The notes below the pieces were generated by a model. That model was not told where the DNA came from. It did no database searches and saw nothing but the letters and a program-made list of their open reading frames with translations. The position numbers and the translations under genes were made by a program. Shown one piece after another: positions 1-63,952 of a DNA stretch of 63,952 bases; the first letter of the stretch is position 1, and each line of letters opens with the position of its first letter. This DNA is from an uncultured Pirellulaceae bacterium (lineage in GTDB: Bacteria > Planctomycetota > Planctomycetia > Pirellulales > Pirellulaceae): positions 1 through 63,952 of the forward strand of contig CALFWR010000059.1 in the NCBI GenBank assembly GCA_937928555.1, written 5' to 3'.

Positions 1-166
1 GGCGTTAATTCTACGTCTGGCCAACAGGAGCAAGGGAAAAGCTGAAATTCAACAAGAAATGTAAATCATCCGGTAGATGAAAACCACAGCGATCGTTTCA
101 TCGTGTCTGAGTCGCGGATCACTGTCTCAACTGATTCTGACGCCCACGCCTCGTGAATAATCCGGG
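1..166 (+). mobile_element. MITE-A copy 1, cut by the window edge
   Basis: The sequence matches the interior and right end of the 187-bp element that is complete at 300-486, including the terminal sequence TCGTGAATAATCCGGG. The left inverted repeat lies outside the window, so the target duplication cannot be tested. No coding capacity. Confidence 0.9.
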
Positions 167-299
167 ATCAGAACCGGATCGCACACGGCACTTCGGTTCA
201 TCTCGTTGATGAAATCCAAAATACGGATTTTTGAACCCTCAGGACGTCCGTTGCCTGAATTGAAAATCAGCCCAAGTCTGATGAATAACCTCCTATACA
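167..299 (+). repeat. Spacer resembling the interior of the variant MITE-A at 6957-7142
   Basis: Positions about 175-240 align with about 7019-7083, sharing the core CGGTTCAYCTCGYTGATGA followed by a TCCAAAA stretch; by eye roughly 80 percent identity over some 60 bases. No terminal inverted repeat is retained, so this may be a decayed variant element. No gene is visible. Confidence 0.5.
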
Positions 300-486
300 C
301 CCGGATTATTCACGACGACGGGCGTTGATTCTACGTCTGGCCAACAGCAGCAAGGGAAAAACTGAATTTCAACAAGAAATGTAAATCATCCAGTAGATCA
401 AAACCACAGCGATCGTTTCATCGCATCAGAGTCGCGGGTCACTGTCTCAACTGATTCTGACGCCCACGCCTCGTGAATAATCCGGG
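300..486 (+). mobile_element. MITE-A copy 2, complete
   Basis: A 187-bp element whose ends are the perfect 16-bp inverted repeat CCCGGATTATTCACGA. It is flanked on both sides by ATACA (295-299 and 487-491), a 5-bp target duplication. It encodes nothing plausible and is a non-autonomous element mobilised in trans. Confidence 0.93.
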
Positions 487-928
487 ATACAGGAGATTTC
501 GTTGCCGATTGGGCCAGTCAAAAACCTGTGGGGCAGAATTTTCGCAAAAAAATCGCTGCCACGAGCCCCCAGATGTTGGCCGACCGCGAAGGTGTCGCGT
601 CCGATCGGGCAAATCTTCACTTCTGTACCGCCGCAAAAGCGACAAGGTTTCTCTGGTGTGCGTAATCCGACTCTGCTTGGCGGAAACTTGACTGCGGCAC
701 CATTTGCATTCGTTTCTGCATTCGGTAAAGGGTATAAATGATGCCGACTCCGCTAGACTTGGATCGGGAAAGTTTGGTATACCCTCCAAGTCGAAACCGC
801 GTGGCGTGTGCTAGGACTTCCATCAGGGCACTCGTACAATTTCTCCAGCAGGCTCTTTCGCCCCTTCCAGCCTCCGGAGATTCCACGACCAACAACAGCC
901 CGTAGCCATTTACCTTTCAGGCTAAGCA
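487..928. other. Intergenic region without a recognisable gene
   Basis: Short overlapping open frames on both strands have no recognisable motifs, and one of them ends inside the MITE. This region must hold the promoter of the VKOR-DsbA gene, but I see no clear -35/-10 pair. Confidence 0.5.
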
Positions 929-2620
929 ATGAGTTCAATAACCAAATCATCGGTGAACCCCTACCGCTCGGTAACCGTCGACGGCAAGAATCACGCCTCG
1001 GTTGAACTGGGGCTTTTCGCGTTGCCGCGTAAATGGGTTTTGCTGCTGCTCTGCGTCCCGATGCTCACTGCCCTGGGCGTCTCGGGTTATCTTAGCTACG
1101 CATCGATGACCGCTTCAGAGATTGCTGGTTGCACCGGCGGAGAGCTTTTCGATTGCGGCCACGTTGTTAACAGCAAGTGGTCAAAGTTTCTTGGTATCCC
1201 GGTGAGCCTGATGGCCGTTGCCACCTACGCCGCAATGCTGATCGCGACAGCGTTCACCGCGATCGACGGGTTGTCAACAAAGACCCGTCAATGGTCTTGG
1301 ACAGCGGTTACTGGTTTGGCAATCGCGGCAGCACTGGCCGGGCTGTACTTCGTCTACCTCCAGGTGTTCGTACTGGAACACCTCTGCCCGTGGTGCCTGG
1401 CAGCGCATACCTGCGGATTGATCATCGCCGCCACCGCGATCTGCTACCGACGCATCAACACCGGACGCCTGTTCGGAGTCGGCTTACTTGCTGCCGCCGG
1501 ACTCGCTGTGATGATCGTGGCTCAAATTAACGCCGAAGAACCACAGAAATACGTCATCGAGCGTTACGATCCGATCGACATGCCAACGGACGAAACGAAT
1601 GCCACCCTCACCTCCTTTGACGGCGAGGGCATGGAGTTCATGGCTCCTCCGGTTGAAGAAGATTCAGAAGACCTCTTCGCACCTCCCTCCGATTCAGACG
1701 ACGCTCTCTTCGGACCACCCACCGAAGACGACAGCCTCTTCGATCCGCCATCGGAAGACACAGAGCAGGATCCAACTGTCTTTGACCCACCAACGGAAAA
1801 CGAAGTAAGCCGCAACAGAATTCCGGCAGGACTTCGCTTTGCATCCATCTTCGCACCGCGATTGGCGTTGATGCACTTTCCTGTTCAAGAGCAGATTGGG
1901 TCGCAGACCAAACCTCAAAATGGTTCTCAAGCAAAACCTCAGACCGGATCGCAGACCAAGCCACAGACCGGATCGCAGACCAAGCCTCAGGCCGGATCGC
2001 AGACCAAGCCGCAAGAAGCAAAACAAAAGCAACGCCGCATCGTGTCGTTCATGGGTGGCCGCGCGAAACTTGATGCCAATCAGTGGCCGCTCGACGGCGA
2101 TCCCAACGCCAAGCACGTGTTCGTCGAAATGTTCGACTACACCTGCCCTCACTGCCGCAGCACAACCCAGGCACTTTACGCAGCCAAAGCAAAACTTGGT
2201 GGTGACGTCGCGGTAATCGCACTGCCGGTTCCGCTCAACAGTCTTTGTAATCCGTTGATTACGCAAAACCACCCGTCGCACGTTGAATCATGCCAACTGG
2301 CTCGGCTTGCAGTGTGCGTGTGGCGATGTGATGCGCAGAAGTTCGCCGAGTTCCACAAATGGATGTTCCAGGGGCAGATCTCTCCCAACTACAGCCAGGC
2401 CCTCACCAAAGCCGCAGAACTTGTCGGCAGCGACCAACTGAATAAGGAACTGGCAAAGAAGATTGCCGGTCAGTACATCGAACGGCACGTCAAGCTGTAC
2501 AAAATGGTCGGCGGCGGGGCGGTTCCCAAGCTCCTGTTCCCACAAACATCCGTCGTGGGCGAATTCACCGCAACCGACGCGCTTGTTACGGTTATCCAAG
2601 AGCAGACCGGCGGCAAGTAA
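929..2620 (+). CDS. VKOR-DsbA fusion: membrane disulfide-generating thiol oxidoreductase
   Basis: Residues about 35-200 form a vitamin K epoxide reductase (VKOR) four-helix membrane domain with the loop cysteines C68 and C76 and the CPWC redox motif at 153-156. About 235-295 is an acidic Pro/Asp/Glu-rich linker, 324-363 holds five 8-residue GSQTKPQx repeats, and about 375-563 is a thioredoxin/DsbA-like domain with CPHC at 406-409. VKOR-thioredoxin fusions are known to oxidise secreted proteins and pass electrons to quinone; here the long disordered linker presumably lets the DsbA domain swing to its clients and back to VKOR. The start is the ATG at 929; the gene stands alone, convergent with the downstream TolC-like gene. 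The cysteine-rich secreted proteins elsewhere in the window are possible substrates (inference). Confidence 0.88.
   Translation: MSSITKSSVNPYRSVTVDGKNHASVELGLFALPRKWVLLLLCVPMLTALGVSGYLSYASMTASEIAGCTGGELFDCGHVVNSKWSKFLGIPVSLMAVATYAAMLIATAFTAIDGLSTKTRQWSWTAVTGLAIAAALAGLYFVYLQVFVLEHLCPWCLAAHTCGLIIAATAICYRRINTGRLFGVGLLAAAGLAVMIVAQINAEEPQKYVIERYDPIDMPTDETNATLTSFDGEGMEFMAPPVEEDSEDLFAPPSDSDDALFGPPTEDDSLFDPPSEDTEQDPTVFDPPTENEVSRNRIPAGLRFASIFAPRLALMHFPVQEQIGSQTKPQNGSQAKPQTGSQTKPQTGSQTKPQAGSQTKPQEAKQKQRRIVSFMGGRAKLDANQWPLDGDPNAKHVFVEMFDYTCPHCRSTTQALYAAKAKLGGDVAVIALPVPLNSLCNPLITQNHPSHVESCQLARLAVCVWRCDAQKFAEFHKWMFQGQISPNYSQALTKAAELVGSDQLNKELAKKIAGQYIERHVKLYKMVGGGAVPKLLFPQTSVVGEFTATDALVTVIQEQTGGK
1898..2017 (+). 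repeat. Five tandem 24-bp coding repeats
   Basis: Five in-frame units encode GSQTKPQ plus one variable residue (unit 2 has GSQAKPQ). They lie in the linker of the VKOR-DsbA fusion. Units 3-5 are nearly identical at DNA level, so copy number may vary between strains. Confidence 0.92.
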
Positions 2621-2636
2621 GCCGTCGATCGCCACG

Positions 2637-4880
2637 CTAACGCGTCACAGCCCGCAACAACGTTCGGACTCGACTGGCCGAACGATCAGGAATCCGCTCG
2701 GTCTCGAGCAACGCTTCGTCGATCCTGTTGAGTTCTTCCAATTCCTCGGGGCTCAGTTTGCGCCTGTTGCTTTCCATTTCCGGGCTCTCAATTTCCGGGC
2801 TCTCAATTGCCGGCTCCAGATTCTTACTTGAGGATCCTGAGTTTCCGCTCATCGGCTTCTCTTCGATCACGTCACCCTGCGTGACGGCGCCATCACTGGC
2901 ATCGTCCGGATTTTCTTCTTCGATGACAACCTGCTGAACGGGCACCTCCTGGCCGCGACTCAAAAAGCTGGGGATGGTCGCAGCACGCTGCTCAAAGGGG
3001 CCTCCTGAAACGGGAGCCACATCCGGACAGCATCCCTCAGCAGGCTGCAATCGCCCTGCCTTAATAGACGCCTTTTGCACTGCCGCATCCGACCACGGCC
3101 CTTCGGTCAAATGGATATTGAAACGATTTAGCAGTCCACCGGTCGTAAAGTAGTAATCAAGAATCGCGAGATTGTAGTCTGCAATCGAACGATGCAGCGC
3201 GCTTTCGGCAGTCGCTAGCCGCTGCTGGGCGTCCAAGAGGAAAAACACCTGGTCCTGGCCTTCTTCCACACGCTTGCGCTTGGGTTCAAGTTCATCCTGC
3301 GACGCGATTCGTGCATTGAAACTTGACCGCATTCCCACAAACGAGCGATCGACTTCGGTGAACACGCCGTTAAGGTCGTGAACAATCTGCCGCTGTTGTT
3401 CGGCAAGGATCGTTCGCTCACGAACAAGATTCAGCTCTGCATTGCGGATCGCGAGATGGCCCGACCGCCGACCCAGCGGACCATTGAGCTCAAAGCCAAG
3501 CGACCAGTCGTCAAGATCACCACTGGTCAAATCTTCGACCGCACTTCCGTTGATTCGATCACGACTGCCAAACAGGTTGTCGCCAAAGCCTCGCCAACCG
3601 TAGTTTCCCACCAAATCAAAATTCCACTTGTTCAACTGCTTGGCCGCGACCAGCTCCAATTCGCGTTGACGCACCGACCACGTTTGCCGGCGAAGCTCGA
3701 CACGACGATTTTTGGCCTGGTTTTGGCTGGCGTCCCAGTCCAGTGCAACCGGCGCAACCGTTGGCTCGGTCGCGGGCCGAATCACGCGGCCGTCAGAGGG
3801 ACCGATCCCCATCAGACGACGCAGGTTTCTTTCAGCACCAAGCACACCCGGCTGCCCCTGACCACGACCGGCAAGGGCAACTTGAGCCTGCGATTCAAAA
3901 GTAAAATACTGCTGCCTCGCCTGGGCTTCATCGTCCGGTCGGCCCACGCCGCTATCGAGGCGCAGCTTTCGATTTTCCCAGGTCTCACGGGCAAAATCTC
4001 TGGCAGTCAATTGCGTATCAAGGTTCCGCCACGCGTTGTACAGTTCCCAATAGTTCATTTCGACGTCACGAATCAGGTCACGAACCGCAGATTCGAAATC
4101 GGCAAGTGACTGATCGCTGCGAATCCGGGCGATCAGGACGCCGTTGTACTGACCGGTAATCGCATTGGGACCGGCGATGCGATTCACTTGCGCTCCGGCA
4201 CCGCGAGCCAGAGGCTGGCGAAACTCCAGTTGGTTAACCAGATCGTAGATACTGCCGAATGCGTTGGCAGGCGAGTTGTTGCGGTCGTAGTTGGTCAAAT
4301 TTCGCGCCGTCAACGTACCGCCATAAGCCGTCGGTTTACTGACCTCAAAACGAAAATCGGATCGATTGCTGATCAGGGCTCCCGCACCGCCGCCGACAAA
4401 CGGGTTGTTGAATACTCGCTCGGAACGGTTGTAATTGAACACGCTCGTCAACTGGGCATCGAACTGGCTAAGCGCTGCCTCAACTCCCTGTGGACTGGTT
4501 TCGGCGATCGCCTGGTCGTAAAGCGTCGTCGCACCCTGAGGCGCATTAACAACCACGCCACCAAGTTTTTGCATGACCTTGCTGTTTTTCAACGCCAGCC
4601 TGACACACTCGTCCAGTGACAGATCCCAAGGCGCGACCTGATCAAAATTCTCAATCGAAATCGGAGCTGCAGCGTAGTCAACTTCTTCCAAATCATCTGG
4701 CGAATCAAGCCGCGGGTTGCTGATCTGCTGAAGGTACTCGCTGCAAACCTGTCCTTCACATTCGGAAAGACGGATAGGCCGAGTCTTCGTCGTACAACCG
4801 GCAAGCAGCACCACGGACATACAGGCACATGCCGTCAGCAGCCCCATCAATGTCAGTTGAGAACGTCCAGATCGTTTCAT
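2637..4880 (-). CDS. TolC-like outer-membrane efflux lipoprotein
   Basis: The 747-residue protein begins with a lipoprotein signal ending in LLAGC (Cys about 28), so it is lipid-anchored. The central part has the outer-membrane efflux protein pattern: a DLSLDECVRLALKNS start, then long heptad-rich helices with NYWELYNAWRNL and two related halves, as in TolC/OprM channels. It is longer than E. coli TolC (about 490 residues) because of an N-terminal insertion and a Ser/Glu/Pro-rich tail from about residue 650. No adaptor or RND pump gene is adjacent, so its partner is unknown. The start codon is the ATG after ACGGAAA. It converges on the VKOR-DsbA gene with only 16 bp between the stop codons. 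Confidence 0.82.
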   Translation of the reverse strand: MKRSGRSQLTLMGLLTACACMSVVLLAGCTTKTRPIRLSECEGQVCSEYLQQISNPRLDSPDDLEEVDYAAAPISIENFDQVAPWDLSLDECVRLALKNSKVMQKLGGVVVNAPQGATTLYDQAIAETSPQGVEAALSQFDAQLTSVFNYNRSERVFNNPFVGGGAGALISNRSDFRFEVSKPTAYGGTLTARNLTNYDRNNSPANAFGSIYDLVNQLEFRQPLARGAGAQVNRIAGPNAITGQYNGVLIARIRSDQSLADFESAVRDLIRDVEMNYWELYNAWRNLDTQLTARDFARETWENRKLRLDSGVGRPDDEAQARQQYFTFESQAQVALAGRGQGQPGVLGAERNLRRLMGIGPSDGRVIRPATEPTVAPVALDWDASQNQAKNRRVELRRQTWSVRQRELELVAAKQLNKWNFDLVGNYGWRGFGDNLFGSRDRINGSAVEDLTSGDLDDWSLGFELNGPLGRRSGHLAIRNAELNLVRERTILAEQQRQIVHDLNGVFTEVDRSFVGMRSSFNARIASQDELEPKRKRVEEGQDQVFFLLDAQQRLATAESALHRSIADYNLAILDYYFTTGGLLNRFNIHLTEGPWSDAAVQKASIKAGRLQPAEGCCPDVAPVSGGPFEQRAATIPSFLSRGQEVPVQQVVIEEENPDDASDGAVTQGDVIEEKPMSGNSGSSSKNLEPAIESPEIESPEMESNRRKLSPEELEELNRIDEALLETERIPDRSASRVRTLLRAVTR

Positions 4881-5101
4881 TTTCCGTGACCGGATAAAAA
4901 AGAGAATCAGAAATCATCCTCATCATCGACACAGCCCGAACTCAAAAACACGATTATCGATTCAACGCGCATTGCAAACGCAACACGAACCCGCTTCGTA
5001 ACAACGACGGCTTTACTGACCGGCAAAGTTTACCAACCGCCTCCAATTCTCCATTTTTGACCGCGTTAAACGCCCTTTGACGTAGCTTCTTGCACCGTCA
5101 A

Positions 5102-5188
5102 AGCAATCAGAAAGGGCGGCCCACCGCCGTTTTCAGCGATTCCATTTGGCCCACGCAAAAAGGGGCCGCCAACAAAGATCTGATTGCT
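5102..5188. repeat. Long inverted repeat downstream of the regulatory-like lipoprotein gene
   Basis: AGCAATCAGA at 5102-5111 is perfectly complementary to TCTGATTGCT at 5179-5188. Inside, GGGCGGCC faces GGGGCCGCC. It lies just 3' of the minus-strand gene 5221-5706 and could be a terminator-like structure or a small palindromic repeat; there is no clear U-tract. The rest of the gap 4881-5220 holds nothing recognisable. Confidence 0.55.
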
Positions 5189-5220
5189 GGTTCCCGCGCT
5201 TCACGCAGCGGCAACGGACA

Positions 5221-5706
5221 CTATTCGAGGTCGATGTCGTAAACTTCCTGACCAGCGCTCACTTCAAACGAAAGCGGCGTGGTCGTCAACCGCTTCAGCG
5301 AACCGGGGATCGGACGGTTTTTCAGCGACGCCATGTGCGCGTCCATGATTGATCCGTCATTTTCAAACTCCAGTTTTTTGCGGGCCTCCGGTGGCAACGG
5401 TCCTTCTTCGATCGTGACCTTGCACAGCCCAACAGGGCACTGCGATTCCTCACCGCCAGAGAGCTTGAGGACGAAACTGCCGTCATCATCGGTAATCCCG
5501 GTCGCAACAAAATTTCCCTTGATCGTCTGATCCTGAGGCACAAAACGGACTTTGACTTTGTTCAGCGGTTTGCCACGCAAGGTGACTTTGCCTTTGGCAG
5601 GCGTCAGTTGCGGCTGGGCTTCACCACATCCGGGCACGCAAGAAAAAAGCAGAACAGCAAGGCCAGCGACAACGATCGCGCCCGATCGCGTAGATTTCTT
5701 CAGCAT
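5221..5706 (-). CDS. Secreted lipoprotein with carboxypeptidase-regulatory-like domain
   Basis: A 161-residue protein with a lipoprotein signal peptide (cleavage before the Cys of VPGCG, about residue 27) followed by a single beta-sandwich of the carboxypeptidase regulatory/transthyretin-like type: a GKVTLRGKPLNKVKVRF start, then GITDDDGSFVLKL. Such proteins are very common in planctomycetes, typically next to DUF1559 genes as here, and their function is not established. The ATG follows AGGAG 9 bases upstream. A terminator-like hairpin separates it from the upstream DUF1559 gene on the same strand. Confidence 0.82.
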   Translation of the reverse strand: MLKKSTRSGAIVVAGLAVLLFSCVPGCGEAQPQLTPAKGKVTLRGKPLNKVKVRFVPQDQTIKGNFVATGITDDDGSFVLKLSGGEESQCPVGLCKVTIEEGPLPPEARKKLEFENDGSIMDAHMASLKNRPIPGSLKRLTTTPLSFEVSAGQEVYDIDLE

Positions 5707-5720
5707 CTTGGTTGGCTCCT

Positions 5721-5757
5721 AAAAAAAATGGATCGCCAGCGAACACACTGGCGATCC
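5721..5757 (-). terminator. Rho-independent terminator after the DUF1559 gene
   Basis: GGATCGCCAG (5730-5739) pairs with CTGGCGATCC (5748-5757), a 10-bp stem followed on the minus strand by eight T. It sits between two co-directional genes, directly upstream of the AGGAG site of the lipoprotein gene, so it may act as a partial terminator that sets the ratio of the two products. Confidence 0.85.
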
Positions 5758-5778
5758 GTATGAATCAATTCGTGACAG

Positions 5779-6747
5779 CTAGTTGTTGGTCACGCCGGCC
5801 ACGTTGCCATCGTTACGAATCGCAAGGTTTTCAAGAAGCTCCAATGAACCAGAGCTCTCAAGTCCGATAAAGTGAACCGAACCGTCGCTGGCCGCAAAGT
5901 TCGCACCGCCCGGGTGCCCACTGCTGAAAGAATTGAACTTCAGGTCAGTCAGATCAAAACCCGGATTCGGACCCGAACCCGGTGGAAGACGGTAATTGAC
6001 TTCTGCTCGCATACCGATGATGCAGTCACGTGCCGAAAAAGCACTGGACCAGGCCCAGCCACGGAACGTTCGAAAACCCGGCCACTCCAGATCCTCTGAA
6101 AACCGTTCACCAATCAAAAACGTGTTCGAACTTCCATCAGAGATCATGCCAAAAGTCACTTCGCTGTTGTGATAAAGCATTCCGTCGTTGGTCAGATTCG
6201 CGAGGAACCAGCCTTCCTGTCCGGCAACGCCAAAGTAGCTGTTGCAGCCGAACCAGAAATCACCGAACGGATTCACAATCGTGTCCGATACATCGGAAGG
6301 ACACAGGTACGAAGAAATAACTTCAGATCCAATCGCGTCACGTCCGTCTGCGTTGAAATCAAGTTCACGAACCGTTAGGTCCAACTGTGTGAACACGTTG
6401 TTCTGTTCGATAAATGGGAGAATCCAAACCATCCAAGAGCCAAACCGGTTCTCTTTGGGAGTTCTTTGCACCAACGGAAAACGATCGCCATCGATCGTAC
6501 CGCCACTGCCATTATCCAATGGAACGTTCAGTCCCGGAGGAAAGGCCATGTTGGCACTTTCATAGTTGTGACAGGCAAGGGCCAGTTGCCGAATGTTATT
6601 AGCACACTGTGTGCGGCGTGCAGCTTCGCGCACTTGTTGAACCGCCGGAAGCAACATCCCGATCAGGATGCCGATGATGGCAATCACAACAAGCAGCTCA
6701 ACCAACGTAAATCCGTGCCGCTGTCGAGAAGCAGTGTTCGAATACAT
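5779..6747 (-). CDS. DUF1559 protein with type IV pilin-like N-terminus
   Basis: A 322-residue protein with the prepilin signature GFTLVELLVVIAIIGILIGM at about residues 12-31, a site for a prepilin peptidase and an anchoring hydrophobic helix. It continues into the DUF1559 pattern with LLPAVQQVREAARR, CANNIRQLALACHNYE and FPPG, and ends with the typical SSGHPGGANFAASDGSVHFI segment. DUF1559 proteins are hugely expanded in planctomycetes and are thought to form pseudopilin-like or surface structures; the exact role is unknown. The ATG is preceded by GAGG. It is probably co-transcribed with the downstream lipoprotein gene, subject to the hairpin between them. Confidence 0.93.
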   Translation of the reverse strand: MYSNTASRQRHGFTLVELLVVIAIIGILIGMLLPAVQQVREAARRTQCANNIRQLALACHNYESANMAFPPGLNVPLDNGSGGTIDGDRFPLVQRTPKENRFGSWMVWILPFIEQNNVFTQLDLTVRELDFNADGRDAIGSEVISSYLCPSDVSDTIVNPFGDFWFGCNSYFGVAGQEGWFLANLTNDGMLYHNSEVTFGMISDGSSNTFLIGERFSEDLEWPGFRTFRGWAWSSAFSARDCIIGMRAEVNYRLPPGSGPNPGFDLTDLKFNSFSSGHPGGANFAASDGSVHFIGLESSGSLELLENLAIRNDGNVAGVTNN

Positions 6748-6956
6748 CGAAACCTCGAAGATAAGTCAGAGGAAATGAAACAAGAATCATCAGACTCGCA
6801 AATGTCCGACGGAGTAACTATAGGGACGATCCGAGCGTTCTTGTAGCAGGAAAATCCTTACTCAGGCTATTCTGCCAAATTCAATGATGAAGATTTCTTG
6901 ACTCTTAATCTTTTCATAACAACTCGGACTCCCGAACAGTAACTCTCTTCCTTTAA

Positions 6957-7142
6957 CCGGAATTATTCACGACGACGGGCGTTGATTGCGGTTTGCGTCA
7001 CACCCAACGTACTCAAAGCTGGACCGCCTCCGGAAATTCGGTTCACCTCGCTGATGAGTTCCAAAACAGGACTTTTTTCGGACTGATACGGTGTTCATTG
7101 ACTGAGCGAAAAGCCACGCCCACGCCTCGTGAATAATCCGGG
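6957..7142 (+). mobile_element. MITE-A variant copy with a different interior
   Basis: The left end (CCGGAATTATTCACGACGACGGGCG) and right end (GCCCACGCC then TCGTGAATAATCCGGG) match the MITE-A ends, and the length is the same, but the middle 6985-7115 is unrelated to the other copies and resembles 175-240. Flanking 5-mers are TTTAA and GTTAG, a decayed duplication at best. Probably an older subfamily that uses the same transposase. The rest of 6748-7188 has no gene and should hold the promoter of the DUF1559 gene. Confidence 0.8.
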
Positions 7143-7188
7143 GTTAGACCTCATGCATCCGGACTCGGCGTTGTCCATCGGTTCCGTC

Positions 7189-7974
7189 TCAAGCTGGCGA
7201 ACCGTGACCAAAATGAGACACCCCGTTCACCAGTTCCAATAAACGTTTTGGATCAATCGTCGACGTTCGATCGGTGCTACAAATCGCACCCCGCACGCCC
7301 ACAAAATCGCACGCGACTTTTAACTGCGCCGCCTGCTGCGCGGACAGCGATCCGGCCAAAGCAACCCTCAACCCCGACGCCCTCGCCGCGGCGACCAATT
7401 CGCCGATCTGCTGCATCGAAAACAGATCCAGCAAGCCGCAGCGTTTCTCAAAAGTATCCACCAACAGCACACTGGCATTGACTTCAGCGGCGCAATTCAC
7501 GACCTGTAACGGCGACGGAGCGGCAGCCTTTTCCCAGTCGGCATAAGCCACCGCCACCCTCGCTACCGATTCGGGCACCCGGGCAAATGCTTCTTTCCAT
7601 CGCCCCACCCAGGAATGTCCACCGTTGCCCAAACCCGACAAACCAAATTTGGCAAAGTCAAATCGGGACAGGACTTCTGCGGCAGCTTCGGCCGAAACCT
7701 CGGGCCAAAGAGGACAGTTCGCCACTTCCCCCAACGCAATACTGAAGGCCGTTCCATCTTTGGCCGATTCAAAACACTGGCTAAACTCGCGAGCCACAGA
7801 AAAATCAGGACAGCCCAACGGTCCATGCAGTGGCTCTTTCAGGTCGACGATGTCCACGTGGCAAGCGGACAGCACCATGGCTCCTTCTGCGGCGTTTCGA
7901 ACGCTCACCAGCACCCGGGCGATTTGTTCTTTAGCAGTGCAAGCGTTCGCTGATGCTGATTTGGCTGTGTTCAT
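7189..7974 (-). CDS. mfnB: (5-formylfuran-3-yl)methyl phosphate synthase (MfnB, DUF556)
   Basis: The 261-residue protein fits the MfnB family: RVLVSVRNAAEGAM, then HVDIVDLKEPLHGPLG with the conserved lysine, KFGLSGLG with a second lysine, and a C-terminal VALAGSL...VACDFVGVRGA barrel half. MfnB condenses two glyceraldehyde-3-phosphates to the furan precursor of methanofuran. In planctomycetes and methylotrophs this supports the tetrahydromethanopterin formaldehyde-oxidation route, and a formyltransferase/hydrolase subunit gene (fhcC) lies at 58452 in this window. The ATG start is followed by a short N-terminal tail. It is divergent from the RNase D gene with about 90 bp between them. Confidence 0.88.
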   Translation of the reverse strand: MNTAKSASANACTAKEQIARVLVSVRNAAEGAMVLSACHVDIVDLKEPLHGPLGCPDFSVAREFSQCFESAKDGTAFSIALGEVANCPLWPEVSAEAAAEVLSRFDFAKFGLSGLGNGGHSWVGRWKEAFARVPESVARVAVAYADWEKAAAPSPLQVVNCAAEVNASVLLVDTFEKRCGLLDLFSMQQIGELVAAARASGLRVALAGSLSAQQAAQLKVACDFVGVRGAICSTDRTSTIDPKRLLELVNGVSHFGHGSPA

Positions 7975-8065
7975 AATGCGTCAATTGCGGTAGCCTAGAC
8001 TAACTTTCAGGAGAAATCCGGACGCTCTTCACGTCAAGACCGCTTGCTCGGCCCCAAAGGATCGA

Positions 8066-9253
8066 ATGACCGCCGCTACTCAATTCGAGTTTATCAACGA
8101 TCAGGATCAACTGCTGGATTTCTGTGACCGAATGGCCAGCTCCCAATTCGTCGGATTCGACACCGAATTCGTTTCCGAAAATCGCTACCAACCGGAACTT
8201 TGCTTGGTCCAGGTGGCCACCGATGATGAATTCGCGATCATCGACACCATCGAAGTGGAATCCGCTGCCCCATTCTGGGAAGCCCTCGCCGAGGGTGACC
8301 ACGTGAGCATCGCCCATGCGGCACGCGAAGAGTTTAACTTCTGCTTCCGCTCCGTTGGCAAATGGCCGGCCCAATTATTTGACGTGCAACTCGCCGCAGG
8401 CATGGTTGGGCTCGAGTACCCCGCGTCCTACGCCAATCTTGTGCACCGGATTTTGGGCAAAACAGTCGACAAAGGCGAAACGCGAACCGACTGGGCAAAA
8501 CGTCCTCTTACCGATCGCCAGATGGAATACGCTATCCAGGACGTTGTTCACCTCAAACCGCTCTGGAACAAGCTTTCCAAAAAACTGGATTCCATGCATC
8601 GTACATCGTGGATGTATGACGAAATGGACGCCTGGCAGGACGGTCTGACCGATATTCTGGAAACTCCCCAGTGGAGGCGTGTTTCCGGTACAGCCAACCT
8701 CAACCGCAAGGCACTTGCAATCGTCCGCGAACTGTGGCTCTGGCGTGACGACGAAGCGAGGAAACGCGATCGCCTGCCAAAACGAGTGCTCCCCGACGAT
8801 CTGATCGTGGAACTTTCCAAGCGGGGAACATCGGAAGTATCGCGGCTCAAAGCCATTCGGGGTTTTGACAAACGCGTCGCAAAATCCGCCATCCCGGAAA
8901 TCTCCGCAGCCATCGAGCGAGCCCTGGAACTGCCCACCGCCCGTCATCCTCAACGAGCCCTGCGAAACAAGTCCGCGAATCTGGGATTGTTGGGACAGTT
9001 CATCGCCATCGCTCTGAAAATCGTTTGCCGCGAAGAAAAGATCGCACCATCGATCGTGGGAACCAGCGAAGCCCTGAAGAACTTCGCCGCGTGGCGTCTT
9101 GGTTTGATGAAGTTTGACGAGACCCCTGAGCTTGCCACCGGATGGCGAAAGGAACTTGTCGGCAGTCTCATCGAACAAATTCTCGACGGCAAACTTTCGA
9201 TCGCCGTGGACGACCCCAAAGCCGACCATCCGCTCAAGCTCCAGAAGAACTAA
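8066..9253 (+). CDS. rnd: Ribonuclease D-like 3'-5' exonuclease
   Basis: A 395-residue DEDDy exonuclease. FVGFDTEF carries the first D and E (about residues 31-33), IAHAAREEFNF is the second motif, and the YAIQDVVHL tyrosine/aspartate motif is at about residues 156-164. An HRDC domain follows (NRKALAIVRELWLWRDDEARKRD). RNase D trims the 3' ends of tRNA precursors and other stable RNA in the cytoplasm. Length and domain order are normal for the family (E. coli 375 residues). It is a single gene, divergent from mfnB. Confidence 0.92.
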   Translation: MTAATQFEFINDQDQLLDFCDRMASSQFVGFDTEFVSENRYQPELCLVQVATDDEFAIIDTIEVESAAPFWEALAEGDHVSIAHAAREEFNFCFRSVGKWPAQLFDVQLAAGMVGLEYPASYANLVHRILGKTVDKGETRTDWAKRPLTDRQMEYAIQDVVHLKPLWNKLSKKLDSMHRTSWMYDEMDAWQDGLTDILETPQWRRVSGTANLNRKALAIVRELWLWRDDEARKRDRLPKRVLPDDLIVELSKRGTSEVSRLKAIRGFDKRVAKSAIPEISAAIERALELPTARHPQRALRNKSANLGLLGQFIAIALKIVCREEKIAPSIVGTSEALKNFAAWRLGLMKFDETPELATGWRKELVGSLIEQILDGKLSIAVDDPKADHPLKLQKN

Positions 9254-9560
9254 TCGCCGAGCCGGCCAAGAGTCAGGATTGTCAGTTACGTCGCTCGACT
9301 CTCCAACGCTGAGATTTTTCCGATTACCCTCCCACCGGGAAGGTCGGCGGTTCACCGCCGGGGAGGGTTGCGGGCCTCTGGTATTAACCCGGATTAAAAA
9401 AGGGAGAGCATTGACGTTGTGTTGAATAAAATCACCGCCTCGCCGGGGCGAGTTTTCACAGCCTCCCAGAGGCGTGCTACTTTGAATGTAAATCCAGACG
9501 AAACAGTCTACCAGGCTCTTTCGATTGGCAGGTCACGTCGCCGCACAAGTGAACCGCGAC
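9254..9560. other. Intergenic region between convergent genes, with hairpins
   Basis: ACCCTCCC (9326-9333) pairs with GGGAGGGT (9361-9368), and inside it CGGCGGT (9345-9351) pairs with ACCGCCG (9354-9360). Further on lies CTCGCCGGGGCGAG. A partial MITE-like string AACCCGGATTA occurs near 9386. These palindromes look like small dispersed repeats that may also terminate the convergent transcripts; no gene is visible. Confidence 0.5.
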
Positions 9561-12500
9561 TCACTCCACCAATATCTCAACGCTTGCCGAATGACTGTTG
9601 AACTCCGGCGCGTACATACACTGAAGCTCGGCAATTCCCGTTTGATACTTCCCGCGATGCTGCACGCGAACCGAATACTCAAACACGTACGTCCCACGCG
9701 GCAAGTAATCAATAAAGAAATGACTGGCGGTGTCCCTGGTTGACTCATAATAAGCCAACCCGTCCTGGTACTTGTACTGTGACAAAACGTTCACCGGCTC
9801 GGTTCCGCTGCCGCGATAGTCCTTCAAGTGGACAAACTCCATCGCCCGATCAACCCGGACCTCAACACGCATCACCAACTCGTCGCCGACAGAAACCGGC
9901 CCGGTGACAGGCTCAATCACCGGCCCTTTTTTGGTGTTCTTTTTGATGAACAAGCCCTTGTTCAACGTCAGCGGCGTCCCCTGATATGGCTTGATTTTGC
10001 CGACGTCTTCCAGATAACTCCAATGCACACTGCCCCAGGCGATTCCGTCATCGGACTTGCTCATCTCGATCTTGCCCATCTCCGGCTTGACCTCGCCGCG
10101 GATGAACTTCTGCTCGTAGAACCCCGTCCCGGGCTCAACATCCTCGGGCTTGATCACATCGCCACCAAGCTTCACATCGACCAACTTTGTGGAAGCAAGC
10201 TGACTTGTGCCACGCAGCAACAAACCGTAGCACGCATCCGCAGTTGCCTTGGTCGATTTCCAGTTCTGCGTTTGCTTCTGCTTGAGCAGCCAAATCTTCA
10301 GCTCTTCAACCTTGCCAGGATCACGGGCAATCTCCTCGTAGGCTTCGATCATCAAAGCCTGCGTTTCGATCGGAGCCCTGTACCACCACCACGAACGTTC
10401 CGTTTCTCGCCAATACATTCCCAGTTCATCTTCCTGAACGCTACGTTCGGTAAGACTTTCGAGAATCTGCGGTGGCGTCACACGATCGCCCATCCGATGC
10501 AATGCCAACGCAACATGGCCGTGCGATTGACGATGGTCCACTTTCGCCCAATTCTGCTTTGCCTGAGAGACAAAGTAATTGAATGCCGCCTGGTACGAAT
10601 CCGCGACGGGTTTATCTTTCAGAAAAAAGCTGCGCCCGTAAAGGTAAAGGCAAACCGTGCTGGTCAAGTTATTTTCGTCCAATCGTTCATCGCGAACGAT
10701 TCGCTTGTACTGCTGATCCAGCCACCAGTCGATTCGATCAATCGCGCGCTGTGCCGGTCTGACGTTAACTTCCACGCCCAGATGTCGCAGTCTGCCAAAA
10801 CCGGTCACGACGTACAACGTGATGTAGTCGCTGGCCCGTCCGCCGGGAAACCACGGCCACGCCCCGTCGCCCAGCTGCATCCCGGAAAGCTGCTCAAGAG
10901 CACGATTGGTTTCTGCCTTCATCCGATTTCGATCAAACAGAATTCCGACATCGCGTCGAGCCTGGCTTTCCTTTTTCGCGTCCAGAAGCCACGGCGTTTC
11001 AGCGATCATCACGTTGAGCAGGTCTTCATTTTTCTCAAGCGGACTGTCCAACGCGTCAGTCGCACGCCACTGTTTGAACACCGCATCGATTCGTGGATCG
11101 CTGGCCACGATGTGCTGCCCCAACGAGTTCGCGTACAGCCGATTGAATACCTGTTCGCTGCATTGGTGCGGGTATTCCATCAGATACGGCAGCGACAAAA
11201 CCGCGTACCACGACGGGTTCGAAGCCACCTGAACGGTCAGCGACTGGGTCTGCAACGAATCGCTTGACGCCGCGTTGAGCAATGACTTGAACTCAAACGT
11301 TTTCGTCTGGTTGCCACGAATCGGCAGCGGAAGACTTTCTTTGACAAGGATTCTCCTAGACAGCACCGGCAGGAACCCCTCTTCGCCGTCGGAGACCGCC
11401 GCGTTTCCGCCGATTGCCTTGTAGGTCAACACGCCCACGTAGTCGGGAACATTCAGCTTCCAAAACAGCGTTCGCGATTGCCGCGCCGGGACGTCGAAAG
11501 ACCGATCAAGCTCAACGTTACCAAAACTTTCGTCCACCGAATCACCCGTGCGGGCATCGGCCAAAGCCAATCGGCATGTTCCCGACTGCGCCTCATCGGA
11601 CTGATTGGTGACCTTGACCGAAAACTCCAGCAAGTCCCCTTCGCGGAGGAACCGGGGCGGGTTCGGCTGAACCATCAGGTCCTTGCTGGTCGTCATTTCA
11701 TCGCTCAACAAACAGGAACGCAGTTCGCTGTCGTGGGCAAAGCCATTAAAGTTCCATTTGGTAAGGGCTTCGGGAATCTCAAACTCCATCCGCACGATAC
11801 CGTCGGCGTCGACTTGAAGTTGCGGAAAGAAAAACGCTGTTTCCTGCAAATTCTTCCGCGGAGAAACCTGCTCCAGATTAACACCACTATCCACAGCCGG
11901 GGGTTCGTCCGAGGCAAGTCCCCCTCCGATTCTTCCTTTTCGCATACGCGCACCGTCGGCCACCGCGCTATCCATGATCATGCCTTCGGCGTTTTCAAAA
12001 TCCATCCCCCGAGCGTCTGCCAATTGCGCCGTCCTCATCCCGGTCATCCTCGTTCGAGCGCCAAAGCTCATCGTTTGAAATCCGCCGCGACTCATGATGC
12101 CCATCGAACCTTGAAGCGAATGCAGGCCAAGCTGATGGTTAAAGTGACGATACTGACCACCACCAGACCGGTAGTCGGAATCCTGGTGATTATGAACGAC
12201 CTGAAAATATTGCAACCGATTAAACGACCGCAACGACACGCGGGAATTGTCCCGATAGAACCCAAACTGCTCCTGCCACCGATGAGCCACAAACGCGTCC
12301 AGTGACGCGTCATAAAGCGTCGCAACCATTTCAGCGGCCGCGTTCTGTGCATCGGGCCCCTTGATCACGGCGGTCCAGGTTTCTTTGCCGCCTGGCTGCA
12401 GGTTGGAAACAAAATGCTCCCACTTGACCTGAAGCTTCTTGTTCGACCACGGCACATCGATTCGCTGGGCCTGCAGGTAAACACGATTCTCGTGAACGAA

Positions 12501-15500
12501 CGTGACCTTGAGCTGCAATCCGCCACGGTGTTTTTCTTCGATCGGAAAAGAGATTTTCTCAATCGTCGAATCGGGCTTGGTCCAGAATGATTTGACGATT
12601 TTTCCGCGATGTTCAATTTCGACCCACGCACGCCCCGATTCGTAACCGGTCGCGAACACAGCGTTGAGGTTCTCGCCGACTTCCACGGACTGCGATTGGA
12701 CCTGAAAGAACGATGGGACTTTGACGTTGAACTTTTCCGCTGCCGGATCGTGCACAACGAGCGTGCTTTCGGCAACAATCGCGTTGCCACCCGGATCACT
12801 GGTCTCAAAGACAGCCTTGTAAGCTCCCGCTGCCAGGCCAACGGCAATTTTTGCCGAACCCTCACCGACAGTGGCAACGTCCTTTTCAATCGCGACTTCC
12901 CCCAGTTCCCACGACCGGATATCCGAAAGGTCTTTCGCGACCTTGCCACCGTTGGAACGACCGCGAGCTGAATTGACCCCCTTGCGATGCACTTTTTCAG
13001 GCGACTTGAGCCGGTAAATCTTCAGCTTGCCCATGGCCTGCTGGCCTTCGCCGTCAAGCGTTTCAACGGCAACATCAAACGCCACATCAGTGCCCGCGGT
13101 CTGCCAGTCCTTGACGTCCAGCCGGGCTTCAAGCGAAGTGTAACCGATGCTCGTTGACTGTTCTGTCGATCGCGTTTCACCCGCGCCATCGGTCACGCTC
13201 GCATAGACGACGAAGCGAAAGACCGGTTGGTACTTGCGATCGATCGAATTGTCAGCCTGGGCCACGAATTCGATATCAAAGCTGCCGTTGGCATCAGTTG
13301 TGGTTTTCCCATTGGCAATTTCCTGCTGCTCACTACCGAACGGCACGCCCCAATAACGACTGTAGCACCACGCCGGATAGCGGACCGTCCGCACGACTCG
13401 CCAGTCGACGTTTCCGCTGTCGATCGCGGACCCCGTGTAGGCAGTGGCCTTGCCGTTGACGGTTACTTTTTGGCCAAGGGCAAACGCGTCTTTCGGTTTC
13501 TCAAGCGTTGCAAAGAATTTTGGCCGCTTGTACTCTTCGACCCGAACCGTTGTGCTCCCGGGCACGCCCAAAGCCTTGATCTGCATCCCCCCGGTCACGC
13601 GATTCCGCGGCGCGGTAAAGCTTCCGGCGAACGAGCCGAACTCGTTGCTGCGAAACGTCCGGCGTTCCACTTGCTGGCCGTTGGCGTCGTGCAGTACAAC
13701 GTCCACAGACTTGTTGGCCAAAGTCGCATACTGGCCCGCGTCAGGGTTCGTCCGTTGACAGATGCCTTTGAACTGGATTTGCTGGCCCGGTCGGTAGATT
13801 GCCCGATCCGTAAAAAAAATCGTCCTGGAAGTTGCCCGACTTTTTTGCCGCGAATTCCCACGCGGGTTTTCCACGATGCCAAGCTTTTGATCGCCGCTTT
13901 TGACCAAGATTTTACAACTGTTACCAGTCGCCTTGAAAAAGGCCATCCCATTTTCGTCGGTCGTTGTCCGGGCCCGATTGGTTTCGCTGCTGCTGCGTCC
14001 ATTGCGTTTCCATTGAGCGGTCAAAACTTCTGCCCCCGCGATCGGATTTCCGGACTGGGCATCGAACACCTGAACCCCCGCACCGCTTTCCAATCCCGAC
14101 CGCACCACCACGGCGAGCTGGCTGACCCAAACTTCGGCCAGGGCAATTTTCGCATACCCGTCTCGTGATTTGGCAAAGTCCTCTCGTGAACTGGCGATCA
14201 GAACATAGCAGCCCGACGGCACATCAACATCGGCGGGCACCGCTTCAGTTCGTCGCTTGAAGTCCGCAGTGGCGGGCAAGTCAACCGACCACGACGCGGC
14301 AGGTGCTTTCTTGATCAAGGTTTCGGTTTCATGTGGCGGAAGATTCTGAGGCGTGCGACGCCGACCCCACTGACCCCAATTCTCGAAGTCGAATGGGACA
14401 AGCCGAAACCAGAGCCGATCGACGTTTCGATAGTCGACATCAATCACGACCTTGCCACTGAAATTCCTTTCGGTGTTGATCGAAAAATCTTTGGCGGTCA
14501 ACTGTTGAATCAGATTGTGACACTCCCTGCCGCCGCGACTGTCTTCAAAAAGCCGCTTGCCCTGACTAGCCAATTCGTGAGCTTTGACCCATTCGTCTTT
14601 CGCCTTGTAGCTTGCCGCCAGCCGGGCGTAGGCCAAACTGCACAGCGGATGATCCCGATTGTCGTCAATGAATCGCGTCAGCGCCGCCCGATAGCGAGCA
14701 ATCGTTTCGTCTTCGCTTCCTGCGGCGAGTTGCCGGGCGAACGCAAGCCGATGTAGCTCCGCGTCAAGCAGAGCCGTCTTGTCATCGTCGCTTTGATGAA
14801 ATCGCAGAAGATCCTGAAGCGTCTTCACCGTCCGCAGCGTAAAAGAATCGACGTCATCGGTCACCGGTTCCCACGCAAGGAATTCCTCGGTCGACGCAAA
14901 TACCGGTCCGTCCGATTTGATTTCAAAGGCACCCTGCTGGCGGAGGAACTGCTCGTCGCGTGAGTAGAACCCGATCGCCTCGAACGCCAAAAAGTCAAAC
15001 AGGGTAGGGCGGTGAGCGTCCGAGATGTCGCCGGCCTGAGTAAGCTTTTTGTATTGCCCGACGGGAATCTGTTTAAGGGTTTCGGAATCCGCCAACGCAT
15101 CCTGAAAATTTCGATCGACCTCATCGAGAATGCGAGTCAAATCCCAGGTCTCGAAATCATCAGATGCCTTGGCAGCGGTTTGGCTGCGCTGATTAAACCG
15201 CCAGACGTTACTCATATAGAAATTGAAATAGTACTCCGCCAGCATGACTTTCATCATCGGCTGCATTTGCTCGGGCGCTGCGGGAATCGCTTTTTGGAGT
15301 TGCCGGATGACGTATTGCTGGACCGGTTGGTTGATCTGGCCTTCGATTTGAAACTGGAGACAACGGGCATACGTTGCCTCGGGCCAGTCTTTATCGGCAA
15401 CCGCCAATTCGTGAATTTGGTTCAGTTTTTCGATGGCTGTTTTCGGCAAACGGGCATCGCGAGCGTTCTGCACAGCCTTCCAAAGCTGATCACGATCTTC

Positions 15501-15590
15501 GTCTTTTTCATGCATCCCAAACCCTGAACTCACAACAGTCGACAGCACCACTGTCAACGAAAGCAATACAACAACCAGTGCACGTAGCAT
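9561..15590 (-). CDS. Giant alpha-2-macroglobulin family protein with thioester motif
   Basis: A 2009-residue secreted protein. Residues 1-25 form a signal peptide without a lipobox. About 25-370 is a helical region specific to this branch, followed by macroglobulin (MG) beta-domains, a bait-like Gly/Arg/Met-rich segment near 1150-1220, the A2M domain with VRMEFEIPEALTKW, and a thioester domain. The thioester motif CSEQ is intact with Cys1477 and Gln1480, so the protein could covalently trap proteases. Bacterial A2Ms act as periplasmic or surface protease traps. Unlike many proteobacterial A2Ms there is no pbpC neighbour. The ATG start has a GGC-rich site upstream. It is roughly 350 residues longer than E. 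coli YfhM. Confidence 0.9.
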   Translation of the reverse strand: MLRALVVVLLSLTVVLSTVVSSGFGMHEKDEDRDQLWKAVQNARDARLPKTAIEKLNQIHELAVADKDWPEATYARCLQFQIEGQINQPVQQYVIRQLQKAIPAAPEQMQPMMKVMLAEYYFNFYMSNVWRFNQRSQTAAKASDDFETWDLTRILDEVDRNFQDALADSETLKQIPVGQYKKLTQAGDISDAHRPTLFDFLAFEAIGFYSRDEQFLRQQGAFEIKSDGPVFASTEEFLAWEPVTDDVDSFTLRTVKTLQDLLRFHQSDDDKTALLDAELHRLAFARQLAAGSEDETIARYRAALTRFIDDNRDHPLCSLAYARLAASYKAKDEWVKAHELASQGKRLFEDSRGGRECHNLIQQLTAKDFSINTERNFSGKVVIDVDYRNVDRLWFRLVPFDFENWGQWGRRRTPQNLPPHETETLIKKAPAASWSVDLPATADFKRRTEAVPADVDVPSGCYVLIASSREDFAKSRDGYAKIALAEVWVSQLAVVVRSGLESGAGVQVFDAQSGNPIAGAEVLTAQWKRNGRSSSETNRARTTTDENGMAFFKATGNSCKILVKSGDQKLGIVENPRGNSRQKSRATSRTIFFTDRAIYRPGQQIQFKGICQRTNPDAGQYATLANKSVDVVLHDANGQQVERRTFRSNEFGSFAGSFTAPRNRVTGGMQIKALGVPGSTTVRVEEYKRPKFFATLEKPKDAFALGQKVTVNGKATAYTGSAIDSGNVDWRVVRTVRYPAWCYSRYWGVPFGSEQQEIANGKTTTDANGSFDIEFVAQADNSIDRKYQPVFRFVVYASVTDGAGETRSTEQSTSIGYTSLEARLDVKDWQTAGTDVAFDVAVETLDGEGQQAMGKLKIYRLKSPEKVHRKGVNSARGRSNGGKVAKDLSDIRSWELGEVAIEKDVATVGEGSAKIAVGLAAGAYKAVFETSDPGGNAIVAESTLVVHDPAAEKFNVKVPSFFQVQSQSVEVGENLNAVFATGYESGRAWVEIEHRGKIVKSFWTKPDSTIEKISFPIEEKHRGGLQLKVTFVHENRVYLQAQRIDVPWSNKKLQVKWEHFVSNLQPGGKETWTAVIKGPDAQNAAAEMVATLYDASLDAFVAHRWQEQFGFYRDNSRVSLRSFNRLQYFQVVHNHQDSDYRSGGGQYRHFNHQLGLHSLQGSMGIMSRGGFQTMSFGARTRMTGMRTAQLADARGMDFENAEGMIMDSAVADGARMRKGRIGGGLASDEPPAVDSGVNLEQVSPRKNLQETAFFFPQLQVDADGIVRMEFEIPEALTKWNFNGFAHDSELRSCLLSDEMTTSKDLMVQPNPPRFLREGDLLEFSVKVTNQSDEAQSGTCRLALADARTGDSVDESFGNVELDRSFDVPARQSRTLFWKLNVPDYVGVLTYKAIGGNAAVSDGEEGFLPVLSRRILVKESLPLPIRGNQTKTFEFKSLLNAASSDSLQTQSLTVQVASNPSWYAVLSLPYLMEYPHQCSEQVFNRLYANSLGQHIVASDPRIDAVFKQWRATDALDSPLEKNEDLLNVMIAETPWLLDAKKESQARRDVGILFDRNRMKAETNRALEQLSGMQLGDGAWPWFPGGRASDYITLYVVTGFGRLRHLGVEVNVRPAQRAIDRIDWWLDQQYKRIVRDERLDENNLTSTVCLYLYGRSFFLKDKPVADSYQAAFNYFVSQAKQNWAKVDHRQSHGHVALALHRMGDRVTPPQILESLTERSVQEDELGMYWRETERSWWWYRAPIETQALMIEAYEEIARDPGKVEELKIWLLKQKQTQNWKSTKATADACYGLLLRGTSQLASTKLVDVKLGGDVIKPEDVEPGTGFYEQKFIRGEVKPEMGKIEMSKSDDGIAWGSVHWSYLEDVGKIKPYQGTPLTLNKGLFIKKNTKKGPVIEPVTGPVSVGDELVMRVEVRVDRAMEFVHLKDYRGSGTEPVNVLSQYKYQDGLAYYESTRDTASHFFIDYLPRGTYVFEYSVRVQHRGKYQTGIAELQCMYAPEFNSHSASVEILVE

Positions 15591-15784
15591 GAGGATGCCT
15601 TTTAGTTAATGATCTGATTCCCGTTTTATAGCCGATACGGTTCTGCGACGCGGGGGTGTTCGCAGAAGTTCCCAAAATTGGATATTGTCTCAAAAACGAA
15701 ACAAACGCGGGCTCCTGACAGCGAAACACAGGACCATCAACGGCGGTCCATTGCGCGACCCAATTGAACGCTTTGTTGATTTCG

Positions 15785-16849
15785 TCACGTTTTCGGGTTT
15801 TCGGCGTTGGAGTCAGCGCCCGCTTCGACCAGCAAATTGTTGACCGCTGCCAGGTTGTCGCGATTTTTGATTGTCGAGTTGGCAGCGTCGAACAGCGGGG
15901 TCTTTCCGTTTTGGTCGCGGATATAAACGGATGCCCCGGCCTCCAAAAGAACGCGGACGGTTTCGACAAACCCGGCTTTAGCTGCACGGTGCAAAGCCGT
16001 TTTGCCTTTATGGTCCTGATGGTTCACATTCGCGCCAGCACGCAACATTTCACGGACCGTTTCCGGATTCCCGCCCCGGTCGCCGCGGCAAAGATAAACG
16101 AATTCATCGTTCAGTTCTTTCTGCCCCATGCGAATGTCCCAGGTCTCCAGCAATCGGTGCAGTGGGCTTTGGTCAGGGACCACACGGGGCGCATACCGCT
16201 TGTCAGCACCATTTTCAAGCAGCAACCTGATCATTTCGACGTTGTCGTCGGCGGCGATAAACATCTGTTCATCAAAACCCGGGATGATGGCACCTTCTCC
16301 GATCAGATATTCAACCGTTTCAACGCTCCCGCCCCGCAGCGCGTAGCAGAGAGGCGTCGACCATTTGGTTTTGGCCAGAGCAAAGTCATGCGTCTCTCCC
16401 GAGGGCAGCATCACGTGTTGAGGATGGCCAAGGTGCAACTGGCGATTGCCTCGAGCAAGGTATTTTTTGACTTCTTCGGTTTGTCCCAGAAACGCAGCGG
16501 TATGGATGTTCAATTTGGCACCGGCATCCAGGAGGAACTTGGCGACGGGTTTGTGTCTCTTGAATTCGGCAATACAGTAGCAACTGACTTCGACGAAATA
16601 CGGCGTGTAATGCGTCCCGTGGGCGTTGATGTTTGAATTGCGTTCGACGAGGAACTTGACGGCTTCGAGTTTGCCGCGGTGGGAAGCTTCCCAGAGCATT
16701 GTGCGGCCGTGCGAGCCGATTCTTTGGAACCACTCAGGCTTGAGTTTGGCGATGCCAGTTAAAGTCTTCAAGTCACCGCGTCCCGCCGCTGCGACACCGA
16801 TCTTGAGAAAGTCACTTGTTTTGCCGGTTAGTCGAAGAGGCATCGTCAA
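15785..16849 (-). CDS. Ankyrin-repeat protein
   Basis: A 354-residue protein without a signal peptide, built of ankyrin repeats: GRTMLWEASHRGKLEAVKFL, TPLCYALRGGSVETVEYL, GKTALHRAAKAGFVETVRVL and GKTPLFDAA are clear units, with degenerate ones between (about 9 repeats in total). No catalytic domain is attached, so it is probably a protein-binding scaffold; the partner is unknown. It lies 194 bp upstream of the macroglobulin gene on the same strand and is separated from the preceding secreted-protein gene by a terminator at 16857-16892. It could be co-expressed with the macroglobulin gene. Confidence 0.85.
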   Translation of the reverse strand: MTMPLRLTGKTSDFLKIGVAAAGRGDLKTLTGIAKLKPEWFQRIGSHGRTMLWEASHRGKLEAVKFLVERNSNINAHGTHYTPYFVEVSCYCIAEFKRHKPVAKFLLDAGAKLNIHTAAFLGQTEEVKKYLARGNRQLHLGHPQHVMLPSGETHDFALAKTKWSTPLCYALRGGSVETVEYLIGEGAIIPGFDEQMFIAADDNVEMIRLLLENGADKRYAPRVVPDQSPLHRLLETWDIRMGQKELNDEFVYLCRGDRGGNPETVREMLRAGANVNHQDHKGKTALHRAAKAGFVETVRVLLEAGASVYIRDQNGKTPLFDAANSTIKNRDNLAAVNNLLVEAGADSNAENPKT

Positions 16850-16856
16850 ACGCCAG

Positions 16857-16892
16857 AAAAAAACAGGAGACCGGATTGTACCCGATCTCCTG
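16857..16892 (-). terminator. Rho-independent terminator after the gene at 16989-17723
   Basis: CAGGAGA (16864-16870) pairs with TCTCCTG (16886-16892), extended by CGG/CCG after one mismatch. On the minus strand the hairpin is followed by seven T (16857-16863). Confidence 0.8.
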
Positions 16893-16988
16893 CTTGAGTC
16901 ATGAAGCGGTGCGGCTCGTGAAAGTCAGACACGCCATGTCACAATTTTCGCAGATTCACTTGCGAAGAGTTGAAGAGCTGCCTGCTTC

Positions 16989-17723
16989 CTAGCGGTAGAG
17001 CACACAGGCGTACCAGACGCCGTCGGCCCCGCGACTGACTCCGATCTGCGTCGGTGTCCGTTGGCCCCAATAGCAGCATTGCTCGATCGCGCGCTGCGGC
17101 GAAGAACTTGACCAGCCAACGCCTTCACAGGCTGCGCCACCGAGACTTCCGCCGATATGGCCGCGAACTCTGCCGCTGGCAGCACGCTGCGCTTTGTACT
17201 GCGCAAGTCCGGAAGATGAAGCGCCACGGTAGGTCGAAGCCACTGGTCGCGGCGACGAGTAAACAACCGGCGAAGGCGTCGAAGGCACTGCGGAATACGT
17301 CCTGACCGGCGTCGCCAACGGGCGGGCGACTGCGGAAGTAAAAGTTCCCACCGGCAAAGAGTTGACCGACGCAACCGGCGCACCATAAGTCGCATAGGTT
17401 TGCACCGGGGTCGATGTCGCTGTCACCGTGGAGCTTTCAAGCGGCGGATAGACCGCTGACGTAAAAGTTCCCGTCGGAACAATGTTGGTGACCGGTTGCG
17501 AGTGGTAAACGGGAACCGACGCATGTGGCTGCGGAACATAGTCCGCATAGGTCTGCGTCGTCGCAACCGAATCAGACGGGTTCGACACCGCAAAGGGTGA
17601 CGGAGCGGCGGCGCAACTGGCACAGCCCTGCGTGTAGGTGCCAAACGTCTGCTGGGCGGAAGTGGCAGAAGTGACTCCTGCGAATGCGATCAGAATCGCG
17701 AAAAAACTCAGTTTGATTGACAT
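16989..17723 (-). CDS. Secreted protein with conserved planctomycete C-terminal domain
   Basis: A 244-residue protein with a Sec signal peptide (about 1-23, ending SATSAQ), a CASC pair, then about 150 residues of Pro/Ser/Thr/Val-rich low complexity with repeats such as VPTGTFTSAVYPPL and LPVGTFTSAVARPL. The last about 65 residues hold a compact domain with GHIGGSLGGAACEGVGW, a CCYWG motif and WYACVLYR. As far as I recall this tail occurs in many planctomycete secreted proteins; its function is unknown. GAGAGG stands 5 bases before the ATG. A terminator follows at 16857-16892, so it is probably monocistronic. Confidence 0.75.
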   Translation of the reverse strand: MSIKLSFFAILIAFAGVTSATSAQQTFGTYTQGCASCAAAPSPFAVSNPSDSVATTQTYADYVPQPHASVPVYHSQPVTNIVPTGTFTSAVYPPLESSTVTATSTPVQTYATYGAPVASVNSLPVGTFTSAVARPLATPVRTYSAVPSTPSPVVYSSPRPVASTYRGASSSGLAQYKAQRAASGRVRGHIGGSLGGAACEGVGWSSSSPQRAIEQCCYWGQRTPTQIGVSRGADGVWYACVLYR

Positions 17724-18311
17724 TATTGCCTCTCATAAAGGATGGACTTTTCTCACAGCCCAAATACAAAATCACGGCGCCAGTTCGCAAACCGGCGGCA
17801 TGACACGGTGCGGTTCAGATCAGAAAATGCGACACGAAAAGATCAGCACGATGTTCCAGCGATGAGAATCGAATCGTCGCCTTTGACGCTAAACCGGGCA
17901 GCCATCGTCAAGGCACCGGCGGTAAGCCACAACCGGACGTTTGGAAAAAGATTTCGACCGAAATAAGCGAAAGTTATGGCACGCTTTTTGTCTGTGCGTT
18001 TCGGCCCGCTTTTGCTTTTTCAGAAAGATATCTGTCGCGAAAAACAGACAGAAATGCCGCAAAAAATGGGCAAGATTCTTTTCGTTATAAGTTGACGATC
18101 ATCTCACTGGCACGGCAAATGCGCCAATGGCGTGTTGTTTGCTTGGCGACGATTCAGGCAGATTCTTTGGCAGTACTTCAATGCCCTGCGCCGTATTGTG
18201 ATTCGCCAGAAATCCTTTTCGGGTACAGAAGGAATTCTGGCGAACCCTACTTCGATTGTTGTCGATGCCATGGCCCGAATGATGTTCACCGGTAACCAAC
18301 CCGGATGAATT
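17724..18311. other. Intergenic region with a long hairpin
   Basis: No convincing gene. TTCGCCAGAA (18202-18211) is perfectly complementary to TTCTGGCGAA (18235-18244), with extra AT-rich pairs inside, a candidate structured RNA or palindromic repeat. The segment 17724-18000 probably carries the promoter of the secreted-protein gene at 16989-17723. Confidence 0.45.
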
Positions 18312-18343
18312 AAAAAAGCCAGCGTCAGAGAGACGCTGGCTTT
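18312..18343 (-). terminator. Rho-independent terminator after the Cys/Gly-rich protein gene
   Basis: AAAGCCAGCGTC (18315-18326) and GACGCTGGCTTT (18332-18343) form a perfect 12-bp stem with a 5-base loop. On the minus strand it ends in six T, downstream of the gene at 18451-19155. Confidence 0.88.
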
Positions 18344-18450
18344 CATTTTGCCAGAAGAACGAGTGCTTCAGATTTCAGCACCGTCAATAATTTTGGGACA
18401 TCGGCACTCGGACGTGAGAGTAAACCGACGTTCGATCCAGCGGATTTGCC

Positions 18451-19155
18451 TTAGCCTCCGCAACCGCCGCAGCAGCTTGTGACCGAACCGGCAAAGTCGC
18501 TTTGGAAACCCTCGGTGCCGTACTCGGCTCCAACCGCGTAGTCAAAATAGCCACCGCACTCGCCGCACCCGCTCGATGCGAATGAGTCAACGTAGACGAA
18601 ACTGGATTGCTGGCTTTTCTTGCGGCAAATTTTGCTGAACAGTCCGCAGCCGCCTTTTGCTTTCAACGGGCCATGTAGTCCACCGCCGCAACCGCCAGCT
18701 TTACGCAGACCGCAACCGCCTGACTTGCGCAATCCACATCGGTGCCGGTGACCAAATCCACCGCCGGCCAAAGCACCGCAGCCTGATGCCGCAGGATACC
18801 CAAAGGCACCAACGCCAATTCCGCTGGAGCATCCTCCACCACCACCGCATCCGCCGTGCCCGCCCTTGAGGCCACCGAGGAAACTGCAGCCACCTGATGG
18901 CCCGTTATAGCCGCAATTTTCGGTGCAGTATCCCGACCACAGCGCTGCCGCTTGTGAGTTGCCGATCTTGCGGCCGCAGTTACTGTCGTGAGCGCTCTGG
19001 AAGATTCCCAAATTCCCAAAGCCACCCGCCGCTGCCGGGGCACCGAATGCACCACCGGAAATAGCTCCGCCAGCACAACCACAATCCTGAGCCATGGCAA
19101 CATTGCAGACCAACATCGCAACAACAACGAATGCAGATGAAAATGTTTTCAACAT
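18451..19155 (-). CDS. Small secreted Cys/Gly-rich protein
   Basis: A frame is open from 19530, but the gene most likely starts at the ATG at 19155, which has AGGAGG 7 bases upstream and opens a signal peptide (MLKTFSSAFVVVAMLVCNVAMAQ). The mature protein of about 210 residues is extremely rich in Gly and Cys, with CGCAGG, CGGGGGC, repeated CGLRKSGGC/CGLRKAGGC units and a C-terminal CCGGCGG. No known domain is visible. Such a composition suggests a disulfide-crosslinked envelope or surface protein, consistent with cysteine-rich planctomycete cell envelopes (inference). The strong ribosome site and the strong terminator point to high expression. Confidence 0.75.
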   Translation of the reverse strand: MLKTFSSAFVVVAMLVCNVAMAQDCGCAGGAISGGAFGAPAAAGGFGNLGIFQSAHDSNCGRKIGNSQAAALWSGYCTENCGYNGPSGGCSFLGGLKGGHGGCGGGGGCSSGIGVGAFGYPAASGCGALAGGGFGHRHRCGLRKSGGCGLRKAGGCGGGLHGPLKAKGGCGLFSKICRKKSQQSSFVYVDSFASSGCGECGGYFDYAVGAEYGTEGFQSDFAGSVTSCCGGCGG

Positions 19156-19162
19156 CCTCATT

Positions 19163-19168
19163 CCTCCT
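19163..19168 (-). promoter_or_regulatory. Strong Shine-Dalgarno site deciding the start of the Cys/Gly-rich protein
   Basis: AGGAGG on the minus strand lies 7 bases before the ATG at 19155 and only one base before an alternative ATG at 19161, so it selects the start that opens the signal peptide rather than the longer upstream frame. Confidence 0.8.
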
Positions 19169-19817
19169 ATATTCAAATCTCGTGGAACCGCCCTGATCAG
19201 GCTATCCGTAGCGCAGCAAAGCCGATGCTCTGCCGTGGTCCGGGTCGGCAAATAAATGACAACGCTTTCGCAAGCGCATAAGTGTGTGTTTTGTGTTTCG
19301 GGACCATTGGATCCAAAGCAGAACGAAATCGAGTCCTTTGGCCAAAGCGGCCATGATCCCACTTCTGTTGTGACGACAGCGGGGAGCTGGACTCTGGTAG
19401 TAATTCGTCGGAACGTCGCAATTCTCGGACACACGAAACGGGGTTGCTTTTTAACTTTTGTACGGTCCCCATAAACCGCACAACACTCGCCAGCGGACTG
19501 ACAGATCGATGCTGGGCCGCGATAACGCAAGCGGAATGTCGACGACGGTGCTCAACTGGTTACACGCGCGACTCAGCACAACGGTAGTCATCGGGCTTGG
19601 CTCCCGCACATTCCGGGCTTTCGGCGCCACTGCCCATCAAGCTTTCGCAATGCTCCAATCGTAACGATTGCATACGACCTCGCTTTTATCGCAAACTTTT
19701 GCGAACAGGTCGTCGATATTGCTGGAGGTTGAGTCACCGCGTCGTGGTAAATCCAGAGGACTGGATTCTGCTCAACCACCCAACGGATTGGCGGACAAAG
19801 CAAACCTGAGCAAGGCC

Positions 19818-20372
19818 GTGGATCAATTCAAATCTTTTATCCAACCCGCGATTCTTGTGGTTGACCGCGACCCCATTGCCACCGCCAATATCGAGACGCT
19901 ATTGCGGACCAAAGACCACTGCGTCGAAGTCACCCACGATTGCAATGCAGCCATTAAAGCCGTCACACGCGATTCGTTTGATCTGGTCATTGCCGACGTC
20001 CGTCTGGCGGCAGACACCGGCGTCAGTCTTGCCAACCTGATCCATGCCGTCCCCGAAGCCTCCGACATCCCCTTCCTCTACACATCCCAATGCCAGGGGG
20101 CGGACGTCATCAGCCGACCCGGCAGGAACCGCAACGAGTTCGTGATTCGCAAACCATTTGATCATGCGGCCTTTTTGGAGCTTGTGGAGTACGCCATGTG
20201 GATGCCCCACCTTATTCGCTCTCACATTTTGCGAATCCATCAGCAACAGGGGCTTGGCCAACCGCATATCGAAACCGCGATTACGGGCAAAAGCCAAACG
20301 TCAACCGAAAGCGTTTTCCCGGAAGTGAGTTTTAACGCGGGCGCACCGTCGACCCTTCCCCAACAGCAATAG
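19818..20372 (+). CDS. Response regulator receiver-domain protein
   Basis: The protein is a stand-alone REC domain: ILVVDRDP with the acidic pocket, LVIADVRL with the phosphoacceptor Asp60, and FVIRKPFD with the conserved Lys112 (numbering from the GTG at 19818). A tail of about 60 residues without a recognisable output domain follows. The same frame is open from a TTG at 19668, but the 50 extra residues look non-coding, so I prefer the GTG. No histidine kinase gene is nearby. It likely works by protein-protein contact. The next gene begins about 40 bp downstream. Confidence 0.7.
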   Translation: MDQFKSFIQPAILVVDRDPIATANIETLLRTKDHCVEVTHDCNAAIKAVTRDSFDLVIADVRLAADTGVSLANLIHAVPEASDIPFLYTSQCQGADVISRPGRNRNEFVIRKPFDHAAFLELVEYAMWMPHLIRSHILRIHQQQGLGQPHIETAITGKSQTSTESVFPEVSFNAGAPSTLPQQQ

Positions 20373-20412
20373 GCCCTGGCTGGTTTCGACCCAAAAGCGC
20401 TGCGACACTTTC

Positions 20413-22086
20413 ATGACGACCGAAAAACGTTCAACCGACGGCGGTGACTTGCCATCTTCCCGGCACGATTCGATCGCCCAGGTTGCGCCCGAACAACAGG
20501 GCACACTCAGCCGATCCGAAAGGTTGATCGTTGCCTTTGCCGTTCTCGCAGGCGTGCTTGCGGTCGCGTCTGCCAACACGGTGGTCGATCTGGACCTGTT
20601 CCACCAGATGGCTCTGTTTCGGGAAATCTGGAACACCGCCGCGGTGCCGACCGGCGGCACATTCGCATACACACCGACACTCGATCCGGTGGTTCATCAC
20701 GAGTGGGGCACCGGCGCGGTTCACTTTTTCACGATCGTCAAATCGGGGCTTGGCCATACCGGATTGATGATCCTCAAGTACCTGATCACCTTTGCGATTT
20801 GCTTTGCCTGTTACTTTGCTTCGCAAAAAAGCCAAGGTCAATTTTTGACCATCTGCCTGCTGGCCCCGGTGGCGATTTGCGTTGGTGGTTACACGGGATT
20901 CACCAACGTCCGCGCCCAGATGTTCACACTGTTGTTCCTTGCCATTCAATTCTGGATGATCGGACGCGATCAGGCGGGATGCAAGAAATGGATTTGGGTC
21001 TGGCCGATCATGATCCTGCTGTGGTGCAATTTACACGGCGGCGTGGTTGCCGGGTTGGGGATCTTCGGAATTTACACTGCGTGGCGTCTGATTGACCAGT
21101 CGATTCGAACCGGTTCCCGCTCCCAAGCCATCCGGCAAATCGCGCATCTGTTTGGCTTGTTGGGCTTGGCACCGTTGCTGTTGTGCATCAATCCCTGGGG
21201 AACGACGTACATCCCCTATCTGATTCGAGCAGTGCGGATGAAGCGTGAACTGATCGGCGAATGGTTGCCGATCTGGCACAGCCCCAACATGTCACTGCTA
21301 TCAATGTATGGCGTTGCGGTGCTGATCTGGCTGGTGACAAGCCTGATGATTGTTGGCGAAAAGAACAAAACGGCCGCCACAAAACGGGAGCTTCTGGCGT
21401 CCATGTGGAAGTACATTTTCCCGATCGCAATCGTTGGACTGACCGCGATTCTGGCAGCCCGGCATATCCGACACGTTTCCATTTTTGCCGTGACGTGGAT
21501 CTGCTTTGTCCCCGGTATGCTGGCGCAAACGGAGCTTCGCGAAAGCCTGACGCAGGTCTCGCCTTCGAGCCGCAGGTTGCTGGTTCGTTTGAGCGTGGCG
21601 GTTGCCATGATCGCGATGGCGATTTCCTTCAACGCAAAATTTGGCGCGATCCAAACTCCGGAAGTCCGCACCGCGCGACTGCGTGGTGCTCCGCTCTATC
21701 CCGTTTCAGCGATGAACTTTTTGCAGGAAAAAGGCATCCAGGGCAACATGATGGTTCCATTCGCTGCCGGAGCCTACGTTTCTTGGAGAATGTATCCAAA
21801 AATCAAAGTCAGCATCGACAGTCGTTACGAAGCCGCCTACCCCGAAGGTGCCGTCGAGGAATCCGTCTCGTTTTACCGCGCTTGGGATAACTGGGAACAA
21901 ATTCTCGACCGATACCCTACCGACTTTATCCTCGTTCCCACAACTGCGCCAATCTGCAAAAAACTTGCCGCCGGCGTTGAAGATCGAGAGTTACCGTGGC
22001 ATGTTATCTATCGCGACGCAAGCTATCTGATCTATGGAAGAACGCCTTCCAGTGACGCGGTGGCGATTGTCAGGGCCAAGCGTTAA
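20413..22086 (+). CDS. Polytopic membrane protein, possible GT-C glycosyltransferase-like
   Basis: A 557-residue protein with about 10-11 predicted membrane helices starting near residue 38 (IVAFAVLAGVLAVASA). The first large loop contains DLDLFHQ, then GGTFAYTP and VHHEWGTGAV, conserved-looking acidic/His motifs like those in the first periplasmic loop of GT-C transferases, and the C-terminal about 120 residues are extramembrane with SIDSRYEAAYPE. A lipid-linked sugar transferase is possible but unproven. It follows the response regulator gene on the same strand and overlaps the convergent rdgB gene by 4 bp at the stop codons. Confidence 0.6.
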   Translation: MTTEKRSTDGGDLPSSRHDSIAQVAPEQQGTLSRSERLIVAFAVLAGVLAVASANTVVDLDLFHQMALFREIWNTAAVPTGGTFAYTPTLDPVVHHEWGTGAVHFFTIVKSGLGHTGLMILKYLITFAICFACYFASQKSQGQFLTICLLAPVAICVGGYTGFTNVRAQMFTLLFLAIQFWMIGRDQAGCKKWIWVWPIMILLWCNLHGGVVAGLGIFGIYTAWRLIDQSIRTGSRSQAIRQIAHLFGLLGLAPLLLCINPWGTTYIPYLIRAVRMKRELIGEWLPIWHSPNMSLLSMYGVAVLIWLVTSLMIVGEKNKTAATKRELLASMWKYIFPIAIVGLTAILAARHIRHVSIFAVTWICFVPGMLAQTELRESLTQVSPSSRRLLVRLSVAVAMIAMAISFNAKFGAIQTPEVRTARLRGAPLYPVSAMNFLQEKGIQGNMMVPFAAGAYVSWRMYPKIKVSIDSRYEAAYPEGAVEESVSFYRAWDNWEQILDRYPTDFILVPTTAPICKKLAAGVEDRELPWHVIYRDASYLIYGRTPSSDAVAIVRAKR

Positions 22087-22718
22087 CTTTCCTGTTGCAA
22101 TTTTGCGATCAGCGAAAGAAGCTTTGGCAGAAAGATCCTGTTGGCACGGCCCCGATGACTTAAAACCGCTTTGACTTCATCGCCCAACTCGGCAAAGGTC
22201 ATTGAGTATTCGGGAATCTCGAACAGCGGGTCGTAGCCAAATCCAGCGTCGCCTCTGCCATGGTCGATGATCCGTCCATAGCAGCGGCCTTCACAGTCAA
22301 TGCACACGTTGCCCTCGGGATCGGACAGCGTCATGTGGCAGGTGTACCAGGCGGTTCGCTTGTCCGCAGGAACGCCTTTCATTTCTTCGATCATCTTGAC
22401 ACGATTGGATTCGTCGGTGGCACCGTCGCCGGAGTAGCGGGCCGAGTAAATACCCGGTCGACCATCGAGCGCCTGAACCGAGATCCCGCTATCCTCCCCC
22501 AGAACGTACTGTGACAATACGACCGCCTGCTCGCACGCTTTTAGTGCAGCGTTTTCCCCAAACGTCGCACCCGTTTCCGCAACTTCAATCGAATCCGGAA
22601 AATCATCAAGCGTCCTGAGTTGAATCTGCTGGTAGGGAGAAAGCAGAAACTCCAGCTCTCCTCGCTTTTTTTTGTTTCCCGTCCCCAATACCAGCACAAA
22701 TGGCTCTGTTTGTCTCAT
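22083..22718 (-). CDS. rdgB: dITP/XTP pyrophosphatase (RdgB/HAM1)
   Basis: A 211-residue protein with the family pattern: LVLGTGNKKKRGEL at the N-terminus, LGEDSGISVQALDGRPGIYSARYSG carrying the catalytic Asp, GFGYDPLFEIPE, and a C-terminal VLSHRGRA motif. It hydrolyses deaminated purine nucleotides such as dITP, XTP and dUTP analogues to monophosphates, keeping them out of DNA. Length is normal (E. coli 197). The stop codon overlaps that of the convergent membrane-protein gene. Confidence 0.94.
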   Translation of the reverse strand: MRQTEPFVLVLGTGNKKKRGELEFLLSPYQQIQLRTLDDFPDSIEVAETGATFGENAALKACEQAVVLSQYVLGEDSGISVQALDGRPGIYSARYSGDGATDESNRVKMIEEMKGVPADKRTAWYTCHMTLSDPEGNVCIDCEGRCYGRIIDHGRGDAGFGYDPLFEIPEYSMTFAELGDEVKAVLSHRGRANRIFLPKLLSLIAKLQQES

Positions 22719-22842
22719 GAATCAACTACTTTCCCGGAAAAAATAGACTCTAAAGGCCTGGCCCGACAAGATTCCGTTAATCAGAACGTTCGCTGACGGT
22801 TCTACGAATCCAGACTTTTGGATCAAATTCTACACGGTTTCC

Positions 22843-23376
22843 ATGACCTCCCAATCCATTCGCATCAAACCCCATCCCGACCAAGGCTACATCCTGACGG
22901 CGGAACTGGTTCTCAATCGGTCACTCGAGGAGGCTTTCGATTTTTTTTCGCGAGCCGAAAACCTCGAAGCTATCACACCGGACTTTCTCCAGTTCCGGAT
23001 CGTGACTCCGCTTCCGATTCAGATGGAGGCCGGAGCGCTGATTGACTATCGGCTCAAGCTGCACGGCCTACCGATCAAGTGGCGAACCGAGATCGCAGCC
23101 TGGGAGCCTCCATTTCGTTTTGTTGACCAGCAGTTGTGGGGACCCTACAAGCGTTGGCACCACGAGCACACCTTTGAAGCGATCGACGCGGACACAACGC
23201 TGGCCCGCGACGAAGTCCACTACATTCCCCGGTTCGGATCTGTGGTCCACAAATTGTTTGTGATGCCGGACCTGATGAAGATTTTTGGTTACCGACAGGA
23301 TCGGCTTGCCGAGTTGTTGGGCAGTCAATCGCAGCCGTCTCGGAATCAGGAGCGGACCGCTCAGTCCGTTCACTAA
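22843..23376 (+). CDS. SRPBCC/START-like ligand-binding protein
   Basis: A 177-residue cytoplasmic protein with the polyketide cyclase/START-like fold signature: an ELVLNRSLEEAFDFFSRAENLEAITP first helix-turn, then LIDYRLKLHGLPIKWRTEI and FVDQQLWGPYKRWHHEHTFE. It resembles the small SRPBCC proteins that lie beside or are fused to YfcH-type epimerases. No substrate can be assigned. The stop codon lies inside the first unit of a 19-bp tandem repeat. Confidence 0.75.
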   Translation: MTSQSIRIKPHPDQGYILTAELVLNRSLEEAFDFFSRAENLEAITPDFLQFRIVTPLPIQMEAGALIDYRLKLHGLPIKWRTEIAAWEPPFRFVDQQLWGPYKRWHHEHTFEAIDADTTLARDEVHYIPRFGSVVHKLFVMPDLMKIFGYRQDRLAELLGSQSQPSRNQERTAQSVH

Positions 23377-23431
23377 AAGGCCAACCAGCGCGTAAAAGGC
23401 CAACCAACGCGTAAAAGGCCAACCAGCGCGA
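23375..23431 (+). repeat. Three tandem 19-bp repeats
   Basis: The unit AAAAGGCCAACCAGCGCGT occurs three times in a row (23375, 23394, 23413) with one substitution in unit 2 and one in the last base of unit 3. It begins within the TAA stop codon of the SRPBCC gene. Confidence 0.95.
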
Positions 23432-23560
23432 GCGAGCAATTCTGAGCCCGCCGCTGACGACCAACGCATCTTGAACAAGAATCGAAAGGGCCCGCAGGCC
23501 CGCCTGCTTCAGGCAACGCCGGATCAAACCTTGATCCGGCAAGCTGCCCAAATAGCGCCG

Positions 23561-25339
23561 TTAGTAATTGATACCTTCAGCCTGCGCTTCGACGTGACGG
23601 CGGTGCACATCGACATAAGTGTCGCGGACCAATGCAGCGGCTTCTTCGGGAGAAGGGAACCTTGACGAGTACTCATCTCCCTCGTGGTCAAGCGTTGCTC
23701 TTGCGGCGCTAACGAGATGATTCAGCAAGTCAGCCGGATTTTCGTCGCCGACGGCAAATCGAATCGTCGTCGCATCCATCCCGGCTTTGGCGAGCGCCGC
23801 TTCGTCAAGCTCCGAATGCGTCGTCAGTGACGGACAGCTGACGATCGTATTCGTTTGACCCAGCGAAATCATGTGAGCAAACGTTGGCGACAAAGCATCG
23901 AAGAATCGCTTGAAGGCTTTGTCGGTGGTGCCTTTTACGCTGATGGTGAATAGGGGTGCCGGCAATTCCAGATACATGTAGCGCTTGCGAAACTCCGAAT
24001 TATCGTCGTCTTCGTTGGCGCTACATTTGACTTCGATGTCCGGGTGCCCGTTCAGGAAACGGGAAAGAATCAAAGTGTTGATGCACTTTCGCAGCATCCT
24101 TGCGGTCAACGTCTTCATCCCTTGAAGAACTTCAAACGCCGCATCGGCATTCAGAAACGCGCCTTTGACGTAGTAGACATTCCAGAACATGGTCTGATCC
24201 CATGAGTGATCGCCAACCGATTCACCTTTGGGGATGAACATGTTTTCATTGCGACCGATCACGCAACCAGCGATCACGCCGCCACTACCGCTAAGGTCTT
24301 TGGTGTAGGCATGAATCGTGTAGTCGGGCCGCTCGCGGGAATCTTCCCTGGCAAGCGAACGGTACAGCATCGGAGTTCCCACCGTCGCGTCGAGCATCAC
24401 GATCAGGCCTTCATCGTGAGCACGCCGGCAAATCGTGGCAACGTTGACGACATAACCGTGCGGATTACAGGGTGATTCAAGATAGACATAGATCTTTCGT
24501 CCCTGCGCCAGTCGATCGGCATATTTTTCGCGGGTAGCGGCCAGGCATTCGCTAAATTCGTCAGCCGTATAACCGTCAAACGTCTCGACAGCGATATCCA
24601 GATTTCCGGGCTTGGCAAACCAGTCGTGAATCAGTTGGTAAGCTCCACCATAAATGTTGCGACTGGTGATCAGAATATCGTCGCGGCCAAGCACGTGCGA
24701 AAGCGTGGCATCGATCGCCGCCATGCCACTATTGAAGTTCCAGGCAAGGTACTCGGCGGCGTAGGGACCGGCTTCGAGGTCCACAATGTGATTTGCCAGG
24801 CAAACGCTGGTAGGGTTGAGCAGCCGCGAGTAAATCTCAAGCATCAGCTCTTTGCCTTTGAAGGCATCGGCGATCCATTCGGCGCAGGCGTAGATGTAGG
24901 TGGCCGTTCGCGAGATCACTGGCGTGGCGCTGAAAATCGCCGTCACGTTGTCAAAAACAGCGTAGGGGCCTTTGGCGCTACAGGTTTCCCCTGAATAGCC
25001 CAGTGACTGGTAAGATTTTCGAAATGGATGCTGTACCGTGTCGAGCATCTTTGCCAGTTGGAACGAGAGAAACTTCAGCGAGTTGAAGCGATTGATGCGG
25101 TCGCCTTGCGAAAGGTCATTCATCTCCGCCATCGCGGCTTGCCAGAGCGCATCGATATCCGAGTGGGCCTCGTAGAGTCTTTGCACAACGCCCTGAAGCG
25201 ACTTACCGTAATCGCTTGCCGGATCGATACCGAAGTGCTCCAACTGCTCGCCAGCCAAATCCAATGAAGTGCTCTGGCCGGTGCTGCTGCGTAGCGGTGA
25301 GAGAAGTCGCATCGCTTTTGTGGATGAAGATGAATCCAT
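23561..25339 (-). CDS. PLP-dependent Cys/Met-metabolism-type enzyme, long form
   Basis: A 592-residue protein whose residues about 130-560 match the cystathionine beta/gamma family: LAWNFNSGMAAIDATL cofactor loop, YVYLESPCNPHG, MLDATVGTP and the Schiff-base lysine Lys347 in AYTKDLSGSGG. The usual family length is about 400 residues; here there is an extra N-terminal helical domain of about 130 residues and an insertion after residue 440. Substrate is uncertain (cystathionine, methionine or an acylhomoserine). No other sulfur amino-acid gene is adjacent. It is divergent from the symporter operon with about 120 bp between. Confidence 0.75.
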   Translation of the reverse strand: MDSSSSTKAMRLLSPLRSSTGQSTSLDLAGEQLEHFGIDPASDYGKSLQGVVQRLYEAHSDIDALWQAAMAEMNDLSQGDRINRFNSLKFLSFQLAKMLDTVQHPFRKSYQSLGYSGETCSAKGPYAVFDNVTAIFSATPVISRTATYIYACAEWIADAFKGKELMLEIYSRLLNPTSVCLANHIVDLEAGPYAAEYLAWNFNSGMAAIDATLSHVLGRDDILITSRNIYGGAYQLIHDWFAKPGNLDIAVETFDGYTADEFSECLAATREKYADRLAQGRKIYVYLESPCNPHGYVVNVATICRRAHDEGLIVMLDATVGTPMLYRSLAREDSRERPDYTIHAYTKDLSGSGGVIAGCVIGRNENMFIPKGESVGDHSWDQTMFWNVYYVKGAFLNADAAFEVLQGMKTLTARMLRKCINTLILSRFLNGHPDIEVKCSANEDDDNSEFRKRYMYLELPAPLFTISVKGTTDKAFKRFFDALSPTFAHMISLGQTNTIVSCPSLTTHSELDEAALAKAGMDATTIRFAVGDENPADLLNHLVSAARATLDHEGDEYSSRFPSPEEAAALVRDTYVDVHRRHVEAQAEGINY

Positions 25340-25458
25340 ATAGATTTTGCCTGTTTACTGAATTTCCGAAGGGTTACCAAAGTCGGCGATATTATTTCGG
25401 CTTTTGCTTGCAATGCTACCCGCCGGGACACAAAATACTCCCGCATTGGAGAGACTTT

Positions 25459-25722
25459 ATGAATCAAAGTTTGAAGACGGGAAAATCGTCATATTGGAAA
25501 GCCAACCTGAGGCTGGTTTCCATCCTCTTGGCGATCTGGTTTCTTGTCGCCATCGGCGGCGGCATTCTGTATGTTGACCAACTGAACGCGTTTCGCATCG
25601 GCAAGGTTGGGCTTGGATTTTGGATCGCCCAACAGGGTTCGATCTTTACTTTTGTGATTCTGGTGCTGGTCTACGCACTGCTGATGGATCGCATCGACAA
25701 AAACCACGGGGCGGACAAATAG
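25459..25722 (+). CDS. DUF4212 small subunit of sodium:solute symporter
   Basis: An 87-residue protein with two membrane helices (about 22-42 and 58-78) and the DUF4212 pattern: YWKANLRLVSILLAIWF, then GFWIAQQGSIFTFVILVLVYAL and a C-terminal MDRIDKN. These small proteins pair with SSS-type transporters. The ATG at 25459 gives the normal length, although the frame is open further upstream. The symporter gene starts 3 bp after its stop codon, so they are almost certainly co-translated. Confidence 0.9.
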   Translation: MNQSLKTGKSSYWKANLRLVSILLAIWFLVAIGGGILYVDQLNAFRIGKVGLGFWIAQQGSIFTFVILVLVYALLMDRIDKNHGADK

Positions 25723-25725
25723 CCC

Positions 25726-27561
25726 ATGAGCGTTGACCTGATTTCCATCGATCTGTTGGCCGTCGCTGATCCCGCAAGCTACTGGACATTCGGCTTTGTC
25801 ATCCTGACATTTGCCTTGTATCTGTACATCGGCTGGCGTAGCCGCGTGAAAGATTCAAAGGGCTTTTATGTCGCAGGGCAGGGGGTACCGGCGATCGCCA
25901 ACGGTGCCGCCACCGCCGCCGACTGGATGAGTGCGGCTTCGTTCATTTCGATGGCCGGACTGATCAGTTTTGCCGGATCCGATGGCAGCGTCTACCTGAT
26001 GGGCTGGACAGGAGGCTACGTGCTGCTTGCCCTGTTACTGGCCCCTTACCTGCGAAAGTTTGGCCACTACACGGTCCCGGATTTTATCGGTGCCAGATAC
26101 TACAGCGAAACGGCGCGAATCGTGGCCGCGATCTGCGCGATCTTTGTTTCGATAACCTACGTGGCGGGCCAGATGAAAGGCGTCGGGGTCGTGTTTTCGA
26201 GGTTCCTCGAAGTCCCGCTTTACGGCGGCGTGATCATTGGCATGTTCATCGTGGGTTTCTTTGCGGTCGTTGGCGGCATGAAGGGCATCACATGGACGCA
26301 GGTCGTGCAGTACTTTGTGCTGATTCTGGCTTTCCTGATTCCGGCCTTTGCCATTTCCAGCATGCTGACCGATAGCGCGATCCCGCAAGTCGGGTTTGCC
26401 TGCAGTGACGTTCCCGCAAAACTCGACGCCGTGCTGATGGAACTTGGTCACAACAGCTACACCGAGCCTTTCGGCAAATTTTCAAAGCTGAATGTGTTTT
26501 GCATCACCGCGGCGCTGATGTTCGGGACGGCCGGATTGCCACACGTGATCGTGCGGTTCTACACCGTCAAGGACGTCCGAGCGGCGCGCTATTCAGCGGT
26601 TTGGGCGATCCTGTTCATCGCCATCCTGTACACCACCGCGCCGGCAATGGGGATGTTCGCCCGCTACAACCTGATTCAAAGCCTTCACAATGCAACCATC
26701 GACAGGGTTGTCGAAGAAGCCACCGAAAACAGCCCGGCGATTTTGCAACTCAAATCACCCAACGACAGTTCGATGGATTGGGCCCTGCGTTGGCAAAAGA
26801 CCGGCATGCTGAAGATCAACGACGTCAACGGGGACGGCGTGCTGAGCCTTGTCGCCGGAAGCGGACCCGGCGGAAAGGACAGTGAAGTCATCATCGACCG
26901 CGACATCATTGTGCTTTCGACGCCCGAAGTCGCGGGCTTGCCGCCGTGGGTGATTGCCTTGGTTGCCGCCGGTGGGCTTGCCGCCGCCCTCTCCACCGCC
27001 GCCGGATTGCTGCTGGTGATCAGTTCATCGCTGGCTCACGATTTGTACATCCGCTTCGTGATGCCCGATGCGACCGAATCAGAAAAACTGCTCGTCGGCC
27101 GGATTGCGATTGTCTTTGGCATCCTAGTCGCAGGTTACTTCGGGATCTTCCCGCCTGGTTTTGTCGGCGAAGTCGTAGCGTTCGCGTTCGGATTGGCGGC
27201 TGCAAGTTTCTTCCCTGCGATCTTCTTGGGGATCTTTTCCAAACGAACCAATCGCGCCGGCGCGGTGTCCGGCATGATCGTCGGGCTTCTGTTCACTTTC
27301 ACTTACATCGTGCTGTGCACGTCCGACAAAATTCTCGGTGACGAAACGCCGATGCTCGCTCCTGAAAACTATCTGCTTGCCGGAATGTTTGGGCTGAAAG
27401 AGGGCATCAACCCGCAGGGCATCGGCACCGTTGGGATGGTGCTGAACTTTATCGTGACACTGACCGTTTCCTGCTTCACGTCTCCGCCACCGGCGGACGT
27501 CATTGAACTGGTAGATTCCGTACGACAACCTGACAACTGCGGTGAACCGAAAAAACACTGA
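25726..27561 (+). CDS. Sodium:solute symporter (SSS family, VC_2705-like)
   Basis: A 611-residue transporter with about 13 membrane helices. YLYIGWRSRVKDSKGFYVAGQGVPAIANG and TAADWMSAASFISMAGLI mark the sodium-symporter fold, and LVGRIAIVFGILVAGYF is a late helix. A hydrophilic insert at about residues 335-395 contains an EF-hand-like DVNGDGVLSLV loop, a feature of the DUF4212-linked subfamily. The substrate is likely a small carboxylate such as acetate (inference from the family). It lies 3 bp after the small-subunit gene and 17 bp before the next gene. Confidence 0.9.
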   Translation: MSVDLISIDLLAVADPASYWTFGFVILTFALYLYIGWRSRVKDSKGFYVAGQGVPAIANGAATAADWMSAASFISMAGLISFAGSDGSVYLMGWTGGYVLLALLLAPYLRKFGHYTVPDFIGARYYSETARIVAAICAIFVSITYVAGQMKGVGVVFSRFLEVPLYGGVIIGMFIVGFFAVVGGMKGITWTQVVQYFVLILAFLIPAFAISSMLTDSAIPQVGFACSDVPAKLDAVLMELGHNSYTEPFGKFSKLNVFCITAALMFGTAGLPHVIVRFYTVKDVRAARYSAVWAILFIAILYTTAPAMGMFARYNLIQSLHNATIDRVVEEATENSPAILQLKSPNDSSMDWALRWQKTGMLKINDVNGDGVLSLVAGSGPGGKDSEVIIDRDIIVLSTPEVAGLPPWVIALVAAGGLAAALSTAAGLLLVISSSLAHDLYIRFVMPDATESEKLLVGRIAIVFGILVAGYFGIFPPGFVGEVVAFAFGLAAASFFPAIFLGIFSKRTNRAGAVSGMIVGLLFTFTYIVLCTSDKILGDETPMLAPENYLLAGMFGLKEGINPQGIGTVGMVLNFIVTLTVSCFTSPPPADVIELVDSVRQPDNCGEPKKH

Positions 27562-27578
27562 CCACACGGGGCCAAATC

Positions 27579-28634
27579 ATGAACGCAGCTTACTTGTCGA
27601 CGACCGATAACGACACAGGCAAGAACGCCGGAATCATGGTGATCCTGCTGGGGATCGTGACCACGATTATCAGCCTGGCCCTGATCTGGTTTTTGAATTC
27701 GATTGGCTTTTACCTGTTTGGCTTGACCGTCCTGTTTGTTGTTCCGGCAGGCGCACTCCTGTTCGGCGCGGTCGCGGGATCAGGTTACGCGATTGGCTCG
27801 CAGTTCACGGGCGTAAAAGTCGGCGGCGGATTGCTGGTGCTGATTGCCGCCCTGCTGGTCGGCGGGTACGGCACGGCCCAGTATCTGGACTACAAGGCCT
27901 GGACTGGAAATCAGCAACAGTCCTTTCAGGACGCAATTGAGCAGTTCAAGGCAGCAGGAAAAGCTGCGGCGTTGGAAAACGGTGAACAATTCGACGAAGC
28001 CGCGTTCGACGAGGCTTTCAAACAAGACATGAAACCGAAACCGATTGGGTTTCTGGAATATTATGACTCGACCACACGGAACATGTCGTTCGGTGAAGTC
28101 GTTGAATTTGAAGGCGACCAACGCGGAGCGCCGCTGGGCATATTGGGTTACGGCTTTCGATTGCTGGAGATTCTTGGTTTTTCTCTGGGCGGGCTGATCG
28201 CACCTCTGGCACTGCGAGCGTCGCCTTACTGCCGGGAGTGCCAGATCTACAAAAAGACCCACCAACTGGGCTTGCTTCCGGCCGGTGTTAAACCTCGCAA
28301 GGTCAAAAAGAAAGACACCGCAGGCCAGGCTCAACTTGAGAAGGACATACAAACGGCGCTCGACGGTGGCCTTCAACTGGTCAACGAGACGGCCGAAGCG
28401 GCGACCGAAGACAACGTAAGTGCTTTTCAGGACATGATGGGCGCGATGAAGTCAAACAAAAAAGAAATCGGCAAAATGACATCGCGTGTTCAGGTCGAAT
28501 TACAGTACTGCCCCGACTGCAACCAGGGCGATCTTGTCTTCAAGATGCTAACCGGTTTTAACGAAGACCAATCGGTCGAAATCATCAGGAAAGCACCGGT
28601 CTCACAGACGTTTTCTCGTCAGGTTCGTGTGTAG
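27579..28634 (+). CDS. Membrane protein with two CxxC motifs, function unknown
   Basis: A 351-residue protein with three N-terminal membrane helices (about 16-105), a charged region, another hydrophobic stretch near 185-205, and two cysteine pairs, CREC (about 217) and CPDC (about 315), that could bind zinc or act as a redox pair. I do not recognise the family. It is the third gene of the DUF4212-SSS operon (17-bp gap) and so may assist the transporter. Confidence 0.6.
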   Translation: MNAAYLSTTDNDTGKNAGIMVILLGIVTTIISLALIWFLNSIGFYLFGLTVLFVVPAGALLFGAVAGSGYAIGSQFTGVKVGGGLLVLIAALLVGGYGTAQYLDYKAWTGNQQQSFQDAIEQFKAAGKAAALENGEQFDEAAFDEAFKQDMKPKPIGFLEYYDSTTRNMSFGEVVEFEGDQRGAPLGILGYGFRLLEILGFSLGGLIAPLALRASPYCRECQIYKKTHQLGLLPAGVKPRKVKKKDTAGQAQLEKDIQTALDGGLQLVNETAEAATEDNVSAFQDMMGAMKSNKKEIGKMTSRVQVELQYCPDCNQGDLVFKMLTGFNEDQSVEIIRKAPVSQTFSRQVRV

Positions 28635-28650
28635 CGTCACAGGCGCCCGC

Positions 28651-28673
28651 AGGCCTCACGGCCAGCGGCCCAC
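28651..28673 (-). repeat. Dispersed GC-rich intergenic repeat (family D), copy 1
   Basis: On the minus strand it reads GTGGGCCGCTGGCCGTGAGG followed by CCT, nearly identical to 43955-43979 and 47339-47367. All three copies are intergenic. Confidence 0.7.
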
Positions 28674-28702
28674 GTTCGCTTCACGGGCGAAACATCGACC
28701 CG

Positions 28703-29527
28703 TTAAATCACGTCGCCCGCTTGCGGCCCGTCGTTTGTCAACGTGAGAATCTCCGCTCCGTCTTCGGTCATCAGGATTGTATGTTCGAACTGCGCGCTCA
28801 AGCCGCCGTCAAGCGTTCGCACGGTCCAGCCGTCCTTCGGGTCAAGAATGCTTCTTTCGGTGCCCGTGTTGATCATCGGTTCGATCGTGAAACACATCCC
28901 CGGATAAAGCCGATCCTGGCGTGACTGCCGCGTGGGAACGTGTGGAATGTTGGGGCGTTGGTGAAACTTGGCTCCAATCCCATGCCCGACGTACTTCTCG
29001 ACCACACCAAAACCCGGAAACTTGTCGCGGACCAGAGCAACAATCGCTTTGCCAATCTCTGCAACCTGGCAACCGGGATACACCGCTTCGATGCCCGCAT
29101 GCAAAGCCTCAAAAGCGCTCTGCGTCACGTTCCTGGCCAAATCGGTGACCTGATGCTCTTCGCCGATAATGAAAGTTTCCGATTGGTCACCGTACCAACC
29201 GTCGACAATCGTCGTGATGTCGACGTTGACGATGTCGCCAGGTTTCAAGTCGTAACTGCCAGGAATCCCGTGGCAGATTACGTCATTGACACTGATACAG
29301 CAGCTTTTGGGAAACGGCTGGTGTTCGCCCGGGTAGCCCAGACATGCCGGCGAATGACCATGATCGACAGTGTACTGGTGAACCAGAGTGTCGATCGATT
29401 CGGTAGTCCGGCCTACTGCGACGTGAGGACGAAGAAAGTCCATCAATTGAGCATTGAACCTGCATGCGTTCCGCATCATGCCGCGATCCTGTTCGGTCAG
29501 CCGAATTTTGGGTCGCCTACGAATCAC
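28703..29527 (-). CDS. map: Methionine aminopeptidase, type I
   Basis: Removes the initiator methionine from nascent proteins. All five metal ligands are visible: the two aspartates in [18 protein letters not shown], the His of [10 protein letters not shown], the Glu of FTIEPMI and the Glu of AQFEHTIL. Length is about 274 residues from a GTG at 29527 preceded by AGGA 6 bases upstream; an ATG at 29569 would add 14 residues that look unrelated to the family, so I prefer the GTG. It stands alone on the minus strand, divergent from leuS. Confidence 0.93.
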
Positions 29528-29725
29528 AAAATTTCCTCGCGTTAAGTTCGCCGCTTGCTCCGAGCCCAAATGGCCCAGTCTCCTACTCTAACAAAAGCCC
29601 GGTTTTCGACCAGTCAATTCGCTGATTCTGTCCCGAACTCGGACTGCAAAAACGGGTCTCTTTGATAGACTATCGCGCTTTCAACGATTGTAAGCCCAAG
29701 TTCCGCAAACTCAGGAATTCAAAAA

Positions 29726-32584
29726 GTGCCCCGTTACAACCCTTCTGAAATCGAGCCACGCTGGCAACGCTACTGGGAAGAAAACAAGACTTTTCGCACC
29801 CCGGACACCGTTGGGGACAAAAAGCTCTACGCCTTGGACATGTTCCCCTACCCCAGCGGCGAGGGGCTTCATGTGGGTCACCCCGAAGGCTACACCGCCA
29901 CCGACATTGTGGCTCGCTATTCAAGGATGAAAGGCATTTCGGTGCTGCACCCGATGGGCTTTGACGCATTCGGATTGCCGGCCGAAGAGTACGCGATCAA
30001 GACCAACACACCGCCGGAGGTGTCAACTGAAAAGAACATCCAGACCTTCACCCGGCAGCTCAAGCAGCTTGGTTTCAGCTACGACTGGGACCGAAAAATT
30101 TCCACCACCGACGTAGGCTACGTGAAGTGGACGCAGTGGATCTTTCTGGTGCTCTTCGATACCTGGTTCGATTCGGAACAACAAAAAGGCCGCCCCATCA
30201 GCGAGCTTCCCATTCCCGATGACGTTTCCGCTGCCGGCCAAGACGCGATCCGCGAATACCAGGACGACCATCGACTGGCGTACCAGAGCGATGCCCTGGT
30301 CAATTGGTGCCCCGCGCTTGGCACCGTCCTGGCGAACGAAGAGGTCAAAGACGGATTGAGCGATCGTGGCGATCATCCGGTCGAACGACGTCCGCTTCGC
30401 CAATGGATGCTACGGATCACCGCTTACGCCGATCGGCTTGAAAAAGACCTCGATCCCCTCGACTGGTCCGACGGAATCAAAAAGCTTCAGTGCGACTGGA
30501 TCGGACGCAGCACCGGTGCCGAAGTCGACTTTTTCATTGGCGACCAAAGCGAATCTGAAAGCTGGATGTCACGGCGGGCTGAATCCGGATTTCCACGCAA
30601 ACAAAATTCGCAATGCCTGCGTGTCTACACCACGCGACCGGATACGCTTTTCGGGGCCACCTACATGGTGATCGCCCCAGAGCATTCGGCAGTCGAAACG
30701 TTGACCACCGAAAACCAGAAATCTGCGGTCGACCAGTACTGCCGCTCCGCTGCCGCCAAAAGCGATCGCGACCGACAGGACGAAAAGCAATCCAAAACCG
30801 GCGTCTTTACCGGCAGCTATGCAATCAACCCCGTCAGTGGCGAACCGATTCCGATCTGGATCGCAGACTACGTTCTAATCAGCTACGGAACCGGTGCCAT
30901 CATGGCGGTCCCCGGTCACGACAAACGCGATTATGACTTTGCCAAAAAATATGACATCCCGATCATCCCCGTCGTCCATCCCCCCGCAGGTTCGGACGTC
31001 TCGGCAGCCGACGTCGATTCGGGCGCGGTTTGTTTTGCAGACCACGGCGTCGCGGTCAACAGCGGACCCTACGATGGCCAACCGACGGCCGATGTGAAAA
31101 AAGCAATCACGGCAAAGCTTCAGCAGGATGGACTGGGCTGCGCGGCGGTCAACTACAAGCTTCGCGATTGGCTGTTCTCGCGTCAACGTTTCTGGGGCGA
31201 GCCATTTCCGATTCTTCACGAGATCGACGAAAACGGAAACAAGACCGGAAAGATTCGCGCGGTGCCGGTAGAAAGTTTGCCCGTTGAGCTTCCCGAACTG
31301 AGCGACTACCGCCCGCGCAGCGAATCAAGCCCCGATGGCCAACCCAAACCGCCGCTCGAAAGAGCCGACGACGACTGGCTTTTCCCGGTCATCGACGGGG
31401 TCAAGTACCGCCGCGAATCCAACACCATGCCGCAGTGGGCTGGCTCGTGCTGGTACTACCTGCGCTTTATCGATCCGCACAACGACGAGGTGTTCATCGA
31501 TCCGGACCTTGAGAAACAGTGGATGCCGGTGGACCTCTACATCGGCGGCGCGGAACACGCTGTGCTGCATCTGCTATACGCCCGCTTCTGGCACAAAGTC
31601 CTTTTCGATCGCGGCCACGTGAGCTCCAACGAGCCGTTTCAAAAGCTGGTCAACCAAGGAATGATTCTTGGCGAAAACGAATTCAAAGGCTACCGCGGGT
31701 CTGACGAACAATGGATCTCTGCCGCCGAAGTCACCGAAAACGAAGCCCACAAGCCGGTCCTCAAGTCCGACGGCGCGACGGAACTTCGTGCCGTGACGGT
31801 CGAACCAGACCAGGTCGAAAAGCAAGGCGAATTCTTTGTACTTTCGGTGGATCCCTCGATTCGCATCGACAGCCGCGCCTACAAGATGTCAAAAAGCCGT
31901 GGCAACGTGATCAACCCGGATGACATTATCGCCAACGACGGCGCCGATGCGCTGAGGCTTTACGAGATGTTCATGGGACCGCTTGAACAAAGCAAACCGT
32001 GGAGCATGTCCGGCGTCAGCGGCGTTCGCGGTTTTCTTGACCGAGCGTGGCGAATGATCGTCGACGATCGTGCCGAAGAGCTTCAGCTTCACGAATCCGT
32101 TGGCGTTCACGAGGTCACCGAAGAACAGAATCGGACTCTTCACAAGACAATCAAAGCCGTCACGCAGGACATCGAAAAGCTCAGCTTTAACACCGCGATC
32201 GCCCGCATGATGGAGTTCGTCAACTTCTTCACGCGGCAGGACAAACGACCCAAGTCAGTGATGGAACAGTTCGTCCTATTGCTTTCGCCGCTGGCGCCGC
32301 ATCTCTCAGAAGAACTCTGGGCATTGCTTGGCCACCCACAGACGCTTGCCTACGAACCGTGGCCGGAGTTTGACGAAGCCGCGATGGTCGAGTCTTCGAT
32401 TGAGATTCCCGTGCAGATCATGGGAAAGAATCGCGCGAAGATCAATGTTCCGCCCGGCTTGTCAAAAGACGACTTGCTCAAGGCCGCGTTGGCAAACGAG
32501 CGCATTCAGGAATTGCTCGAAGGCAAAACCATTCGCAAAGAAATCGTCGTGCCTGACCGCCTGGTCAACATCGTGGCGAATTAG
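29726..32584 (+). CDS. leuS: Leucyl-tRNA synthetase
   Basis: A 952-residue class I synthetase charging tRNA-Leu. It has the N-terminal [16 protein letters not shown], the HIGH-type motif in [14 protein letters not shown], an editing (CP1) domain, and the KMSKS motif with Lys720 in [15 protein letters not shown], followed by an anticodon-binding domain and a C-terminal domain ending [11 protein letters not shown]. It is about 90 residues longer than E. coli LeuS; the extra residues sit mainly around the editing domain (a long charged insert near 560) and between catalytic segments. Translation begins at GTG 29726, since [11 protein letters not shown] is the conserved start. Confidence 0.96.
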
Positions 32585-32824
32585 TTCGCGACCCGCAGGT
32601 GAGGCAATCAGGCGAGCGGCAGAAGGATACCTAACTGTCGTCGTGGAATCCGCTCATCCAATGGAGTTTGCGTCACCGGTGAATTCGGACGGGAAAGCAC
32701 TGCGTTTGATTTCGCGCACTTCCGGAACGGACGCTGGCACGAATCGGCTATCTGGCCACTGATTTTGCGGATCCAGTGGTTTGGCGTGTATTGCCAAGCC
32801 GCTGATCGATTAAACTTATCCGTC

Positions 32825-33412
32825 ATGCAAACGCCCGCACATCTCGCAATCAGTCTTCTTGTTTGGCCCAAAGAAATTCGCTGGACCGACGCCGCTGCGG
32901 TCACCGTCGGTGCGATCCTACCCGACATTTCGATGTTCTTCTTTTATGGCTACCAAAAGGCGATCGGTACCGCGGAACGCGAGATTTGGGGCACGCTTTA
33001 CTTTGAGCCGCATTGGCAATACTTCTTTGACGTATTCAACTCGATTCCTGCGGCAATTCTGCTGTTTGTCCTGTTTCGCTGGTTGAAGATCCGCTGGGCG
33101 CAATTGCTGGTCGCCAGCGCAGGACTGCACATGCTGTGCGACCTGCCGGTGCATCATGACGATGGGCACCGCCACTTTCTTCCGTTTAGTAATTGGCGAT
33201 TTGAGAGCCCCGTTTCGTATTGGGATCCCGATCACTTTGGTTACATTTTTGCGGCCGTCGAGTTGGTGTTCGCGATTGGGGCACTGGTTTACGTTTCGCG
33301 GCAGGGAACTCGTCCTTGCAGTCGCATTGCGATAGGTACACTGGCGGTCTACGCTGCCTGCCTGCTACTGTTAACATTTGTCCTGGCAAGGCCATTTTTT
33401 TGCACCGGTTAA
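32825..33412 (+). CDS. Membrane protein, possibly YdjM/DUF457-like metal-dependent hydrolase
   Basis: A 195-residue protein with four to five membrane helices. It opens MQTPAHLAISLLVW, has the GAILPDISMF motif after the first helix and a His/Asp cluster HMLCDLPVHHDDGHRH near residue 100, consistent with the YdjM/DUF457 group of membrane proteins annotated as metal-dependent hydrolases. The frame is open 60 bp further upstream, but the ATG at 32825 matches the family start. The activity is not proven. Confidence 0.6.
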   Translation: MQTPAHLAISLLVWPKEIRWTDAAAVTVGAILPDISMFFFYGYQKAIGTAEREIWGTLYFEPHWQYFFDVFNSIPAAILLFVLFRWLKIRWAQLLVASAGLHMLCDLPVHHDDGHRHFLPFSNWRFESPVSYWDPDHFGYIFAAVELVFAIGALVYVSRQGTRPCSRIAIGTLAVYAACLLLLTFVLARPFFCTG

Positions 33413-33535
33413 CAGGTTCCGATGACAGGGCCATCTCGCTGGGAGCATCAGGTCACACCAGCATGCGGCGGTTAATGCCAGCGGGGGCGGTTGATGCTTG
33501 GTAATGGTCAAACCGAATTCACTGGATCGGTAAAG

Positions 33536-33937
33536 ATGCAATTCAAGTCATCAACGCTGTTTCAAATCGTTGCCGTTGCAGCGGTCACATTTTGGTTTCT
33601 CTTCCCTCCGTCTCCACTCAAAGTCGTCCCGACAATCTTTTTGATCGCCCTGTTTGGATCGCTCAACAAACCGACACTGATACGCGGGATGCTGATTGGC
33701 TTGCTCGCTGCGGGCATCATGATGGTGCTTTACTGGGCCGTGGCTTACCTCGACCTGTACTTCCCCCGAACCAGATCACGACCACCTGAAGCACCCTTCC
33801 TCGAGATCGTTGTCATTCCCTTGGTGCTATTGGTTGCAATTTTTGGACCTGTCGCAGGAGCGATTGGAATGCTCGCCGGGATTGTTGGCTATTGCATTCG
33901 AGAAGTCACAAAACGGTTTTCGAGTTTGGCGGACTGA
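33536..33937 (+). CDS. Small membrane protein, function unknown
   Basis: A 133-residue protein with four hydrophobic helices and short loops, including a Pro/Arg segment PRTRSRPPEAP. I see no family motif. The start is uncertain: a TTG/ATG pair at 33491/33494 in the same frame would add 14-15 residues. It follows the YdjM-like gene by about 120 bp on the same strand. Confidence 0.5.
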   Translation: MQFKSSTLFQIVAVAAVTFWFLFPPSPLKVVPTIFLIALFGSLNKPTLIRGMLIGLLAAGIMMVLYWAVAYLDLYFPRTRSRPPEAPFLEIVVIPLVLLVAIFGPVAGAIGMLAGIVGYCIREVTKRFSSLAD

Positions 33938-34173
33938 GCGAATTGATCTGCAAGTTCGAAGTTCAATGTTTCCATCGTCTCGGCTAACGGGACACGCCGC
34001 TGTGATCACCTCATTGTTTCGCTTGGCACTGGCACCGTCTGGCACCACCTGGCACCGTCTCGCTGCCACAGGTTGCTACCTTGGCTGCCACAAGTTACCG
34101 GGGGTGAGCGTTAGTCCCGACGGGACATGCTGTAGCCACGGGTGTAAACCCGTGGACAGACAATCGAAATGAA
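33938..34173. repeat. Intergenic repeats and hairpins
   Basis: A short tandem of TGGCACCGTC-like units lies at 34023-34060. GTCCCG/CGGGAC hairpin at 34114-34126 and CCACGGGT (34136-34143) paired with ACCCGTGG (34148-34155) follow. They look like fragments of dispersed planctomycete repeats; no gene is visible. Confidence 0.55.
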
Positions 34174-34359
34174 CCCGGATTATTCACGAGGCGTGGGCGT
34201 CAGAATCCGTTGAGACAGTGATCCGCGACTCTGATGCGATGAAACGTTCGCTGTAGTCTTCACCTACCGGATGATTCACATTCTTGTTGAAATTCATCTT
34301 TTCCTTTGCCTCTGTTGGCCGGACGTAGAATCAACGCCCGTCGTCGTGAATAATCCGGG
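34174..34359 (-). mobile_element. MITE-A copy, complete, minus orientation
   Basis: A 186-bp element with the 16-bp terminal inverted repeat at both ends, flanked by ATGAA on each side (34169-34173 and 34360-34364). Oriented opposite to the copy at 35018-35204; the two bracket tRNA-Ala. Confidence 0.93.
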
Positions 34360-34706
34360 ATGAACGTGAAGCCCCGCAGGGGCAACATGAACTGCGGGCG
34401 TTGGATTTCCTGTCGTCTCTTCGGGACGAATCCCTGCACCGAGGTTCCAGTTCCATGGGCTCACGCCGGCTCACACCCAAGGCTACAACATTTCTCCACT
34501 TCGCGGCTGGCGAGGTGCGACCGCATGTCGCGGATTCGCGGCTGGTCGAGGATGGGGGACGCATGCCGTGACTTTGGCTGGAGCAGCGGCCTGTCCGCAA
34601 AAACTAGGGACCACACAAGTTGTCCAGCTACCTTTGCCGCACGCTCAGACGTCTGAGCGGTTGTAGAATCGCTTAATACCCGGCGAAGATCGAGTGATCT
34701 GAAAAG
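34360..34706. other. Intergenic, no gene
   Basis: Contains GCCCCGCAGGGGC (a short hairpin near 34369) and GGGCTCACGCCGGCTCACACC-type text, again reminiscent of dispersed repeats. No credible reading frame. Confidence 0.45.
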
Positions 34707-34779
34707 TGGAGCTGAGGGGGCTCGAACCCCTGACCTTTTGGCTGCCAGCCAAACGCTCTCCCAGCTGAGCTACAGCCCC
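34707..34779 (-). tRNA. tRNA-Ala (anticodon GGC)
   Basis: Read on the minus strand: acceptor GGGGCTG pairs with CAGCTCC (one G-U), D-arm GCTC...GAGC, anticodon stem TTTGG/CCAAA around loop CTGGCAG with anticodon GGC, T-arm AGGGG TTCGAGC CCCCT. 73 nt with discriminator A; CCA is not encoded. Reads the Ala codon GCC. Confidence 0.97.
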
Positions 34780-35017
34780 TTAGGAGTGAGAGTGGAAAAG
34801 TATCACCATGGTTCGCGGATGTCAAGAACGTCCGGAAAAGCGAAGCAAAGTTTGATGATGAATCAGGGCGGAAGTGCGGGAAGGACGCGTGGTGAGCGAG
34901 AATGGAACGCCGGAAACTGTCACCACACCGATGGCTGCGGTTGGTGTTGGCAGGGATGGGCCGGTAAGGCAGGATCGCCACAGCGGCTGACGTCGTGAAG
35001 GGCTGGGCTACCCTGAA

Positions 35018-35204
35018 CCCGGATTATTCACGACGACGGGCGTTGATTCTACGTCTGGCCAACAGGAGCAGGGGAAAAGCCGAATTTCAACAAGAAATTT
35101 GAATCATCCGGTAGATGAAAACCACAGCGATCGTTTCATCGCATCAGAGTCGTGGATCACTGTCGGAACTGATTCTGCCGCCCACGCCTCGTGAATAATC
35201 CGGG
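35018..35204 (+). mobile_element. MITE-A copy, complete
   Basis: A 187-bp element flanked by CTGAA on both sides (35013-35017 and 35205-35209). Perfect 16-bp ends; interior matches the copies at 300 and 43681. Confidence 0.93.
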
Positions 35205-35403
35205 CTGAAACGATGCCAGCGGAATTAAGGCGCAGTTGCCGGAGCGGCTGATTGGGTTGGCTATCTTCGAAACGAAACCGGCCGAATCAAGCTGGCTTGC
35301 GGCTGCGAAAACTCCGTCCTTGTTCCGGCCTACTTCTGTGCAAACGCATTGCCGCAAAGCCATCGTTGAGTCGGCCTGTCGATAGCCAACGACCTACACT
35401 CGC

Positions 35404-36612
35404 TCAGGCCGCGCGGCGGTTGCTGTCGCTTGCGGACTGCAGAATCGTGACCAGGGACTGAACCGTGTATCGCTGTTCGGCCAATGTGAGTTCCGGAAAG
35501 ATCGGAAGGCTCAAGACCGATGCCGCAGCGGCTTCGGTGTGAGGAAGATCACCGGTGTTGTAGCCCAATTTCTTGAAGCACTCCTGCTGATGAAGCGGAA
35601 CCGGATAGTAAATCTCGGAACCAATCTTCTTTTCACCAAGCTGCTGACGAACCACATCGCGTGAAATTGAATCGTGATTGATGCGAATCGTGTACTGGTT
35701 CCAGACGTGACCGCAGTTGGGATCTTTTTCCGGAAGCGTGACCATGTAATCAAGCTCCGAAGCGGCGAACAGAGAATCGTAGTTGGCTGCGTTCTCCTGT
35801 CGCCGCGTCGAATACGATTCGACGTGCTCCATTTTGATCCCCAACATCGCGGCTTGAATTGAATCAAGGCGACTGTTGATGCCGACTTCCGAATGGTAGT
35901 AGCGCGGACGCATGCCGTGGTTGGCCAGTAAGCGAATTCGATCGGCAAGCTGCGGGTCGTTGGTGGTCAACATGCCACCGTCGCCCATCCCGCCGAGATT
36001 CTTGGTCGGGTAAAAGCTGAAGCAACCGATGTCGCCGATACTTCCTGAGCCCTGACCTTTCCATGATGCTCCAATCGATTGAGCGCAGTCTTCAATGATC
36101 TGAACGCCGTACTTTGCCGAAAGCTCCATCATGGCGTCCATGTTGGCACATTGCCCAAACAGATGCACCGGAATGATGGCTTTGGTTTTGGGTGTGATCA
36201 GAGATTCGACGTGTTCCGGGTCGAGGTTAAACGTTCCCGGCAGAATATCGGCAAATACCGGTACCGCTCCAAGTCGATCGATCGCCGATGCGGTCGCAAA
36301 GAACGTAAAGGAAGGGCAGATAACGCGGTCGCCGGGCTGAATATCGATGGCCATCAGGGCGAGCAAAAGTGCATCACTTCCTGACGCGCAGCCCACGGCG
36401 TATTTTGCCTGAGATACGCAGGCAACTTTCTCCTCAAGCTGCTGGCAGAACGGTCCGCCAACAAATCGCCCAGAATCGAGGATCTGTTCGAATGCTGCAA
36501 GGAATTGCTGTCTGAGTGGTTGATTGCCGCGTCCAACATCCAAAAGTGGAACGGATTCGACGGTCGTGGTTTCAGCGTGATCGCTAAGTTTCAGGGTGTT
36601 GCGGGGGTTCAT
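35404..36612 (-). CDS. DegT/DnrJ/EryC1/StrS family sugar aminotransferase
   Basis: A PLP enzyme of about 402 residues that transaminates nucleotide-linked keto sugars. It shows PLLDVGRGNQPL, the cofactor-binding GCASGSDALLLAL, IIPVHLFGQCANMD, IIEDCAQSIGA with the PLP aspartate, and the Schiff-base lysine in FSFYPTKNLGGMGDGGM. The ATG at 36612 follows AAGGTGG; an ATG 21 bp upstream is less likely. No other sugar-nucleotide gene is adjacent, so the product (a surface polysaccharide sugar is likely) is not identifiable. Confidence 0.9.
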   Translation of the reverse strand: MNPRNTLKLSDHAETTTVESVPLLDVGRGNQPLRQQFLAAFEQILDSGRFVGGPFCQQLEEKVACVSQAKYAVGCASGSDALLLALMAIDIQPGDRVICPSFTFFATASAIDRLGAVPVFADILPGTFNLDPEHVESLITPKTKAIIPVHLFGQCANMDAMMELSAKYGVQIIEDCAQSIGASWKGQGSGSIGDIGCFSFYPTKNLGGMGDGGMLTTNDPQLADRIRLLANHGMRPRYYHSEVGINSRLDSIQAAMLGIKMEHVESYSTRRQENAANYDSLFAASELDYMVTLPEKDPNCGHVWNQYTIRINHDSISRDVVRQQLGEKKIGSEIYYPVPLHQQECFKKLGYNTGDLPHTEAAAASVLSLPIFPELTLAEQRYTVQSLVTILQSASDSNRRAA

Positions 36613-37054
36613 CGCCACCTTGCCTCCATGCAATGGTCGGGGTCAGATCGGCGGAAGTTACAGATCTTGCTGGGGAGCGTCAAGAGAACCCAAAACCCGA
36701 AAAACCCCGGCATTTAGCGGTGAAAAAGGCAACAGAATTTGGGCCATTCAACTTTTTGTCGGAATCAATGTACGAATTGCGACCGGTCACGACAAATAGA
36801 ATGCTGACGGCCTGGTTGCGTTCCTGTCCCTGCCACGATGAATCTGTTAAACAGCACTATCGTGAGTGTTTCGATCACACAGGGTTTCATTCCCGGATGT
36901 CATCAACAGGTTCAACAGGGGCATGTTGGCATTTAGTTTGGACTTGCAAAGCATGATTCAGCAGGACACGGACGACCGTGAAGGTCGCGGCGGTTACGAA
37001 CAACGTCGCGACAAGGCAAAGCCATTGAATCTTCAAAAAAATAAAGGTAATGAA
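36613..37054. other. Intergenic region upstream of the RTX gene
   Basis: The frame of the RTX gene is open back to 36866, but codon content there is unlike a signal region and the real start is at 37055. The gap separates divergent genes and must hold both promoters; I cannot name them with confidence. Confidence 0.4.
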
Positions 37055-40000
37055 ATGAAAAACACTCGTTGGCTTGATTCTCTCTGTCGCAACGACACAA
37101 CGAACCGAACACCAGACCGTCGCAAGCGGCGTAGTTCTGCAGCCAAGTTGGGCATTGAGCAACTCGAAAGCCGTCAACTGCTGGCGTCTGTGGCTTTCGA
37201 TGCCGCGAACAGTTTGCTGACCTTTACCGCGGACGCCGGACAAGTCGACACGGTTCTGGTTTCTTCCAGTACACCGCAGCAACTTGAGATTCAGGTTGGC
37301 GTCGGAGACGTGATCACGCTTGCTGGCGACGCTGTCAACAACCCGGACTTCAATATTGTTTCGACATCGGTTGCCGGCGACCTGCTTGAGATCAACCTGG
37401 CCGGTTCGCAAGTGACGGACTTTAATGTTGACCTTGGTGACGCGAACGACGCTTTCGTGGCGACCGGACTGGCGAGCGTTGCAGCGATTACCGTTAACGG
37501 CGGCGGCGGATCGGACGCCATCGACTTTTCTGCTGTCAGCGTTGGGGCAACGCTCATCGGCGGCAGTGGTGGCGACACGCTAACCGGTGGCGCGGGAGAC
37601 GATTTGCTTGTCGGCGGCGGTGGTGACGATACCATCGATGGCGGTGCCGGAAGCGACACCAATTCGTTTGTCGGAATTGGCTTGGGGGTGACGGCCACGA
37701 TTGACGCTGGTGGCGGCGGGACGGCTTCTTACGGAAGCATTGTGGAAACGTTTTCCGGAATCGAAAACTTGATCGGAACCGCGAACAATGACTTTCTGAC
37801 TGGAAACAACAGCGCCAACGTAATCGACGGCGGTGCGGGCAACGACACGCTGACCGGTGGCGGAGGCGGCGACACGTTGCTCGGCGGTGCGGGAGATGAT
37901 GTGCTTGCCGGTGGCGGTGGAAGTGACGTCATTGATGGCGGTGCCGGTATCGACACCAACTCCTTTGCCGGAATTGGTATCGGCGTGACGGCCACGATCG
38001 ACGCCGGTGGCGGGGGAACGGCGGTTTACGGCGGCATCAACGAGACGTTTGCGGGAATCGAAAACCTGACCGGATCAGACAACGACGATGTCTTGACGGG
38101 TAACAATGGCGTGAACGTGGTCGCAGGCGGCTTGGGCAATGATACGCTTGTCGGAGCCGGCGGTGGCGACACGCTGCTTGGCGGTGCCGGAGACGATGTG
38201 CTTGCTGGTGGCGGTGGAAGCGACGTCATTGATGGCGGTGCCGGCATCGACACCAACTCCTTTGCCGGAATTGGTATCGGCGTGACGGCCACGATCGACG
38301 CCGGTGGCGGGGGAACGGCGGTTTACGGCGGCATCAACGAGACGTTTATACGAATCGAAAACCTGACCGGATCAGACAACGATGACATCCTAACGGGCAA
38401 CGACAATATCAACGTGATCGATGGCGGTCTGGGCAACGACATTCTGACCGGTGCCGGCGGTGGCGACACGCTGTTGGGCGGCGCGGGAGATGATGTGCTT
38501 GTCGGCGGCGGCGGAAGCGACTTCATTGATGGCGGAACCGGAATCGACACCAATTCCTTTGCCGGGATTGGCATCGGCGTGACCGCTGCGATCCAAGACG
38601 ATGGAACTGGAACGGCTGTTTACGGGGGCATCAATGAGACATTTGCAGGGATTGAAAACCTTGGCGGCAGCGATAACGATGACAACCTGACCGGAAACAA
38701 CAGCGCCAACCAGATCGATGGTGGCTTGGGCAATGACGTCATCGACGGAAGCGGTGGCGACGACGTGCTGCTGGGTGGATCGGGCAATGATCAGATTGCC
38801 GGCGGGGCGGGTGACGATCGCCTGATCGGTGGCTTTGGTGACGACGAGCTTAATGGTGGCGGCGGCGATGATTCGCTTGTTGGTAACGGGCAAATTGAAG
38901 TGACCGTGACCAACCTGGCAACCGCGGATGGCTTTTCGTTGACTCCAGTTTTCCTGGCAACTCAAAACGGCGTGTACGATTTCTTTGATGTTGGCAGTGC
39001 GGCATCAGCCAACCTTGAGCGGCTTGCCGAAGACGGAACCACTGGCCCGCGGATCGCTGCGGCGTTGGCAAGCGGTGGTGTTGGTGAAGCCCGGGCAACC
39101 GAAGGCGGCCTGTTGGCCCCTGGTGATACACGAACGCTGACATTTTATGCGGATCCGGACAACCCGCTGACGCGGTACCTGAGTTACACTTCGATGCTTA
39201 TCCCGAGCAACGATGCTTTCATTGCCAACGACAGTCCGCTGGAACTGGATCTGTTCGACGATAGTGGAAACCTGATAACCCGTGTCGGCGATGAGATTTT
39301 TATCGTTAGCGGTGACGAAGTTTGGGACGCGGGAACAGAAGTCAATGACGAGATTCCTGGCAACACGCCGCTTTTGGGTCAAAACGCTCCTGACACTGGC
39401 GTGACTGAAAACGGTGTGATCCAGCAGCATCCGGGCTTTCAGGGCTCTGCCCGGCTTGGTGGCCCCATCGGCAACGTACTGACCGCTCGACCCGGATCCG
39501 ATTTTACTTTGCCAGGCGCCAATGTGCTTGGCATCGAAGTGGATGACGCCGTCAACGAAACCGGATTTTCGATCGCGTCCTTTGATCAGCCCCTGGCGTC
39601 GCTGACAACCAACCAGACTCCCGCAGAGCTTGTCGATGAAGCGATAGCGGATCGGCTTTACTACAACATTCACACCAGTGACTTTCCGGGCGGCGAAATT
39701 CGTGGCCAGTTGTTGTTGCAATCCGATGCGACGACCAGTGGAATTCGGACAATCGTACTTACTGCGGACCTTGATGGGGCTCAGGAGCCCAACGGAGCTT
39801 CCGAATCTGAAGCGACAGGGCAGGGCACTGTCACGATCACCGTTGACGGAAGTTCGGTCACTTACTCTTCCGAGCTTTCCGTTGAAGGGATCCTGGTCGA
39901 GGAACTGATGCCGGTATCGGGTGTCAGTTCAATCCACATCCACAACGCCGCAGCGGGAGTCAATGGACCGGTTATTGTTGACATTGTTCAGGACGCTGGT

Positions 40001-41332
40001 GGCGACATCAACGGAGATCTTGTCGGTGGCGGAAGTGCTTTTGCGGTTGCGGCCGAAACAGACAATGACACGCTGATTGGCGGCAACGGCAATGATCGAC
40101 TCTTTGGCGGCGGCGGCGATGACTTGCTTGACGGCGGCAGTGGCGATGACACTCTTAGTGGCGGCAGTGGCGATGACACGCTGCGTGGCGGCATTGGAGA
40201 CGATGTTGCCTCCGGTGGTGCCGGTGATGATTTCCTCAATGGCGCTGGCGGAAACGACACGCTCAACGGCGACGACGGAGATGATTTCTTTGTGGGAATC
40301 GGCGGAACGGACATCATCGACGGGGGAGCCGGAATTGACACCAACTCATTCGAAGGCATCGGAGTCGGTGTGACGGCGGTGCTTAACGAGGACGGAAGTG
40401 GAACCGCAACTTACGGAATGGTGAATGAAGCGTTTGTCGGAATCGAAAACCTGACGGGGTCGGATAACGCAGATTCCCTGACCGCTACCGGCAACAGCGA
40501 CAACGTCATTCGAGGCCTTGGTGGCGATGACCTGATCGTCGCTGGCGGTGGCGATGATTTGCTGATCGGCAACGACGGCAACGATATCCTTCGTGGCATC
40601 AATGGCAACGACACAATCATTGGCGGTACCGGCAACGACAACCTGATTGGTGGCGGGGGCAACGACATTTTGCTCGGAGAAGACGGCAACGATCTTTTGG
40701 TTGGCTTCGGCGGCACCGACTTCATCGATGGTGGCAACGGATTTGACACCAACTCCTTCCGGGGAATTGCGCTGGGAGTGACGGCCAGCATCAACACCAA
40801 TGGTTCAGGGCAGGCGTCTTACGGAATGGTGAATGAATCGTTTGCCAGCATCGAAGTCCTGTTCGGCTCGGACAACGATGACGTGTTTGTCGTGAACGGT
40901 TCGATTGGCAGACGGATCTTTGGCGGCGACGGCGATGACCTGATCCTTGGTGGAACCGGAAACGACATTCTCTTCGGCGGCGCGGGCAACGATATTATTC
41001 GCGGCCGGGCGGGCAATGACCTGGTTTTCGGCGAAGCCGGGAATGACTTGCTCAACGGTGGCAACGGCGACGATTTCTTGCGTGGCGACGATGGGGATGA
41101 CAACCTGACCGGTGGCGACGGCAGCGATCGGCTCAACGGTAGCGACGGCGCTGACTTCCTGTTTGGCAGCAATGGAATCGACTTCCTGTTTGGAGCTTCA
41201 GGAAACGACAGCCTGTTCGGCGGCGATGACGACGATGAACTTCGCGGCGGCGACGACGATGACTTGCTTGTCGGTGGACTGGGCGATGACGATTTGTTTG
41301 GTGGATTCGGTGACAACAACCTGATTCAGTAA
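37055..41332 (+). CDS. Giant secreted RTX protein with spondin and CHRD domains
   Basis: About 1425 residues from the ATG at 37055 (AAAGG upstream). The N-terminus KLGIEQLESRQLLA (about residues 31-44) is the planctomycete LExRxLLA export-associated motif rather than a classical signal. Residues 187-582 are four tandem 99-residue units with GGxGxDxLxGG calcium-binding nonapeptides. About 612-840 looks like a spondin-N domain (EVTVTNLATADGFSLTPVFLATQ), and about 850-1000 a CHRD domain (YYNIHTSDFPGGEIRGQ, SIHIHNAAAGVNGP). From about 1003 to the end there are more RTX repeats, with two diverged copies of the 99-residue unit. Expected to fold on binding calcium outside the cell and act in adhesion or matrix building. 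No type I secretion genes lie nearby. A strong terminator follows. Confidence 0.88.
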   Translation: MKNTRWLDSLCRNDTTNRTPDRRKRRSSAAKLGIEQLESRQLLASVAFDAANSLLTFTADAGQVDTVLVSSSTPQQLEIQVGVGDVITLAGDAVNNPDFNIVSTSVAGDLLEINLAGSQVTDFNVDLGDANDAFVATGLASVAAITVNGGGGSDAIDFSAVSVGATLIGGSGGDTLTGGAGDDLLVGGGGDDTIDGGAGSDTNSFVGIGLGVTATIDAGGGGTASYGSIVETFSGIENLIGTANNDFLTGNNSANVIDGGAGNDTLTGGGGGDTLLGGAGDDVLAGGGGSDVIDGGAGIDTNSFAGIGIGVTATIDAGGGGTAVYGGINETFAGIENLTGSDNDDVLTGNNGVNVVAGGLGNDTLVGAGGGDTLLGGAGDDVLAGGGGSDVIDGGAGIDTNSFAGIGIGVTATIDAGGGGTAVYGGINETFIRIENLTGSDNDDILTGNDNINVIDGGLGNDILTGAGGGDTLLGGAGDDVLVGGGGSDFIDGGTGIDTNSFAGIGIGVTAAIQDDGTGTAVYGGINETFAGIENLGGSDNDDNLTGNNSANQIDGGLGNDVIDGSGGDDVLLGGSGNDQIAGGAGDDRLIGGFGDDELNGGGGDDSLVGNGQIEVTVTNLATADGFSLTPVFLATQNGVYDFFDVGSAASANLERLAEDGTTGPRIAAALASGGVGEARATEGGLLAPGDTRTLTFYADPDNPLTRYLSYTSMLIPSNDAFIANDSPLELDLFDDSGNLITRVGDEIFIVSGDEVWDAGTEVNDEIPGNTPLLGQNAPDTGVTENGVIQQHPGFQGSARLGGPIGNVLTARPGSDFTLPGANVLGIEVDDAVNETGFSIASFDQPLASLTTNQTPAELVDEAIADRLYYNIHTSDFPGGEIRGQLLLQSDATTSGIRTIVLTADLDGAQEPNGASESEATGQGTVTITVDGSSVTYSSELSVEGILVEELMPVSGVSSIHIHNAAAGVNGPVIVDIVQDAGGDINGDLVGGGSAFAVAAETDNDTLIGGNGNDRLFGGGGDDLLDGGSGDDTLSGGSGDDTLRGGIGDDVASGGAGDDFLNGAGGNDTLNGDDGDDFFVGIGGTDIIDGGAGIDTNSFEGIGVGVTAVLNEDGSGTATYGMVNEAFVGIENLTGSDNADSLTATGNSDNVIRGLGGDDLIVAGGGDDLLIGNDGNDILRGINGNDTIIGGTGNDNLIGGGGNDILLGEDGNDLLVGFGGTDFIDGGNGFDTNSFRGIALGVTASINTNGSGQASYGMVNESFASIEVLFGSDNDDVFVVNGSIGRRIFGGDGDDLILGGTGNDILFGGAGNDIIRGRAGNDLVFGEAGNDLLNGGNGDDFLRGDDGDDNLTGGDGSDRLNGSDGADFLFGSNGIDFLFGASGNDSLFGGDDDDELRGGDDDDLLVGGLGDDDLFGGFGDNNLIQ
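37613..38800 (+). repeat. Four tandem 297-bp coding repeats in the RTX gene
   Basis: Units begin at 37613, 37910, 38207 and 38504. Each encodes 99 residues from GGGG(S/D)D to DDVLA or an equivalent. About 37935-38050 and 38232-38347 are almost identical at DNA level, showing a recent duplication; unit 4 and the distant units near 40300 and 40700 are more diverged. Confidence 0.92.
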
Positions 41333-41377
41333 CGCCCCGCCAAGCGGTGACAATCAGCACCAATGGCTGAAATGGCG

Positions 41378-41412
41378 AAAGTGTACCTTCCTCCGAGGGT
41401 ACACTTTTTTTT
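41378..41412 (+). terminator. Rho-independent terminator after the RTX gene
   Basis: AAAGTGTACC (41378-41387) pairs with GGTACACTTT (41398-41407), followed by a run of T to 41412. It isolates the RTX gene from the trpG-moeA pair. Confidence 0.93.
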
Positions 41413-41503
41413 GTTGATTGCCCAAAGATTTCGGTAGCGTCTCGCTTCGGCGCGGGGGGCAGGATAAAACATGGGGACGTGATCCTGATGCGAAAAGCTG
41501 CCA

Positions 41504-42100
41504 ATGATTCTGATAGTCGATAATTACGATTCGTTTACCTACAACCTTGTTCAAAGGCTTGGCGAAATCGATGCGAGGCTGGACTTGAAAGTCGTCCGCA
41601 ACGACAAAGCCGACACCGACCAGTTGGTTGCCCTTGAGCCCAGCCATCTGATCATCTCGCCAGGCCCCTGCACGCCCAACGAAGCCGGAATTTCGATGGA
41701 TTGCGCCACAGCGTTTCACGGCAAGGTACCGGTGCTTGGGGTGTGCCTTGGTCATCAGTCGATCGGGCAGAGCACCGGCGGCACGATTGTTCGGGCTCAG
41801 CGTTTGATGCACGGCAAGACGGACAACATCAATCACGATTCGTCGGGGCTGTTTGCGGGGCTTCCCAACCCGATGGTGGCGACGCGGTATCACTCGTTGG
41901 TGATTCAGCCGGATACATTGTCTGACGAATTTGAAATCAACGCGTGGACATTTGCTCCTGACGGCAGCAAGGAGGTCATGGGGATTCGCCACAAACAGCA
42001 TCCGACATTTGGGTTGCAGTTTCACCCCGAGAGCTTCCTGACCACGCACGGCGTTGATTTGCTGAAGAACTTCCTGACAACCCGCGTGGCAGTTTCATGA
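41504..42100 (+). CDS. Anthranilate/aminodeoxychorismate synthase glutamine amidotransferase
   Basis: A 198-residue class I glutamine amidotransferase (TrpG/PabA) that supplies ammonia to the chorismate-using synthase subunit. It opens ILIVDNYDSFTYNLVQ, has the catalytic Cys81 in GVCLGHQS, and His/Glu in FGLQFHPESFLT. Whether it serves tryptophan or folate synthesis (or both) cannot be told, as no TrpE/PabB gene is adjacent. Its stop overlaps the start of moeA by 4 bp (ATGA), so the two are translationally coupled. Confidence 0.93.
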   Translation: MILIVDNYDSFTYNLVQRLGEIDARLDLKVVRNDKADTDQLVALEPSHLIISPGPCTPNEAGISMDCATAFHGKVPVLGVCLGHQSIGQSTGGTIVRAQRLMHGKTDNINHDSSGLFAGLPNPMVATRYHSLVIQPDTLSDEFEINAWTFAPDGSKEVMGIRHKQHPTFGLQFHPESFLTTHGVDLLKNFLTTRVAVS

Positions 42101-43311
42101 TCAGCGTCGAAGAAGCCTTTCGCCTGGTGGCCGAGCACGTTGGGCCGCTGGAGAAAGTCGTCACGGAGTTGAGTCAGGCCGTGGGGATGACGTTGGCGGT
42201 CGACGTGAAAGCCGATCGGGACTCACCGCCGTGGCGCAAAAGCGTAATGGATGGGTTTGCCGTTGGGGCCGAAGATGTCGGCGAAGGCAAAAAGTTACAG
42301 ATCATCGAAACGGTGACCGCCGGCAATGCGCCGACGAAAATTGTTGGCCCGGGTCAGGCAACACGAATCATGACCGGTGCTCCGATGCCAGAAGGTGCCG
42401 ACAGTGTCGCGATGATCGAGCGATGTAAAGTCGACCAGGACAGCGGCGTGGTTGCAATCGATCTGAATTCGATTCGGCCCGGTCAGCACGTGCTGGGGCA
42501 AAAAGCCAACTTTGCCGAAGGCGAGGTGATCTATCGTTCCGGCCACAGGATTCGCGACATCGACATTGGGCTGCTGGCGGAAATTGGCGCGGCACAAGTC
42601 GAAATCTTCCGCCGACCGACTGCGGCAGTGTTGCCGACCGGTGACGAGTTGGTGGATGTGTCGCAGATGCCAACCGGGCCGCAGATACGCAACAGCAACG
42701 GGCCGATGCTGGTCGCGATGCTGACTTCTCGCGGCGTTCAGACATTGGATTTGGGAATCGGCCGGGACTCTCGCGACGACCTGTTGGCAAAGATCAAACG
42801 TGGCCTGGAAAGTGACCTGTTGATTTTGTCAGGCGGAGTTTCGGCCGGGACGCTGGATTTGGTTCCCGAAGCCCTGGCCGATTGCGGAGTCGAAGCCGTG
42901 TTCCACAAGGTCAAAATGAAACCGGGAAAGCCAGTGTTCTTTGGGGTTCACGTTCGCGACGACGGGCGGCGTGGATACGTTTTTGGCTTGCCCGGCAATC
43001 CGGTCAGTTCCCTGGTGGGCTTTCGCTTGTTGGTGTCTCACGCGTTGAACCGGATGGCGGGTTCGCCAGACATGGTCAAGCCATCGATGCCGTTGCTGGC
43101 GATTTCGAAAGAGCATTCCACGCGGGGCGATCGTCCAACGTTCTGGCCAGCAAGGCGCTGTACCACAGAGGCCGGGCAGGCAGTTGAACCGCTGGACTGG
43201 AAGGGTTCTTCGGATCTGAACACCCTGGGCCAGGCGGAGGGGATGATCGAGTTTCCGACGCCGGGGAAAACGTATCAGCAGGGTGAGCGGTTGCCATTCT
43301 GGCCGCTGTGA
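42097..43311 (+). CDS. moeA: Molybdopterin molybdenumtransferase MoeA
   Basis: A 404-residue protein inserting molybdenum into adenylated molybdopterin. Motifs: SPPWRKSVMDGFAV in the N-terminal domain, TRIMTGAPMPEGADSV, the GDELV and RNSNGPMLVAML region, ILSGGVSAGTLDLVPEAL and GLPGNPVSSLVGF, with a C-terminal beta-barrel domain. Length matches E. coli MoeA (411). It starts inside the stop codon of the amidotransferase gene. Another Mo-cofactor gene, mobA, is at 57679-58407. Confidence 0.95.
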   Translation: MISVEEAFRLVAEHVGPLEKVVTELSQAVGMTLAVDVKADRDSPPWRKSVMDGFAVGAEDVGEGKKLQIIETVTAGNAPTKIVGPGQATRIMTGAPMPEGADSVAMIERCKVDQDSGVVAIDLNSIRPGQHVLGQKANFAEGEVIYRSGHRIRDIDIGLLAEIGAAQVEIFRRPTAAVLPTGDELVDVSQMPTGPQIRNSNGPMLVAMLTSRGVQTLDLGIGRDSRDDLLAKIKRGLESDLLILSGGVSAGTLDLVPEALADCGVEAVFHKVKMKPGKPVFFGVHVRDDGRRGYVFGLPGNPVSSLVGFRLLVSHALNRMAGSPDMVKPSMPLLAISKEHSTRGDRPTFWPARRCTTEAGQAVEPLDWKGSSDLNTLGQAEGMIEFPTPGKTYQQGERLPFWPL

Positions 43312-43590
43312 AACCGAAAAGGTGCTCGGCGCGATGCTGCGCCCAGAGCATCCGTTGCGTTTGATGCTTGGCGACGTGGTTTGTAAACGGGACGTACCAA
43401 GCTGGAACTTCTGCAGCGCGTAAACATCGAAAACATGCTGTACTGACAGAGCTGTTTTCCGGCTGCGGCCATCGGAAAACGAAAGGCCAGCTTGGCCAGC
43501 GACACCAGAGTCAATGAAAACCCCAGGCGGCTTCAAATCCATCGTCATATCATTGGCTTGCAAACAGGACGCTGAAGCCAAAGGACATCA

Positions 43591-43630
43591 CGAAGTGGCT
43601 TTATCGCGAAGTGGCTTTATCGCGAAGTGC
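43591..43630 (+). repeat. Short tandem repeat, 16-bp unit
   Basis: CGAAGTGGCTTTATCG occurs at 43591 and 43607, followed by a half unit CGAAGTGC. It lies in the gene-free 43312-44177 gap. Confidence 0.85.
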
Positions 43631-43680
43631 TCGCGCGGATCTGGATGATCCGTACATGGGGCTGAGAAAGGTATTGTTAA

Positions 43681-43867
43681 CCCGGATTATTCACGACGAC
43701 GGGCGTTGATTCTACGTCTGGCCAACAGAGGCAAAGTAAAAGACGAATTTCAACAAGAAATGTGAATCATCCTGTAAATGAAAACCAGAGCGATCGTTTC
43801 ATCGCATCAGAGTCGCGGATCACTTTCGCAACTGATTCTGACGCCCACGCCTCGTGAATAATCCGGG
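43681..43867 (+). mobile_element. MITE-A copy, complete
   Basis: A 187-bp element flanked by GTTAA on both sides (43676-43680 and 43868-43872). Perfect 16-bp ends. It lies in the intergenic gap between moeA and purL. Confidence 0.93.
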
Positions 43868-43954
43868 GTTAAGGCCTATCCGTTTGCCGATGAAGACAAT
43901 CGATGACCTGGCCGTTGGAACTGAACCCGGCCGTTTACGCGTCTCGGCTCACAA

Positions 43955-43979
43955 GGTGGGCCGTTGGCCGTAAGGCCTC
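43955..43979 (+). repeat. Dispersed GC-rich intergenic repeat (family D), copy 2
   Basis: GGTGGGCCGTTGGCCGTAAG followed by GCCT, nearly identical to the copies at 28651-28673 (minus) and 47339-47367. Confidence 0.7.
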
Positions 43980-44177
43980 CGGTGGCCACGGCGAAAAATT
44001 CCGACCTCCTCACGACTGTGGGCCTGCAAAACCTTTTGCCTCTGATGCCGCGATGGGGCGATGGGACGAAAGAAATCCCAACCACAAACAATCGACTCGT
44101 TTCCCAGCTACCGCCACATTCAAAACACGATAAAATTCGGCTGTTAGTCAATTCAAGACAGGATAACGGAAAAAACT

Positions 44178-47156
44178 GTGGCAAGCACCTTTACCGCAGC
44201 GGAATCAAAATCGACAGACGCTATGAGTGAATCGGAAATGATCTGGCAAATCGACCTGCATCCGGCTGCTGGATCGCCGGACCGCCTCGCCGCAGACGTC
44301 CTCTCGGACGCGGTCGATCTGGGGCTGCCCGCGGATTTGAAAATCCGCTCAGCCCGCTCGTTTCTGATCCAAGGTGCCCTTTCCAAAGAACAGGCCAACG
44401 ACATCGCCAGTTCGCTGCTGGTCGAACCGGTCGTCGAAGAATGTGTCGTCGCGGAAGTCGGCAGCGACGAGCTGTGCCAAATTCCGGCCGGACTTCAGCA
44501 ACTGGTAACGGTGCTGCCGCTGCCTGGCGTCACCGACCCGCAAGCTGAAAGCGCCATGCTGGCCATCCGGGGCCTGGGCTTTGCCGTTTCCGCAGTTCGA
44601 ACCGCGAAAAAATACTGGATCTCCCAGCTCGATCCGTCCCTCGAAGAAACGCTGTTCAAAAAACTGCTGTGCAACGAGTCGGTCGAGATGATCGTGCCGG
44701 GACGATTGCAGCTTGAGCGGCTGAATCAAAACCGCCAGTGGGAGTTTTCCGAAAACGTCATCCCGGTCCGCGGCGTCAGCGACGAACAACTCAAATCCAT
44801 CAGCAGCGAAAACCAACTGAGCCTCTCGCTGGTCGAAATGAAGACCATCGAAGCCCACTTCGAATCACTCGGCCGCGACCCCGCAGACATCGAACTGGAA
44901 ACGATCGCTCAAACCTGGTCAGAGCACTGCAGCCACAAAACTTTGGCTGGCCGGATCGAATACAGCGATGGCGAAACGACCATCGAGTTCGACAACATGC
45001 TCAAGGAAACGATTTTTGCGGCCACGATGCAGATCCGCGAAGACCTTGGCGACGACGACTGGTGCGTGAGCGTGTTCAAGGACAACGCGGGGATCGTCGA
45101 TTTCGATGACCAGTACAACGTGGCCTTCAAAGTCGAAACGCACAATCGGCCTTCGGCCCTCGAACCTTATGGTGGAGCCAACACGGGAATCGGCGGAGTC
45201 ATCCGCGACACCCTGGGAACGGGACTCGGTGCCAAACCGGTCTGCAACACGGACGTGTTTTGCTTTGCCGACCCACGGACTTCGGTCGGCGAACTTCCAC
45301 CCGGCGTGATGCATCCGCGGCGGATCATGAAAGGCGTCGTTGCCGGTGTGCGTGACTACGGCAACCGGATGGGTATCCCGACGGTCAACGGCGCGGTGTA
45401 CTTTGATCGCCGCTACGTCGGCAACCCGCTGGTCTTTTGCGGTAATGTGGGGCTGATCCCGAAAGACAAATCAGAAAAAGAACCGCAACCCAACGACCTG
45501 ATCGTCTCCATCGGCGGCAAAACCGGTCGTGACGGAATCCATGGCGCGACGTTCAGCAGTGCCGAACTGACAGACAAAAGCGACATTACCTCCGGCGGCG
45601 CGGTTCAAATCGGCAACGCGATCACCGAAAAAATGCTGATGGACGTGCTGCTCAAAGCTCGCGACCTGAACCTGTACAGCGCCGTGACCGACTGCGGGGC
45701 AGGGGGGTACTCCAGTGCCGTCGGCGAGATGGGCGAAGAAATCGGGGCCGAGGTTTGGCTGGACAAAGTCCCCCTCAAGTACGACGGGCTTTCGGCGACC
45801 GAAATCTGGATCTCGGAAGCCCAGGAACGAATGGTCTTTGCCGTTCCGGAATCCAACTGGGAACAATTCGAATCGCTGTGTGCATCGGAGTCCGTCGAAG
45901 CCACGGTCATCGGAAAGTTCACCCCGACGGGGAACCTTCAACTGCTTTACAACGGGAACACCATCGGCGATATGTCGATGGCCTTCCTTCACGACGGTCG
46001 CCCACCGGTTCTGCGAAAGGCCACCTGGTCCGGGACGCCAACGTCGGCGATTCCAACGCTTGCACAAACTGACTTTGGCGATGACCTGTGCCAGATCCTG
46101 TCGTCGCTGAACGTGGCCAGCAAGCACTGGGTCATTCGACAGTACGACCACGAAGTCCAGGGTGGATCGGTCATCAAGCCGCTGGTCGGCATTCAAAACG
46201 ACGGGCCCGGCGACGCCGCGGTGATCCGTCCGGTGCTCCAGTCGCGGCGAGGCCTGGTGATTGGCTGCGGCATGAACCCGCACTTTGGCGACCACGATCC
46301 CTACCATATGGCAGCCAGTGCGATCGACGAAGCGATCCGCAATTGCGTCGCGGTAGGCGCGGACCCTGAAAAGATCGCGATTCTGGACAACTTTTGCTGG
46401 GGTCACACCGACCGCCCCGAAACGCTTGGCTCGTTGGTCCGCGCCGCGATTGCCTGCCGCGACATGTCGATCGAATTCAAAACGCCATTTATCAGCGGCA
46501 AGGATTCGCTTCACAACGAATTCAGTTACGTTGACGATGCCGGTAGCAAAGAGACGATCTCGATCCCGTCGACCCTGTTGATCAGCGCGATGGGCCAGGT
46601 CGATGATGTGAAAACCTGTGTCACAATGGACCTCAAGCAAGCCGGCAACCTGCTGTACCAAATCGGCATCACCAAGGACGAGCTAGGCGGATCGCACTGG
46701 ACGCTGGTCAACGAGGTCTCTGGCGGAAACGTACCAACGGTCGATGCACCGATGGCCAAAGCCACATTCGTGGCGATGCACGCCGCGATCGAAGCCGGAT
46801 TGGTTCGCAGTTGCCACGACATCAGCGAAGGTGGGCTTGCCGCTGCGGTCGCCGAGATGGCTTTTTCGGGTGGACTGGGCACGGAAATCGATGTGGCTTC
46901 GATTCCCGTTTCCGATTGCCAAGCGGATGAGAATTTCATCAGGCTTTTCTCGGAATCCAACAGCCGCTTTGTTGTCGAAGTCGCACCCGCAAACGCAGAC
47001 GCATTCGAAGCCGCGATGGCCGACGTCGCGACCTATCGAATTGGATCGGTCACGCAAGGCCAATCCGTCATCGTCACAGGCGGTTCGGCGACTCTAATCG
47101 ACAAACCGATCGCAGAACTCAAATCATCATGGCAGTCGCCGCTGGATTGGGACTAG
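44178..47156 (+). CDS. purL: Phosphoribosylformylglycinamidine synthase with fused PurS-like domains
   Basis: A 992-residue enzyme for step 4 of purine synthesis (FGAR to FGAM). From about residue 245 it matches small-type Pur[17 protein letters not shown] with the active-site His, [21 protein letters not shown], a central [17 protein letters not shown] linker between the two halves and [16 protein letters not shown]. Residues about 22-95 and 108-180 look like two PurS-type small domains ([18 protein letters not shown] is PurS-like), in place of a separate purS gene. No PurQ glutaminase domain is attached, so a separate purQ is needed. Start taken as the GTG at 44178; an ATG at 44223 is an alternative. 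The stop codon lies inside a MITE-B end. Confidence 0.92.
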
Positions 47157-47286
47157 TGGTCTGTCAGCATCAAAAATTAGGATTGTTCAGATCAGCCGTT
47201 TGGGCGTTAGCCCCGGTTTTTCGTTTCGGAACCGTGGCTATCGCCAAAACGGCTAACCCTAAAATCCAATGCTGACACTCCACTAG
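47153..47286 (+). mobile_element. MITE-B element, complete, overlapping the purL stop codon
   Basis: A 134-bp element: CTAGTGGTCTGTCAGCAT at the left end matches the complement of ATGCTGACACTCCACTAG at the right end at 16 of 18 positions. The interior is itself an imperfect hairpin (GCCGTTTGGGCG...CGCCAAAACGGC). Possible TA duplication as in IS630/Tc1-type elements. A second copy begins at 63845. Confidence 0.85.
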
Positions 47287-47338
47287 ACTAGGCGTTGGCG
47301 GCGGGTTCCCGTCATCGCTTGCACTTCAACCATTCGAG

Positions 47339-47367
47339 TTGGCCGTTGGCCGTTGGCCGTGAGGCCT
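47339..47367 (+). repeat. Dispersed GC-rich intergenic repeat (family D), copy 3
   Basis: TTGGCCG is iterated three times and followed by TGAGGCCT, matching the copies at 28651 and 43955. The rest of 47287-47512 has no gene. Confidence 0.65.
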
Positions 47368-47512
47368 CGGGTGCAAGGTGCGATAGAAACTATCGAAGAA
47401 CAAAGAACCTCTCGCCCACCTTCAATCTTCCAAATGCATGGGCCTTTTGCGAGCGATTCTAGCCCCACTCCTGGAAAATGGAGACCGCCGGAAGCCCTCG
47501 CCACGACTGAAT

Positions 47513-48187
47513 CTAAACGGTTGGCAGCCCTGCCCGGTTGTGAACCGTCTCTGACTCTTCATCGAGCCATGGATCTTTCTTGCGCCCGAACAACATGTTC
47601 AGCAACTTGAACAGGTAAAACAAAACCACCCCGCCAACAGCGATACCCAGTCCCGCAATGCCGCCATAAAAGCAACTTTTGCCGAACCTGTCTGACGGCT
47701 CGGGCCCGCCACAGTGGACCAGTACGCAATCTTCGAACCTCATGCTTCGGTACTTCTGCGCCATCCTTGAGTAAAGCCCTTCGCCAAAACTCTGCTTCAG
47801 CGGATCATAGTAGACCTCCAACTCTCCGGATTCCAGGATGTTTTTCAGTTGCCCGGTTCCGCTGCATCCTTCGATGCGAACAACGACCGCCGCGTAGTTG
47901 TCTCGAAGCTTCTTGAGTCGCTTGGGAAACAGGCAGACGTAAACACTTTTCCATTCTCCCTCGTCGGCGACTGGAGCGGGGTAGACTCGCTTGCCGTGGT
48001 TCCAGTCAGTCACACGGAATCGATATGTGTCTTCGGGAACCATTTCGAGAAGGTTCTCGCTGCTGACTTCAAGCGGCTCGGCAGTCAACTGTTCGTAATC
48101 AGCTAGCGCAAGAATGCCAATGGTGGCGATCAATACACTGACCACCGCCACACATCCGCCGAGAATGATTGGCAAATACCGAAGCAT
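47513..48187 (-). CDS. Two-helix membrane protein, function unknown
   Basis: A 224-residue protein with an N-terminal membrane helix (about 5-30), an extracytoplasmic region of about 145 residues with three cysteines, and a second helix (about 172-195) followed by a basic RKK stretch and an acidic tail. I do not recognise the domain. It stands alone. Confidence 0.6.
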   Translation of the reverse strand: MLRYLPIILGGCVAVVSVLIATIGILALADYEQLTAEPLEVSSENLLEMVPEDTYRFRVTDWNHGKRVYPAPVADEGEWKSVYVCLFPKRLKKLRDNYAAVVVRIEGCSGTGQLKNILESGELEVYYDPLKQSFGEGLYSRMAQKYRSMRFEDCVLVHCGGPEPSDRFGKSCFYGGIAGLGIAVGGVVLFYLFKLLNMLFGRKKDPWLDEESETVHNRAGLPTV

Positions 48188-48373
48188 GGGAGTTTGAAAG
48201 GGAAAACAGGTTACCGGGAAGTGTAGGTTTCGATTTTGCCCTAGTCGGCAATCTTCAGAACAGGAGATACAATTTGGTACGTTAGGATTGTCTGGTCTGT
48301 AGCGACATTGCGGACGGCGTGGCCAATCTGACTAGCCAGATTGGCCATCGAACAAATTCAAACCACCCAGATC

Positions 48374-48703
48374 ATGACCAAAATCACACTGGACTCCGAA
48401 CCGGATTTTGCACCTGTCGAAGGGTATCGAGCCAAAATGATCCACACCGACCAAATGAGCATTGCCCATTGGTCGGTCGATCCGGACTGCGAACTACCGG
48501 AACATTCTCATCCTCACGAACAAATCATGAACCTGATCGAGGGTGAGTTTGTCCTGACCCTCGAAGGCGTACCGATTTCCATGAAAGCCGGAGAATCTTT
48601 GGTGATTCCCGGCGGAGCCCTTCACTCTGGCAAATCCGTTACGGCGTGCAAAATCATCGATGTCTGGAATCCACCTCGGGATGACTACCGTAATCAGGCT
48701 TGA
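48374..48703 (+). CDS. Cupin-domain protein
   Basis: A 109-residue single-domain cupin. Motif 1 is ELPEHSHPHEQIMNLIEGEF with the two metal-binding His and the Glu, and motif 2 is VIPGGALHSGKSV with the third His. It may be a small metal-dependent enzyme or a sugar/metal-binding protein. The ATG at 48374 is preferred to an upstream in-frame start at 48341. tRNA-Ser follows 42 bp downstream. Confidence 0.8.
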   Translation: MTKITLDSEPDFAPVEGYRAKMIHTDQMSIAHWSVDPDCELPEHSHPHEQIMNLIEGEFVLTLEGVPISMKAGESLVIPGGALHSGKSVTACKIIDVWNPPRDDYRNQA

Positions 48704-48745
48704 TTTTGGCTTGCACCACGGTAAATTGACGCCAGAGGAAAACTT

Positions 48746-48834
48746 GGAGATGTGGCTGAGTGGTCGAAAGCGCCTGATTGCTAATTAGGTGATGGAGTCA
48801 AATCCATCCGCAGGTTCGAATCCTGTCGTCTCCG
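48746..48834 (+). tRNA. tRNA-Ser (anticodon GCT)
   Basis: 89 nt: acceptor GGAGATG pairs with CGTCTCC (one U-G), anticodon stem CCTGA/TTAGG around TTGCTAA with anticodon GCT, a long variable arm (GATGGAGTCAAATCCATC) typical of tRNA-Ser, T-arm CAGG TTCGAAT CCTG, discriminator G. CCA is not encoded. Reads AGC/AGU. Confidence 0.97.
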
Positions 48835-48980
48835 CTTTGAAATCTGACCAGCTCGCAAGTGCCACGAATTTTGGTGTTTGCGAGCTTTCTTTCGTTTGGG
48901 GGTTTGGCCGGGACGGTGCCTTGCGATCGTGGCCCCGCGACAAATAGAATACCCGATTCGAGTCGCTAAACCTGCAAAAC

Positions 48981-50240
48981 ATGACAGCTGAAAAATTCCT
49001 GGTTCACAAATTTGACAACGGGTTCTCCCTAGTCGCGCAGCCGATGCCGTGGCTGGCCAGCGCCGCGTTTGCTTTTGCTCTGCCGGCTGGCTGTCGCTAC
49101 GACAGATCCGATCGCATTGGCACGGCCAGCTTTGCCAGCGAAATGGTCCAACGCGGCTGTGGGAAACTCGACAGTCGTCAGTTTATCGATCAACTGCAAC
49201 TTTTGGGGGTCGACTACAACTCTTCGATTTCCAACTATCACTCCTGGTTCGGCGGCGCGATGAAAGCCACTGAACTTCACGACACGCTTTCGATCTATCG
49301 CGACGTCGCACGCGATCCGCACCTTCCGGCATCCCAGTTCGAAGACGGCCGCATGGTGTGCTTGCAGGAGATCATGGCGATGGAAGACGACCTTTCCCGC
49401 AAAGCCCTTCGTGAGGTTCGCTTGAGGCACTACGGTGACCCCGATGGTCGCAGCCCCGATGGGTCGGTCGAATCGATTTCCTCGCTCGACATCTCGCACA
49501 TTGAAGACTTTGTCAAAACTTGCTACCAGCCCGATGGCAGCATTCTGGCCGTCGCGGGAAAGATCGATTTCGACGCTCTCAAAGATCACGTTGCCGACCT
49601 GTTCGCTGATTGGAAAACAGGCGAACCTCCGATCGCCGAAGAATCCACCCCAAGCCACGGATCCCATCATCTTCCCTTTGATAGCGAGCAAACGCACATC
49701 GCACTGGCTTGCCCGGGCGTTTCTTACACGCACCAGGACTTCTACACTCACCGTGCGGCCATCGGCGTGCTCAGCGACGGGCTGAGTTCGAGGCTGTTCC
49801 ACGAAGTCCGTGAAAAACGCGGGCTGTGCTATTCCGTTTTCGCCACCTGTCATTCGGTCGGCAAACGGGGGGCGGTCATCGCCTACAGTGGAACTTCCTC
49901 GGGGCGAGCCCAGGAAACGCTGGACGTTTTGGTCAGCGAACTTCGACGCCTTAAAGACGGCATCACCAGCGAGGAACTTGATCGCCTTAAAGTCCAATTT
50001 CGCAGCAGCCTGATCATGCAACAGGAATCGTCGCGATCCAGGGCAGGCTCGATTGCGTCCGACTGGTATCACCTTGGCCGCATCCGGGACGTTGGCGAAA
50101 TCAACCAAATCATCAATAACCTGACGGTCGAAGGAATCAACGAATTCCTTGTCGATCGCTATCCGAATAACTTTGACATGGTGACCCTTGGTCCCAAACC
50201 GCTGGAACTCAACGATGCAATATCGACAGCACAAGCTTGA
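48981..50240 (+). CDS. M16 peptidase-family protein lacking the zinc motif
   Basis: A 419-residue M16 (insulinase/processing-peptidase) fold protein. The N-terminal FDNGFSLVAQPMPWLASAAFAFALPAGCRYD is typical, but the HxxEH zinc site is replaced by FASEMV (about residues 51-56), so it cannot be catalytic alone. The second domain is normal (LSSRLFHEVREKRGLCYSVFA). It overlaps by 26 bp the next gene, which encodes a catalytically competent M16 subunit; the two resemble the alpha/beta pair of mitochondrial processing peptidase and other two-subunit bacterial M16 enzymes. Location is probably cytoplasmic, since no signal peptide is visible. Confidence 0.88.
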   Translation: MTAEKFLVHKFDNGFSLVAQPMPWLASAAFAFALPAGCRYDRSDRIGTASFASEMVQRGCGKLDSRQFIDQLQLLGVDYNSSISNYHSWFGGAMKATELHDTLSIYRDVARDPHLPASQFEDGRMVCLQEIMAMEDDLSRKALREVRLRHYGDPDGRSPDGSVESISSLDISHIEDFVKTCYQPDGSILAVAGKIDFDALKDHVADLFADWKTGEPPIAEESTPSHGSHHLPFDSEQTHIALACPGVSYTHQDFYTHRAAIGVLSDGLSSRLFHEVREKRGLCYSVFATCHSVGKRGAVIAYSGTSSGRAQETLDVLVSELRRLKDGITSEELDRLKVQFRSSLIMQQESSRSRAGSIASDWYHLGRIRDVGEINQIINNLTVEGINEFLVDRYPNNFDMVTLGPKPLELNDAISTAQA

Positions 50241-51450
50241 TAACGGGCTGGAAATTCTTGCCGAATGCAACCCGCAAGCTCACTTTTCGGCCTACGGTTT
50301 TTTTGTCCGCACCGGTGCCCGCGACGAAACGGCAAACATTGGCGGGGTAAGCCACTTTCTTGAACACATGGTGTTCAAGGGAACGCCCAACCGGAGCGCC
50401 GAAGAAGTCAATCGCCGCCTGGACGAAATGGGCTCCAGCAGCAACGCTCGCACAGGCGAAGAAAGCACCATCTATCACGCCGCTGCACTTCCGGAATTTC
50501 AGGACGATATGGTCGAATTGCTCGCCGACCTGATGCGACCTTCGCTTCGGGAAAACGACTTTGAAACCGAAAAGAAAGTCATCATCGAAGAGATTCTCAT
50601 GTACGCCGACCAGCCTCCCTACGGTGGCTACGAACGCATCATGGAAGAGTTCTTCTCGGGACACCCTCTGCAACAAAGTGTACTTGGCACCGTCGATACC
50701 GTCAGTTCACTCACACCCGACGCGATGAAGGCCTATTTTGATCGCCAATACAGTCCCGGCAACATGGCCTTTGCCGCAGCAGGCAAAGTCGACTTTGACC
50801 GACTGGTAGAGACGCTCGAAACGAGTTGCGGATCATGGCAACCCTTCGATGTCCAACGGAGCACTCCCGACACCACAGGCCATTCAGGGTTTCACATCAT
50901 CCACAAAGAAAACTCGGCCCAGCAGTACATCCTGCAACTGGCTAAAGGCCCCGCCGCCAAAGACGAGCGGCGTTTCGCGTCACGTGTCGCGACCGCGATT
51001 CTGGGTGATGATGCAGGTAGCCGCATGTACTGGGAATTCCTCGACAGCGGCCGAGCAGAATCTGCGGGAGTCGGAACCTACGAATACGACAACAGCGGCG
51101 CGATCATGACCTACCTTTGTTGTTCTCCGGATAGCGCAAAGGACAACCTGCAGCGGCTTCACGAACTGCAAACCAAAATCCGGGACGGCGTTAGCGAGCG
51201 CGAACTGGAAATGGCAAAAAGCAAAATCGCGTCGCAGATTGTGCTTGGTAGCGAAGCCACCGAAAGCCGCATGTTCTCGATCGGTTCGCAGTGGCTAACC
51301 GGATTGCCGTACCGGACTCCCGAACAAATCGCTCGGCACTATGAAAGCGTCACACTGCAACAGGTCAACGAGATTCTTCGCGAGTATCCGCTGACCCAAA
51401 ACACCACCCTTGTCGTGGGACCGGAAAAGAATCTCGCTCCGCCCGCTTAG
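50215..51450 (+). CDS. Zinc-dependent M16 peptidase, catalytic subunit
   Basis: A 411-residue M16B protease with the inverted zinc motif HFLEH at residues 47-51 and the downstream glutamate region ETEKKVIIEEI, all needed for zinc and catalysis. The C-terminal half has the paired inactive-type domain. The start is the ATG at 50215, so the gene overlaps the partner gene by 26 bp, implying translational coupling and a 1:1 heterodimer. Substrate is unknown. Confidence 0.92.
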   Translation: MQYRQHKLDNGLEILAECNPQAHFSAYGFFVRTGARDETANIGGVSHFLEHMVFKGTPNRSAEEVNRRLDEMGSSSNARTGEESTIYHAAALPEFQDDMVELLADLMRPSLRENDFETEKKVIIEEILMYADQPPYGGYERIMEEFFSGHPLQQSVLGTVDTVSSLTPDAMKAYFDRQYSPGNMAFAAAGKVDFDRLVETLETSCGSWQPFDVQRSTPDTTGHSGFHIIHKENSAQQYILQLAKGPAAKDERRFASRVATAILGDDAGSRMYWEFLDSGRAESAGVGTYEYDNSGAIMTYLCCSPDSAKDNLQRLHELQTKIRDGVSERELEMAKSKIASQIVLGSEATESRMFSIGSQWLTGLPYRTPEQIARHYESVTLQQVNEILREYPLTQNTTLVVGPEKNLAPPA

Positions 51451-51978
51451 TTCAGAAACTGTCGTGAAACAGTATCCACATTGGGTAACCCGATGCGTTA
51501 GCGAGTCAGATCATTGCACGAGCCGCTTTGGTGCTTGCCACGGATTTTGGCCATCCAGCGGTCGCTTGTTCCAAAACAACAGACATTGAACCTGCGTTGT
51601 GACAGGCCGGCAGATTCCATCGCTGTGCTCCAGATCAATTTTCAGGATAGCGTTTTTTTTCCAAGTGCTGGCAAACACTGAATCGCCGAATTTGCTGGAA
51701 AAACATTGGTTTTTTACCCATCAGTCTGTTTCGCCAGCCGTTGTCGGGGGCTTGATCGACACATTGGGCTTGCTGTATCCCATACGTCCTCCTATACGTC
51801 CTTCCATTGCTAACGACATTCGTTGGCTTGATCTTTGAAAACACTGAAAGCCTGGTCGAAGTGCAAAGGATTGCGGGATCCTCGCACACCCTCCCTCCTG
51901 GGAAACGAGCTTTAACGCTTGCTGTGACATAATCTGGGTCAATGAATCAGCAGGTGCTCACGACCAAGCTTTACTGTG
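51451..51978. other. Intergenic region, no gene
   Basis: Begins with a half copy of a palindromic repeat (GGTAACCCGATGCGTTAGCG at 51484, followed by AG). The rest has AT-rich tracts and short frames without motifs. Confidence 0.45.
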
Positions 51979-52004
51979 CACTGAGGTGGCTTGCCACCTC
52001 AGTG
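51979..52004. repeat. Perfect 26-bp hairpin
   Basis: CACTGAGGTGGC, a 2-base loop TT, then GCCACCTCAGTG, a perfect 12-bp stem. It lies 11 bp before the terminator at 52016; together they could form the 3' end of a small RNA or a double terminator. Confidence 0.8.
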
Positions 52005-52015
52005 CCAGGGAACAC

Positions 52016-52050
52016 GACGCTGGTCTCAATCGAGACCAGCGTCTTTTTTT
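52016..52050 (+). terminator. Strong Rho-independent terminator
   Basis: GACGCTGGTCTC (52016-52027), loop AATC, GAGACCAGCGTC (52032-52043), then seven T on the plus strand. The stem is perfect, 12 bp. On the minus strand the same stem lies downstream of leuD but lacks a T-run. Confidence 0.92.
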
Positions 52051-52095
52051 GTGGATACGTTCTTACGGTTCCGCACTCCGCACTCCGCATTTCAA

Positions 52096-52683
52096 CTACG
52101 CCCGCTGGCTTTCAAACTTCGCGATTTTGTCTTCGTGCGTCAGCGTCAGACCGATCTGATCCAGACCTTCCAAAAAGCACTTCCTGCGAAAGTCATCGAT
52201 CTCGAACGTTGCCGAAAAACCGGACTCGTCGGTGACGATGTTGGCTTCCAGATCGACAGTCACCTGATAGCTATCGTCAGCAGCGATCTTTTGGTGCAAT
52301 TGTTCGACCTGTTCGGTGGTCAAAACCACTGGCAGCACGCCGTTCTTTGAGCAGTTATTGTAAAAGATATCTGCGAACGATTCCGCGATCACGCAGCGGA
52401 ACCCAAAATCATCCAACGCCCAAACCGCGTGCTCTCGACTGGAACCGTTGCCAAAGTTCTGCCTTGCCACCAGCACCGAGGCCTTGCGATAGGCCGGCTG
52501 ATTCAAAACGAAGTCAGGCTTTTCGCTGCCGTCGGCTTCGAAACGCCAATCGAAAAACAGAAACTTCCCAAAACCCGTTCGTTCGATGCGTTTCAGGAAC
52601 TGCTTGGGGATGATCTGATCGGTATCCACATTGGATCGATCCATCGGTGCCGCTAGGCCTGTGTGTTTTGTAAATGCTTTCAT
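52096..52683 (-). CDS. leuD: 3-isopropylmalate dehydratase small subunit
   Basis: A 195-residue protein, the swivelling domain of isopropylmalate isomerase in leucine synthesis. It shows [38 protein letters not shown] with the substrate-contacting Ser-Arg pair, and [19 protein letters not shown]. The ATG at 52683 gives the normal length (E. coli 201), though the frame is open to 53016. leuC lies upstream on the same strand but about 700 bp away, with a palindromic repeat and a MITE between, so it may need its own promoter. Confidence 0.95.
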
Positions 52684-52731
52684 GGTCCCTACAGTACAAT
52701 TTTGTTCGCCAGAAATCCAAACGGGTGCTCT

Positions 52732-52801
52732 GGTAACTCGACGCGTAAGCGAGGAAAGAATACCGTAGCTCGTCCCGTCCTCGCTGACGCCTCGGGTTAC
52801 C
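52732..52801. repeat. Palindromic 70-bp repeat between leuC and leuD
   Basis: The left arm (52732-52754) begins GGTAACTCGACGCGTAAGCG, and the right arm (52779-52801) is its complement at 20 of 23 positions. A half-site of the same family is at 51484. Resembles REP-like palindromes. Confidence 0.85.
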
Positions 52802-53099
52802 ATTACATTAGCTTCACCGCCGCGTGGCGTTCCTTCAACCCCTGCTTCTTGAGCGGGTCTCACCGCGAACATGACCCAAAACACAAATTGTGATAATTTC
52901 GCCTTGGGCAGGCGTTCTGCCATCGGTTTGCCGGTTTGCCAATGGTTGGGTTTACGCAGGAAGCGCCTTCGTAGGCCGGACCAAGAAAACTGCAGGTGGT
53001 TCAGTGTCGGATGCACCAGAGAGCTTGGGTATTCTCAAACGCTACCAAGTGAATTCAACTGTTTTCGACGTTCCGGCAACACGCGATTGTGCCTTTGAT

Positions 53100-53285
53100 C
53101 CCGGATTATTCACGAGGCGCGGGCGTCCGAATCAGTTGAGACAGTGATCGGTTACTCTGATGCGATGAAACGATCGCTGTGGCTTTCACCTAACGAATGA
53201 TTCACATTTCTTGTTGAAATTCAGTTTTCCCTTGCTCCTGTTGGCCAGACGTAGAGTCAACGCCCGTCGTCGTGAATAATCCGGG
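53100..53285 (-). mobile_element. MITE-A copy, complete, between leuC and leuD
   Basis: A 186-bp element flanked by TTGAT on both sides (53095-53099 and 53286-53290). Orientation is opposite to most copies. It lies in the 700-bp gap of the split leuCD pair. Confidence 0.93.
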
Positions 53286-53378
53286 TTGATTTGGCAGGCT
53301 TTGGCGAATGATCTCAGTTTCTCTTTCTGCACTCCGGAAGCGGCTGGAAGCCACCACCTCGGATCGCCTGAAAATCAC

Positions 53379-54779
53379 CTACGCCATCTGCCTGATGTCC
53401 ACAAAATGCCCCGCAATCGCTGCCGCAGCGGCGGTTGCAGGTGAAACTAGGTGCGTACGCCCGCCGCGTCCCTGGCGGCCTTCAAAGTTCCGGTTGCTGG
53501 TCGAAGCACATCGTTCGCCCGACTCTAGCTGGTCCGGGTTCATCCCCAGACACATGCTGCAACCGGCTTCCCGCCATTCAAATCCAGCCTCAAGGAAAAC
53601 TTCATTGAGCCCCTCGGATTCGGCTTGTGCCTTCACCTGGCCGCTGCCGGGAACCACCATCGCGCCAACCCGACCAGAAACCTTTTTACCTTTGACGATC
53701 GAAGCCGCCTCGCGTAGGTCTTCGATTCGTGAATTGGTACACGAGCCAATGAACACGCGATCGATCGGAATGTCTTCGACTCTCTGTCCCGGTTTGAGAT
53801 CCATGTATTGCAGCGCTAACTCACAGGACTTTTGCTCAACCGCGTCAGTGAAATCACCGGGGCTGGGCACCGCAGAATCAACCGACGTCACCTGGCCAGG
53901 GTTCGTGCCCCACGTTACCTGCGGACCGATCGTCGCCGCATCGTAGATTTCAACGCGATCGTAAACCGCTCCATCATCCGACGGCAACTGCCGCCACTCC
54001 TGTGAGACTTCGTCAAAGTCCCCGGGCGCGAACTCGCGGCCGCGAACATAGTCAATCGTCTTTTCATCGGGTGCCATCAAGCCGGCTCTTGCTCCGGCTT
54101 CGATCGACATGTTGCAGATTGTCATCCGCTGCTCCATCGAAAGAGCCTTAATCGCGTCGCCGGTGTACTCCAAAACGTAACCCGTTCCGCCAGACGTGGA
54201 AATCTGACCGATCAGAAACAGAATCAAATCCTTGCTCGTCACGCCGGCAGCGAGCAAATTGTTGAAACGGGCTTCAAACGTTTTGGGTCGCGACTGCCAC
54301 AGCGTCTGCGTCGCCAACACGTGCTCGACTTCGCTGGTTCCAATCCCAAACGCGAGGGCACCGAACGCGCCGTGCGTCGAAGTATGCGAGTCTCCGCAAA
54401 CGATCGTCATCCCCGGTTGCGTCAAACCCAACTCCGGCCCGATCACATGGACGATACCCTGCTTGGGATTATCCAGATCATAAAGCTGGACACCGAACTC
54501 ACCGCAGTTGCTTCGCAGTGTTTCGATCTGCTGACGGGCAATGCTGTCAACAATCGGAAGGTGGCGACCGGTGGTGGGCACGTTGTGATCCTGGGTAGCG
54601 AAAGTCCGATCGGTGCGACGAACTTTTCGCTGTGCCGATCTTAGCCCCGCAAAGGCCTGCGGACTGGTGACTTCGTGGACCAAGTGCAAATCGATGTACA
54701 GCAACGTCTGCTGGCTTGGCTCGTCATGAACAACGTGTCTATCCCAGATCTTCTCGAAAAGGGTTTTTGGCTTACTCAT
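53379..54779 (-). CDS. leuC: 3-isopropylmalate dehydratase large subunit
   Basis: A 466-residue aconitase-family protein with a [4Fe-4S] cluster that interconverts 2- and 3-isopropylmalate with LeuD. It opens [14 protein letters not shown] and contains [21 protein letters not shown], the cluster cysteine in [13 protein letters not shown] and the [10 protein letters not shown] pair. The ATG at 54779 matches the family; an upstream in-frame ATG would add 6 residues. It is divergent from uppP with about 115 bp between starts, which must hold both promoters. Confidence 0.96.
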
Positions 54780-54893
54780 ACCGTCACCGAACAACAAATT
54801 CTCAAAAGCAATAAACGGGCAATTCTCCAGTTGCGATGTATGATATGGCTAATCACCCTTTTCGGAACCCTCACCGACGCCTTCCCACCGATC

Positions 54894-55709
54894 ATGAGCG
54901 AACAAATACAGGTAATTATCCTGGCTATCGTGCAGGGCATCGCCGAATTCCTGCCGATTAGTTCCTCAGGACACCTAAATGTCATCCAGGCGTTACTTTC
55001 AAAAATACCCGAAACAGCCGAACTGAATGTCGTTTTGCACTTCGGAACGCTGCTTGCGATTCTGGTCTACTATCGCAAACGAATCATCGCTCTGCTGCAA
55101 AGCGACCGGCGCGTCATCCCGCTGTTGATCATTGGAACCATTCCCGCAGCAGTGGTCGGAATCACGATCAAAGAAGTCAACCCCGACCTGCTGGTTCAGC
55201 CTCTGATCGCGGGCCTGATGTTTCCCGTCACAGGTTTGATGTTGTACGTATTGACGCGACTCGGGGACGGTAAAGACGACTACGCAAAGATGGACTTCAA
55301 GACCGCCATCCTGATCGGCGTCGCTCAATCACTTGCACTGCTGCCGGGAATCTCTCGCAGTGGGTCGACGATCGTCGCTGGCAGCATGCTGGGGCTTCGC
55401 CGCGAAGAAGCGATGACTTACTCGTTTCTCCTGGCCATTCCAGCGATCTTCGGTGCATCGGTCCTTGAATTAAAAGACATCATGGATGCAGGCTGGGTTA
55501 CCGCAACGTCGGGACAACTACTGCTGGTCGGAACCGTGATTGCCTTTGCCGTCGGGCTGGTCTCGTTAAGGCTTCTTGATGGCCTGCTCCGCAGCGGCAA
55601 GCTTCAGCTATTCGTCTGGTATCTGGTGCCTTTGGGGATCGCCGTCGTTCTCTGGCAAATGCTTGCACCTGGATCTTCCTTTACCCCATCGGCCGAACTA
55701 CTGAACTGA
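54894..55709 (+). CDS. uppP: Undecaprenyl-diphosphatase UppP (BacA)
   Basis: A 271-residue inner-membrane protein with about 8 helices that dephosphorylates undecaprenyl pyrophosphate to recycle the lipid carrier of cell-envelope synthesis; it can confer bacitracin resistance. The signature EFLPISSSGHL is at about residues 19-29 and the second motif LLPGISRSGSTI near residue 148. The start at ATG 54894 gives the normal length; the frame is open further upstream. Confidence 0.95.
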   Translation: MSEQIQVIILAIVQGIAEFLPISSSGHLNVIQALLSKIPETAELNVVLHFGTLLAILVYYRKRIIALLQSDRRVIPLLIIGTIPAAVVGITIKEVNPDLLVQPLIAGLMFPVTGLMLYVLTRLGDGKDDYAKMDFKTAILIGVAQSLALLPGISRSGSTIVAGSMLGLRREEAMTYSFLLAIPAIFGASVLELKDIMDAGWVTATSGQLLLVGTVIAFAVGLVSLRLLDGLLRSGKLQLFVWYLVPLGIAVVLWQMLAPGSSFTPSAELLN

Positions 55710-55817
55710 TCTTGAAATGTTCCAGTTGGCAGGGTTTGCGAATTGGCAAACGATCTTCAGTGCGTTGCTGCCAAACCGGCGTTGACGCTGCCTGGGCATT
55801 CTTCTAACGTCCGCCCG

Positions 55818-56969
55818 ATGTTTGCACCCCAAATATGCCGAATTCTGCTGTTTGCTGCGCTCGCCGCAGTTACGCTGTCGCCTTGCGCCCAAGCACAATC
55901 GGCCAAAAAACAGTGGTTAGTGCTGAAAAATGGCGAATCCCTCGCCGGCGAAATCACTCGCGAAGCGGATCGGTACCTTGTGGCGACCGACTCGGGCAGT
56001 CGCATCTACATCAGCAACGAAAAAGTCAACTTTGTGGCGGACTCGCTGGATGATGTCTACTGGGATCACTGGTCGCGAACCGATCCCGATAGCGCTGTGA
56101 AGCAAAGTGAACTTTTCAGATGGTGCCTTCGTCACGAGATGACCGGACGGGCTCAGAAAGTTCTCGAAACGATCGCCGCACTTCCGGAAACAGAAAACTC
56201 CGACCGATCCGGGCTCATGGCTAGGCTGGCATTTGACCTGCAGACCGCGATTGAATCAAAGCTACAAAAGCTGGCCAAAACGGAGATTTCAGCCGGCAAA
56301 ATCCGATCACTGCCAGCACTCACACAAAAACCCGTGCCATCCAGCGGACCGATTCCCAGAATTCCGTCCCTGAACTCAACACCGGCACGCTCCATTACTG
56401 TGCCTGAGAGAAACACGATCACTGCCGACGGCGTCCGCTTGGTGGCCTGGGATGAGCCACTTGATTCGACTGACGATAACCCCTGGAAACCACAGAAACA
56501 CCTGATCACCAAAGCGATCCGCAGCATGCCGCGAAAGACGGCTCATCAGTTCAAAATAAAAATTCAGAATCAGTTGCTGAATAATTGTGCTTCCTGCCAC
56601 GACCAACGTGCGCAACAGATGCCGTTGGCGAAATCATCGTTTGGCAAAACGACGCCACAATGGATGACGCGCCAGAATCTGTACTCGATTTTGCTTAACA
56701 CCGATACGTTGATCGACAAAGCGGTCACCGCTCACGGCGGACAGGAGAAAGCCGCTTTTGCCGCCACGGATCCCTTCATCGCACAACTTTCGCTCTGGGT
56801 TGCCGTGGTCACGCGGCAACCCCTGGACTTGGTCCAGCCCACCGCATCGCCAGGCATCTCGACAACATCGAAACCGCCAGCGACGATCAAGACTCCGGCC
56901 GCCGCGAAACCTTTGACGGCGCCCAAAAAGGACGCTTACGATCCGAGCGAATTCAACAGGTCCCGATAA
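55818..56969 (+). CDS. Secreted protein with a single CxxCH motif
   Basis: A 383-residue protein with a Sec signal peptide (about 1-27, ending CAQAQ). An N-terminal region KKQWLVLKNGESLAGEITREADRY resembles small beta-barrel repeat domains seen in planctomycete secreted proteins. The middle is Pro/Ser-rich. Near residue 260 CASCHDQ is a possible c-type heme site, followed by a helical region and a Pro/Thr/Lys-rich tail. I cannot assign a function. It follows uppP by about 110 bp and converges with cysC. Confidence 0.65.
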   Translation: MFAPQICRILLFAALAAVTLSPCAQAQSAKKQWLVLKNGESLAGEITREADRYLVATDSGSRIYISNEKVNFVADSLDDVYWDHWSRTDPDSAVKQSELFRWCLRHEMTGRAQKVLETIAALPETENSDRSGLMARLAFDLQTAIESKLQKLAKTEISAGKIRSLPALTQKPVPSSGPIPRIPSLNSTPARSITVPERNTITADGVRLVAWDEPLDSTDDNPWKPQKHLITKAIRSMPRKTAHQFKIKIQNQLLNNCASCHDQRAQQMPLAKSSFGKTTPQWMTRQNLYSILLNTDTLIDKAVTAHGGQEKAAFAATDPFIAQLSLWVAVVTRQPLDLVQPTASPGISTTSKPPATIKTPAAAKPLTAPKKDAYDPSEFNRSR

Positions 56970-57031
56970 TCTAGGATCTATCTCTCGGAAGCGACTGTCG
57001 CCTGACGGTGAGAGCTTCCAGCGGTCGCGAT

Positions 57032-57682
57032 CTACCGGCGCAATTTGCTTTTACTGCGCAAAAACTCGATGACCTGTTCCGCCAATTCCTCAACGGGCAA
57101 CTCGCCATCAAGATGTAGCTCTGGATTTTCAGGGCTCTCGTAGGGCGCATCGATCCCCGTGAAGCCCTTGATCTCGCCGGCCCGAGCCTTTTTATACAGC
57201 CCCTTTGGATCACGCTGTTCACAAATCTCAATCGGTGTATCGACAAACACTTCCACAAAATCCATCGACAGCGGATCGGTACTGGTTTCCGAAACCAAAT
57301 CACGCACCCTGTTTCGATCCGCGCGATACGGGCTCACGAAAGCCGTCAACGCAATCAGACCGGCACTGCAAAACACTTCCGCAACGCAACCGATCCGCCG
57401 AATGTTCTCCTCACGGTCCTGCGGTCCAAAGCTCAACCCAAAACGCTTCGCATATTCGCCGCCATGGATCGGCTCAAGCAACTCCGGGCTGGCGTTAAGC
57501 CCGTGGCGGATGTTGTCACCATCAAGCACAAAGCTTGCCTCTCCAAGTTGGTGCAGTTTCGCATCCACGCAGTTGGCCACAGTACTTTTGCCGCTGCCGC
57601 TAAGCCCGGTGAACCAGACGACGCATCCACGCTTGCGATCCACGCTATGATTGTGCCACGTTACCAAAGTCTTTTCGTTCAT
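57032..57682 (-). CDS. cysC: Adenylylsulfate (APS) kinase
   Basis: A 216-residue kinase that phosphorylates APS to PAPS. The P-loop GLSGSGKST is at residues 26-34, followed by [12 protein letters not shown] with the conserved aspartate, then [16 protein letters not shown] and the [18 protein letters not shown] substrate motif. Length is normal. No sulfate adenylyltransferase gene is nearby. Its ATG overlaps the mobA stop codon (ATGA), so it is coupled to mobA, an unusual partner. Confidence 0.94.
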
Positions 57683-58407
57683 TCGCTTTTCGCCAGTTGA
57701 TCAAGAATCGATTGGGGGCAGTCCAACCCGTGGGCACGCAGATATTCCAGATATTGCCCGGGCGAGTTCACATTTTGTATCGAATCAAATTGCGGATCGA
57801 CCTCGCGGAGCTGTTCCACATCGATCATGCGACAATCCAGATACTTCGCAAGATCTGACACGCGCAATTCGTTACGCCCGATCATGGCTTCGATTGTTGT
57901 TCCAATGTCAGTTCTGTACAGGGCAGTTATCCCGTAAATCCGCGCCCCACGATGAGGCAAAACTGCCTGCCGCCGGGAATCTTTTGCGGCATCAACCAGC
58001 AGGTCGACAACCTGCGAGCGAAGCATCGGAACATCGCACCCGGTCACAAATCCCCATCGAGCCCGCCCCGCAAGAGCCACCAAACCGCAGCGGATGCCTT
58101 CAACGGGTCCACTGTCAGCCAGTTCATCGACAACGACTTCCAGCCGCGAATCGTCAATCGCATCAGCAATTCTTCTGACCCGCTCGAGCGTCGTTTCACT
58201 CGCCGCCGCCACAATCGGACCTTCGACCGAATCCCGCAGTTTTTCGAACACGCACTGGAGGAACGTTCGCTCGCCAAACGGCAGTTCGAATTTGTCGAAC
58301 CCCATCCGCGAACTTTGGCCACCGCACAGAATTACCGCACCGACCGACTGTTGACTGTCCTTTTCCAAGCTCAAACTTTCTTTGTGTATCTTTGCAATCG
58401 GCGGCAC
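57679..58407 (-). CDS. mobA: Molybdenum cofactor guanylyltransferase MobA
   Basis: Transfers GMP to molybdopterin to make the guanine dinucleotide cofactor. It has the nucleotide-binding [18 protein letters not shown] with the family's Lys, then [10 protein letters not shown] and the VTGCDVPML metal site, and ends [12 protein letters not shown]. The start is uncertain: I chose the GTG at 58407, but the frame continues to a TTG at 58452 that would touch the start of the divergent fhcC gene. The stop overlaps the cysC start by 4 bp. Confidence 0.85.
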
Positions 58408-58451
58408 TTCAGGTATCGTCCAAACGTCCGCCAAACAATGATTGTAGCCCA

Positions 58452-59267
58452 ATGCCGCTGGTTCTCGAATGCACTGACAATTCTGGCTTGCCCGTTGATG
58501 TAACCGGAATCACGCCCTGTGCCCTCAATGACGCAAGCCTGGATGCGATCAAAGCCAAAAAAATCACCATCGGCAACCAGCCCGCCACCGTCGCCGATTG
58601 CTTTACCGTCCAGCGAGACATTGCAAACCAACAGCTGTCTTTTACCGGCAAGCTTGAAAACGTCCACCACATCGGCGCCGGCTTGAGCAGCGGCATGGTC
58701 ACCGCAGAGGGTTCCGTCGGTCGGCATGTCGGTTCGGCGATGAGCGGAGGCCAAATTAAAATCGATGGAAACGCTGATGACTACGTCGGATTCGAAATGA
58801 CCGGCGGAAAGATCACGATTGTCGGCGACGCGGCAGACCACGTCGGCAGCTGCTACCCGGGAGCTCCGTTTGGAATGAACCGCGGCACGATCATCATCCA
58901 CCGCAGCGCCGGCGATTATCTTGGCTATCGGATGCGCCGCGGCACGATCGTCGTCGGTGGCAACGCGGGCCGCCAAACCGCCTGGCAGATGCGAGCCGGG
59001 ACAATCATCATCGCGGGTCAAACGTCGGGCACGCCCGGCAAAGACATGAAGCGGGGGACCATCGTCGTGGGAAGCGAATCGCAGTCGCCTGCCGATGCCT
59101 TTCTTCGCGGCAGCATGGCTCGGTCCCCGGTGCTGAACATGCTCGGCCGCTGGCTGACGTCTGAACTTGGTGACGACATCGACCTGCGGTGGCTTGCAAA
59201 ACCATTTCAGAGCTGGCACGGCGATCGGCTGCATGGCTCTCGTGGCGAGCTTTTTGTCCGTCAATAA
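58452..59267 (+). CDS. fhcC: Formylmethanofuran dehydrogenase/formyltransferase-hydrolase subunit C
   Basis: A 271-residue right-handed beta-helix protein with the FwdC/FhcC repeats: VGSAMSGGQIKIDGNADDYVGFEMTGG, then repeated R(R/K)GTIVVGG and RAGTIIIAG units. In the H4MPT pathway, FhcABCD transfers formyl groups between methanofuran-like carriers and H4MPT and releases formate during formaldehyde oxidation. Only the C subunit is in the window. ATG 58452 opens MPLVLECTDNSGLPVDVTGI, matching the family. MfnB at 7189 makes part of the carrier. Divergent from mobA. Confidence 0.9.
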   Translation: MPLVLECTDNSGLPVDVTGITPCALNDASLDAIKAKKITIGNQPATVADCFTVQRDIANQQLSFTGKLENVHHIGAGLSSGMVTAEGSVGRHVGSAMSGGQIKIDGNADDYVGFEMTGGKITIVGDAADHVGSCYPGAPFGMNRGTIIIHRSAGDYLGYRMRRGTIVVGGNAGRQTAWQMRAGTIIIAGQTSGTPGKDMKRGTIVVGSESQSPADAFLRGSMARSPVLNMLGRWLTSELGDDIDLRWLAKPFQSWHGDRLHGSRGELFVRQ

Positions 59268-59422
59268 ACGTGGCAAACTTCGATCTGTCGCACGCGAATC
59301 AATCAATGATTCGCTAGCAAGATTCCAATTGACCCCAATTGGGACACTTTTCATACTCCGGCTCAAGTTTCATTTGGCCGCAGCCGGGAGGTTGTGCGGC
59401 GTTCAGGTTAATGGAGTAACCC

Positions 59423-61219
59423 ATGTCGACGTCTGTAGTCCGACAGTTCGTAGCGATCACATTCGCTGTTTGCCTTTTCGCACTTCCGAATCATATTTCG
59501 GGTCAGACCAACGAAGCCACCGACGCGCCGCGATTTCAAACGCTCGGCGTCGTCAACGGTCAGTCGATCTCCCGTCAGGAAGTTTCCAACGAATGCATGA
59601 GACGGTACGGGGAAGAAGTCATCGAAACGCTCGTCAACAAGATGCTCGTTTACGAAGAATGTCAGAAACGGGGCATCGCGATCACCGAACAGGACATCAA
59701 CGACGTCCTTACTGCGGACGCGGCAAAGCTTGGATTTTCAGCCGAACGCTACATCCAAATCCAGTGCGAAAAGCGCGGCATCTCCGCTGACCGGCTCAAG
59801 CGAGACGTGATGTGGAGCGAACTGGCCCTTCGCCGGCTTGCCGAATCACAAACACAAGTCACCCCTGAAGAGATTCAACAGCGACTCGCATTCGAATTCG
59901 GTGAAAAGATTCGGGCACAGCAACTGGTTGTCTCCTCACGCGAAAAAGCTGAACAGCTCCATGCCGCCGCAGTCGCGGATCCGGCCAGCTTTGAACGCAT
60001 CTGCAAAGAGCACTCCATCGACCCCAACAGCGCATCGATGGGCGGCATGCTTCCACCGATCCGACAAAACTCCGGATTCCCGCAATTTGAGAACATCGCT
60101 TTCTCTCTTCAACCGGGCGAAATCTCTCCTGTTTTTGAAGTCGAAAGCCAATTCGTTGTCCTCAAGTGCCAGAGCCGGATCCCGCCCAGCCAACTGGGGG
60201 ACGCCGAACTGGACGCTGTGAACGAACGAATCAGAACCGAAATCTCACGCACAAAACATCGTGAAGCTGCCGTAATGATTTTTGAGACCTTGCAGAAGGG
60301 CGCAGAAATCGTGAACGTGATGAACGATGAAACTCTTCGCCGCCAAAACCCCGGCGTCGCAGCAACGGTTAACGGAAACCGAATCACTATCAAACAGGTT
60401 TCAGAAGAGTGCATCGCCCAGTTCGGCAAAAACATGCTGGCCCTGCTGATCAGCAACAAAATTCTGGAACAGGCACTGCAAAGCTCCGGCCTGCAACTTT
60501 CCGATAGCGAAACAGAAGCCGCCATCGCGGCAGAGCTTGAACTTGCTGCCGAAATGCACGGCATGGTCGCCAACGGCAAACCGCAGGTCAAGGAATTCTT
60601 GAACCTTGTTACCCAAAACGACCCGAGCAAGATTGAGTTTTTCATTCAGGATGTGATCTGGGCCGACGTTGCGAAAAAGAGACTGGTTGAAAATCAGGTT
60701 CAAGTCACTGAGGAAGACATCCAGAAAAGCTTCGAAGCCAACTACGGTCCGCGCGTCGAAGTCCGGGCGATGATGTTCCGTGACCAACGACAGGCAACCG
60801 AAAAATGGGAGATGGCAACCAAAAATCCAAATGAAGAATTCTTTGGCCAACTGGCGAATCAGTATTCTTTCGAGCCGGTATCGAGAAACAACTTCGGCCA
60901 CATTCAGCCGATCCAGCGCTACTCGGGCAACAAAGCACTCGAAGAAGTCGCTTTCAAACTTCAACCTAACGAAATCTCACGCGTGACTCAGGTGGGCGAC
61001 TTCTGGGTCATCCTTTACTGTCGTGGCCGCACCACCCCTAGGGTCACCAACGTTGATGATGTTCGCGAATACATCGTAAAAGATGTTCGTCAGCGAAAAA
61101 TTGCCCTAAAGATGCACACACTTCAAAAGCAACTTCTCGAAGACGCGCAGATCGACAATTACCTTAACGGCACCTCACAGCCTGGTCGCAACCTGATTCG
61201 GCAGGCGAAAAAACAGTGA
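59423..61219 (+). CDS. Secreted double parvulin-like (PpiC/SurA) protein
   Basis: A 598-residue protein with a Sec signal peptide (about 1-28). It holds two tandem SurA-type modules, each a helical SurA-N-like part with a VNGQSISRQEV or VNGNRITIKQV start followed by a parvulin-like domain (about 165-270 and 455-560; FPQFENIAFSLQPGEISPV and ALEEVAFKLQPNEISRV are matching segments). The catalytic His of the usual ARHIL start is absent (RAQQLVV and EVRAMMF instead), so isomerase activity is doubtful and a holding chaperone for secreted proteins is more likely. A terminator follows. Confidence 0.85.
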   Translation: MSTSVVRQFVAITFAVCLFALPNHISGQTNEATDAPRFQTLGVVNGQSISRQEVSNECMRRYGEEVIETLVNKMLVYEECQKRGIAITEQDINDVLTADAAKLGFSAERYIQIQCEKRGISADRLKRDVMWSELALRRLAESQTQVTPEEIQQRLAFEFGEKIRAQQLVVSSREKAEQLHAAAVADPASFERICKEHSIDPNSASMGGMLPPIRQNSGFPQFENIAFSLQPGEISPVFEVESQFVVLKCQSRIPPSQLGDAELDAVNERIRTEISRTKHREAAVMIFETLQKGAEIVNVMNDETLRRQNPGVAATVNGNRITIKQVSEECIAQFGKNMLALLISNKILEQALQSSGLQLSDSETEAAIAAELELAAEMHGMVANGKPQVKEFLNLVTQNDPSKIEFFIQDVIWADVAKKRLVENQVQVTEEDIQKSFEANYGPRVEVRAMMFRDQRQATEKWEMATKNPNEEFFGQLANQYSFEPVSRNNFGHIQPIQRYSGNKALEEVAFKLQPNEISRVTQVGDFWVILYCRGRTTPRVTNVDDVREYIVKDVRQRKIALKMHTLQKQLLEDAQIDNYLNGTSQPGRNLIRQAKKQ

Positions 61220-61253
61220 ACCGCTGAAGTAACCCAACTCAGCCAAACACAAG

Positions 61254-61284
61254 AGGTGTCCGGGAATTCCTAGGCACCTTTTTT
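61254..61284 (+). terminator. Rho-independent terminator after the parvulin-like gene
   Basis: AGGTGTC (61254-61260) pairs with GGCACCT (61273-61279) including one G-U pair, followed by a T-run to 61284. Confidence 0.75.
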
Positions 61285-61346
61285 CCATAAAGGAGCCCAA
61301 AAAGGGACTCCGCGACGGAGCGAATCCAAAACAGCCCGATGGCGGA

Positions 61347-62432
61347 TTACTCTTTGATTTCCGCCAAGCCCTGCCGCATGAACTCGACCAAGTCTTTCTT
61401 CTGCTGATCGTTCAAACGCAGACGCTGCACCGCGGTATCGGTGTACTTGTGGCGAATGCCACCGCGATCGTAGTACTCCACGACCTCTTCCAACGTCGGC
61501 AGGCTGCCGTCATGCATGTAGGGCGCCGACTGATCGATCCCGCGAAGCGAGGGCGAACGGAACTTGCCAAACGAACCCCAACCCAACACATGGTGCCGCC
61601 CCATGTCGTAGTCCTTTTTGTCCATGCCGACGCCAATGTTGTAATACTGCTGGTCGGTAAACATTGGTGCCGGATGACAACTAATGCAGTTCGCGCGACG
61701 GGGATTTGAAAAGATCTTCAAACCACGAATCGCCGATTTGCTCATCGCCGTTTTATCGCCACGCACGTACCTGTCGTAGGCTGTCTCGCGCACAACAATC
61801 GTTCGCTCAAAACAGGCCAGGGCCCGAGCCACATTCGCGATCGTAACGCCGTCATCAAAGGCAGCGCCGAACAGGGCAGGGTAGTCCGGGTGCGAGTTCA
61901 ACCGCTCCAGGAGCGTGGATTCAGAGTCCATCGCCATTTCTGTTTTCTCAAAAATCGGTTTGAGCGCCTGCTGCTCCAGGGTCAGAACCCTGCCGTCCCA
62001 AAACAGCCCTTTGTCGTACAGCCCAACATTGAGAATCGACAACGAGTTCCGTGTCCCGGGCTGCCCGTTGACTCCTTCTGCAAACGACTGGCCGTTGGAC
62101 CATCCGGATTCACGATCGTGGCAGGTCGAACAGGACATCGATTGGTCCAAAGAAAGCAGCGGGTCGGCAAAAAGCTTCTCACCCAGTGCAACTTTCTGCT
62201 CGCTTGAGAGATTGTCGACAGGAACCTGCATCGGTGGAAGCCAATCGTTGACCGCAACCGCCTGGGTCGCTACCGGCGTCAGTTCCGCTTGCGCAGTGTC
62301 GCTTTGCTCACGCGATTCAGACTTCGCTTCGGATCCGGGATCCACCGATGACACGGATTCCCGATCGCAACCGACAAACGCCAATGACAAACACAACAGC
62401 CAAACCAGATTCTTCAAATTGGAACCCATCAT
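61347..62432 (-). CDS. Di-heme cytochrome c peroxidase-like lipoprotein
   Basis: About 361 residues with a lipoprotein signal ending AFVGC, then a linker rich in Ser/Glu and two c-type heme sites, CSTCHD (about residues 101-105) and CISCHPAP (about 250), as in bacterial cytochrome c peroxidases and MauG-type enzymes. ALGEKLFADPLLS and GTRNSLSILNVGLYDKGLFWDGRV are family motifs. It probably reduces H2O2 or oxidises an unknown partner in the periplasm. I prefer the ATG at 62432, 11 bp after the ROK gene's stop, to one at 62474 that would overlap it. Confidence 0.9.
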   Translation of the reverse strand: MMGSNLKNLVWLLCLSLAFVGCDRESVSSVDPGSEAKSESREQSDTAQAELTPVATQAVAVNDWLPPMQVPVDNLSSEQKVALGEKLFADPLLSLDQSMSCSTCHDRESGWSNGQSFAEGVNGQPGTRNSLSILNVGLYDKGLFWDGRVLTLEQQALKPIFEKTEMAMDSESTLLERLNSHPDYPALFGAAFDDGVTIANVARALACFERTIVVRETAYDRYVRGDKTAMSKSAIRGLKIFSNPRRANCISCHPAPMFTDQQYYNIGVGMDKKDYDMGRHHVLGWGSFGKFRSPSLRGIDQSAPYMHDGSLPTLEEVVEYYDRGGIRHKYTDTAVQRLRLNDQQKKDLVEFMRQGLAEIKE

Positions 62433-62443
62433 CGATTGATTTT

Positions 62444-63637
62444 TCAGTCCTGTTTTAGGGTTAGCGTTTCGCAATTGTCTTTGTGGGCCTGGTAATAGGC
62501 ACCCCTTAGCGCAGACGTTTCGCCCAGTGCCGCCCCTTCAATTTCGGGCACAAAGGGCACTAACTGCCTGACGCGCTTGCGGATTCGCTCCACCGCCATG
62601 TCAAGAACTGCATTTAACTCACCGCCGATCACAATCAATTCCGGGTCGAACAGGCAGGCAACATTTGCGGCAGCAACGGCGTAGTGGTCCAGCGCCCGAT
62701 TCAAGACTTCGAGCGCATCGGCATCGCCCTGGTTCGCTGCCACACAGAGATCCTTCAGTTCGGGCATCCCTCCAGCGGCTGGCAACATCCGGACGCCCTT
62801 GGCAGTCGCGGCCTCGATGATCGGTCCTTCGCTGGCCAATATCTCAAGATGCCCCAGTCCGCTGGATTCCGAAAACTGGAATTCCGGATCAAAAACAAGC
62901 TTTCCGACCTCTCCGGCAAATCCCGAGTGACCACGAAAAAGCTTTCCGTTTATGAAAATTCCCGCACCAATGCCGGCGCGAAATGACAGATACACAAAGT
63001 TTTCTTTTCCATGGGCACGGCCGTCAGCCCACTCTCCGATCGCCGCAGCATTAACATCGTTTTCGACCCGAACGTGAATCGACGGAAACTCCGTCTGCAA
63101 AAGATCTTTAACAGGAAAGTTTACCCAGCCAGGAATGTTGGGGGCCAGTTTGACCACCGACGAACCGGGATCCACCGCGCCGGGCACACAGACCGTAATC
63201 GCGCGCAGCGGAGGAGCCTCGACCACGCCGGCTTCAAATTGCTGTTTCAGATCCCGGATGATGCGCACTAGGGAAGCAAACGATCTGCCCCGGTCTCCGA
63301 GGTCAAGCTGCATCTGTCGGGTCAACTGGATCTTGCCACCCATGTCGCCGATCCCTGCACGAATCGTGTGCTCTCCAACGTCGACACCAATCGAAGAAGC
63401 AAACGGCGGGTTGAGCATCACGCTGGAAGCCGGTCGCCCCGGACCGGGCGTGGTCGGTTCTCCATTTTCGACAACCTGGAGAATCCCTGCATCGATCAAT
63501 TCGTTGACCAGACGCGTAATGCTTGGCGTTGAGAGTCCGGTTGCGTCGGCAATACTACGCCGACTGACCGCATGATTCTCGCGAATAACGTCGATCACGC
63601 GGCGCAAGCTGGCAAGCCCGCTATTGGGATTACTCAT
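62444..63637 (-). CDS. ROK-family transcriptional regulator/sugar kinase
   Basis: A 397-residue protein with an N-terminal winged helix-turn-helix (about 10-70: VIRENHAVSRRSIADATGLSTPSITRLV) and a ROK kinase-like domain with SIGVDVGEHTIRAGIGD, ENDVNAAAIGEW and GFAGEVGK. The typical ROK zinc CxCGxxGC cluster is not visible, as in some NagC/XylR-type regulators. It probably senses a sugar and represses target genes. It is the first gene of a pair with the di-heme peroxidase, though a functional link is unclear. Confidence 0.88.
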   Translation of the reverse strand: MSNPNSGLASLRRVIDVIRENHAVSRRSIADATGLSTPSITRLVNELIDAGILQVVENGEPTTPGPGRPASSVMLNPPFASSIGVDVGEHTIRAGIGDMGGKIQLTRQMQLDLGDRGRSFASLVRIIRDLKQQFEAGVVEAPPLRAITVCVPGAVDPGSSVVKLAPNIPGWVNFPVKDLLQTEFPSIHVRVENDVNAAAIGEWADGRAHGKENFVYLSFRAGIGAGIFINGKLFRGHSGFAGEVGKLVFDPEFQFSESSGLGHLEILASEGPIIEAATAKGVRMLPAAGGMPELKDLCVAANQGDADALEVLNRALDHYAVAAANVACLFDPELIVIGGELNAVLDMAVERIRKRVRQLVPFVPEIEGAALGETSALRGAYYQAHKDNCETLTLKQD

Positions 63638-63844
63638 CTTTCGACTCCAGAAAACGGGAGTCGTAGATCCGAAAAATCATCTACTCTGGTCAATGCAAGA
63701 AAGAGGAATTTGAACGGGTGCGACGAGACAGCCGGGAATCATTGTCGGCAACTAAGTAGCTCGCCTTCCCGAGGCGATTTTTAATGCCTCGAAGAGACAG
63801 GTTGCTATGACAGGTGATCCTGAACTTAAAAAGTAATGCTGTCC

Positions 63845-63952
63845 CTAGTGGAGTGTCAGCATTGGGTTTTAGGGTTAGCCGTTTTGGCGATAGCCACGGT
63901 TCCGAAACGAAAAACCGGGGCTAACGCCCAAACGGCTGATCTGAACAATCCT
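63845..63952 (-). mobile_element. MITE-B copy, truncated by the window end
   Basis: CTAGTGGAGTGTCAGCATT and the following 80 bases are the reverse complement of the right part of the element at 47153-47286, nearly identical. The other end lies outside the window. It lies in the gap after the ROK gene; the preceding 63638-63844 holds no gene. Confidence 0.85.

Follow-up and report, generated by a model that had tools for sequence, protein, structure and literature searches.

Correia elements and ERIC use a TA target, and their parents are not known to be of the IS1380 type. Like the repeats described here, the Correia elements of Neisseria and the ERIC of Enterobacteria are short, non-coding, bounded by terminal inverted repeats and present in high copy number, ERIC reaching up to 711 copies in Photorhabdus according to a review of MITEs (PMC10969869), whose main text contains neither "IS1380" nor "planctomycet". 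The ends of both differ from those of our family, and ERIC is spread over many genera, whereas the present elements were found in a single genome and, as one copy, in a congener. REP/RAYT palindromes are small and are not known to carry a target duplication, and Tn3-type ends start with GGGG. Our elements differ from the former in having exact 5-bp duplications. TIMEs, the Tn3-derived miniature elements, are also non-autonomous and are flanked by 5-bp duplications, with Tn3-type ends of about 38-40 bp and AT-rich targets (PMC4133298); the present family, with its CCCGG start and its NTNAN target, matches them neither in ends nor in target.

Among IS1380 elements, IS1247 is listed with a 5-bp direct repeat (PMC3281130, Table 2). 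IS1380s on plasmids of Halomonas KO116, Paracoccus aerodenitrificans, Celeribacter indicus and Pseudomonas putida have ends similar to those of our family (for example CCCGCCTTATTCACGAGG in Halomonas) and the same 5-bp NTNAN duplication; they are 1.7 kb long and encode a transposase, whereas the family described here is 187 bp long, non-coding and present in hundreds of copies. In the open-licence literature (titles and starts of abstracts), no IS1380-derived or planctomycete MITE family was among the matches listed. The 13-mer end gave one match there, in a work on RNA interactions that is apparently unrelated.

The window, i.e. the whole stretch of 63,952 nucleotides that was analysed, is contig C59 from base 1, and belongs to the assembly of an uncultured planctomycete, 4.87 Mb in 168 contigs and estimated to be 91% complete. 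The first-pass annotation had placed five copies with 16-bp inverted ends in it, each within an exact 5-bp duplication. Their positions were confirmed to the base, and every duplication is present on both sides of its copy (Table 1). The left terminus of all five full copies is CCCGGATTATTCACGA, and the right terminus is its exact reverse complement. Beyond these five, the window holds a cut copy and a diverged one, listed in the last two rows of the table.

Table 1. Copies of the element in the window.
Feature	Position	Strand	Flanks and remarks
MITE copy, sub-family A, 187 bp	300..486	+	ATACA at 295-299 and 487-491
MITE copy, sub-family A, 186 bp	34174..34359	-	ATGAA at 34169-34173 and 34360-34364
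MITE copy, sub-family A, 187 bp	35018..35204	+	CTGAA at 35013-35017 and 35205-35209
MITE copy, sub-family A, 187 bp	43681..43867	+	GTTAA at 43676-43680 and 43868-43872
MITE copy, sub-family A, 186 bp	53100..53285	-	TTGAT at 53095-53099 and 53286-53290
MITE copy, truncated by contig start	1..166	+	right flank begins ATCAG
Diverged MITE copy, sub-family D, 186 bp	6957..7142	+	left end CCGGAATTATTCACGA; flanks TTTAA / GTTAG, not an exact match

Transposition into single NTNAN sites

Identical 5-mers flank 82 of the 148 elements for which both flanks could be read, and identical 6-mers flank none of them (0/148). When the right flanks were shuffled 1000 times, a mean of 3.3 identical 5-mers was obtained, with a maximum of 11. 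The motif NTNAN is present in 77 of the 82 exact duplications, as compared to a background of 4.4% in the genome sample; T stands at position 2 in 82/82 and A at position 4 in 77/82. A weaker Y/R preference was observed immediately outside the duplication, and the target is therefore a loose palindrome. The ATACA duplication of the window copy at 300-486 is among the five exact duplications that fall outside NTNAN.

Four elements were found nested in older copies of the family. When the inner element and one copy of its duplication were removed, the older outer element was restored, as judged by alignment to intact copies. The restored sequence was gap-free against all three listed copies in two cases (L053 and L196; 188 and 187 columns) and required one or two gap openings in the other two (L046 and L211). 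Within 20 bp on either side of the junction, 31 of 40 positions matched without gaps in L046 and 38 of 40 in each of the other three. Single, unduplicated targets are thus available as empty sites within this genome, in older copies (n = 4). The exact duplications, the motif and the four empty sites show that the elements transposed into single NTNAN sites with duplication of 5 bp, and support the 5-bp staggered cut that had been proposed from the window.

Copy number, sub-families and distribution

A search of the genome and its relatives for the exact 16-mer end, as the first-pass annotation had suggested, gave 787 occurrences here (399 + 388) and 0 in the 59 relatives searched, 27 of which belong to the same genus. 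In the whole genome, both ends are perfect in 185 elements with lengths of 172-202 bp. A sample of 75 stretches, window included (1,282,346 bp, about 26% of the genome), was scanned for ends with up to three mismatches to either of two end forms, an element being defined as 150-230 bp long. It contained 428 end sequences and 151 elements, 103 of them exactly 187 bp long, and about 2.2% of the sampled DNA consists of elements. Extrapolation to the genome gives 573 copies by length, 553 by exact ends and 527 by perfect pairs; the length-based value may run high, because some stretches were picked around known copies. With several hundred copies in 4.9 Mb of bacterial genome, the family comes close to the 711 given for ERIC in Photorhabdus in the review text (PMC10969869). 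It is ordinary in kind, a MITE family, and unusually abundant, and the reading first made from the window is correct.

Clustering of the 151 elements gave sub-families A (n = 116, mean pairwise divergence 9.9%), B (n = 12, 14.4%), C (n = 9, 9.4%), D (n = 9, 22.5%) and E (n = 2), with three singletons. Their interiors have diverged, that of A most clearly from the rest; the ends and the usual length of 186-188 bp are common to all, and the left end of B, C and D is CCGGAATTATTCACGA or a close form. Copies of sub-family A differ from their consensus by 5.6% on average, no two are identical, and nearest neighbours are at least 1.6% apart. No open frame runs through the consensus of A, which has stops in all six frames. 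Neither of two transposase profiles, PF13701 and PF01609, matched the window contig in six-frame searches of the genome. The elements are short, have terminal inverted repeats and lack coding capacity for a transposase, in agreement with the earlier view that they are non-autonomous. The idea that they insert so as to preserve a reading frame (187 + 5 = 192 bp) was dropped, considering that the consensus has stops in every frame.

Allowing two mismatches, the sub-terminal pattern matched 677 times in the focal genome and 0-4 times in each of 240 other genomes of the taxonomic family, and the reversed pattern used as control matched 0-1 times. Six such matches were inspected (two in G007, two in G019, one each in G015 and G088), and only that in the congener G015 is an element, 86 bp long, with both ends and no exact duplication. 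The 23-bp older left-end form CCGGAATTATTCACGACGACGGG occurs once among 84,980 species (focal genome left out), again in G015; that scan was made with the older form. A viral contig collection gave 0 matches for either sub-terminal end. Among the genomes searched, the expansion is confined to this one, bar the single congener copy.

IS1380 relatives and the search for a parent

A pattern search for CCCGGATTATTCA-type ends, with two mismatches allowed, was carried out in 396 genomes of the order. Such ends were present in 55 of them, the focal one included, and several have 10-16 matches. G174 carries a complete IS1380 of 1682 bp whose ends, CCCGGATTATTCACGGCC and CCCGGATTATTCACGAGGGTGC, both start with CCCGGATTATTCA and whose transposase matches NF033539 (7e-84) and PF13701 (1e-101). 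At both ends of this element, 13 bp are identical to our family. The ends of complete IS1380s closely resemble those of the family, CCCGGATTATTCACGAGGGTGC and CCCGCCTTATTCACGAGGGCG being examples.

The duplications made by IS1380s fall into two sizes. In the order, eight complete IS1380s had flanks that could be read: one element of G174 in three copies, and single copies in G173, G265, G197, G012 and G014. All eight lie within a 4-bp duplication, CTAG, CTAA or TTAA, i.e. YTAR, unlike our family. Their ends are of the CCCGGATTATTCA, CCCGGATATTTCA or CCCGGATATTGCA type, and in G174, G173 and G265 the first 13 bp are identical to those of our family; ends alone do not decide the class, because 4-bp elements can start with these same 13 bp. 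An exact duplication is lacking at a degenerate copy of 1342 bp in G174. Other IS1380 loci of the order are cut or lack a second end.

Fifteen IS1380 loci on plasmids were also examined. Five have a 5-bp duplication, one (in Pseudanabaena) a 4-bp duplication and nine none, the last including loci with clear ends in Stenotrophomonas and in another Pseudanabaena copy. The 5-bp duplications are GTTAA and CTTAA in Halomonas, TTCAC in Paracoccus, TTTAT in Celeribacter and TTAAA in P. putida, all five of the form NTNAN. These are separate insertions, but they represent about two lineages: the transposases of Halomonas and P. putida are 94% identical, and Paracoccus and Celeribacter have the same ends.

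Within the order, G403 contains a broken IS1380, 1809 bp long if its outer ends belong together, with the end CCCGGATTATTCACGAG. Its flanks, read outward, are TTGAA and ATGAT, both NTNAN and not identical. Two transposase pieces are closest to the 5-bp group (35% identity over 226 amino acids to Paracoccus), and the larger one gave no match to the G174 transposase at 1e-3. G290 contains a mini-element of 192 bp flanked by a 5-bp duplication, ATTAG, and G397 contains three ends with NTNAN flanks. Judged by its sequence features, our family fits the 5-bp IS1380 group: its 5-bp NTNAN duplications are like those of the five plasmid insertions and unlike the 4-bp YTAR ones, and its ends are near those of the 5-bp elements without being identical (CCCGGA against CCCGCC or CCCGGTT). 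The IS1380-like parent, which the first-pass annotation had put forward with an explicit caution, is thus well supported by the ends and the duplications of these relatives.

An IS1380 with the ends of the family was found neither in the 91% complete assembly nor at 27 congener loci examined. The PF13701 search of the genome returned an IS1380 on contig C119, a fragment on C30 and a weak match of the IS4 type. The ends of the C119 element are CCTAGTCCTTAAACAAGTGAT, unlike our family, and it was rejected as a parent. The sole PF01609 match is an IS4-type element on C96 (NF033592, 2.9e-43). A long element between two family ends was sought by pairing neighbouring ends up to 4 kb apart, a procedure that a long element holding another copy would escape; three pairs in the 1.28 Mb sample are spaced at 1.5-3 kb and none holds up, each having at least one end with three mismatches and no matching flanks.

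Origin of the repeats

The mobilising enzyme might be another DDE transposase, for instance of the IS4 family, with the CC ends having arisen by convergence. A CCCGGATTATTCAT sequence is found some 150 bp away from the C96 transposase, which for this reason looked promising as a parent. However, homology between the two genomic copies of this element stops at CAGTGCCATTCG, so that its true end is CGAATGGCACTG and CCCGGATTATTCAT lies outside it. The genome's IS4-type element therefore does not share the ends of our family, which rules it out as parent, and IS1380 is indicated by the 13-bp terminal identity and the shared 5-bp NTNAN target; we regard a mobilising enzyme outside IS1380 as unlikely. 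A different kind of doubt concerns the MAG itself, whose assembly might have inflated or scrambled the copy number. Contig ends lie within an element in 28 of the 79 cases examined (18/51 starts and 10/28 ends), as compared to 73 of 1480 interior pieces, and the family therefore appears to break the assembly. Moreover, the flanks of 39 of the 148 copies differ at two or more positions, more than decay predicts. In sub-family A, the share of exact duplications (59% of 113) agrees with the 56% expected under neutral decay at 5.6% divergence, and pairs with at least two differences amount to 23%, as compared to about 10% predicted. Among the 39 pairs, both flanks fit NTNAN in 24, one flank does so in 12 and neither in 3. 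Two NTNAN flanks are what chimeric joins or inter-copy recombination would give, and the mismatched pairs suggest recombination between copies or misassembly. Nonetheless, an artefactual copy number is very unlikely, since sub-family A copies are mutually distinct, matching duplications surround 82 of the 148 elements, and collapse during assembly reduces counts and does not raise them. Nearly identical copies are probably under-counted.

The least probable of the alternatives is that the repeats serve the host and are retained for that reason, as RNA hairpin, terminator or REP-like element, with the duplications being secondary. One strand of one copy does fold better than its shuffles (z -4.4), and 127 of the 151 copies lie mostly outside open reading frames (called with a simple script), as compared to 15% of random placements; such an intergenic bias is also expected from selection against gene damage. 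When the flanks were joined to look for restored genes, a frame open for at least 150 nt to each side of the junction was obtained at 13 of 78 sites, fewer than in frame-shifted controls (18-20), and in a looser version at 26 of 75 (28 in the control). In the scanned region, two of the 16 terminator-like sites are inside copies (35127-35142 and 43790-43805), the total of 16 comparing with 12.1 expected (sd 3.9), and promoter-like sites are at expectation (2 vs. 3.2). No Rfam match was obtained at the window copies, and the congeners searched manage without the element, bar the 86-bp copy. Private mutations in sub-family A are not depleted next to the ends (0.79 per site at positions 17-30 and 158-171 vs. 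0.61 in the middle); the lower values in the outermost 16 bp (0.44 and 0.50 vs. 0.61) are biased by detection, as these bases were used to find the elements. Shared variants, on the other hand, are scarcer by a factor of 2-5 in the terminal 30 bp (1.4-3.4 copies per site vs. 7.5 in the middle). Therefore, the ends seem to matter during copying and not after insertion. The family is selfish DNA, whose resident copies decay with no sign of selection.

We thus favour, with a probability of roughly 0.85, the reading that the repeats are non-coding MITEs of about 187 bp that an IS1380-family (DDE) transposase of the 5-bp sub-group mobilised in trans. Such an enzyme would recognise roughly the terminal 30 bp at each end, namely CCCGGATTATTCACGA and a sub-terminal block with GGGCGT; the element would be excised and joined to a target cut with a 5-bp stagger, and the duplication would arise by repair of the gaps. 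The parent may have been lost, may lie on the missing part of the MAG, or may have been present only temporarily, and at full length it would be expected to bear the ends CCGGAATTATTCACGACGACGGGC / CCCGGATTATTCACGAGGCGTGGGC. More tentatively, and with somewhat less than even odds for the two ideas taken jointly, a transient and since-lost IS1380 of the 5-bp group may have triggered species-specific bursts of older resident mini-elements, and IS1380 may split cleanly into two target classes, 4-bp YTAR and 5-bp NTNAN, one central base apart. If the enzyme was transient and has since been lost, the family has outlived it. The two duplication classes invite a direct comparison of the way in which the enzyme determines the stagger. 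The copies are also a record of target choice (NTNAN), of the end bases (about 30 bp) that the enzyme may need, and of the fragmentation that such DNA causes in MAG assemblies. The older resident mini-elements would comprise four or more sub-families, alike in their ends and in their length of 186-188 bp, with diverged interiors.

IS1380-type ends and duplications

The IS1380 elements have similar ends, and their target duplications are of two classes, either 4 bp (YTAR) or 5 bp (NTNAN). Other species of the order carry short IS1380-type mini-elements of their own (164-192 bp, four loci), and their duplications were 4-bp CTAG in three of the four and 5-bp ATTAG in one. In the focal genome a solitary CCCGGATTATTCAT end, possibly what is left of an IS1380 end, is found about 130 bp away from an IS4-type element. 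The short palindromes of G226 and G227 look like the ends and are apparently a different type of repeat.

Features by location (L, sampled DNA stretches; G, other genomes of the order)
Feature	Location	Details
IS1380, 4 bp YTAR	L144, L146, L164, L165, L234, L235, L238, L241	
IS1380, 5 bp NTNAN	L265, L266, L268, L270, L273	
IS1380-type mini-elements	L159:2823-2995; L160:2714-2886; L152:3131-3294; L250:2018-2209	
Solitary end	L045:15620 (focal contig C96)	ATAAA flank
Short palindromes	L141, L142, L155, L156 (G226, G227)	CCCGGATTTTTCAAAAAGCCGGGCTTCT or close forms
tRNA-Ala (ggc) gene	window 34706-34779	flanked by two MITE copies
297-bp tandem repeat	window 37550-38740	four copies head-to-tail, within ORF 36866-41332
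108-nt repeat	window 47179-47286 and 63845-63952	inverted to each other, 99%

Other features of the window

The two MITE copies on either side of the tRNA-Ala (ggc) gene are separated by 658 bp. In the ORF containing the 297-bp repeats (1488 aa), the later copies are 72-75% identical to the first, and a fifth copy (61%) is found at 40232. This ORF encodes many calcium-binding repeats of the GGxGxD-like kind.

Besides the MITE, the window holds a second repeat family, whose 108-nt unit contains a REP-like palindrome (AGCCGTTTGGGCGTTAGCCCCGG). The window end falls within one copy, and additional copies are present in L222 and L212.
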